36,724 nt of DNA from the NCBI GenBank assembly GCA_030681515.1, contig JAUXSE010000042.1, positions 1 to 36,724 of the forward strand. Direction: 5' to 3'. Made by a program: the position numbers and the translations under genes. This document shows positions 1-36,724 of this stretch, piece by piece. This stretch comes from Geothrix sp. Its GTDB lineage: Bacteria; Acidobacteriota; Holophagae; Holophagales; Holophagaceae. Under the pieces are notes generated by a model. That model saw only the letters and a list, made by a program, of their open reading frames with translations. It did not search any database and was not told the origin of the DNA. Each line of letters starts with the position of its first letter. The stretch's first letter is position 1.

Positions 1-1
1 G

Positions 2-223
2 CTTGGCCTGCTGCCCCAGGGCCAGCCCGAACGCTACATCCGCGTCCGGGACATGGTCGCCCAGATGGACGCCGAGGAGTTCGGCACCTGCACCAACCAC
101 GGCGAGTGCGAAACCGCCTGCCCCAAGGGCATCAAGATGGAAAACATCGCCCGCATGAACCGCGACTACATCAAGGCCAGCCTCACCTACCGCCCTGCCA
201 CCATCGGTGGTGGCATGGCGTAG
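2..223 (+). CDS. sdhB: Succinate dehydrogenase/fumarate reductase iron-sulfur subunit, C-terminal fragment
   Basis: The 5' part lies outside the window; the last 73 residues are present. They carry [15 protein letters not shown] (Cys30, Cys36, Cys40 of the fragment), the Cys pattern of the C-terminal 3Fe-4S/4Fe-4S ferredoxin domain of SdhB/FrdB, followed by a segment like the family's NIARMNR motif. The subunit passes electrons from the flavoprotein SdhA to the membrane quinone site. The fragment ends in TAG, 13 bp before a strong terminator. In such operons sdhC and sdhA lie upstream, here beyond the edge. Membership of the SdhB/FrdB family is firm. Whether it works as succinate dehydrogenase or fumarate reductase cannot be decided. 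Confidence 0.93.
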
Positions 224-236
224 ATTCTGTTCCCTG

Positions 237-274
237 CATGAAAAGGGCCCGGCACTTGCCGGGCCCTTTTCATG
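237..274. terminator. Bidirectional intrinsic terminator between sdhB and cca
   Basis: An 18-bp perfect stem (237-254 with 257-274) around a 2-nt loop, with a GGGCCCGGCA core flanked by A4 on one side and T4 on the other. It can therefore end transcription from either strand. It sits between the convergent sdhB (+) and tRNA nucleotidyltransferase (-) genes; the stop codon of the latter lies inside the stem. Confidence 0.9.
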
Positions 275-1622
275 GGTGTCCAAGCAGCCTGGTGGCCAGT
301 TCCTCAAGCCGTTCCGGCGTGTTGGACGCGGGTTCCTCCAGCACGGCCTCCAGCAGCTGCCGCTGAAGATCGCCCAACCAGGGACCGCTGCCCCGGCCCG
401 CCAACCGCATGAGGGCTCCGCCATCCAAAGCCAGGTCCCGCACTGACAGGGGTGGCGCGGCGGCGGCCAGGGCCTCCAGACGGGACATCAGCGCCCGATG
501 CTCCGCCTCGCGGGCGTCCACCTCCAGGCCCTTACCCCGCTGGTCCGCCAGACGGAACGCGGCCCAGCGGTCCAGGGACAGACCCTCCTGGGCGAGGCGC
601 CGGAGGAACCGGCGGCAGGCGGCATCGCCCCAGTCATCGGAAGGATGGGTGCCATGGTGGCGGATCAGGGACGCCACCTCTTTCCGCAGGGCGTGACTGG
701 CCTTCAGGCGCTCGAAGATCGCCTCGGCCAGTTCCAGGGATCGCGCTTCGTGGCCGTGGAAGTGCGCCTCGCCGTCCGCCCCGGTGGTCCGCGTGCCGGG
801 CTTGCCGATGTCGTGCAGGAGCGCCGCCCAGCGCAGCCCGGATTCCGCCGGGGCGAACCGGACCACCTCCAGGGTATGGTTCCAGACATCATGGCGATGA
901 TGGCGGTTCTGGGCGCATCCGAGCATCGGCCGCAGCTCGGGCAGCCAAAGTTCCATCAGGCCGCTATCGGCCAGCAGGGCCATCCCGCGGTGGGGTTCGG
1001 CCCCTCGCAGCAGCTTGTCCAGTTCTGTGAAGACCCGCTCCACGGACACCTTGCGGGCCACTTCCAGGCGCCTGGGGATCGCGGCCAGGGTCGCGGCCTC
1101 CACCTCGAAACCCAGTTGAGCCGCAAAACGGCAGGCCCGCAGGGGACGGAGTCCATCCTCGGCGAAGCGCTTCATGGGATCGCCCACGGCCCGGATCACT
1201 CGCGCGGCCAGGTCGGCACGGCCCCCGAAGGGATCCACCAGCTCGCCCCCGCCGGCCGGCAGGGCCATGGCGTTGATGGTGAAGTCGCGGCGCGACAGGT
1301 CCTCCGCGAGATCAACCCCGAGGCGCACCGACTCGGGCCGCCGGCCATCCAGGTAATCGCCATCGCTGCGGAAGGTCGTCACCTCCACCGGGCGATCCTC
1401 CAGGATCACGGTCACCGTGCCGTGCTGCAGGCCCGTGGGGATCACCTTCAGGCCCGCGGCCCGCGCCCGGTCCATGACCACCTGCGGCATCAGCCGGGTG
1501 GCCAGATCCCAGTCGGCGTGGGGACGCCCAAGGAGCTCATCCCGGACGGCGCCGCCCACCACCATCAGCTCCGCGCCGGGGCCCAGGGCCCCCTGGAGGC
1601 GGAGCAGCGGGGCCCAGGTCAA
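270..1622 (-). CDS. cca: tRNA nucleotidyltransferase (CCA- or A-adding) with HD domain
   Basis: A 450-aa protein of the class II nucleotidyltransferase superfamily (CCA-adding enzyme/poly(A) polymerase). GGAVRD (about residues 23-28) and the catalytic DWD (37-39) form the polymerase head. RRDFTINAMA and the GDPMKRFAEDGLRPLRACRFA stretch form the neck and RNA-binding region. HHRHDVWNHT and LLHDIGK give a C-terminal HD phosphohydrolase-type domain. The enzyme builds or repairs the 3' CCA end of tRNAs. The start is placed at TTG 1620-1622, which overlaps the stop of the upstream GNAT gene and leaves about 20 residues before GGAVRD, as is usual. The longer open frame runs through the GNAT gene out of frame and is not coding. 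CCA-, CC- and A-adding activities cannot be told apart by eye. Confidence 0.9.
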   Translation of the reverse strand: MTWAPLLRLQGALGPGAELMVVGGAVRDELLGRPHADWDLATRLMPQVVMDRARAAGLKVIPTGLQHGTVTVILEDRPVEVTTFRSDGDYLDGRRPESVRLGVDLAEDLSRRDFTINAMALPAGGGELVDPFGGRADLAARVIRAVGDPMKRFAEDGLRPLRACRFAAQLGFEVEAATLAAIPRRLEVARKVSVERVFTELDKLLRGAEPHRGMALLADSGLMELWLPELRPMLGCAQNRHHRHDVWNHTLEVVRFAPAESGLRWAALLHDIGKPGTRTTGADGEAHFHGHEARSLELAEAIFERLKASHALRKEVASLIRHHGTHPSDDWGDAACRRFLRRLAQEGLSLDRWAAFRLADQRGKGLEVDAREAEHRALMSRLEALAAAAPPLSVRDLALDGGALMRLAGRGSGPWLGDLQRQLLEAVLEEPASNTPERLEELATRLLGHP

Positions 1623-2101
1623 TCCGTCATCCCGGCGAGCCGCCGGAGGGCTTCGCCTTCCACCCGGCAGGTGAGCCAGGGGCGCATGACCTTCGCGCCA
1701 TGGGCCTCGTAGAACTCGATGGCCGGGGTGTTCCAGTCCAGCACCTGCCATACGAAGCGGGTCCAGCCCTCCTGCACCGCGAGGGCGGCGAGATGCTTCA
1801 GCAGGGCCTTGCCGATGCCATGGCCCCGGAAGGCGGGGCGCACGAAGAGATCCTCGAGGTAGATGCCGGGCTGGCCTTCCCAGGTGCTGAAGTTCAGGAG
1901 CCAGAGCGCGAATCCCGCGGGCTGCCCGTTCCATTCCGCCAGGGTCACCTTCACCAAGGGATGCTCCGAGAACGCGTACCGGTGGATATCCGCCTCGGTG
2001 GCGATGGCCGCCTCTGGCTCGCGTTCGTACGCCGCGAGTTCGCGGATGTATTGAAGGATCAGTGGGGCATCGGCGGGAACGGCGGGGCGGAGGGTCAGCA
2101 T
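1619..2101 (-). CDS. GNAT family N-acetyltransferase (SSAT-like)
   Basis: A 160-aa single-domain acetyltransferase. Beta strand 4 and the acetyl-CoA pyrophosphate loop read YLEDLFVRPAFRGHGIGKAL (81-100), with RGHGIG at 92-97. DWNTPAIEFYEAHGA (122-136) is the usual C-terminal motif with the candidate general-acid Tyr131. The whole layout, including WNGQPAGFALW and NFSTWEGQPGIYLEDL, resembles spermidine/spermine N1-acetyltransferase and related diamine acetyltransferases. Acceptor substrate is inferred only. It overlaps cca by 4 bp, so the two genes are probably cotranscribed. No Shine-Dalgarno sequence precedes the ATG; a TAGCAT box lies 6 nt upstream. Confidence 0.9.
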   Translation of the reverse strand: MLTLRPAVPADAPLILQYIRELAAYEREPEAAIATEADIHRYAFSEHPLVKVTLAEWNGQPAGFALWLLNFSTWEGQPGIYLEDLFVRPAFRGHGIGKALLKHLAALAVQEGWTRFVWQVLDWNTPAIEFYEAHGAKVMRPWLTCRVEGEALRRLAGMTD

Positions 2102-2106
2102 TGGAA

Positions 2107-2113
2107 TATGCTA
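2107..2113. promoter_or_regulatory. Overlapping divergent -10 boxes for GNAT and E1-alpha genes
   Basis: Only 17 bp separate the two divergent ATG codons (2101 minus, 2119 plus). TATGCT (2107-2112, plus) ends 6 nt before the E1-alpha ATG. TAGCAT (2113-2108, minus) ends 6 nt before the GNAT ATG. This is the TANNNT-6-ATG layout of leaderless promoters. I see no -35 on either side and no ribosome binding site. Confidence 0.4.
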
Positions 2114-2118
2114 ACCGG

Positions 2119-3066
2119 ATGGACCGCGACACCGCCCTCCGCCTTCACGAGGCCATGCTGCTCACCCGCCTCGCCGAGGAGCGGCTGGTGAAGCTCTTCC
2201 GCCAGGGGAAGACCCTCGGCAGCGTCTACCGCAGCCTGGGCCAGGAGGCCACGGCCTGCGCCACGGCCATGGCCCTGGGCCCCGAGGACATGATCGCCCC
2301 GCTGATCCGCAACCTGGGTTCCATGTTCGTCCGCGGCGTCACGCCAAGCGAGATCTTCCTTCAGTATCTGGGCCGGGCCACGGGCCCCAGCGGCGGGCGC
2401 GAACACAACAACCACTTCGGTTCCGTGGAGCGGGGCATCATCGCGCCCACCTCCATGCTCGGCGCCCTCATCCCGGTGATGGCGGGGGTGGCATTGTCCT
2501 TCCGGCAGAGGGGCGAGCGGCGCGTGGCCATGACCTGGATCGGCGATGGCGGCAGTTCCACCGGCGCCTTCTACGAGGGACTCAATTTCGCCGTGGTGCA
2601 AAAGCTCCCCCTCATCGTGGTGGGGGAATCCAATGGCTACGCCTTCTCGACGCCCCCGGACCGCCAGATGGCGGGGCGGATGTCGCTCCGCTCCCAGGGG
2701 GCCTTCACCCTCACCGTGGATGGCAACGATGCTGCGGTGGTCTTCGAGGCCGCGGCCCAGGCCCGCCAGCGCTGCCTCGAAGGCAAGGGCCCGGTCTTCC
2801 TCGTCTGCGAAACCTTCCGCAGATCGGGCCACGCGGAGCACGACGATCAGCGCTACGTGGATCCCGCGCTCCTCACCCAATGGGCTGCCAAGGATCCCCT
2901 GCCCCGCTTCGAAGCCTGGATGGCTCTCCGGGGCTGGACCCCGGACCCCGGACTGGCCGCCCGGATCGAGGCGGAGCTCCTGGCCTCGTCGGATGCCGCC
3001 CTCGATGCGCCCTGGCCGCAGCCGGACCGGCTTGCCACTGGCATCTTCTCCACCTTGAAGACCTGA
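2119..3066 (+). CDS. Thiamine-diphosphate-dependent 2-oxoacid dehydrogenase E1 alpha subunit, orphan
   Basis: A 315-aa protein of the E1-alpha family (pyruvate, branched-chain 2-oxoacid and acetoin dehydrogenases), which decarboxylates a 2-oxoacid on ThDP and passes the acyl group to E2 lipoyl. The ThDP motif starts at GDG (142-144) and closes at Asn172 in ESN, where most relatives have ENN. A phosphorylation-loop-like RRSGHAEHD (234-242) is present. The start at 2119 is chosen because the residues after it match the family; a longer frame to 2062 would run into the divergent GNAT gene. E1-alpha normally pairs with E1-beta, but no E1-beta, E2 or E3 gene lies here, and the next gene is a chemoreceptor. 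Substrate unknown. Confidence 0.87.
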   Translation: MDRDTALRLHEAMLLTRLAEERLVKLFRQGKTLGSVYRSLGQEATACATAMALGPEDMIAPLIRNLGSMFVRGVTPSEIFLQYLGRATGPSGGREHNNHFGSVERGIIAPTSMLGALIPVMAGVALSFRQRGERRVAMTWIGDGGSSTGAFYEGLNFAVVQKLPLIVVGESNGYAFSTPPDRQMAGRMSLRSQGAFTLTVDGNDAAVVFEAAAQARQRCLEGKGPVFLVCETFRRSGHAEHDDQRYVDPALLTQWAAKDPLPRFEAWMALRGWTPDPGLAARIEAELLASSDAALDAPWPQPDRLATGIFSTLKT

Positions 3067-3119
3067 CCGGTCAGCATTCAACCCCGGCATCCTTCCATCC
3101 GATCAAGACAGAGATGGCT

Positions 3120-3124
3120 GGAGG
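3120..3124 (+). promoter_or_regulatory. Ribosome binding site of the chemoreceptor gene
   Basis: GGAGG lies 5 nt before ATG 3130 and decides between this start and the in-frame ATG further in. Confidence 0.7.
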
Positions 3125-3129
3125 CTTGG

Positions 3130-4728
3130 ATGCGATGGAGATGGCTGGTGCTCAACCTGTCCGTGAAGGGTAAATTCTTTTTCCTCCTCGGGATCCAGCT
3201 GATCATCCTGCTCGCCATCAGCGCCCTGGCGTGGAAAGGATTGGCGGAGGGGCTGGGTACCCAGGCCCAGCTCGCCGAAAGCACCCCGCGGCTGGGCGCC
3301 CTGGCGGACATGCGCTTCCGCCTGATGCTGGTGCGGGCCGAACAGCTCGGAATCCTCGGTGGCGCAAGCGCGCCGGGGTTCGTGGAAAAACGGATGCCCC
3401 AGCTGAAGGAGCTGGAATCCGGCCTGGAGGCCTCCTTCGCGGTGGTCCAGTCCTCGGTCTGGTCCAAGGAAGACAAGGAGGCCCTCGAAGCGGGCATCGA
3501 AAGCATGCGCAGCTACATCCGGGCCTTCCCCGGCCTCATGGGCGTGGCCCGCACCGGCGATGGTGCCGACATGAAGGATGCCTACATGAGGGCCAACACC
3601 CGCTGGGTGGAGGAGGCCAAGGAATCGGTCAACCAGGTCATCGGCCGGCTGGTCGCCTCCAATCAGGCGAAGATGGATCAGGCCGAGTCCCGCACGAAGA
3701 CCAGCCAGCGGATCCTGGCCGCCGGACTGATCCTTGCCGCAGGGTTGGGCATGGCGATCTCGCTCCATGTCAGCCGGGCCATGAAGGGGGCGGTGGACGA
3801 GCTGCGCGAGTGCCTTGCCGCCCTGAGCCACGGAGACCTCACCCGCACGTGCCAGCTCAAGTCGAAGGAGGAATTGGGCGAGATGGGGCGGAACCTGAAC
3901 CAGGTGCTGGGCCAGCTCGCCGACGATATCCAGGCCATCGCCCAGTCCGCGGAAGGGACCGCCTCCAGCGCCACGGAGCTGGCCGCGACCACGGAACAGG
4001 TGAACCGCACCACGGACGAGTTGCGCCGCAGCACGGAGCAGGAACGCCTCGCCATGGAGCGATCCTCCGCCGCCCTGGAGCAGATGAACGCCAATATCCA
4101 GCAGGTCAAGCAGAACACGGGCCGGGCTGAGGAATTGGCCGCCCGGTCGCAGGAGGCAGGCCAGCAGGGGCTCAAGGCGGTGCGGGACACCGGCCGGGCC
4201 ATGGAAGCCATCGAGGAGAGCTCCTCCAAGGTGAACCGCATCATCACCGTCATCACCGATATCGCCCGGCAGACCAACCTGCTCTCCCTGAACGCGGCCA
4301 TCGAGGCCGCCAAGGCGGGGACCATGGGCAAGGGTTTCGCCGTGGTGGCCGAGGAGGTCCGGAAGCTGGCGGAACGCAGTGGCACGGCGGCCAAGGAGAT
4401 CACGGCCCTCATCCAGGAAAGCACCGATCGGGTGGCCCTTGGTGCCGATTCTGTGAAGCAGGCTGCGCGCAGCCTGGAGCGCATCGAGGGGCATGTCCGC
4501 GAGAATGCCGGCCAGCTCAAGGAGATCGCGAGCGCCATGGATGAACAGGGGCGCGCCAGTGAAGAGGTGGTCCGAGCCATGGCCTCGGCCACCCTGATGG
4601 TGGGGCGCAATGCCTCCGCCGCCACCCAGCTGTCCGCCACGGTCCAGGAGACCGCCCGCACCACGGAGGAACTGGCCAGCCTGGCCCAGCAGCTCCAGAC
4701 CCTGACCCGGCGGTTCAAGATCTCATGA
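3130..4728 (+). CDS. Methyl-accepting chemotaxis protein
   Basis: A 532-aa transmembrane chemoreceptor. TM1 is at about 17-38, followed by a roughly 155-residue, mostly helical extracytoplasmic sensor of four-helix-bundle type (39-193). TM2 is at about 194-213, then HAMP (214-266) and a long coiled-coil signalling domain (267-532). The hairpin tip at 376-410 contains [20 protein letters not shown] and [18 protein letters not shown], the CheA/CheW contact. The ligand is unknown. No C-terminal CheR/CheB-docking pentapeptide is seen; the chain ends RRFKIS. No che genes adjoin it; a separate CheB-type methylesterase lies at 17585-18175. Confidence 0.96.
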
Positions 4729-4789
4729 CGACCGAATCGTCAACAATGCTGCACCGGTCACGAAGGCCGAGGGTTAGACTATCCCTGTC

Positions 4790-5971
4790 ATGGGGGATAC
4801 CGTGTTCGTTCTCGTCCTGAATGCCGGCTCTTCGAGCCTGAAGTTCAATCTTTTCGACATGGCCAATGAGGTCTCCATCGCCGAGGGCATGGCGGAGCGG
4901 ATCGGCCTGGCCGGGTCCAACCTGGCCTGCACGCTCGAAGGGGAGAAGCGCAAGGAAGTCCTGGACCTTCCCACCCACAAGGAGGCCCTGGAGGCCATCC
5001 TGGAGCGCCTCCGGACCACCGTCCTCCATGACACGCCGATCCACGCCGTGGGCCATCGCGTGGTGCACGGCGGCCCCAAATACGGGGATTCGATCCTGGT
5101 GACGGACGAGGTGCTCCGCGACATTGACACCTTCGCGATGTACGCGCCCCTGCACAACCCCGCCAATGCCATGGGCATCCGCGTGGCCCAAGCCGCCTTC
5201 CCCGACGTGCCCCATGTGGCGGTCTTCGACACGGCCTTCCACCACAACATCCCCGATCACGCCCGCACCTACGGCATCCCCTACGAATTGAGCCAGAAGT
5301 ACGGGATCCGCCGCTACGGGTTCCACGGCACCAGCCACGCCTACGTCGCGGCCCGGACGGCCATCCTGCTCTGCCGGCCCCTTCGGGCCCTGAAGATCGT
5401 CACCTGCCACATCGGCAACGGCACCAGCATCTGCGCCGTCCACAGCGGCAAGAGCATGGACACCAGCATGGGCATGACACCGCTCCAGGGCGTCATCATG
5501 GGCACCCGCTGCGGCACCATTGATCCCAGCGTGGTGGAAATGCTCATGGAGTACGAGCACCTCGACTACAACGCCATCACCGACCTGCTCAACAAAAAAT
5601 CGGGTCTGCTGGGCATCTCCGGCGTGTCCTCCGATTTCCGCGAAATCGAACTGGCCGCCGATCAGGGCAATGACCGGGCCCGGCTCGCCCGCGACCTCCT
5701 GACCTACAACGTGCGCCAGTACATCGGCGCCTATGCCACGGTCCTGGATGGCGTGGATGCCATCACCTTCACCGCCGGCATCGGCACCCACAGCACCTAT
5801 GTCCGCGCCAAGGTGTGCAGCAAGCTGGGGTTCCTGGGCGTCAAGCTGGATCCCGAAGCCAACGAGCACGGCACCGGGGAACGCATCATCACCACCCCGG
5901 ATTCCCGCGTGGCCGTCACGGTCGTTCCCACCAACGAGGAGTTGATGATCGCGCGGGAGACCGTGCGGTAG
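4790..5971 (+). CDS. ackA: Acetate kinase
   Basis: A 393-aa ASKHA-fold kinase that makes ATP and acetate from acetyl phosphate and ADP, or the reverse. NAGSSSLKF (11-19), GHRVVHGG (88-95), HNPAN (122-126), FDTAFH (146-151), RRYGFHGTSH (174-183) and GKSMDTSMGMTPL (220-232) are all present. Catalytic and binding positions known from the Methanosarcina enzyme line up as Asn11, Arg90, His122, Asp147, His179, His207, Arg240 and Glu384. Two departures: the usual GIGEN loop reads GIGTH (330-334), and SGDIDP/CGDIDP reads CGTIDP. No pta (phosphotransacetylase) is nearby. No clear ribosome binding site is present; TAGACT lies 9 nt before ATG. Confidence 0.95.
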   Translation: MGDTVFVLVLNAGSSSLKFNLFDMANEVSIAEGMAERIGLAGSNLACTLEGEKRKEVLDLPTHKEALEAILERLRTTVLHDTPIHAVGHRVVHGGPKYGDSILVTDEVLRDIDTFAMYAPLHNPANAMGIRVAQAAFPDVPHVAVFDTAFHHNIPDHARTYGIPYELSQKYGIRRYGFHGTSHAYVAARTAILLCRPLRALKIVTCHIGNGTSICAVHSGKSMDTSMGMTPLQGVIMGTRCGTIDPSVVEMLMEYEHLDYNAITDLLNKKSGLLGISGVSSDFREIELAADQGNDRARLARDLLTYNVRQYIGAYATVLDGVDAITFTAGIGTHSTYVRAKVCSKLGFLGVKLDPEANEHGTGERIITTPDSRVAVTVVPTNEELMIARETVR

Positions 5972-5985
5972 GGGAGCCCACGGCC

Positions 5986-7059
5986 CTGGCCAAGGTCGCT
6001 TCTCCGTGGACCTACCTGGGCATCCTCGTCTTCCTCCAGGGGAAGTTCTACGGGATCTTCTCCTTCCTCTTCGGGCTTGGATTCGCGATCCAGATGGAGC
6101 GTTTCGAGACGCGCGGCGAGGCTCCCGGAAAACGCTTCCGCCGGCGCCTCTACATCCTCATGGGCTTCGGCCTCCTCCATGGCCTCCTGGTCTGGATGGG
6201 GGACATCCTCGCCATCTACGCCCTCATCGGACTCCTTCTCCCGGCCTTCAGCCGCTGCCGCCCCAGAACCCTGCTGATCTGGGCGGGAGGCCTCCTCCTG
6301 TTCCAGTCGCTCCTGTTCATGGCCCTTTCGGGCCTGGCGGCCCTGGGCTTCGCCTTCGCCCCCGACCAGGTACAGAGAGCCCTGGATCTCCAGGCCCAGG
6401 AAACGGTCCGCAAGGTCGGGCAGAGCCTGGCAGCGTACGGCGCAGGCCCCTACGGACTCCTGTTCCGGTTCCGGGCCAGGGAACTGGCCGCCAACTACGG
6501 CGCTTCCCTCGCCATGTCCCCCCACATCCTGGCCATGTTCCTGCTGGGACTCTGGGCCTGGAAGCGGGAGCTGGCGAAGGACCTGGAAGCCCACCGCCCC
6601 ATCCTCGGGAGGGTGGCGGTCTGGGGCCTCGGCCTCGGTCTGACGGGCAGCCTGGCCTATGCGTTTCTCTTCTCCCATGGGCTCGCGGATCGGGGCCTGC
6701 CCACGGCCCTGCTGGGACTCTCCATCTCTTTCCTGGCCTCCCCGGCCCTGAGCCTGGGCTACCTCGCGGCCTTCGCGCTGCTCCTCCTGGGCCCAGGAAG
6801 GGCCGCTGTGGGCCTGCTGGCTGGACTGGGACGCATGAGCCTCTCCCACTACCTGCTACAGAGCCTCGTGATGACCTCCCTCTTCTACTTCTACGGCTTC
6901 GGCCTCTTCGGCAGGTTGCCGCTTCCCGCGACCCTCCTGATGGGACTGGGGCTCTGGAGCCTCCAACTCATCCTCAGCAGAAGCTGGCTGGCCAATCACG
7001 CCCAGGGTCCCCTGGAGCGGGTCTGGCGCAGCCTGACCTACAGCCGCCTCCGGGCCTGA
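5986..7059 (+). pseudogene. DUF418 (YeiB-like) membrane protein lacking its N-terminus
   Basis: The reading frame matches the DUF418/YeiB family from GKFYGIFSFLFGLGFAIQ onward, including the hallmark GDILAIYALIGLLLP and a C-terminal run of hydrophobic helices to TYSRLRA. Members normally begin with an R..LD.LRG..LLGI helix some 70-90 residues before GKFY; this part is absent. Upstream, the frame enters ackA (stop 5971) and I find no ATG, GTG or TTG between ackA and the first conserved residues. The only in-frame ATG upstream is at 5815, inside ackA. The 5' limit given is a CTG and is arbitrary. Either a deletion joined ackA to a truncated gene, or translation is coupled from ackA by an unusual start. 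Function of the family is unknown; membrane transport has been suggested. Confidence 0.6.
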
Positions 7060-7089
7060 GGCGTCCGGCGGTGGGGGCGCCGGAGCATT

Positions 7090-7106
7090 CCCCGGCACCG
7101 CCGGGG
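7090..7106. terminator. Short GC hairpin after the DUF418 gene
   Basis: CCCCGGC (7090-7096), loop ACC, GCCGGGG (7100-7106): a perfect 7-bp stem 30 bp after the stop at 7059. No T-tract follows, so a true intrinsic terminator is doubtful. The remaining sequence up to 7233 shows only a TAGGCT box near 7182 as a weak -10 candidate for the exporter operon. Confidence 0.35.
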
Positions 7107-7233
7107 AGCTGGCCGGTCCGTCGAGACGGGTGGCCGAATCCCGGAAGGACTGTCCTCTAAACGGACCCAGACTCTCCCCCGTAGGCTTCCAGTCATCCCG
7201 GCAAGCCCGGTGTCTTTCCCATCAGGGGGTTCC

Positions 7234-8454
7234 ATGCAGAAACGATGGGTCATCATATCTTTGGCCGGCGCGGCCCTGGCGGCGGGCATGTTCTTCACCC
7301 TGAAGGGCGACGACGGCAAGTCCAAGAAACCCGAGGCCAGCACCCCCTTCCGGCTGGGCAAGGTGCAGGCCGAAGACCTCCAGGTGAGCGTCCGCGAGGT
7401 CGGCGTGGTGGACCCCCTCACCAAGGTGGAGGTGAAGTCCACGGTATCGGGGCGCATCGTCGGGCTGCGGGTCCGCGAGGGCGCCACCGTGAAGGCGGGC
7501 GAGGTGCTGGCCGAGGTCGAGCCCGACGTGAACCAGGCGCAGACCCTGTCGGACGTCCAGGGCAGCGTCTCCCAGGCCCGGCTCAGTTTCTTGAACGCCG
7601 ATCGGGAATTCGCCCAGCAGGCGGCCCTCTTCCAGGCGGGGCTCATCTCCGAGCAGGCCCACCGGGATGCCCGGACCAGGCGGGATCTCGCCGAGGAGGT
7701 CTTCAAGAGCGCCCAGACCCGGTACCAGATCGTCGAGGACCGCGGCATCCCCATCAGCGGAAACGCCTCCACCCAGAAGGCCCGCGTCACCGCCCCCATG
7801 AACGGGGTGGTGATCAAGAAGGGCGTGGAGCTGGGCGATACCATCACCTCCGGCGTCAGTTCCTTCAATGCGGGCACCGTGGTGTTCACCGTGGCCGACC
7901 TGGCCTCGCTCATCGTGAAGGTGAACCTCAACGAGGTGGACATCGCCAAGGTGAAGGTGGGACAGCCCGTGCGCATTACCCTGGACGCCTATCCCCAGCG
8001 TGCCTTCACCGGGAAGGTGCGCTTCGTCGCCCCTGCCGCCGATCTCGTCGAAAAAATCAAAGTCTTCAAGGTGGAAGTGGGACTGGATGAGCTCACCGAG
8101 TCCTTCAAGACGGGCATGAGCGCCAATGTGGAAATCCTGGGCGAAAAGCGGGACAAGGCCGTGAGCGTGCCGCTCGAAGCCCTTCAGCGCCGGGACGGCC
8201 AGACGGTGGTCTTCCGGCTGAAGGAGAACCTGTCGCCCAAGGACATCGCCAAGGCCAAGGATGGGCTTACGGGCCGGGGCAAGTTCATCTGGCTGGCGGA
8301 CCACTGGAAGGACTACTTCGACGTCGTGCCCGTCAAGGCCGGCATCGCCACCCTGGAGCGGGTGGAGATCCTTTCGGGCCTCAAGGCCAACGACCAGGTG
8401 AGCCTGGAAGACCCCAGCAAGAAGAAGGTCGAGAAGGATGATGAAAACAATTAG
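7234..8454 (+). CDS. Periplasmic adaptor of ABC exporter (HlyD/MacA-like membrane fusion protein)
   Basis: A 406-aa membrane fusion protein that links an inner-membrane ABC pump to an outer-membrane channel. An N-terminal membrane anchor lies at 5-23. The two lipoyl/biotinyl-like half motifs are at about 66-96 (VEVKSTVSGRIVGLRV) and 183-203 (ARVTAPMNGVVIKKGVELGD), separated by a helical hairpin at 101-170. Beta-barrel and membrane-proximal domains follow. The tail is Lys/Asp/Glu-rich. The ATG at 7234 is preferred over an upstream GTG at 7210 because GGGGG stands just before it. First gene of a four-gene set with the ATPase and two permeases. No TolC-like gene is in the window. Substrate unknown. 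Confidence 0.9.
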   Translation: MQKRWVIISLAGAALAAGMFFTLKGDDGKSKKPEASTPFRLGKVQAEDLQVSVREVGVVDPLTKVEVKSTVSGRIVGLRVREGATVKAGEVLAEVEPDVNQAQTLSDVQGSVSQARLSFLNADREFAQQAALFQAGLISEQAHRDARTRRDLAEEVFKSAQTRYQIVEDRGIPISGNASTQKARVTAPMNGVVIKKGVELGDTITSGVSSFNAGTVVFTVADLASLIVKVNLNEVDIAKVKVGQPVRITLDAYPQRAFTGKVRFVAPAADLVEKIKVFKVEVGLDELTESFKTGMSANVEILGEKRDKAVSVPLEALQRRDGQTVVFRLKENLSPKDIAKAKDGLTGRGKFIWLADHWKDYFDVVPVKAGIATLERVEILSGLKANDQVSLEDPSKKKVEKDDENN

Positions 8455-8515
8455 CTGTCAGCTATCGGCTGTCAGCGATCAGTCACTGAAAGCTGATAGC
8501 TGACAGCCGACAGCT
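8453..8515. repeat. Imperfect palindromic intergenic repeat (REP-like hairpin)
   Basis: Two 24-nt arms (8453-8476 and 8492-8515) around a 15-nt loop. They pair except for two A-C mismatches and two G-U wobbles. Each arm is itself built from two GCTGTC-AGC-type units, and the loop contains the smaller palindrome TCAGT-C-ACTGA. It fills the gap between the adaptor and ATPase genes and begins inside the adaptor stop codon. It may modulate mRNA stability inside the operon or be a dispersed repeat element. Confidence 0.8.
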
Positions 8516-8529
8516 TCACGGAGCGACCC

Positions 8530-9216
8530 ATGTCCAGCATCATTCAAACCCAGGGCCTCACCAAGGTGTACGGCGCCAACGGGGCGGCGGTACATGCGCT
8601 GCGCGGCATTGACCTCACCGTGGCGAAGGGTGAGTTCGTGGCCCTCATCGGTCCTTCGGGATCCGGCAAGTCCACCCTCATGGCCATCCTCGGCTGCCTG
8701 GATCTGCCCACGGCCGGGACCTACACCCTGGATGGCCGCGAGGTCCAGAGACTCTCGGGCGGTGAATTGGCGCGGATCCGCAACGAGAAGGTAGGCTTCA
8801 TCTTCCAGAGCTACAACCTGCTGCCCAAGGCGAGCATCGTCCGCAACGTGGAACTGCCCATGCTCTATGCGGGCATCGGCCGGAAGGAACGCCGGGAAAG
8901 GGCCATGGCCCTGCTCGAAAAAGTGGGCATCGCCGACAAGGCCGGCCATCTCCCGGGGACTCTCTCGGGCGGCCAGAAGCAGCGCGTGGCCGTGGCCCGG
9001 GCCCTGGCCAACGAACCCGCCCTGCTGCTGGCGGACGAGCCCACGGGCGCACTCGATTCGAAAACCGGCGCAGAAGTCCTGGACCTCTTCCGCGAGCTCC
9101 ACGAGCAGGGCCATACCCTGCTGCTGGTGACCCACGATCCCTCCATCGCCGCCCTGGCGGAGCGGCGGGTAGAAATCCGGGACGGCCTGATCGCCGCGGC
9201 TGAAGGAGTCGCTTAG
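8530..9216 (+). CDS. ABC transporter ATP-binding protein (MacB/LolD type)
   Basis: A 228-aa nucleotide-binding subunit. Walker A GPSGSGKST (41-49), Q-loop Gln93, signature LSGGQ (145-149, continuing KQR), Walker B LLLADE (165-170) with the following PTGALDS D-loop, and H-loop His202 are all intact. LSGGQ(K/Q)QR with DEPTGALDS is typical of the family that powers MacB/LolCDE/FtsE-type mechanotransmission exporters. GGAG 8 nt before the ATG is the ribosome binding site. The stop codon touches the ATG of the first permease, so the two are translationally coupled. Confidence 0.95.
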   Translation: MSSIIQTQGLTKVYGANGAAVHALRGIDLTVAKGEFVALIGPSGSGKSTLMAILGCLDLPTAGTYTLDGREVQRLSGGELARIRNEKVGFIFQSYNLLPKASIVRNVELPMLYAGIGRKERRERAMALLEKVGIADKAGHLPGTLSGGQKQRVAVARALANEPALLLADEPTGALDSKTGAEVLDLFRELHEQGHTLLLVTHDPSIAALAERRVEIRDGLIAAAEGVA

Positions 9217-10467
9217 ATGGCCACCACCGGCGCCTTCCGCGAGCGGCTGCTCGAGGCCTGGGTGGAGATCCGGGAGAACCTCGGACGCTCCATCCTCCAG
9301 GCTCTTGGGGTCCTGCTGGGCGTGGCCTCGGTGCTGGGCGGATTTTCCATCTCGGACAGCCAGCGGAAGCGGGCCGATGAGATGTTCGTGAAGATGGGCG
9401 GCCTCGACAAGCTGAACATCCAGCCCAAGGCGGCCCTTCGGGATGGACGGCCCACGGCGCTCCAGCAGGCCAACCTGGGACTCCGGGATGCCGATGCCAT
9501 CGGTGGCGAGGCCCTCCAATCGGACGCCATCCAGGGCGTGAGCCGCCTCAAGAATGCCCGCACCCGGGTGGTGTCTGGCTATGCCGACCAGGACCGGCAG
9601 GTGAGCGGCATCGGCGGCGACTTCATCCCCGCCAATGGCTACGGCCTCGCCCAGGGCCGGAGCTTCTCGACCATGGACATGGAGACCGGAGCCCCCGTGG
9701 CCATCCTCGGCACCGAGGCCGCCACTGTTTTCTTCCCCAAGGGCGATGCCCTCGGACAGTCCCTGCGCATCGGCAACATCCCGGTCACGGTCATCGGCAC
9801 CTTCCAGGAACGGGTGTTCCGGTTCCGCGAGAACCAGGGCAACCAGTTCTGGTGGCGCAACCGCATCATCGCCGTGCCCGCCAGCCTGGTGCAGCGCCGC
9901 ATGAACGGGGACGCCTACCACCGGGTGGACCGGGTCACCTTCCGCATCCCCGATCTCAACGCCATGAGCGGATTCGCCGAGCAGCTCAGGAACCTCGTGA
10001 AATCCAACCACCGCCTGGAGGAAGACTTCCGCCTGGACGACGTGGCGGCCAGGGTCCGGCGGCGGCAGAGCCAGGGCAGCGTCTACGACATCATCTTCAT
10101 GCTCTCGGGCGTGCTGGCCCTGGTGGGCGGCGGCATCGTGAACGTGAACATCCAGATGGCGAGCCTGAAGGAGCGGGTCCGCGAAGTGGGCGTGAAGATG
10201 GCCATCGGCGCCCCGGGCCGGGAGATCTTCAAGAGCTTCATGACCGAGGCCCTCCTGCTGACGGCCCTGGGTGGATTCGCCGGCCTGTTCCTCGGGATCG
10301 GTTTCTCGTGGATCATCACCTCGAGCATCGGCATTCCGCTCTACATGACGCCCGCCAGCTTCCTCTGGGCCTACGGCCTGGCCGCGGCCTCCGGCTTCCT
10401 CTTCGCGCTCTACCCGGCCTGGAAGGCCAGCCGCCTGTCTCCGATGGAAGCTCTGCGCTATGAGTGA
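9217..10467 (+). CDS. ABC transporter permease 1 (MacB PCD plus FtsX domains)
   Basis: A 416-aa permease with one N-terminal helix (about 24-45), a large periplasmic core domain (about 46-285) and three C-terminal helices (about 290-311, 346-369, 380-400) in the FtsX-type arrangement. The coupling segment between TM2 and TM3 reads LKERVREVGVKMAIGA, the usual contact with the ATPase. The chain ends SRLSPMEALRYE, a family signature. It probably forms a heterodimer with the next permease. It moves substrate handed over in the periplasm rather than across the inner membrane, by analogy with MacB. Confidence 0.93.
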   Translation: MATTGAFRERLLEAWVEIRENLGRSILQALGVLLGVASVLGGFSISDSQRKRADEMFVKMGGLDKLNIQPKAALRDGRPTALQQANLGLRDADAIGGEALQSDAIQGVSRLKNARTRVVSGYADQDRQVSGIGGDFIPANGYGLAQGRSFSTMDMETGAPVAILGTEAATVFFPKGDALGQSLRIGNIPVTVIGTFQERVFRFRENQGNQFWWRNRIIAVPASLVQRRMNGDAYHRVDRVTFRIPDLNAMSGFAEQLRNLVKSNHRLEEDFRLDDVAARVRRRQSQGSVYDIIFMLSGVLALVGGGIVNVNIQMASLKERVREVGVKMAIGAPGREIFKSFMTEALLLTALGGFAGLFLGIGFSWIITSSIGIPLYMTPASFLWAYGLAAASGFLFALYPAWKASRLSPMEALRYE

Positions 10468-11773
10468 CGAGACGCTCATCCTCCGCTCCCCCGGACCCTC
10501 CCTGCTGGACGGCGAGGCCCCTGCCCCGGCGGTTCCCACGCGCGGATTCAGCGCGGGAATGCTCTGGGAAGTGATCCGCACGGGCCTGGTGGAGCTCTGG
10601 GCCCACAAGATGCGCAGCCTCCTCACCCTCACCCTTCTCATGCTCGGCGTCTTCGCGCTGGTGGTGATGACCTCGGTGCTGGACGGCGTCATGGACAAGA
10701 TCAGCACGGGCTTTGCTGGCATGAGCTGGGATGGCACCGTGCGCATCGCCCCGAAGACGCCCGAAACGGGCGAGGAGCGCAAGCGCTTCAACATGAGCCC
10801 CGGGCTGCGCTACGAGGATCTCGGTCGCGTCACCGCGGCGAATCCCAAGGTCCTGGCCTTCCTGCCCAGAGCCCAGAAGACCATCACGGTGCGAGTCGCG
10901 GGGGGCACCGAGCGCATCTTCGTTTCGGGAGTCTCGCCCGGCTACGCCCCATGGATGAACCGGCCCATCGGCCTCGGGCGCGGCCTCACCGAGGATGATC
11001 AGCGCCGCCGCTCCACCGTGGCCGTGGTGGGCGCCACGCTGGCCACCAAGCTCTTCGGCGGCGCCGATCCCGTGGGTCGCGACCTGGTGGTGGAGGGCGT
11101 GCCCTTCCGCATCGTGGGCGTACAGGCCCCGGGCCAGATCTTCAACGAAGAAAACTACACCGACGCCAATGGCATCCTCATTCCCCTGGAAACCTACATG
11201 GACCGCATGGATCCGGCCCACAAGCTCTCGCAGATCACGGTGAAGCTGCGCCGGTCCGAGGACATGGGCGAGGTCTCCGCCATGCTGCTGGGCCGCGTGC
11301 GGCAGGCCCATCACGGCATCGAGGATGTGGAGGTGGTGGATCTCGATGCCGAGGCCGCCAAGGGCTACCAGAACTTCCTGGAGCAGATGCGGGGCTGGCG
11401 GATCGTGCTGCTGAGCCTGGCCGGCACGGTGCTGCTGGTGGGCGGCGTGGGAGTGCTGTCGGTGATGCTCATCAGCTTCAGCGACCGCCGCTTCGAGATC
11501 GGCCTCCGCAAGGCCCTGGGCGCCTCGGATCAGGAGATCTTCATCCAGTTCCTGCTGGAGGCCGTGGTGCTGGCCGCCATCGGCGCCCTGCTTGGAACCC
11601 TTTCCGGCGCCTTGCTCTGCCAGGCCCTGTCCGCCAGCTTCCCCTACGGTCTGGTGGTGAATCCCATCGGCCTGATCACGGCCTGGATCGTGGCCCTGAC
11701 GCTGGCCGTGGTGTTCGGCCTCTATCCGGCCTTCCGTGCCATGCGCCTCAGCCCCATGGAGGCCATGCGGTAG
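10460..11773 (+). CDS. ABC transporter permease 2 (MacB PCD plus FtsX domains)
   Basis: A 437-aa partner of permease 1, starting 8 bp inside its 3' end. A 45-residue Pro/Ala-containing N-terminal extension precedes TM1 (about 52-74). The periplasmic core domain covers about 75-310, with TM helices at about 313-337, 364-388 and 400-422. The coupling segment reads FEIGLRKALGA, and the C-terminus MRLSPMEAMR mirrors that of permease 1. Two different permeases with one ATPase imply a heterodimeric pump with a homodimeric ATPase. Last gene of the exporter operon; 18 bp separate it from arfB. Confidence 0.93.
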   Translation: MSDETLILRSPGPSLLDGEAPAPAVPTRGFSAGMLWEVIRTGLVELWAHKMRSLLTLTLLMLGVFALVVMTSVLDGVMDKISTGFAGMSWDGTVRIAPKTPETGEERKRFNMSPGLRYEDLGRVTAANPKVLAFLPRAQKTITVRVAGGTERIFVSGVSPGYAPWMNRPIGLGRGLTEDDQRRRSTVAVVGATLATKLFGGADPVGRDLVVEGVPFRIVGVQAPGQIFNEENYTDANGILIPLETYMDRMDPAHKLSQITVKLRRSEDMGEVSAMLLGRVRQAHHGIEDVEVVDLDAEAAKGYQNFLEQMRGWRIVLLSLAGTVLLVGGVGVLSVMLISFSDRRFEIGLRKALGASDQEIFIQFLLEAVVLAAIGALLGTLSGALLCQALSASFPYGLVVNPIGLITAWIVALTLAVVFGLYPAFRAMRLSPMEAMR

Positions 11774-11779
11774 GGGCGG

Positions 11780-11785
11780 TAGGAT
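11780..11785 (+). promoter_or_regulatory. TANNNT -10 candidate before arfB (leaderless)
   Basis: TAGGAT ends exactly 6 nt before ATG 11792, and no Shine-Dalgarno sequence is present. The same spacing is seen at the GNAT and E1-alpha starts. Confidence 0.35.
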
Positions 11786-11791
11786 CGCTTC

Positions 11792-12217
11792 ATGGCCGAT
11801 CCTATCCAAGTCACCGATTCCGTCCGCGTCCCGGGCGAAGCCATCCGCTTCAAGGCGGTACGCGCCGGCGGCGCGGGTGGCCAGAACGTGAACAAGGTGT
11901 CCTCCAAAGTGGAGCTGCGCATTGATCTCACGGCCATCGAGGGCCTGCCGGAGGACGCACTGCTCCGCCTCCGGGTGGTTCAGCGCAACCGGCTCGATGC
12001 CGAGGGCCTCTGGATGGTCGTGAGCGACCGCACCCGCGATCAGCTCAAGAACCTGGAGGATGCCCGCCACAAGGTCGCCGAGGGCATCCGCGCCGCGCTG
12101 ATCCGTCCCATTCCGAGGCGGCCCACCAAGCCCACCAAGGGATCGAAGGAACGGCGGCTGGATTCCAAGAAGCGGGCCTCCGCGACCAAACAGCAGCGAC
12201 GCGGAGCCTTCGAGTAG
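11792..12217 (+). CDS. arfB: Peptidyl-tRNA hydrolase ArfB (ribosome rescue)
   Basis: A 141-aa class I release-factor-like protein. The catalytic GGQ lies in AGGAGGQNVNKVSSKVELR (GGQ at 29-31). The C-terminus is the basic tail RRPTKPTKGSKERRLDSKKR, which in ArfB/YaeJ enters the empty mRNA channel of stalled ribosomes. It lacks codon-recognition domain 2, so it is not RF1/RF2. It releases nascent chains from ribosomes on non-stop mRNAs, as a back-up to tmRNA. It may have its own leaderless promoter. Confidence 0.94.
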   Translation: MADPIQVTDSVRVPGEAIRFKAVRAGGAGGQNVNKVSSKVELRIDLTAIEGLPEDALLRLRVVQRNRLDAEGLWMVVSDRTRDQLKNLEDARHKVAEGIRAALIRPIPRRPTKPTKGSKERRLDSKKRASATKQQRRGAFE

Positions 12218-12241
12218 GCTGGAGGTCCCCACGGAGGCCCT

Positions 12242-12673
12242 ATGTCCCAACAGCAGACCTACGCCAACCACCGGCGCTTTGAACCGATCCAGCATTTCGT
12301 CGTGATGCCCATCCTGCTGGTCACCTGGATCGCCACGGTCTGGCAGGCCATCAAATTCCCGAGCCTGCACAGCGTCTGGGTCGCCGTCCTCGGGTTCGCG
12401 TTGCTCCTGCTCGCGAACCAGGTCCGCGCCTATGCGCTGAAAGTGCAGGACCGCCTGATCCGGCTGGAGGAAACCTTGAGGATGCAGCGTCTCTTCCCCG
12501 CGGATCTCCAGGGGCGCATCCAGGAACTGTCGCCCAAGCAGATGGTGGGCCTCCGGTTCGCCTCCGATGGGGAACTGGCGGAGCGGACCCGCGAGGTCCT
12601 CGACCAGAACCTCAGCGGCGAAGCGGTCAAGAAGCGCATCCAGACCTGGCGGCCCGACACCTTCAGGGTTTGA
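12242..12673 (+). CDS. DUF6526 family membrane protein
   Basis: A 143-aa protein beginning SQQQTYANHRRFEP, followed by two hydrophobic helices (about 19-36 and 43-60). Then come NQVRAYALKVQDRLIRLEE and a soluble helical tail that ends in RIQTWRPDTFRV. The pattern matches the small DUF6526 family, whose function is unknown. GGAGG lies 6 nt before ATG. Its stop is only 3 bp from the convergent msr stop, and no terminator is visible between them. Confidence 0.8.
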   Translation: MSQQQTYANHRRFEPIQHFVVMPILLVTWIATVWQAIKFPSLHSVWVAVLGFALLLLANQVRAYALKVQDRLIRLEETLRMQRLFPADLQGRIQELSPKQMVGLRFASDGELAERTREVLDQNLSGEAVKKRIQTWRPDTFRV

Positions 12674-12676
12674 GCC

Positions 12677-13747
12677 TCAGTCCCGCACGTAGTGGCAGGT
12701 GTAGCCGCCGGGGTTCTTGACGAGGTAGTCCTGGTGGTAGTCCTCGGCCATCCACCAGGGCCCGGCCACCGTGATCTCGGTGACGATGGGCTGCTTCCAC
12801 TTGCCGCTGGCATCCACCTCCGCCTTCACCCGCTCCGCGGTCTGCCGCTGAGCGGCCGAGTGGAAGAAGATCGCGCTGCGGTACGAGGTGCCCAGATCAT
12901 TGCCCTGGCGGTTCAGGGTGGTGGGGTCGTGCATGCGGAAGAAGAAGCGCAGCAGCGCCTCATAGGTGGTCTTCGATGGATCGAAGCGGATCTGCACGGC
13001 CTCGGCATGGCCCTCGTGATTCTTGTAGGTGGCGTTCGCCAGGCTGCCGCCGGTGTAGCCCACCTCGATGGCGGTCACGCCGGGCTGCTTGCGGATCAGA
13101 TCCTCCATGCCCCAGAAGCAGCCACCGGCCAGGGTGGCGATCTCCTCCTTCGCTGCGGGCTTCGGCGCGGGCGCGGCCTTTCCGAACAGCGGCAGGAAGG
13201 AACCCAAGCCCTCCTTCTCCAGGCTGTCCACGGGGACGAAGCGCAGGGAGGCGCTGTTGATGCAGTAGCGAAGGCCACCCTGGTCCTTCGGCCCATCATC
13301 AAACACATGGCCCAGGTGGGAATCCGCGTCTTTGGACCGCACCTCGGTGCGGATCATGCCGACGCTGACGTCCCGCTTCTCTACGACATCCTCGCCGGCC
13401 AGGGGCTTCGTGAAGCTGGGCCAGCCGCAACCGGAATCGAACTTGTCCTTGGAGGAGAACAGGGGCTTTCCGCTGACGACGTCCACATAGACACCATCCC
13501 TGTGTTCGTTCCAGTACTCGTTGCGGAAGGGTGGCTCCGTGCCCGCCTCCTGGGTCACATGGAACTGCATGGGCGTGAGCTTCTGCTTCAGATCGGCGGG
13601 ATTGGGCTTCTTGGAATCAGTCACCGGGTCCTCTCGGGTGGGCAGGGCGGCCGCATGGGCGGGCCGGTGGGTGGTGGAGACAGCGAACCCGAAGCCCGCC
13701 AAGGCCACGGTGAGGGCAACGCCGCCCCAGAACAGGCGTGGACGCAT
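12677..13747 (-). CDS. msrBA: Exported bifunctional methionine sulfoxide reductase MsrB-MsrA
   Basis: A 356-aa fusion. An N-terminal signal peptide (charged MRPR, hydrophobic to about 24, AHA-A near 30-33) sends it to the periplasm. MsrB comes first (about 55-180): DSGCGWPSF with Cys107, [11 protein letters not shown], and the catalytic Cys162 in [11 protein letters not shown]; it reduces Met-R-sulfoxide. The zinc CxxC pairs of many MsrBs are absent. An Ala/Pro/Lys linker follows. MsrA is at about 201-356, with catalytic Cys210 in GGCFWGMED and a C-terminal Cys351 (GGYTCHY) as likely resolving residue; it reduces Met-S-sulfoxide. The order B-A is the reverse of Neisseria PilB, and the thioredoxin domain of PilB is lacking. 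AGGAGG precedes the ATG. Confidence 0.94.
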
Positions 13748-13846
13748 GGAAAGCCTCCTGAATGAGACTTGGATGCTCGCAATGGGTTGGATGGTACAAG
13801 GGAATGAGGCCCGGGAAAGAAAGGGGGGGCTGGAGGGTATGCGGAC

Positions 13847-14239
13847 CTAATCCAGCCACGCTTTCAGGATTCCGTTGAAGGCCTCGGAACACTCGAAGGC
13901 CACGAGGTGCCCCGCCTTGGGAATGAGCTTCAACTGGGCGGCAGGGATGGCCCTCGCCAGGGCTTCAGATTCGCTGATTGGCATGATGGTGTCATCCAGG
14001 TGCTGCATCAACGCAAAGAGGTCGTCGGCGTACTGGTTCATCGAGACAGAACCAGCCCTGACTCCGCTCTCGCCAAGGCCCCGTAGGTCCGGCGCAATCA
14101 CGCGATGGTCCGGGCGGAAAGCCATCACCTGCTTTTCCCAGGTACCACGACTCAAGGGGAACCCATGGACGAAAAGCAGGGGCGAACCCTTCCCTTCGTC
14201 CGTGTAGGCGACTTCGATGCCATTCACCCGCGCGCGCAT
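13847..14239 (-). pseudogene. Alpha/beta hydrolase with internal in-frame deletion (no nucleophile)
   Basis: The frame gives 130 aa where the family has about 260. The N-terminal half is normal: LLFVHGFPLSRGTWEKQV with the oxyanion HG (25-26), and APDLRGLGESG. It then jumps after MQHL (about residue 81) to DDTIMPISESEALARAIP and PKAGHLVAFE, which belong near the C-terminus and include the catalytic-acid region and His111. The nucleophile elbow G-x-S-x-G and the lid are missing. The frame stays open across the join (around 13994-13999). As it stands it should be catalytically dead as a Ser hydrolase. Either a real decaying gene or a collapsed assembly. Confidence 0.75.
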
Positions 14240-14310
14240 AGCTCCCCCACACAGTCATTCGAACAGAGCAGGAGCCGGAAGGACAGGGTTCCAAAGCCTG
14301 CTTGCCCGAC

Positions 14311-14649
14311 TCATTTCAAGTTTCCCAAACCCAGACCGCTTCCATAGGCCGCTGGGGACCCACTCCCATCCGCCAGGTCAGTGGGATTACTGGTCGTGAA
14401 CAGGAACTTCTTCATCTGAACGTCGAACTCAGGCATGGTGCGGCGCAGCCATTCCAGCAGCATCGCCGCGTGCTCCATTTCGTCATCGCGGTTGTGGGCG
14501 AGAATGGCCTTCAGGGACGCGTCGTCGGAGAGGTCCACCCGCTGGTGGTAATAGTCGATGGCTTCCAGCTCCTCCTGCAGACTGGCGAGGGCCCGGTGGA
14601 TGTTGAGTGCCTCGCTTGAAAGCCCCGTTTCAACGAAACCGCTGCTCAT
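14311..14649 (-). CDS. Encapsulated ferritin-like cargo protein (EncFtn)
   Basis: A 112-aa protein of the encapsulated ferritin family, which oxidises Fe(II) as a ring of dimers inside encapsulin shells. Helix 1 has QEELEAIDYYHQRVD and helix 2 AHNRDDEMEHAAMLLEWLRR. Aligned by eye with the Rhodospirillum rubrum protein, the ferroxidase ligands are Glu27, Glu57 and His60. A Gly/Ser-rich linker ends in GSGLGLGNLK, which fits the C-terminal shell-targeting peptide (LxIGxLK-like). The ATG overlaps the sod stop (ATGA), with GGGAGG upstream, so expression is coupled to SOD. No encapsulin shell gene adjoins it; the downstream neighbour is the broken hydrolase. Confidence 0.9.
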   Translation of the reverse strand: MSSGFVETGLSSEALNIHRALASLQEELEAIDYYHQRVDLSDDASLKAILAHNRDDEMEHAAMLLEWLRRTMPEFDVQMKKFLFTTSNPTDLADGSGSPAAYGSGLGLGNLK

Positions 14650-15257
14650 GGACGTGACCTCCCACTGTCATGGGCAATCGCCTCGCCAAAGCGCCTGGAT
14701 ACCTCACTCCACTTGAGGTTTTCCATGAAGGCATTGATGTACTCGGGGCGCTTGATGCCGTAGTCCACCATGAAGGCGTGCTCCCAGCTATCCAGGACCA
14801 CCAGCAGATCCTGTTCAATGGGCAGGCCCAGGTGATGTTCGGCCACGAAATAGGTGTGGAGCTTGCCATCCCGGCGATTGCGGGTGAGCAGCCCCCAGCC
14901 GGGGCCGCCCAGGGCCGCCGCCTTGAGATCAGCCAGGATCTTGTCCTTGCCACCCTGGGCCTCCAGAGCCTTCTGAAGCGCGGAGCTGATGGCCGCATCG
15001 GCGACCAGATTCTCGAAGTAGAGCTCGTGGAGAAAGGTGCCGTTGAAGGCCACGGCCTCCCGGCGCTTCAGTTCGCTGTACTCGTTGAAGGAGTAGTTGG
15101 GCTTGGTATTATTCGCCACAACCAGCTTCTCCTCGATCTCGTTGAGCTTGGCCAGATAGCCTTTGTAGAGGGTGAAGTGGAGCTCCAGTTGGCTATCGCT
15201 GAAACCCTTCAGCACCCCGCCCTTCAAATGATCGTAATTCTTGGATGCGTATGTCAT
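14646..15257 (-). CDS. sod: Iron/manganese superoxide dismutase
   Basis: A 203-aa Fe/Mn SOD that converts superoxide to peroxide and oxygen. Metal ligands are His27 (LELHFTLYKGY), His77 (FLHELYFENL), Asp156 and His160 (DSWEHAFMVDY). The gateway Tyr34 is present, but position 30, usually His, is Leu. The position that holds Gln or His near the metal reads EHHLGLP (His141/142), as in some cambialistic or archaeal-type SODs. Metal choice cannot be fixed. No signal peptide, so it acts in the cytoplasm. GGAGGGA stands before the ATG. It is followed with a 4-bp overlap by the ferritin-like gene, linking peroxide production to iron oxidation and storage. Confidence 0.95.
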   Translation of the reverse strand: MTYASKNYDHLKGGVLKGFSDSQLELHFTLYKGYLAKLNEIEEKLVVANNTKPNYSFNEYSELKRREAVAFNGTFLHELYFENLVADAAISSALQKALEAQGGKDKILADLKAAALGGPGWGLLTRNRRDGKLHTYFVAEHHLGLPIEQDLLVVLDSWEHAFMVDYGIKRPEYINAFMENLKWSEVSRRFGEAIAHDSGRSRP

Positions 15258-15289
15258 GAAATCCCTCCGGTCGTACCGTTGATCTACGC

Positions 15290-15421
15290 CTAATCCCTAG
15301 CCAGCCAAGTTCCTTGGCCGACCTTCTGAGGCAGGCCACAACGCAGCGTTTGCAGTGATCCATCGGTCGCGCAGCCGTCACATGCCTCACGGCCCTTGGC
15401 ATCCTCGTCCGGATGATTCAT
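15290..15421 (-). CDS. Possible 43-aa Cys-containing small protein upstream of sod
   Basis: An ATG frame of 43 codons starting MNHPDEDAKGREACDGC and ending LARD. It has a CxxC pair (CDGC) and a third Cys (LRCG). GAGGG lies about 4 nt upstream of the ATG. It begins about 80 bp downstream of the predicted sod promoter and ends 32 bp before the sod ATG, so it would be the first gene of the sod-encFtn transcript. I recognise no family. It may be a small redox or metal-binding peptide, a regulatory leader peptide, or chance. Confidence 0.35.
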   Translation of the reverse strand: MNHPDEDAKGREACDGCATDGSLQTLRCGLPQKVGQGTWLARD

Positions 15422-15503
15422 GTGACCCTCGCCAATGGCCCTGGCCGCGCCTAGTCGAGGCCAGAGTCGCTTTCAGAGCAGCATTCGAGCCATTTTCTAA
15501 GTC

Positions 15504-15531
15504 ATTTTATTTCATCTAAATAGCTATTCAA
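15504..15531 (-). promoter_or_regulatory. Predicted sigma-70 promoter of the sod-encFtn operon
   Basis: On the minus strand TTGAAT (15531-15526), a 16-nt spacer and TAAAAT (15509-15504). The spacer holds the perfect 10-bp palindrome AATAGCTATT (15519-15528), which overlaps the -35 and could be an operator. The surrounding DNA is much richer in A+T than the flanking genes. Confidence 0.5.
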
Positions 15532-15901
15532 CCTGTTCCGGCCGGGTGGATGATTCGATCAAGGTGAATGACCGACTCCTTCAGTTCGAGGGTCCAGATC
15601 CGTTCCCCCCTCCAGGAATGTTTCTACCTTTCGAAGTGAAGGAGATGACGCATCAAATTGATTGAAACCGTTCATAGAACCGCTAAATTGATTTATATAA
15701 AATCATGTAAACAGAATAGTTGCCATTCGGTATGAAATGTGCCGAGGGACTCAGGAACAAGGTCAAAACCCATGAGAACCCGGCTTTCAATGATTCGCTA
15801 CGCCACGCCTGCACCCGTTTTCACAGCGGAGCGAAACCTTGACCATTCGATCCCGACCCCCGGAAATTCGCCTGATCAATCCAAAACAAGGAGCGTCTTC
15901 C
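15532..15901. other. AT-rich divergent intergenic region without a convincing gene
   Basis: This gap lies between the sod promoter and the chloroperoxidase-type hydrolase start. It contains two AAATTGATT direct repeats (15655-15663 and 15685-15693, start to start 30 bp) and the inverted repeat GATTT-ATATA-AAATC (15690-15704). An ATG frame from 15739 or 15772 runs out of frame into the hydrolase and looks accidental. No RNA gene was recognised. Confidence 0.6.
15688..15717 (+). promoter_or_regulatory. Candidate promoter for hydrolase-wrbA-cheB genes
   Basis: TTGATT (15688-15693), an 18-nt spacer and CAGAAT (15712-15717). The -10 is weak. The -35 overlaps the second AAATTGATT repeat and the inverted repeat, so a regulator bound there would block it. 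Confidence 0.3.
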
Positions 15902-16723
15902 ATGAGCACGATCACGACCAAAGACGGCACCGAAATCTACTACAAGGACTGGGGGACGGGACAGGCGGTGGTCTTCAGCCACGGCTGGCCGTTGAGCGCG
16001 GACGCCTGGGAGGACCAGATGGTATTTCTGGGCGCCCGCGGCTACCGCTGCATCGCCCATGACCGCCGCGGCCACGGCCGATCGGGCCAGCCCTGGGATG
16101 GCAACGACATGGATACCTTCGCCGACGATCTTGCGACGATCGTGGAAAAGCTCGACCTGAAGGACGCGATCCACGTTGGACACTCCATGGGCGGCGGCGA
16201 AGTCACCCGCTACATCGGCCGCCATGGCACCCAACGGGTGGCCAAGGCCGTGCTGATCGCCGCGGTGACGCCCTTGATGTTGAAGACGGCCGCCAATCCC
16301 GGCGGGTTGCCGATGGATGCCTTCGACAAAATCCGCGCGGGCGTGCTCGCAGACCGTTCGCAATTCTTCAAGGATCTGACCATGCCTTTCTATGGTGCCA
16401 ACCGACCCGATGGCAAGGTCTCGCAAGGCCTTCGCGACTCGTTCTGGCACCTGGGCATGCAAGCCAGCCTCAAAAGCGTCTTCGACTGCGTCAAGGCCTT
16501 CTCCGAGACGGACTTCACCGAAGATCTCAAGAAGTTCGATATCCCGACCCTCATCATGCATGGCGATGACGACCAGATCGTGCCCATTGGGGCTTCGGCC
16601 CAGCTCGCATCGAAGCTCGTGAAGGGTTCCACGCTGAAGATCTACCCGGGTGCCCCACACGGGCTCTGCTCGACCCACAAGGACCAGATCAACACCGATC
16701 TGCTCACCTTCTTCCAGGCCTGA
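15902..16723 (+). CDS. Alpha/beta hydrolase, non-heme chloroperoxidase/arylesterase type
   Basis: A 273-aa alpha/beta hydrolase. [12 protein letters not shown] gives the oxyanion region (26-36), and [20 protein letters not shown] follows. The nucleophile elbow is GHSMGGGE with Ser95. The acid Asp224 lies in HGDDDQIVP and the base His253 in [10 protein letters not shown], so the triad is complete. The length and motifs match cofactor-free haloperoxidases and aryl esterases, which hydrolyse esters and form peracids from carboxylates and peroxide. AAGGAG before the ATG fixes the start; an upstream ATG at 15839 lacks this. It contrasts with the gutted hydrolase at 13847-14239. Physiological substrate unknown. 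Confidence 0.92.
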
Positions 16724-16798
16724 CGACCCCTGGCGCGCCCGGGCTCAACCTCAATCAGCAGCAAAATTCCAAGAATTGGATATGAGAGGAGATACACC

Positions 16799-17401
16799 AT
16801 GACAAAAATTCTTGTGCTTTACTACAGCATGTATGGCCACATCGAAACCATGGCGGAAGCCGTGGCCGAAGGCGCCCGCAGCGCCAAAGACACCATAGTC
16901 ACCATCAAGCGAGTGCCCGATCTGCTGCCGGAGGAGCTGGCGCGAAAGGCCGGTGCCAAGCTCGATCAGGTCGCGCAGCTCGCGACGGTGGACGAATTGC
17001 CGGGCTACGACGCCATCCTTTTTGGAACGCCAACTCGATTCGGAAACATGTGTTCCCAGATGCGCCATTTTCTCGATCAGACGGGTCGGTTGTGGCAGAA
17101 CGGTTCCCTGATTGGCAAGGTGGGCAGCGTATTCACATCCACCGCCACGCAGCATGGCGGACAGGAAACCACGATCACCTCGTTTCACACCACCTTATTG
17201 CATCACGGCATGATCATCGTCGGGGTTCCCTACTCCTGCCAGCAGATTGGCAACATGAGTGAAATCACAGGCGGCTCGCCGTACGGCGCGAGCACCCTCG
17301 CTGGCAGCGATGGCAGCCGGCATCCGTCTGAAAACGAATTGAAGATCGCCCGCTTCCAGGGGTTCCATGTGGCGGAGGTAGCCAGGAAGCAATCAGCCTG
17401 A
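16799..17401 (+). CDS. wrbA: NAD(P)H:quinone oxidoreductase WrbA
   Basis: A 200-aa flavodoxin-like enzyme that reduces quinones by two electrons and so avoids semiquinone radicals. The FMN phosphate loop is [15 protein letters not shown] (9-23). [20 protein letters not shown] and [12 protein letters not shown] are the characteristic WrbA FMN/NADH-site segments. [12 protein letters not shown] is the C-terminal family motif. Length is standard. GAGAGGAG stands before the ATG. It follows the hydrolase by 75 bp on the same strand and probably shares its transcript, in keeping with a redox-stress cluster. Confidence 0.96.
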
Positions 17402-17584
17402 CAACCGCTGAAAGAGGTGGCTCGCGGGAAAGGGTCTACACGCTCTATTCGCCACCGAATCACCGGGATGGTGTTGTCCACCATACCCGTGCCGATGCCG
17501 AGGCCGACAATGAACATTTCGACGGGACAACGACGGAGTAGATGACCCGTTACGAGAAAGCCCAACACCCAAGGGAGCCGGTGA
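17402..17584 (+). other. wrbA-cheB gap, no gene seen
   Basis: This 183-bp stretch has only frames of about 20-25 codons or frames without a start. No strong terminator hairpin was seen. Confidence 0.5.
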
Positions 17585-18175
17585 TTGTCCATGGATGCCA
17601 AACCTGATTCCAAAACGTTCCCTGTCGTTTGCGTCGGAGGTTCCGCCGGTGGTCTCGACGCCTATATCCGGTTGCTACGGAATCTGCCCGCCGATATGGG
17701 TGTTGCGATCGTCATCGTCAATCACCTGAGGACCGTAGACACCATGCTTCACAAAATTCTCCCGACCTACACAAAGATGCCGGTGGAACTGATCACCGAT
17801 GGTCTGGACATCGAACCCAATCATGTGTTCATCATCCCGCCCCAGCGTGATTTGCACGTGGTTGATGGAGAGTTCCACCTGAGGCCGATCTCAAAGCCCA
17901 GGGGATGGCCCGATGTGATCACAGTCTTCATGCGGTCCCTCACGGAGAACTGGGAGGGCAAACTGGTCTCTGTCATTGTCTCCGGCTATGACGGCGATGG
18001 AGCCGCAGCGCTGTGCGGTATCAAGGAAGTCGGGGGAATCACCATTGCGCAGAAGCTCGACACCGCCGCGCAACCAGAAATGCCTGCGAGCGCCATAGCG
18101 AGTGGGTGCATCGATTTTGTACTTTCACCTGAAAACATCGCTCTTAAAATCATCGAAATCGCACGCGCGGACTGA
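17585..18175 (+). CDS. Stand-alone CheB-type protein-glutamate methylesterase domain
   Basis: A 196-aa protein consisting only of the CheB catalytic domain. The Ser-His-Asp triad is Ser20 in VGGSAGGLDA, His47 in VIVNHLR and Asp136 in SGYDGDGAAAL. Conserved PPQRDLHV and AQPEMPASAIASGCIDFVLSP elements are present. It lacks the N-terminal receiver domain and is not fused to CheR or PAS, as also seen in many chemosensory-like signalling proteins. It would remove methyl groups from, or deamidate, chemoreceptor glutamates; partner unknown. TTG 17585 is preferred because GGAG lies at normal distance; ATG 17591 (two residues shorter) is the alternative. Codon use is visibly less GC-rich than in the outer genes. 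Its 3' end is 187 bp from the palindrome axis. Confidence 0.88.
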   Translation: MSMDAKPDSKTFPVVCVGGSAGGLDAYIRLLRNLPADMGVAIVIVNHLRTVDTMLHKILPTYTKMPVELITDGLDIEPNHVFIIPPQRDLHVVDGEFHLRPISKPRGWPDVITVFMRSLTENWEGKLVSVIVSGYDGDGAAALCGIKEVGGITIAQKLDTAAQPEMPASAIASGCIDFVLSPENIALKIIEIARAD

Positions 18176-18238
18176 ATCAGGGCCTCTGAAGCAGCGCACA
18201 AAAGGCGGACCTTCGGTGGGGGCTCAGCACACTCGGGC

Positions 18239-18335
18239 GGGATTCGAACTGCGCCTGGCTTCGCCAGTCGCCGGTCCCGCTTCGGCGCGACATCTAGTCG
18301 CGCCTCGGGCGGTCCCATTCGCAGGTTCGAATCCC
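18239..18335. other. Structured non-coding element with T-loop-like inverted repeat
   Basis: Outer arms GGGATTCGAACTGCG (18239-18253) and CGCAGGTTCGAATCCC (18320-18335) pair except for one bulge. Inside are a 5-bp hairpin CTGGC-TTC-GCCAG (18255-18267) and a perfect 8-bp hairpin GGCGCGAC-ATCTA-GTCGCGCC (18284-18304). GGTTCGAATCC resembles a tRNA T-arm, but no acceptor stem or anticodon arm can be built. It may be a tRNA remnant or an attachment-like site. Confidence 0.45.
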
Positions 18336-18347
18336 AATTCATTCCAG

Positions 18348-18377
18348 AAAAGGGCCCCCGCATGCGGGGGCCCTTTT
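18348..18377. terminator. Hairpin at the palindrome axis, terminator-like
   Basis: AAAAGGGCCCCCGCA faces its exact complement TGCGGGGGCCCTTTT, with A4 and T4 flanks as in the terminator at 237-274. In the true genome this is probably the terminator after the cheB gene. The arms of the window-length palindrome continue from it without a break, so it is the turning point. Confidence 0.75.
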
Positions 18378-18389
18378 CTGGAATGAATT

Positions 18390-18486
18390 GGGATTCGAAC
18401 CTGCGAATGGGACCGCCCGAGGCGCGACTAGATGTCGCGCCGAAGCGGGACCGGCGACTGGCGAAGCCAGGCGCAGTTCGAATCCC
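18390..18486. other. Structured non-coding element (mirror copy)
   Basis: Mirror of the element at 18239-18335, with hairpins at 18421-18441 and 18458-18470. Confidence 0.45.
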
Positions 18487-18549
18487 GCCCGAGTGTGCTG
18501 AGCCCCCACCGAAGGTCCGCCTTTTGTGCGCTGCTTCAGAGGCCCTGAT

Positions 18550-19140
18550 TCAGTCCGCGCGTGCGATTTCGATGATTTTAAGAGCGATGTTTTCAGGTGA
18601 AAGTACAAAATCGATGCACCCACTCGCTATGGCGCTCGCAGGCATTTCTGGTTGCGCGGCGGTGTCGAGCTTCTGCGCAATGGTGATTCCCCCGACTTCC
18701 TTGATACCGCACAGCGCTGCGGCTCCATCGCCGTCATAGCCGGAGACAATGACAGAGACCAGTTTGCCCTCCCAGTTCTCCGTGAGGGACCGCATGAAGA
18801 CTGTGATCACATCGGGCCATCCCCTGGGCTTTGAGATCGGCCTCAGGTGGAACTCTCCATCAACCACGTGCAAATCACGCTGGGGCGGGATGATGAACAC
18901 ATGATTGGGTTCGATGTCCAGACCATCGGTGATCAGTTCCACCGGCATCTTTGTGTAGGTCGGGAGAATTTTGTGAAGCATGGTGTCTACGGTCCTCAGG
19001 TGATTGACGATGACGATCGCAACACCCATATCGGCGGGCAGATTCCGTAGCAACCGGATATAGGCGTCGAGACCACCGGCGGAACCTCCGACGCAAACGA
19101 CAGGGAACGTTTTGGAATCAGGTTTGGCATCCATGGACAA
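18550..19140 (-). CDS. Stand-alone CheB-type methylesterase (mirror copy)
   Basis: Identical to the gene at 17585-18175, with the same TTG start (19138-19140) and triad. Its 3' end faces that of the other copy across the axis. Confidence 0.85.
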   Translation of the reverse strand: MSMDAKPDSKTFPVVCVGGSAGGLDAYIRLLRNLPADMGVAIVIVNHLRTVDTMLHKILPTYTKMPVELITDGLDIEPNHVFIIPPQRDLHVVDGEFHLRPISKPRGWPDVITVFMRSLTENWEGKLVSVIVSGYDGDGAAALCGIKEVGGITIAQKLDTAAQPEMPASAIASGCIDFVLSPENIALKIIEIARAD

Positions 19141-19323
19141 TCACCGGCTCCCTTGGGTGTTGGGCTTTCTCGTAACGGGTCATCTACTCCGTCGTTGTCC
19201 CGTCGAAATGTTCATTGTCGGCCTCGGCATCGGCACGGGTATGGTGGACAACACCATCCCGGTGATTCGGTGGCGAATAGAGCGTGTAGACCCTTTCCCG
19301 CGAGCCACCTCTTTCAGCGGTTG
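19141..19323 (-). other. wrbA-cheB gap (mirror copy), no gene seen
   Basis: Mirror of 17402-17584; no supported feature. Confidence 0.5.
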
Positions 19324-19926
19324 TCAGGCTGATTGCTTCCTGGCTACCTCCGCCACATGGAACCCCTGGAAGCGGGCGATCTTCAATTCGTTTTCAGACG
19401 GATGCCGGCTGCCATCGCTGCCAGCGAGGGTGCTCGCGCCGTACGGCGAGCCGCCTGTGATTTCACTCATGTTGCCAATCTGCTGGCAGGAGTAGGGAAC
19501 CCCGACGATGATCATGCCGTGATGCAATAAGGTGGTGTGAAACGAGGTGATCGTGGTTTCCTGTCCGCCATGCTGCGTGGCGGTGGATGTGAATACGCTG
19601 CCCACCTTGCCAATCAGGGAACCGTTCTGCCACAACCGACCCGTCTGATCGAGAAAATGGCGCATCTGGGAACACATGTTTCCGAATCGAGTTGGCGTTC
19701 CAAAAAGGATGGCGTCGTAGCCCGGCAATTCGTCCACCGTCGCGAGCTGCGCGACCTGATCGAGCTTGGCACCGGCCTTTCGCGCCAGCTCCTCCGGCAG
19801 CAGATCGGGCACTCGCTTGATGGTGACTATGGTGTCTTTGGCGCTGCGGGCGCCTTCGGCCACGGCTTCCGCCATGGTTTCGATGTGGCCATACATGCTG
19901 TAGTAAAGCACAAGAATTTTTGTCAT
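19324..19926 (-). CDS. wrbA: NAD(P)H:quinone oxidoreductase WrbA (mirror copy)
   Basis: Identical 200-aa protein to that at 16799-17401, FMN-binding motifs intact. Confidence 0.94.
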
Positions 19927-20001
19927 GGTGTATCTCCTCTCATATCCAATTCTTGGAATTTTGCTGCTGATTGAGGTTGAGCCCGGGCGCGCCAGGGGTC
20001 G

Positions 20002-20823
20002 TCAGGCCTGGAAGAAGGTGAGCAGATCGGTGTTGATCTGGTCCTTGTGGGTCGAGCAGAGCCCGTGTGGGGCACCCGGGTAGATCTTCAGCGTGGAACC
20101 CTTCACGAGCTTCGATGCGAGCTGGGCCGAAGCCCCAATGGGCACGATCTGGTCGTCATCGCCATGCATGATGAGGGTCGGGATATCGAACTTCTTGAGA
20201 TCTTCGGTGAAGTCCGTCTCGGAGAAGGCCTTGACGCAGTCGAAGACGCTTTTGAGGCTGGCTTGCATGCCCAGGTGCCAGAACGAGTCGCGAAGGCCTT
20301 GCGAGACCTTGCCATCGGGTCGGTTGGCACCATAGAAAGGCATGGTCAGATCCTTGAAGAATTGCGAACGGTCTGCGAGCACGCCCGCGCGGATTTTGTC
20401 GAAGGCATCCATCGGCAACCCGCCGGGATTGGCGGCCGTCTTCAACATCAAGGGCGTCACCGCGGCGATCAGCACGGCCTTGGCCACCCGTTGGGTGCCA
20501 TGGCGGCCGATGTAGCGGGTGACTTCGCCGCCGCCCATGGAGTGTCCAACGTGGATCGCGTCCTTCAGGTCGAGCTTTTCCACGATCGTCGCAAGATCGT
20601 CGGCGAAGGTATCCATGTCGTTGCCATCCCAGGGCTGGCCCGATCGGCCGTGGCCGCGGCGGTCATGGGCGATGCAGCGGTAGCCGCGGGCGCCCAGAAA
20701 TACCATCTGGTCCTCCCAGGCGTCCGCGCTCAACGGCCAGCCGTGGCTGAAGACCACCGCCTGTCCCGTCCCCCAGTCCTTGTAGTAGATTTCGGTGCCG
20801 TCTTTGGTCGTGATCGTGCTCAT
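20002..20823 (-). CDS. Chloroperoxidase-type alpha/beta hydrolase (mirror copy)
   Basis: Identical 273-aa protein to that at 15902-16723, with triad Ser95, Asp224 and His253. Confidence 0.9.
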
Positions 20824-21193
20824 GGAAGACGCTCCTTGTTTTGGATTGATCAGGCGAATTTCCGGGGGTCGGGATCGAATGGTCAAGGTTTCGCTCCGCT
20901 GTGAAAACGGGTGCAGGCGTGGCGTAGCGAATCATTGAAAGCCGGGTTCTCATGGGTTTTGACCTTGTTCCTGAGTCCCTCGGCACATTTCATACCGAAT
21001 GGCAACTATTCTGTTTACATGATTTTATATAAATCAATTTAGCGGTTCTATGAACGGTTTCAATCAATTTGATGCGTCATCTCCTTCACTTCGAAAGGTA
21101 GAAACATTCCTGGAGGGGGGAACGGATCTGGACCCTCGAACTGAAGGAGTCGGTCATTCACCTTGATCGAATCATCCACCCGGCCGGAACAGG
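20824..21193. other. AT-rich divergent intergenic region (mirror copy)
   Basis: Mirror of 15532-15901. Direct repeats fall at 21032-21040 and 21062-21070, and the GATTT/AAATC inverted repeat at 21021-21035. Confidence 0.6.
21008..21037 (-). promoter_or_regulatory. Candidate hydrolase-wrbA promoter (mirror copy)
   Basis: Mirror of 15688-15717; weak TTGATT-18-CAGAAT. Confidence 0.3.
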
Positions 21194-21221
21194 TTGAATA
21201 GCTATTTAGATGAAATAAAAT
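21194..21221 (+). promoter_or_regulatory. Predicted sod promoter (mirror copy)
   Basis: TTGAAT 21194-21199 and TAAAAT 21216-21221, with AATAGCTATT at 21197-21206. Confidence 0.5.
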
Positions 21222-21303
21222 GACTTAGAAAATGGCTCGAATGCTGCTCTGAAAGCGACTCTGGCCTCGACTAGGCGCGGCCAGGGCCATTGGCGAGGGT
21301 CAC

Positions 21304-21435
21304 ATGAATCATCCGGACGAGGATGCCAAGGGCCGTGAGGCATGTGACGGCTGCGCGACCGATGGATCACTGCAAACGCTGCGTTGTGGCCTGCCTCAGA
21401 AGGTCGGCCAAGGAACTTGGCTGGCTAGGGATTAG
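21304..21435 (+). CDS. Possible 43-aa Cys-containing small protein (mirror copy)
   Basis: Mirror of 15290-15421. ATG 21304-21306 with GAGGG upstream; stop TAG 21433-21435. Confidence 0.35.
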   Translation: MNHPDEDAKGREACDGCATDGSLQTLRCGLPQKVGQGTWLARD

Positions 21436-21467
21436 GCGTAGATCAACGGTACGACCGGAGGGATTTC

Positions 21468-22079
21468 ATGACATACGCATCCAAGAATTACGATCATTTG
21501 AAGGGCGGGGTGCTGAAGGGTTTCAGCGATAGCCAACTGGAGCTCCACTTCACCCTCTACAAAGGCTATCTGGCCAAGCTCAACGAGATCGAGGAGAAGC
21601 TGGTTGTGGCGAATAATACCAAGCCCAACTACTCCTTCAACGAGTACAGCGAACTGAAGCGCCGGGAGGCCGTGGCCTTCAACGGCACCTTTCTCCACGA
21701 GCTCTACTTCGAGAATCTGGTCGCCGATGCGGCCATCAGCTCCGCGCTTCAGAAGGCTCTGGAGGCCCAGGGTGGCAAGGACAAGATCCTGGCTGATCTC
21801 AAGGCGGCGGCCCTGGGCGGCCCCGGCTGGGGGCTGCTCACCCGCAATCGCCGGGATGGCAAGCTCCACACCTATTTCGTGGCCGAACATCACCTGGGCC
21901 TGCCCATTGAACAGGATCTGCTGGTGGTCCTGGATAGCTGGGAGCACGCCTTCATGGTGGACTACGGCATCAAGCGCCCCGAGTACATCAATGCCTTCAT
22001 GGAAAACCTCAAGTGGAGTGAGGTATCCAGGCGCTTTGGCGAGGCGATTGCCCATGACAGTGGGAGGTCACGTCCATGA
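21468..22079 (+). CDS. sod: Iron/manganese superoxide dismutase (mirror copy)
   Basis: Identical 203-aa protein to that at 14646-15257, with ligands His27, His77, Asp156 and His160. Confidence 0.93.
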   Translation: MTYASKNYDHLKGGVLKGFSDSQLELHFTLYKGYLAKLNEIEEKLVVANNTKPNYSFNEYSELKRREAVAFNGTFLHELYFENLVADAAISSALQKALEAQGGKDKILADLKAAALGGPGWGLLTRNRRDGKLHTYFVAEHHLGLPIEQDLLVVLDSWEHAFMVDYGIKRPEYINAFMENLKWSEVSRRFGEAIAHDSGRSRP

Positions 22080-22414
22080 GCAGCGGTTTCGTTGAAACGG
22101 GGCTTTCAAGCGAGGCACTCAACATCCACCGGGCCCTCGCCAGTCTGCAGGAGGAGCTGGAAGCCATCGACTATTACCACCAGCGGGTGGACCTCTCCGA
22201 CGACGCGTCCCTGAAGGCCATTCTCGCCCACAACCGCGATGACGAAATGGAGCACGCGGCGATGCTGCTGGAATGGCTGCGCCGCACCATGCCTGAGTTC
22301 GACGTTCAGATGAAGAAGTTCCTGTTCACGACCAGTAATCCCACTGACCTGGCGGATGGGAGTGGGTCCCCAGCGGCCTATGGAAGCGGTCTGGGTTTGG
22401 GAAACTTGAAATGA
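22076..22414 (+). CDS. Encapsulated ferritin-like cargo protein (mirror copy)
   Basis: Identical to 14311-14649, including the C-terminal LGLGNLK targeting-like tail; starts inside the sod stop. Confidence 0.88.
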   Translation: MSSGFVETGLSSEALNIHRALASLQEELEAIDYYHQRVDLSDDASLKAILAHNRDDEMEHAAMLLEWLRRTMPEFDVQMKKFLFTTSNPTDLADGSGSPAAYGSGLGLGNLK

Positions 22415-22485
22415 GTCGGGCAAGCAGGCTTTGGAACCCTGTCCTTCCGGCTCCTGCTCTGTTCGAATGACTGTGTGGGGGAGCT

Positions 22486-22878
22486 ATGCGCGCGCGGGTG
22501 AATGGCATCGAAGTCGCCTACACGGACGAAGGGAAGGGTTCGCCCCTGCTTTTCGTCCATGGGTTCCCCTTGAGTCGTGGTACCTGGGAAAAGCAGGTGA
22601 TGGCTTTCCGCCCGGACCATCGCGTGATTGCGCCGGACCTACGGGGCCTTGGCGAGAGCGGAGTCAGGGCTGGTTCTGTCTCGATGAACCAGTACGCCGA
22701 CGACCTCTTTGCGTTGATGCAGCACCTGGATGACACCATCATGCCAATCAGCGAATCTGAAGCCCTGGCGAGGGCCATCCCTGCCGCCCAGTTGAAGCTC
22801 ATTCCCAAGGCGGGGCACCTCGTGGCCTTCGAGTGTTCCGAGGCCTTCAACGGAATCCTGAAAGCGTGGCTGGATTAG
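22486..22878 (+). pseudogene. Internally deleted alpha/beta hydrolase (mirror copy)
   Basis: Mirror of 13847-14239. The deletion join lies near 22726-22731 and is the same on both arms. Confidence 0.75.
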
Positions 22879-22977
22879 GTCCGCATACCCTCCAGCCCCC
22901 CCTTTCTTTCCCGGGCCTCATTCCCTTGTACCATCCAACCCATTGCGAGCATCCAAGTCTCATTCAGGAGGCTTTCC

Positions 22978-24048
22978 ATGCGTCCACGCCTGTTCTGGGG
23001 CGGCGTTGCCCTCACCGTGGCCTTGGCGGGCTTCGGGTTCGCTGTCTCCACCACCCACCGGCCCGCCCATGCGGCCGCCCTGCCCACCCGAGAGGACCCG
23101 GTGACTGATTCCAAGAAGCCCAATCCCGCCGATCTGAAGCAGAAGCTCACGCCCATGCAGTTCCATGTGACCCAGGAGGCGGGCACGGAGCCACCCTTCC
23201 GCAACGAGTACTGGAACGAACACAGGGATGGTGTCTATGTGGACGTCGTCAGCGGAAAGCCCCTGTTCTCCTCCAAGGACAAGTTCGATTCCGGTTGCGG
23301 CTGGCCCAGCTTCACGAAGCCCCTGGCCGGCGAGGATGTCGTAGAGAAGCGGGACGTCAGCGTCGGCATGATCCGCACCGAGGTGCGGTCCAAAGACGCG
23401 GATTCCCACCTGGGCCATGTGTTTGATGATGGGCCGAAGGACCAGGGTGGCCTTCGCTACTGCATCAACAGCGCCTCCCTGCGCTTCGTCCCCGTGGACA
23501 GCCTGGAGAAGGAGGGCTTGGGTTCCTTCCTGCCGCTGTTCGGAAAGGCCGCGCCCGCGCCGAAGCCCGCAGCGAAGGAGGAGATCGCCACCCTGGCCGG
23601 TGGCTGCTTCTGGGGCATGGAGGATCTGATCCGCAAGCAGCCCGGCGTGACCGCCATCGAGGTGGGCTACACCGGCGGCAGCCTGGCGAACGCCACCTAC
23701 AAGAATCACGAGGGCCATGCCGAGGCCGTGCAGATCCGCTTCGATCCATCGAAGACCACCTATGAGGCGCTGCTGCGCTTCTTCTTCCGCATGCACGACC
23801 CCACCACCCTGAACCGCCAGGGCAATGATCTGGGCACCTCGTACCGCAGCGCGATCTTCTTCCACTCGGCCGCTCAGCGGCAGACCGCGGAGCGGGTGAA
23901 GGCGGAGGTGGATGCCAGCGGCAAGTGGAAGCAGCCCATCGTCACCGAGATCACGGTGGCCGGGCCCTGGTGGATGGCCGAGGACTACCACCAGGACTAC
24001 CTCGTCAAGAACCCCGGCGGCTACACCTGCCACTACGTGCGGGACTGA
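22978..24048 (+). CDS. msrBA: Exported MsrB-MsrA methionine sulfoxide reductase (mirror copy)
   Basis: Identical 356-aa fusion to that at 12677-13747, with AGGAGG before ATG 22978. Confidence 0.93.
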
Positions 24049-24051
24049 GGC

Positions 24052-24483
24052 TCAAACCCTGAAGGTGTCGGGCCGCCAGGTCTGGATGCGCTTCTTGACC
24101 GCTTCGCCGCTGAGGTTCTGGTCGAGGACCTCGCGGGTCCGCTCCGCCAGTTCCCCATCGGAGGCGAACCGGAGGCCCACCATCTGCTTGGGCGACAGTT
24201 CCTGGATGCGCCCCTGGAGATCCGCGGGGAAGAGACGCTGCATCCTCAAGGTTTCCTCCAGCCGGATCAGGCGGTCCTGCACTTTCAGCGCATAGGCGCG
24301 GACCTGGTTCGCGAGCAGGAGCAACGCGAACCCGAGGACGGCGACCCAGACGCTGTGCAGGCTCGGGAATTTGATGGCCTGCCAGACCGTGGCGATCCAG
24401 GTGACCAGCAGGATGGGCATCACGACGAAATGCTGGATCGGTTCAAAGCGCCGGTGGTTGGCGTAGGTCTGCTGTTGGGACAT
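24052..24483 (-). CDS. DUF6526 family membrane protein (mirror copy)
   Basis: Identical 143-aa protein to that at 12242-12673; convergent with msrBA, 3 bp apart. Confidence 0.8.
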   Translation of the reverse strand: MSQQQTYANHRRFEPIQHFVVMPILLVTWIATVWQAIKFPSLHSVWVAVLGFALLLLANQVRAYALKVQDRLIRLEETLRMQRLFPADLQGRIQELSPKQMVGLRFASDGELAERTREVLDQNLSGEAVKKRIQTWRPDTFRV

Positions 24484-24507
24484 AGGGCCTCCGTGGGGAC
24501 CTCCAGC

Positions 24508-24933
24508 CTACTCGAAGGCTCCGCGTCGCTGCTGTTTGGTCGCGGAGGCCCGCTTCTTGGAATCCAGCCGCCGTTCCTTCGATCCCTTGGTGGGCTTGGT
24601 GGGCCGCCTCGGAATGGGACGGATCAGCGCGGCGCGGATGCCCTCGGCGACCTTGTGGCGGGCATCCTCCAGGTTCTTGAGCTGATCGCGGGTGCGGTCG
24701 CTCACGACCATCCAGAGGCCCTCGGCATCGAGCCGGTTGCGCTGAACCACCCGGAGGCGGAGCAGTGCGTCCTCCGGCAGGCCCTCGATGGCCGTGAGAT
24801 CAATGCGCAGCTCCACTTTGGAGGACACCTTGTTCACGTTCTGGCCACCCGCGCCGCCGGCGCGTACCGCCTTGAAGCGGATGGCTTCGCCCGGGACGCG
24901 GACGGAATCGGTGACTTGGATAGGATCGGCCAT
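24508..24933 (-). CDS. arfB: Peptidyl-tRNA hydrolase ArfB (mirror copy)
   Basis: Identical to 11792-12217, with GGQ 29-31 and the basic tail. Confidence 0.93.
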   Translation of the reverse strand: MADPIQVTDSVRVPGEAIRFKAVRAGGAGGQNVNKVSSKVELRIDLTAIEGLPEDALLRLRVVQRNRLDAEGLWMVVSDRTRDQLKNLEDARHKVAEGIRAALIRPIPRRPTKPTKGSKERRLDSKKRASATKQQRRGAFE

Positions 24934-24939
24934 GAAGCG

Positions 24940-24945
24940 ATCCTA
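24940..24945 (-). promoter_or_regulatory. TANNNT box before arfB (mirror copy)
   Basis: Mirror of 11780-11785; TAGGAT 6 nt before ATG. Confidence 0.35.
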
Positions 24946-24951
24946 CCGCCC

Positions 24952-26265
24952 CTACCGCATGGCCTCCATGGGGCTGAGGCGCATGGCACGGAAGGCCGGA
25001 TAGAGGCCGAACACCACGGCCAGCGTCAGGGCCACGATCCAGGCCGTGATCAGGCCGATGGGATTCACCACCAGACCGTAGGGGAAGCTGGCGGACAGGG
25101 CCTGGCAGAGCAAGGCGCCGGAAAGGGTTCCAAGCAGGGCGCCGATGGCGGCCAGCACCACGGCCTCCAGCAGGAACTGGATGAAGATCTCCTGATCCGA
25201 GGCGCCCAGGGCCTTGCGGAGGCCGATCTCGAAGCGGCGGTCGCTGAAGCTGATGAGCATCACCGACAGCACTCCCACGCCGCCCACCAGCAGCACCGTG
25301 CCGGCCAGGCTCAGCAGCACGATCCGCCAGCCCCGCATCTGCTCCAGGAAGTTCTGGTAGCCCTTGGCGGCCTCGGCATCGAGATCCACCACCTCCACAT
25401 CCTCGATGCCGTGATGGGCCTGCCGCACGCGGCCCAGCAGCATGGCGGAGACCTCGCCCATGTCCTCGGACCGGCGCAGCTTCACCGTGATCTGCGAGAG
25501 CTTGTGGGCCGGATCCATGCGGTCCATGTAGGTTTCCAGGGGAATGAGGATGCCATTGGCGTCGGTGTAGTTTTCTTCGTTGAAGATCTGGCCCGGGGCC
25601 TGTACGCCCACGATGCGGAAGGGCACGCCCTCCACCACCAGGTCGCGACCCACGGGATCGGCGCCGCCGAAGAGCTTGGTGGCCAGCGTGGCGCCCACCA
25701 CGGCCACGGTGGAGCGGCGGCGCTGATCATCCTCGGTGAGGCCGCGCCCGAGGCCGATGGGCCGGTTCATCCATGGGGCGTAGCCGGGCGAGACTCCCGA
25801 AACGAAGATGCGCTCGGTGCCCCCCGCGACTCGCACCGTGATGGTCTTCTGGGCTCTGGGCAGGAAGGCCAGGACCTTGGGATTCGCCGCGGTGACGCGA
25901 CCGAGATCCTCGTAGCGCAGCCCGGGGCTCATGTTGAAGCGCTTGCGCTCCTCGCCCGTTTCGGGCGTCTTCGGGGCGATGCGCACGGTGCCATCCCAGC
26001 TCATGCCAGCAAAGCCCGTGCTGATCTTGTCCATGACGCCGTCCAGCACCGAGGTCATCACCACCAGCGCGAAGACGCCGAGCATGAGAAGGGTGAGGGT
26101 GAGGAGGCTGCGCATCTTGTGGGCCCAGAGCTCCACCAGGCCCGTGCGGATCACTTCCCAGAGCATTCCCGCGCTGAATCCGCGCGTGGGAACCGCCGGG
26201 GCAGGGGCCTCGCCGTCCAGCAGGGAGGGTCCGGGGGAGCGGAGGATGAGCGTCTCGTCACTCAT
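24952..26265 (-). CDS. ABC transporter permease 2 (mirror copy)
   Basis: Identical 437-aa protein to that at 10460-11773. Confidence 0.92.
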   Translation of the reverse strand: MSDETLILRSPGPSLLDGEAPAPAVPTRGFSAGMLWEVIRTGLVELWAHKMRSLLTLTLLMLGVFALVVMTSVLDGVMDKISTGFAGMSWDGTVRIAPKTPETGEERKRFNMSPGLRYEDLGRVTAANPKVLAFLPRAQKTITVRVAGGTERIFVSGVSPGYAPWMNRPIGLGRGLTEDDQRRRSTVAVVGATLATKLFGGADPVGRDLVVEGVPFRIVGVQAPGQIFNEENYTDANGILIPLETYMDRMDPAHKLSQITVKLRRSEDMGEVSAMLLGRVRQAHHGIEDVEVVDLDAEAAKGYQNFLEQMRGWRIVLLSLAGTVLLVGGVGVLSVMLISFSDRRFEIGLRKALGASDQEIFIQFLLEAVVLAAIGALLGTLSGALLCQALSASFPYGLVVNPIGLITAWIVALTLAVVFGLYPAFRAMRLSPMEAMR

Positions 26266-27508
26266 AGCGCAGAGCTTCCATCGGAGACAGGCGGCTGGCC
26301 TTCCAGGCCGGGTAGAGCGCGAAGAGGAAGCCGGAGGCCGCGGCCAGGCCGTAGGCCCAGAGGAAGCTGGCGGGCGTCATGTAGAGCGGAATGCCGATGC
26401 TCGAGGTGATGATCCACGAGAAACCGATCCCGAGGAACAGGCCGGCGAATCCACCCAGGGCCGTCAGCAGGAGGGCCTCGGTCATGAAGCTCTTGAAGAT
26501 CTCCCGGCCCGGGGCGCCGATGGCCATCTTCACGCCCACTTCGCGGACCCGCTCCTTCAGGCTCGCCATCTGGATGTTCACGTTCACGATGCCGCCGCCC
26601 ACCAGGGCCAGCACGCCCGAGAGCATGAAGATGATGTCGTAGACGCTGCCCTGGCTCTGCCGCCGCCGGACCCTGGCCGCCACGTCGTCCAGGCGGAAGT
26701 CTTCCTCCAGGCGGTGGTTGGATTTCACGAGGTTCCTGAGCTGCTCGGCGAATCCGCTCATGGCGTTGAGATCGGGGATGCGGAAGGTGACCCGGTCCAC
26801 CCGGTGGTAGGCGTCCCCGTTCATGCGGCGCTGCACCAGGCTGGCGGGCACGGCGATGATGCGGTTGCGCCACCAGAACTGGTTGCCCTGGTTCTCGCGG
26901 AACCGGAACACCCGTTCCTGGAAGGTGCCGATGACCGTGACCGGGATGTTGCCGATGCGCAGGGACTGTCCGAGGGCATCGCCCTTGGGGAAGAAAACAG
27001 TGGCGGCCTCGGTGCCGAGGATGGCCACGGGGGCTCCGGTCTCCATGTCCATGGTCGAGAAGCTCCGGCCCTGGGCGAGGCCGTAGCCATTGGCGGGGAT
27101 GAAGTCGCCGCCGATGCCGCTCACCTGCCGGTCCTGGTCGGCATAGCCAGACACCACCCGGGTGCGGGCATTCTTGAGGCGGCTCACGCCCTGGATGGCG
27201 TCCGATTGGAGGGCCTCGCCACCGATGGCATCGGCATCCCGGAGTCCCAGGTTGGCCTGCTGGAGCGCCGTGGGCCGTCCATCCCGAAGGGCCGCCTTGG
27301 GCTGGATGTTCAGCTTGTCGAGGCCGCCCATCTTCACGAACATCTCATCGGCCCGCTTCCGCTGGCTGTCCGAGATGGAAAATCCGCCCAGCACCGAGGC
27401 CACGCCCAGCAGGACCCCAAGAGCCTGGAGGATGGAGCGTCCGAGGTTCTCCCGGATCTCCACCCAGGCCTCGAGCAGCCGCTCGCGGAAGGCGCCGGTG
27501 GTGGCCAT
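26258..27508 (-). CDS. ABC transporter permease 1 (mirror copy)
   Basis: Identical 416-aa protein to that at 9217-10467. Confidence 0.92.
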   Translation of the reverse strand: MATTGAFRERLLEAWVEIRENLGRSILQALGVLLGVASVLGGFSISDSQRKRADEMFVKMGGLDKLNIQPKAALRDGRPTALQQANLGLRDADAIGGEALQSDAIQGVSRLKNARTRVVSGYADQDRQVSGIGGDFIPANGYGLAQGRSFSTMDMETGAPVAILGTEAATVFFPKGDALGQSLRIGNIPVTVIGTFQERVFRFRENQGNQFWWRNRIIAVPASLVQRRMNGDAYHRVDRVTFRIPDLNAMSGFAEQLRNLVKSNHRLEEDFRLDDVAARVRRRQSQGSVYDIIFMLSGVLALVGGGIVNVNIQMASLKERVREVGVKMAIGAPGREIFKSFMTEALLLTALGGFAGLFLGIGFSWIITSSIGIPLYMTPASFLWAYGLAAASGFLFALYPAWKASRLSPMEALRYE

Positions 27509-28195
27509 CTAAGCGACTCCTTCAGCCGCGGCGATCAGGCCGTCCCGGATTTCTACCCGCCGCTCCGCCAGGGCGGCGATGGAGGGATCGTGGGTCACCA
27601 GCAGCAGGGTATGGCCCTGCTCGTGGAGCTCGCGGAAGAGGTCCAGGACTTCTGCGCCGGTTTTCGAATCGAGTGCGCCCGTGGGCTCGTCCGCCAGCAG
27701 CAGGGCGGGTTCGTTGGCCAGGGCCCGGGCCACGGCCACGCGCTGCTTCTGGCCGCCCGAGAGAGTCCCCGGGAGATGGCCGGCCTTGTCGGCGATGCCC
27801 ACTTTTTCGAGCAGGGCCATGGCCCTTTCCCGGCGTTCCTTCCGGCCGATGCCCGCATAGAGCATGGGCAGTTCCACGTTGCGGACGATGCTCGCCTTGG
27901 GCAGCAGGTTGTAGCTCTGGAAGATGAAGCCTACCTTCTCGTTGCGGATCCGCGCCAATTCACCGCCCGAGAGTCTCTGGACCTCGCGGCCATCCAGGGT
28001 GTAGGTCCCGGCCGTGGGCAGATCCAGGCAGCCGAGGATGGCCATGAGGGTGGACTTGCCGGATCCCGAAGGACCGATGAGGGCCACGAACTCACCCTTC
28101 GCCACGGTGAGGTCAATGCCGCGCAGCGCATGTACCGCCGCCCCGTTGGCGCCGTACACCTTGGTGAGGCCCTGGGTTTGAATGATGCTGGACAT
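27509..28195 (-). CDS. ABC transporter ATP-binding protein (mirror copy)
   Basis: Identical 228-aa ATPase to that at 8530-9216. Confidence 0.94.
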   Translation of the reverse strand: MSSIIQTQGLTKVYGANGAAVHALRGIDLTVAKGEFVALIGPSGSGKSTLMAILGCLDLPTAGTYTLDGREVQRLSGGELARIRNEKVGFIFQSYNLLPKASIVRNVELPMLYAGIGRKERRERAMALLEKVGIADKAGHLPGTLSGGQKQRVAVARALANEPALLLADEPTGALDSKTGAEVLDLFRELHEQGHTLLLVTHDPSIAALAERRVEIRDGLIAAAEGVA

Positions 28196-28209
28196 GGGTC
28201 GCTCCGTGA

Positions 28210-28272
28210 AGCTGTCGGCTGTCAGCTATCAGCTTTCAGTGACTGATCGCTGACAGCCGATAGCTGACAGCT
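28210..28272. repeat. Imperfect palindromic intergenic repeat (mirror copy)
   Basis: Mirror of 8453-8515, arms 28210-28233 and 28249-28272. Confidence 0.8.
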
Positions 28273-29491
28273 AATTGTTTTCATCATCCTTCTCGACCTT
28301 CTTCTTGCTGGGGTCTTCCAGGCTCACCTGGTCGTTGGCCTTGAGGCCCGAAAGGATCTCCACCCGCTCCAGGGTGGCGATGCCGGCCTTGACGGGCACG
28401 ACGTCGAAGTAGTCCTTCCAGTGGTCCGCCAGCCAGATGAACTTGCCCCGGCCCGTAAGCCCATCCTTGGCCTTGGCGATGTCCTTGGGCGACAGGTTCT
28501 CCTTCAGCCGGAAGACCACCGTCTGGCCGTCCCGGCGCTGAAGGGCTTCGAGCGGCACGCTCACGGCCTTGTCCCGCTTTTCGCCCAGGATTTCCACATT
28601 GGCGCTCATGCCCGTCTTGAAGGACTCGGTGAGCTCATCCAGTCCCACTTCCACCTTGAAGACTTTGATTTTTTCGACGAGATCGGCGGCAGGGGCGACG
28701 AAGCGCACCTTCCCGGTGAAGGCACGCTGGGGATAGGCGTCCAGGGTAATGCGCACGGGCTGTCCCACCTTCACCTTGGCGATGTCCACCTCGTTGAGGT
28801 TCACCTTCACGATGAGCGAGGCCAGGTCGGCCACGGTGAACACCACGGTGCCCGCATTGAAGGAACTGACGCCGGAGGTGATGGTATCGCCCAGCTCCAC
28901 GCCCTTCTTGATCACCACCCCGTTCATGGGGGCGGTGACGCGGGCCTTCTGGGTGGAGGCGTTTCCGCTGATGGGGATGCCGCGGTCCTCGACGATCTGG
29001 TACCGGGTCTGGGCGCTCTTGAAGACCTCCTCGGCGAGATCCCGCCTGGTCCGGGCATCCCGGTGGGCCTGCTCGGAGATGAGCCCCGCCTGGAAGAGGG
29101 CCGCCTGCTGGGCGAATTCCCGATCGGCGTTCAAGAAACTGAGCCGGGCCTGGGAGACGCTGCCCTGGACGTCCGACAGGGTCTGCGCCTGGTTCACGTC
29201 GGGCTCGACCTCGGCCAGCACCTCGCCCGCCTTCACGGTGGCGCCCTCGCGGACCCGCAGCCCGACGATGCGCCCCGATACCGTGGACTTCACCTCCACC
29301 TTGGTGAGGGGGTCCACCACGCCGACCTCGCGGACGCTCACCTGGAGGTCTTCGGCCTGCACCTTGCCCAGCCGGAAGGGGGTGCTGGCCTCGGGTTTCT
29401 TGGACTTGCCGTCGTCGCCCTTCAGGGTGAAGAACATGCCCGCCGCCAGGGCCGCGCCGGCCAAAGATATGATGACCCATCGTTTCTGCAT
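28271..29491 (-). CDS. HlyD/MacA-like periplasmic adaptor (mirror copy)
   Basis: Identical 406-aa protein to that at 7234-8454. Confidence 0.89.
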   Translation of the reverse strand: MQKRWVIISLAGAALAAGMFFTLKGDDGKSKKPEASTPFRLGKVQAEDLQVSVREVGVVDPLTKVEVKSTVSGRIVGLRVREGATVKAGEVLAEVEPDVNQAQTLSDVQGSVSQARLSFLNADREFAQQAALFQAGLISEQAHRDARTRRDLAEEVFKSAQTRYQIVEDRGIPISGNASTQKARVTAPMNGVVIKKGVELGDTITSGVSSFNAGTVVFTVADLASLIVKVNLNEVDIAKVKVGQPVRITLDAYPQRAFTGKVRFVAPAADLVEKIKVFKVEVGLDELTESFKTGMSANVEILGEKRDKAVSVPLEALQRRDGQTVVFRLKENLSPKDIAKAKDGLTGRGKFIWLADHWKDYFDVVPVKAGIATLERVEILSGLKANDQVSLEDPSKKKVEKDDENN

Positions 29492-29618
29492 GGAACCCCC
29501 TGATGGGAAAGACACCGGGCTTGCCGGGATGACTGGAAGCCTACGGGGGAGAGTCTGGGTCCGTTTAGAGGACAGTCCTTCCGGGATTCGGCCACCCGTC
29601 TCGACGGACCGGCCAGCT

Positions 29619-29635
29619 CCCCGGCGGTGCCGGGG
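29619..29635. terminator. Short GC hairpin (mirror copy)
   Basis: Mirror of 7090-7106, without a T-tract. Confidence 0.35.
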
Positions 29636-29665
29636 AATGCTCCGGCGCCCCCACCGCCGGACGCC

Positions 29666-30739
29666 TCAGGCCCGGAGGCGGCTGTAGGTCAGGCTGCGCC
29701 AGACCCGCTCCAGGGGACCCTGGGCGTGATTGGCCAGCCAGCTTCTGCTGAGGATGAGTTGGAGGCTCCAGAGCCCCAGTCCCATCAGGAGGGTCGCGGG
29801 AAGCGGCAACCTGCCGAAGAGGCCGAAGCCGTAGAAGTAGAAGAGGGAGGTCATCACGAGGCTCTGTAGCAGGTAGTGGGAGAGGCTCATGCGTCCCAGT
29901 CCAGCCAGCAGGCCCACAGCGGCCCTTCCTGGGCCCAGGAGGAGCAGCGCGAAGGCCGCGAGGTAGCCCAGGCTCAGGGCCGGGGAGGCCAGGAAAGAGA
30001 TGGAGAGTCCCAGCAGGGCCGTGGGCAGGCCCCGATCCGCGAGCCCATGGGAGAAGAGAAACGCATAGGCCAGGCTGCCCGTCAGACCGAGGCCGAGGCC
30101 CCAGACCGCCACCCTCCCGAGGATGGGGCGGTGGGCTTCCAGGTCCTTCGCCAGCTCCCGCTTCCAGGCCCAGAGTCCCAGCAGGAACATGGCCAGGATG
30201 TGGGGGGACATGGCGAGGGAAGCGCCGTAGTTGGCGGCCAGTTCCCTGGCCCGGAACCGGAACAGGAGTCCGTAGGGGCCTGCGCCGTACGCTGCCAGGC
30301 TCTGCCCGACCTTGCGGACCGTTTCCTGGGCCTGGAGATCCAGGGCTCTCTGTACCTGGTCGGGGGCGAAGGCGAAGCCCAGGGCCGCCAGGCCCGAAAG
30401 GGCCATGAACAGGAGCGACTGGAACAGGAGGAGGCCTCCCGCCCAGATCAGCAGGGTTCTGGGGCGGCAGCGGCTGAAGGCCGGGAGAAGGAGTCCGATG
30501 AGGGCGTAGATGGCGAGGATGTCCCCCATCCAGACCAGGAGGCCATGGAGGAGGCCGAAGCCCATGAGGATGTAGAGGCGCCGGCGGAAGCGTTTTCCGG
30601 GAGCCTCGCCGCGCGTCTCGAAACGCTCCATCTGGATCGCGAATCCAAGCCCGAAGAGGAAGGAGAAGATCCCGTAGAACTTCCCCTGGAGGAAGACGAG
30701 GATGCCCAGGTAGGTCCACGGAGAAGCGACCTTGGCCAG
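29666..30739 (-). pseudogene. N-terminally truncated DUF418 membrane protein (mirror copy)
   Basis: Mirror of 5986-7059, with the same missing first segment and arbitrary CTG 5' limit. Confidence 0.6.
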
Positions 30740-30753
30740 GGCCGTGGGCTCCC

Positions 30754-31935
30754 CTACCGCACGGTCTCCCGCGCGATCATCAACTCCTCGTTGGTGGGAA
30801 CGACCGTGACGGCCACGCGGGAATCCGGGGTGGTGATGATGCGTTCCCCGGTGCCGTGCTCGTTGGCTTCGGGATCCAGCTTGACGCCCAGGAACCCCAG
30901 CTTGCTGCACACCTTGGCGCGGACATAGGTGCTGTGGGTGCCGATGCCGGCGGTGAAGGTGATGGCATCCACGCCATCCAGGACCGTGGCATAGGCGCCG
31001 ATGTACTGGCGCACGTTGTAGGTCAGGAGGTCGCGGGCGAGCCGGGCCCGGTCATTGCCCTGATCGGCGGCCAGTTCGATTTCGCGGAAATCGGAGGACA
31101 CGCCGGAGATGCCCAGCAGACCCGATTTTTTGTTGAGCAGGTCGGTGATGGCGTTGTAGTCGAGGTGCTCGTACTCCATGAGCATTTCCACCACGCTGGG
31201 ATCAATGGTGCCGCAGCGGGTGCCCATGATGACGCCCTGGAGCGGTGTCATGCCCATGCTGGTGTCCATGCTCTTGCCGCTGTGGACGGCGCAGATGCTG
31301 GTGCCGTTGCCGATGTGGCAGGTGACGATCTTCAGGGCCCGAAGGGGCCGGCAGAGCAGGATGGCCGTCCGGGCCGCGACGTAGGCGTGGCTGGTGCCGT
31401 GGAACCCGTAGCGGCGGATCCCGTACTTCTGGCTCAATTCGTAGGGGATGCCGTAGGTGCGGGCGTGATCGGGGATGTTGTGGTGGAAGGCCGTGTCGAA
31501 GACCGCCACATGGGGCACGTCGGGGAAGGCGGCTTGGGCCACGCGGATGCCCATGGCATTGGCGGGGTTGTGCAGGGGCGCGTACATCGCGAAGGTGTCA
31601 ATGTCGCGGAGCACCTCGTCCGTCACCAGGATCGAATCCCCGTATTTGGGGCCGCCGTGCACCACGCGATGGCCCACGGCGTGGATCGGCGTGTCATGGA
31701 GGACGGTGGTCCGGAGGCGCTCCAGGATGGCCTCCAGGGCCTCCTTGTGGGTGGGAAGGTCCAGGACTTCCTTGCGCTTCTCCCCTTCGAGCGTGCAGGC
31801 CAGGTTGGACCCGGCCAGGCCGATCCGCTCCGCCATGCCCTCGGCGATGGAGACCTCATTGGCCATGTCGAAAAGATTGAACTTCAGGCTCGAAGAGCCG
31901 GCATTCAGGACGAGAACGAACACGGTATCCCCCAT
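30754..31935 (-). CDS. ackA: Acetate kinase (mirror copy)
   Basis: Identical 393-aa enzyme to that at 4790-5971, including the GIGTH and CGTIDP departures. Confidence 0.94.
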   Translation of the reverse strand: MGDTVFVLVLNAGSSSLKFNLFDMANEVSIAEGMAERIGLAGSNLACTLEGEKRKEVLDLPTHKEALEAILERLRTTVLHDTPIHAVGHRVVHGGPKYGDSILVTDEVLRDIDTFAMYAPLHNPANAMGIRVAQAAFPDVPHVAVFDTAFHHNIPDHARTYGIPYELSQKYGIRRYGFHGTSHAYVAARTAILLCRPLRALKIVTCHIGNGTSICAVHSGKSMDTSMGMTPLQGVIMGTRCGTIDPSVVEMLMEYEHLDYNAITDLLNKKSGLLGISGVSSDFREIELAADQGNDRARLARDLLTYNVRQYIGAYATVLDGVDAITFTAGIGTHSTYVRAKVCSKLGFLGVKLDPEANEHGTGERIITTPDSRVAVTVVPTNEELMIARETVR

Positions 31936-31996
31936 GACAGGGATAGTCTAACCCTCGGCCTTCGTGACCGGTGCAGCATTGTTGACGATTCGGTCG

Positions 31997-33595
31997 TCAT
32001 GAGATCTTGAACCGCCGGGTCAGGGTCTGGAGCTGCTGGGCCAGGCTGGCCAGTTCCTCCGTGGTGCGGGCGGTCTCCTGGACCGTGGCGGACAGCTGGG
32101 TGGCGGCGGAGGCATTGCGCCCCACCATCAGGGTGGCCGAGGCCATGGCTCGGACCACCTCTTCACTGGCGCGCCCCTGTTCATCCATGGCGCTCGCGAT
32201 CTCCTTGAGCTGGCCGGCATTCTCGCGGACATGCCCCTCGATGCGCTCCAGGCTGCGCGCAGCCTGCTTCACAGAATCGGCACCAAGGGCCACCCGATCG
32301 GTGCTTTCCTGGATGAGGGCCGTGATCTCCTTGGCCGCCGTGCCACTGCGTTCCGCCAGCTTCCGGACCTCCTCGGCCACCACGGCGAAACCCTTGCCCA
32401 TGGTCCCCGCCTTGGCGGCCTCGATGGCCGCGTTCAGGGAGAGCAGGTTGGTCTGCCGGGCGATATCGGTGATGACGGTGATGATGCGGTTCACCTTGGA
32501 GGAGCTCTCCTCGATGGCTTCCATGGCCCGGCCGGTGTCCCGCACCGCCTTGAGCCCCTGCTGGCCTGCCTCCTGCGACCGGGCGGCCAATTCCTCAGCC
32601 CGGCCCGTGTTCTGCTTGACCTGCTGGATATTGGCGTTCATCTGCTCCAGGGCGGCGGAGGATCGCTCCATGGCGAGGCGTTCCTGCTCCGTGCTGCGGC
32701 GCAACTCGTCCGTGGTGCGGTTCACCTGTTCCGTGGTCGCGGCCAGCTCCGTGGCGCTGGAGGCGGTCCCTTCCGCGGACTGGGCGATGGCCTGGATATC
32801 GTCGGCGAGCTGGCCCAGCACCTGGTTCAGGTTCCGCCCCATCTCGCCCAATTCCTCCTTCGACTTGAGCTGGCACGTGCGGGTGAGGTCTCCGTGGCTC
32901 AGGGCGGCAAGGCACTCGCGCAGCTCGTCCACCGCCCCCTTCATGGCCCGGCTGACATGGAGCGAGATCGCCATGCCCAACCCTGCGGCAAGGATCAGTC
33001 CGGCGGCCAGGATCCGCTGGCTGGTCTTCGTGCGGGACTCGGCCTGATCCATCTTCGCCTGATTGGAGGCGACCAGCCGGCCGATGACCTGGTTGACCGA
33101 TTCCTTGGCCTCCTCCACCCAGCGGGTGTTGGCCCTCATGTAGGCATCCTTCATGTCGGCACCATCGCCGGTGCGGGCCACGCCCATGAGGCCGGGGAAG
33201 GCCCGGATGTAGCTGCGCATGCTTTCGATGCCCGCTTCGAGGGCCTCCTTGTCTTCCTTGGACCAGACCGAGGACTGGACCACCGCGAAGGAGGCCTCCA
33301 GGCCGGATTCCAGCTCCTTCAGCTGGGGCATCCGTTTTTCCACGAACCCCGGCGCGCTTGCGCCACCGAGGATTCCGAGCTGTTCGGCCCGCACCAGCAT
33401 CAGGCGGAAGCGCATGTCCGCCAGGGCGCCCAGCCGCGGGGTGCTTTCGGCGAGCTGGGCCTGGGTACCCAGCCCCTCCGCCAATCCTTTCCACGCCAGG
33501 GCGCTGATGGCGAGCAGGATGATCAGCTGGATCCCGAGGAGGAAAAAGAATTTACCCTTCACGGACAGGTTGAGCACCAGCCATCTCCATCGCAT
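31997..33595 (-). CDS. Methyl-accepting chemotaxis protein (mirror copy)
   Basis: Identical 532-aa chemoreceptor to that at 3130-4728. Confidence 0.95.
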
Positions 33596-33600
33596 CCAAG

Positions 33601-33605
33601 CCTCC
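33601..33605 (-). promoter_or_regulatory. Ribosome binding site of the chemoreceptor gene (mirror copy)
   Basis: Mirror of 3120-3124. Confidence 0.7.
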
Positions 33606-33658
33606 AGCCATCTCTGTCTTGATCGGATGGAAGGATGCCGGGGTTGAATGCTGACCGG

Positions 33659-34606
33659 TCAGGTCTTCAAGGTGGAGAAGATGCCAGTGGCAAGCCGGTC
33701 CGGCTGCGGCCAGGGCGCATCGAGGGCGGCATCCGACGAGGCCAGGAGCTCCGCCTCGATCCGGGCGGCCAGTCCGGGGTCCGGGGTCCAGCCCCGGAGA
33801 GCCATCCAGGCTTCGAAGCGGGGCAGGGGATCCTTGGCAGCCCATTGGGTGAGGAGCGCGGGATCCACGTAGCGCTGATCGTCGTGCTCCGCGTGGCCCG
33901 ATCTGCGGAAGGTTTCGCAGACGAGGAAGACCGGGCCCTTGCCTTCGAGGCAGCGCTGGCGGGCCTGGGCCGCGGCCTCGAAGACCACCGCAGCATCGTT
34001 GCCATCCACGGTGAGGGTGAAGGCCCCCTGGGAGCGGAGCGACATCCGCCCCGCCATCTGGCGGTCCGGGGGCGTCGAGAAGGCGTAGCCATTGGATTCC
34101 CCCACCACGATGAGGGGGAGCTTTTGCACCACGGCGAAATTGAGTCCCTCGTAGAAGGCGCCGGTGGAACTGCCGCCATCGCCGATCCAGGTCATGGCCA
34201 CGCGCCGCTCGCCCCTCTGCCGGAAGGACAATGCCACCCCCGCCATCACCGGGATGAGGGCGCCGAGCATGGAGGTGGGCGCGATGATGCCCCGCTCCAC
34301 GGAACCGAAGTGGTTGTTGTGTTCGCGCCCGCCGCTGGGGCCCGTGGCCCGGCCCAGATACTGAAGGAAGATCTCGCTTGGCGTGACGCCGCGGACGAAC
34401 ATGGAACCCAGGTTGCGGATCAGCGGGGCGATCATGTCCTCGGGGCCCAGGGCCATGGCCGTGGCGCAGGCCGTGGCCTCCTGGCCCAGGCTGCGGTAGA
34501 CGCTGCCGAGGGTCTTCCCCTGGCGGAAGAGCTTCACCAGCCGCTCCTCGGCGAGGCGGGTGAGCAGCATGGCCTCGTGAAGGCGGAGGGCGGTGTCGCG
34601 GTCCAT
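33659..34606 (-). CDS. Orphan 2-oxoacid dehydrogenase E1 alpha subunit (mirror copy)
   Basis: Identical 315-aa protein to that at 2119-3066. Confidence 0.86.
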   Translation of the reverse strand: MDRDTALRLHEAMLLTRLAEERLVKLFRQGKTLGSVYRSLGQEATACATAMALGPEDMIAPLIRNLGSMFVRGVTPSEIFLQYLGRATGPSGGREHNNHFGSVERGIIAPTSMLGALIPVMAGVALSFRQRGERRVAMTWIGDGGSSTGAFYEGLNFAVVQKLPLIVVGESNGYAFSTPPDRQMAGRMSLRSQGAFTLTVDGNDAAVVFEAAAQARQRCLEGKGPVFLVCETFRRSGHAEHDDQRYVDPALLTQWAAKDPLPRFEAWMALRGWTPDPGLAARIEAELLASSDAALDAPWPQPDRLATGIFSTLKT

Positions 34607-34611
34607 CCGGT

Positions 34612-34618
34612 TAGCATA
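34612..34618. promoter_or_regulatory. Overlapping divergent -10 boxes (mirror copy)
   Basis: Mirror of 2107-2113. TAGCAT 34612-34617 (plus) for GNAT; the opposite strand serves E1-alpha. Confidence 0.4.
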
Positions 34619-34623
34619 TTCCA

Positions 34624-35106
34624 ATGCTGACCCTCCGCCCCGCCGTTCCCGCCGATGCCCCACTGATCCTTCAATACATCCGCGAACTCGCGGCGTACGA
34701 ACGCGAGCCAGAGGCGGCCATCGCCACCGAGGCGGATATCCACCGGTACGCGTTCTCGGAGCATCCCTTGGTGAAGGTGACCCTGGCGGAATGGAACGGG
34801 CAGCCCGCGGGATTCGCGCTCTGGCTCCTGAACTTCAGCACCTGGGAAGGCCAGCCCGGCATCTACCTCGAGGATCTCTTCGTGCGCCCCGCCTTCCGGG
34901 GCCATGGCATCGGCAAGGCCCTGCTGAAGCATCTCGCCGCCCTCGCGGTGCAGGAGGGCTGGACCCGCTTCGTATGGCAGGTGCTGGACTGGAACACCCC
35001 GGCCATCGAGTTCTACGAGGCCCATGGCGCGAAGGTCATGCGCCCCTGGCTCACCTGCCGGGTGGAAGGCGAAGCCCTCCGGCGGCTCGCCGGGATGACG
35101 GATTGA
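34624..35106 (+). CDS. GNAT family N-acetyltransferase (mirror copy)
   Basis: Identical 160-aa protein to that at 1619-2101. Confidence 0.89.
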   Translation: MLTLRPAVPADAPLILQYIRELAAYEREPEAAIATEADIHRYAFSEHPLVKVTLAEWNGQPAGFALWLLNFSTWEGQPGIYLEDLFVRPAFRGHGIGKALLKHLAALAVQEGWTRFVWQVLDWNTPAIEFYEAHGAKVMRPWLTCRVEGEALRRLAGMTD

Positions 35107-36455
35107 CCTGGGCCCCGCTGCTCCGCCTCCAGGGGGCCCTGGGCCCCGGCGCGGAGCTGATGGTGGTGGGCGGCGCCGTCCGGGATGAGCTCCTTGGGCG
35201 TCCCCACGCCGACTGGGATCTGGCCACCCGGCTGATGCCGCAGGTGGTCATGGACCGGGCGCGGGCCGCGGGCCTGAAGGTGATCCCCACGGGCCTGCAG
35301 CACGGCACGGTGACCGTGATCCTGGAGGATCGCCCGGTGGAGGTGACGACCTTCCGCAGCGATGGCGATTACCTGGATGGCCGGCGGCCCGAGTCGGTGC
35401 GCCTCGGGGTTGATCTCGCGGAGGACCTGTCGCGCCGCGACTTCACCATCAACGCCATGGCCCTGCCGGCCGGCGGGGGCGAGCTGGTGGATCCCTTCGG
35501 GGGCCGTGCCGACCTGGCCGCGCGAGTGATCCGGGCCGTGGGCGATCCCATGAAGCGCTTCGCCGAGGATGGACTCCGTCCCCTGCGGGCCTGCCGTTTT
35601 GCGGCTCAACTGGGTTTCGAGGTGGAGGCCGCGACCCTGGCCGCGATCCCCAGGCGCCTGGAAGTGGCCCGCAAGGTGTCCGTGGAGCGGGTCTTCACAG
35701 AACTGGACAAGCTGCTGCGAGGGGCCGAACCCCACCGCGGGATGGCCCTGCTGGCCGATAGCGGCCTGATGGAACTTTGGCTGCCCGAGCTGCGGCCGAT
35801 GCTCGGATGCGCCCAGAACCGCCATCATCGCCATGATGTCTGGAACCATACCCTGGAGGTGGTCCGGTTCGCCCCGGCGGAATCCGGGCTGCGCTGGGCG
35901 GCGCTCCTGCACGACATCGGCAAGCCCGGCACGCGGACCACCGGGGCGGACGGCGAGGCGCACTTCCACGGCCACGAAGCGCGATCCCTGGAACTGGCCG
36001 AGGCGATCTTCGAGCGCCTGAAGGCCAGTCACGCCCTGCGGAAAGAGGTGGCGTCCCTGATCCGCCACCATGGCACCCATCCTTCCGATGACTGGGGCGA
36101 TGCCGCCTGCCGCCGGTTCCTCCGGCGCCTCGCCCAGGAGGGTCTGTCCCTGGACCGCTGGGCCGCGTTCCGTCTGGCGGACCAGCGGGGTAAGGGCCTG
36201 GAGGTGGACGCCCGCGAGGCGGAGCATCGGGCGCTGATGTCCCGTCTGGAGGCCCTGGCCGCCGCCGCGCCACCCCTGTCAGTGCGGGACCTGGCTTTGG
36301 ATGGCGGAGCCCTCATGCGGTTGGCGGGCCGGGGCAGCGGTCCCTGGTTGGGCGATCTTCAGCGGCAGCTGCTGGAGGCCGTGCTGGAGGAACCCGCGTC
36401 CAACACGCCGGAACGGCTTGAGGAACTGGCCACCAGGCTGCTTGGACACCCATGA
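35103..36455 (+). CDS. cca: tRNA nucleotidyltransferase with HD domain (mirror copy)
   Basis: Identical 450-aa protein to that at 270-1622; TTG start at 35103-35105 overlaps the GNAT stop. Confidence 0.89.
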   Translation: MTWAPLLRLQGALGPGAELMVVGGAVRDELLGRPHADWDLATRLMPQVVMDRARAAGLKVIPTGLQHGTVTVILEDRPVEVTTFRSDGDYLDGRRPESVRLGVDLAEDLSRRDFTINAMALPAGGGELVDPFGGRADLAARVIRAVGDPMKRFAEDGLRPLRACRFAAQLGFEVEAATLAAIPRRLEVARKVSVERVFTELDKLLRGAEPHRGMALLADSGLMELWLPELRPMLGCAQNRHHRHDVWNHTLEVVRFAPAESGLRWAALLHDIGKPGTRTTGADGEAHFHGHEARSLELAEAIFERLKASHALRKEVASLIRHHGTHPSDDWGDAACRRFLRRLAQEGLSLDRWAAFRLADQRGKGLEVDAREAEHRALMSRLEALAAAAPPLSVRDLALDGGALMRLAGRGSGPWLGDLQRQLLEAVLEEPASNTPERLEELATRLLGHP

Positions 36456-36488
36456 AAAGGGCCCGGCAAGTGCCGGGCCCTTTTCATG
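36451..36488. terminator. Bidirectional terminator between cca and sdhB (mirror copy)
   Basis: Mirror of 237-274. Confidence 0.9.
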
Positions 36489-36501
36489 CAGGGAACAGAA
36501 T

Positions 36502-36723
36502 CTACGCCATGCCACCACCGATGGTGGCAGGGCGGTAGGTGAGGCTGGCCTTGATGTAGTCGCGGTTCATGCGGGCGATGTTTTCCATCTTGATGCCCTT
36601 GGGGCAGGCGGTTTCGCACTCGCCGTGGTTGGTGCAGGTGCCGAACTCCTCGGCGTCCATCTGGGCGACCATGTCCCGGACGCGGATGTAGCGTTCGGGC
36701 TGGCCCTGGGGCAGCAGGCCAAG
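36502..36723 (-). CDS. sdhB: Succinate dehydrogenase iron-sulfur subunit, C-terminal fragment (mirror copy)
   Basis: Same 73-residue fragment as at 2-223, cut at the same base by the window edge. Confidence 0.92.
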
Positions 36724-36724
36724 C

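Follow-up and report, generated by a model that had tools for sequence, protein, structure and literature searches.

The locus raises the question of whether a contig that mirrors itself from end to end represents the chromosome or the way in which the chromosome was assembled. The window, that is, the whole stretch of 36,724 nucleotides analysed here, is the complete contig C40 (C40:1-36724) of the Geothrix sp. assembly G000, which holds 3,197,944 bases in 66 contigs and is rated 99.48% complete with 0.6% contamination. Base-by-base comparison of the window with its own reverse complement gave 0 mismatches over 36,724 bases, and the mirror axis lies between 18362 and 18363, leaving no spacer. 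The contig (1..36724) is therefore exactly self-complementary over its full length, as 2 x 18,362 bases, which confirms the spacer-free and undiverged palindrome described in a sequence-only reading of this DNA. This palindrome is very probably the product of an in-silico assembly fold-back of a single-copy chromosome at a hairpin beside a tRNA gene, and the arm genes are most likely not duplicated in this Geothrix-like genome. The same reading had put a fold-back artefact first, and it gains support from the single copy of the arm in Geothrix sp. GS30, the contig ends, a natural palindrome at a related locus (L015) and a toy assembly.

At the outer end of the arm lies the C-terminal part of sdhB (2..223, plus strand), the remainder of which is found at the end of contig C36. 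When C36 and C40 are joined through the 69 bp that they share, a stop-to-stop frame of 262 residues is restored. Its stop codon lies at window position 223, and it scores 428 bits against the succinate dehydrogenase/fumarate reductase iron-sulfur subunit model (NF005746; cut-off 243). Both contig ends do break off at one and the same base of sdhB, as had been noticed from the letters; these identical ends carry no evidential weight of their own because a self-complementary contig must have them. Farther inward are ordinary arm genes (2062..17401), assigned by Pfam and partly collinear with GS30, which encode an E1 dehydrogenase, a chemotaxis-receptor (MCP) protein, acetate kinase, HlyD, ABC and two MacB-FtsX exporter proteins, an RF-1-domain protein, a DUF6526 protein, MsrA/MsrB (minus strand), an alpha/beta hydrolase and a flavodoxin-like reductase. 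Nearest to the axis is the gene for a 196-aa CheB methylesterase-domain protein (17585..18175, plus strand; Pfam PF01339; 97% identity in GS30), and its mirror image (18550..19140, minus strand) is regarded as artefactual on the basis of the self-complementarity. Pfam scanning of 20 chosen arm frames yielded a match at E <= 0.001 for 14, and telomere resolvase and replication protein families are absent among these 14.

Related genomes indicate what would lie beyond the axis. GS30 is collinear with the arm from arm position 7603 onward, except for 15860-17487, and carries the arm as a single copy followed by other sequence: a terminator-like stretch, a tRNA-Thr(CGT) gene and a prolyl oligopeptidase gene. 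A search of related genomes downstream of cheB, proposed in the sequence-only reading, leads into tRNA-Thr(CGT) and not into a mirror copy. In another relative (G014), arm stretches 15888-17542 and a repeat element described below likewise have tRNA-Thr(CGT) and the gene for the oligopeptidase as neighbours. The absence of this element from the corresponding place in GS30 counts against the fold-back reading. In the present assembly, the oligopeptidase gene and a tRNA-Thr gene are located at a dead end of contig C51, which was expected to abut the axis directly; this candidate was ruled out because the tRNA has the anticodon TGT and a differing T-arm, and because the 279 bp beyond it, the last of C51, have no match elsewhere in the sequences compared. 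The dead end favours the fold-back reading, and the lack of a direct join to the axis speaks against it. Neither a continuation of the terminator nor a tRNA-Thr(CGT) gene was found outside C40 in the readable contigs of the assembly, in which 19 all-N contigs make up 29 kb of 3.2 Mb.

The contig ends provide a second line of evidence. Twelve pairs of contig ends in this assembly share a prefix of exactly 141 bp and seven pairs overlap by exactly 141 bp, as in de Bruijn metagenome assemblies, for which exact end overlaps of the maximum k are described in the COBRA paper (PMC10914622). The MEGAHIT k list given there (21, 29, 39, 59, 79, 99, 119, 141) likewise ends at 141; the assembly analysed here probably came from an assembler of this kind. 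Unlike such maximum-k overlaps, the exact overlap of C40 (1..69, plus strand) with the end of C36 (67,565-67,633) is 69 bp and hence shorter than k, as where a contig breaks off without branching, and its mirror (36656..36724, minus strand) matches the same C36 end. Since this is the sole overlap of C40 among the usable contig ends and it falls short of the 141 bp seen elsewhere, the contig appears to stop in sdhB for want of coverage and not at the edge of a duplication. The comparison covered 94 usable ends out of 132; 19 of the 66 contigs (29 kb) consist entirely of N and the shortest contig has 1,008 bases, so that a hidden second flank might exist, a point that counts against the fold-back reading.

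The axis itself coincides with a 40-bp perfect palindrome of the terminator type (18343..18382), which is regarded as the fold-back site. Its left half is ordinary arm sequence and can be read directly there, and its right half cannot be read independently of the artefact; the latter is probably natural chromosome sequence because TGGAGCC stands at that point in 6 of 6 tRNA-Thr(CGT) genes from relatives. A hairpin at the axis had already been proposed with a size of 30 bp; the hairpin stands, and its size is revised to 40 bp for the presumed natural form. The order element, terminator, tRNA-Thr(CGT) is present in six relatives. In G015, a perfect palindrome of 42 bp that is natural and shares this core precedes tRNA-Thr(CGT) (L015:1480-1521). 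A perfect palindrome of at least 20 bp occurs in only this one (L015) of 15 comparison loci, which counts against the fold-back reading. The longest other perfect palindrome in G000 is 26 bp among 290,352 bases scanned, overlapping pieces included. A permissive Rfam scan of 17900-18500 returned 15 matches, all below the gathering score, the best being a microRNA hairpin model on the palindrome. A T-loop-like sequence had raised the suspicion that the axis holds a tRNA, whole or in part, but neither ARAGORN nor Rfam at gathering scores found one in the window.

A likely route to the contig is a self-complementary path in iterative de Bruijn assembly at the tRNA terminator palindrome. In the real chromosome, the 40-bp perfect palindrome would be followed by the tRNA-Thr(CGT) gene or its 3' part, the true continuation on the tRNA-Thr side presumably reading TGGAGCCAACT.... 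If coverage is lost past the axis, as assumed here, the tRNA side would be under-covered, or would have been trimmed away as a short dead-end branch. At k <= 39, a path entering the palindrome would then have a single exit, the reverse complement of the arm, and the graph path would therefore consist of the arm and its reverse complement; the false junction would persist to k = 141 because iterative assemblers pass contigs to the next k. Both contig ends would finally halt at the same low-coverage point in sdhB. When one arm was put through a toy iterative de Bruijn assembly that clips dead ends, the exact contig was obtained in all three truncated-coverage cases, in which coverage ended 0, 10 and 25 bp beyond the palindrome. 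No fold-back occurred with full coverage, with the palindrome broken by one base, or without dead-end clipping, the last in 3 of 3 coverage cases including one with coverage ending inside the palindrome.

The same hairpin might also have acted in the tube, through an amplification or library chimera or hairpin-primed copying, with the assembler merely reporting the outcome. The position of the axis exactly on a strong hairpin is consistent with this explanation, and another locus with tRNA, terminator and element (L038, selected because its inverted copy is long) has a folding energy of -130 kcal/mol (z -12.1). A single-copy arm and a drop in coverage suffice in the toy assembly, which makes the chimera superfluous, and chimeric molecules would, by reasoning, have to outnumber true ones at the locus; a tube origin is thus considered unlikely.

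Both biological alternatives offered in the sequence-only reading, a giant inverted duplication and an intermediate of a hairpin-ended molecule, are left without support by the sole C36 flank, the single copy in GS30 and the ordinary chromosomal arm. Hairpins are able to seed inverted dimers, and the identity of the arms would agree with a real 18.4-kb inverted duplication, tail-to-tail and spacer-free, or with an amplicon in the form of an inverted dimer, either having arisen at the terminator hairpin. Such a structure should nevertheless give k-length branches to two contigs, and only C36 was found, by 69 bp, among the 94 readable ends of 132; zero divergence in 18,362 bp also speaks against it, as does contig C57, which encodes SbcCD-like proteins: SbcD, scoring above its cut-off, and next to it a frame of 1036 aa that resembles SbcC. 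Long palindromes lead to inviability in the E. coli chromosome, according to a passage of one study (PMC3855049). Taken with the single-copy locus in GS30, these points render a real duplication very improbable. Least credible, with hardly any probability left to it, is a linear replicon with hairpin ends, of which the contig would be the terminus or an intermediate of replication: a hairpin telomere opens into a palindrome during replication, but the arm consists of ordinary chromosomal sequence and matches the gene order of relatives at either end, the 14 Pfam-matched frames include no telomere resolvase or replication family, and hairpins of this kind sit inside the chromosomes of relatives.

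Whole-contig palindromes have precedents. In a Mycobacterium bovis pangenome study, 81 palindromic contigs from short-read assemblies were judged likely or very likely assembly errors and removed, as stated in its passage on these contigs (PMC9455707), and the corresponding passage on cyanobacterial single-cell genomes reports the same judgement and removal (PMC12755884). As described there, those contigs mirror themselves over their entire length, like C40; the two passages name no sequence cause, whereas the axis of C40 can be tied to a tRNA terminator palindrome and reproduced in the toy assembly. The present case traces a whole-contig palindrome to one particular, probably natural hairpin, and similar contigs could be screened for simply by flagging those equal to their own reverse complement. 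Claims of gene dosage, synteny or a giant palindrome drawn from C40 would be wrong because about 18 kb of genes would be falsely doubled.

The hairpin adjoins a tail-repeat element (18226..18344, minus strand; model R1, 138 bits), which consists of an inverted T-arm copy, a structured core and a T-arm-like end; its mirror image (18381..18499, plus strand; model R1) is regarded as artefactual. The family is genus-restricted and covarying. A typical copy starts with an inverted copy of the T-arm of its own tRNA, follows the terminator of that tRNA, has a covarying multi-hairpin core and is often in tandem. A tRNA gene stands beside the element in 44 of 49 loci, whereas ARAGORN finds none in the window, where it is expected just before the element on the minus strand, i.e., across the axis; this counts for the fold-back reading. 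The 49 loci are 52 sources minus the window (L260), L282 (an incomplete element where a contig begins, for which a tRNA was sought in vain) and L304 (the same place as L288), with one element counted per locus, in arrays that nearest to the tRNA; they comprise the best 30 matches plus chosen places, mostly proline tRNAs, and are not a random sample. Model R1 was built from 8 elements including that of the window, pair counts on the R1-fitted alignment used 82 matches (79 distinct) with the window's element in both mirror copies, and covariation was retested with 39 chosen elements, again including the window's, aligned by MAFFT without fitting to the model. At gathering scores, Rfam gave 0 matches in the window, and in 9 other loci it recognised nothing besides the neighbouring tRNAs.

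The tRNA-attached repeat appears to be real, may be a structured RNA family and is worth separate study. rtT-type repeats downstream of E. coli tyrT lie just after the tRNA gene and carry copies of its 3' part. The Geothrix-genus element likewise follows a tRNA gene with copies of its 3' part, but differs from rtT in that its T-arm copy is inverted and its multi-hairpin core shows covariation, with no Rfam match to it at gathering scores in the loci scanned. In the open-licence library searched, nothing on rtT repeats came up, and no title evidently dealt with palindromes made by assemblers or with repeats that follow tRNA genes. The chances are about even that this is an undescribed tRNA-attached structured-repeat family of the genus Geothrix, serving at read-through or reflecting fold-back copying in vivo. 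When transcription reads through the tRNA, its 3' half can form pairs with the inverted copy at the expense of the usual cloverleaf, so that the element may serve in tRNA read-through as a decoy, a switch or a quality-control tag. Another possibility is that the terminator hairpin is a site of fold-back copying, which might continually make and correct the inverted copy in vivo. Such copying would be a small natural version of the assembler's error.

Every position of the window (36,724 of 36,724) is identical to its reverse complement, as the sequence-only reading had claimed, and the window is the whole of contig C40 in a Geothrix sp. assembly (G000) of 66 contigs and 3.20 Mb. Such a palindrome cannot be attributed to chance. 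Its origin is very probably an artefact of the assembly or the library, taken together, and the likely form is an assembly artefact whose probable cause can be pinpointed, which upholds the fold-back of a single arm (1–18362) preferred in that reading. Earlier work treats whole-contig palindromes as assembly errors (81 contigs, PMC9455707; a small number, PMC12755884), and inviability caused by long palindromes inserted into the E. coli chromosome is described in PMC3855049. G000 encodes SbcD on contig C57 (163.5 bits; cut-off 77.65), adjoined by an SbcC-like frame of 1036 aa in which two stretches score 141 and 124 bits, below a cut-off of 478.5 that just one of 14 control genomes reached.

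Between the 3' part of sdhB and the gene for a CheB methylesterase-domain protein, both included, the arm holds ordinary chromosomal genes; the window contains no tRNA and no Rfam family at gathering score, and its frames at 498–1712 and 6006–7160 (404 and 384 aa) match no family of Pfam or NCBIfam at E <= 0.001. Relatives were sought through cheB, as suggested earlier: the nearest named relative in a CheB protein scan is the MAG Geothrix sp. GS30 (Acidobacteriota, Holophagaceae; locus L159; CheB identity 97%). Within 10 kb on each side of cheB, GS30 is collinear with 7603–18198 in five blocks of 88–97% identity, with intervening extra sequence of at most about 0.9 kb, lacks 15860–17487, and has no mirror copy of the arm. 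Where the arm stops, GS30 has a terminator-like sequence, then tRNA-Thr(CGT), encoded on the opposite strand, and then a gene for a prolyl oligopeptidase. In another relative, G014, the segment 15888–17542 and the tail-repeat element that lies beside the axis (18226–18344, minus strand), without cheB, adjoin tRNA-Thr(CGT) and the oligopeptidase gene; thus, this neighbourhood runs up to tRNA-Thr(CGT) in GS30 and G014 alike.

At the outer ends, the last 69 bases of contig C36 are the first 69 bases of C40; joining the two gives an unbroken SdhB frame, and the junction is collinear in all four relatives compared (G005, G012, G014 and G023). Both termini of each of the 66 contigs were surveyed, which gave 94 usable ends of 132, with 19 contigs wholly of N (29 kb in all) excluded. 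Among the usable ends, an exact 141-bp prefix is common to 12 pairs and an exact 141-bp overlap occurs in seven, the remaining overlaps being 61 to 140 bp. Exact maximum-k ends of metaSPAdes and MEGAHIT contigs, and 141 as the largest k in one MEGAHIT list, are described in PMC10914622; we infer that G000 was assembled by such a method. Because both ends of C40 overlap C36 alone, by 69 bp, with no 141-bp branch among the 94 ends, the sdhB end looks like a break rather than the border of a region present twice.

The axis cuts through a terminator-like hairpin. The order element, terminator, tRNA-Thr(CGT) recurs in six relatives, with TGGAGCC at the tRNA edge; if G000 resembles them, its real sequence would contain a 40-bp perfect palindrome at 18343–18382. 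G015 carries a natural 42-bp palindrome, with the common core CCCCCGCATGCGGGGG, directly before tRNA-Thr(CGT), the only perfect palindrome of at least 20 bp among 15 comparison loci, so this property varies. Across 290,352 scanned bases of G000, a figure that counts overlapping pieces, the next longest perfect palindrome is 26 bp.

A small iterative de Bruijn assembler was written (k 21, 29, 39, 59, 79, 99, 119 and 141; 150-base error-free reads), in which dead ends shorter than 2k are clipped and contigs are passed to the next k. Given the arm once, the palindrome and the GS30 sequence beyond, it produced the exact 36,724-base window contig in all three cases in which coverage reached 0, 10 or 25 bp beyond the palindrome and no further. 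No palindrome formed with full coverage or with the palindrome broken by one base, and without clipping no fold-back occurred in three of three cases, including coverage ending inside the palindrome. These simulations show that the fold-back route suffices under the stated conditions, which is distinct from its actual occurrence.

A search allowing up to three mismatches gave no match to the hairpin in G000 outside C40. When the tRNA-Thr(CGT) region of G014 was used as query, a tRNA-Thr on contig C51 was matched; ten further matched loci contain other tRNAs according to ARAGORN, or none in one case. C51 also carries the prolyl oligopeptidase gene that would be expected nearby. Its tRNA-Thr has the anticodon TGT and an altered T-arm, against CGT in GS30 and G014, and the contig ends 279 bp past it, in sequence with no match elsewhere in the sequences compared (C51:21939–22292 for the whole stretch; L049:3940–4293). 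This arrangement might reflect a second tRNA-Thr, the insertion of an island or a mixture of strains; possibly, an element is inserted into the tRNA gene.

Our verdict is that the repeat beside the axis, the probable cause of the fold-back, is the part worth following. A covariance model built from eight elements matches, under stricter filters, 23 of 41 genomes (23 of 25 in the genus, none of 16 others in the class). A same-strand tRNA gene lies 1–82 bp before the element in 44 of 49 loci (Pro 25, Arg 8, Thr 7, Met 2 and His 2) and is absent in five. The element, frequently tandem, begins with the T-arm sequence of the tRNA it accompanies, copied in inverted orientation: the inverted tRNA 3' part scores higher with its own element than with the average of elements at other-amino-acid tRNAs in 41 of 44 cases (means 17.4 and 9.9). 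Beyond the window, G000 has six more matches, on C38, C50, C21 and C5, those on the first three contigs following tRNA-Pro, tRNA-Arg and tRNA-Met. In a number of draft genomes an element sits right where a contig begins (G022:C21:1-81, G008:C33:8-100, G003:C239:1-68, G023:C106:9-77 and G009:C57:13-147), suggesting that element loci may break assemblies.

Two-sided compensatory changes are found in 17 of 25 predicted pairs in an unfitted alignment of 39 elements, and in 24 of 33 pairs in the model-fitted set, which has 296 two-sided compensatory cells versus 74.5 +/- 6.9 in shuffles. Rfam detected tRNAs only, and no match to the element, in nine element loci. In one chosen read-through RNA, the predicted fold pairs the T-arm with its inverted copy (-130 kcal/mol, z -12.1). 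The element might refold read-through transcripts, or fold-back copying might maintain it. By eye, the elements of loci L271, L298 and L309 end in an apparent direct copy of a tRNA 3' tail to CCA, Thr-like in L271 and Pro-like in the other two, reminiscent of tRNA-tail repeats.
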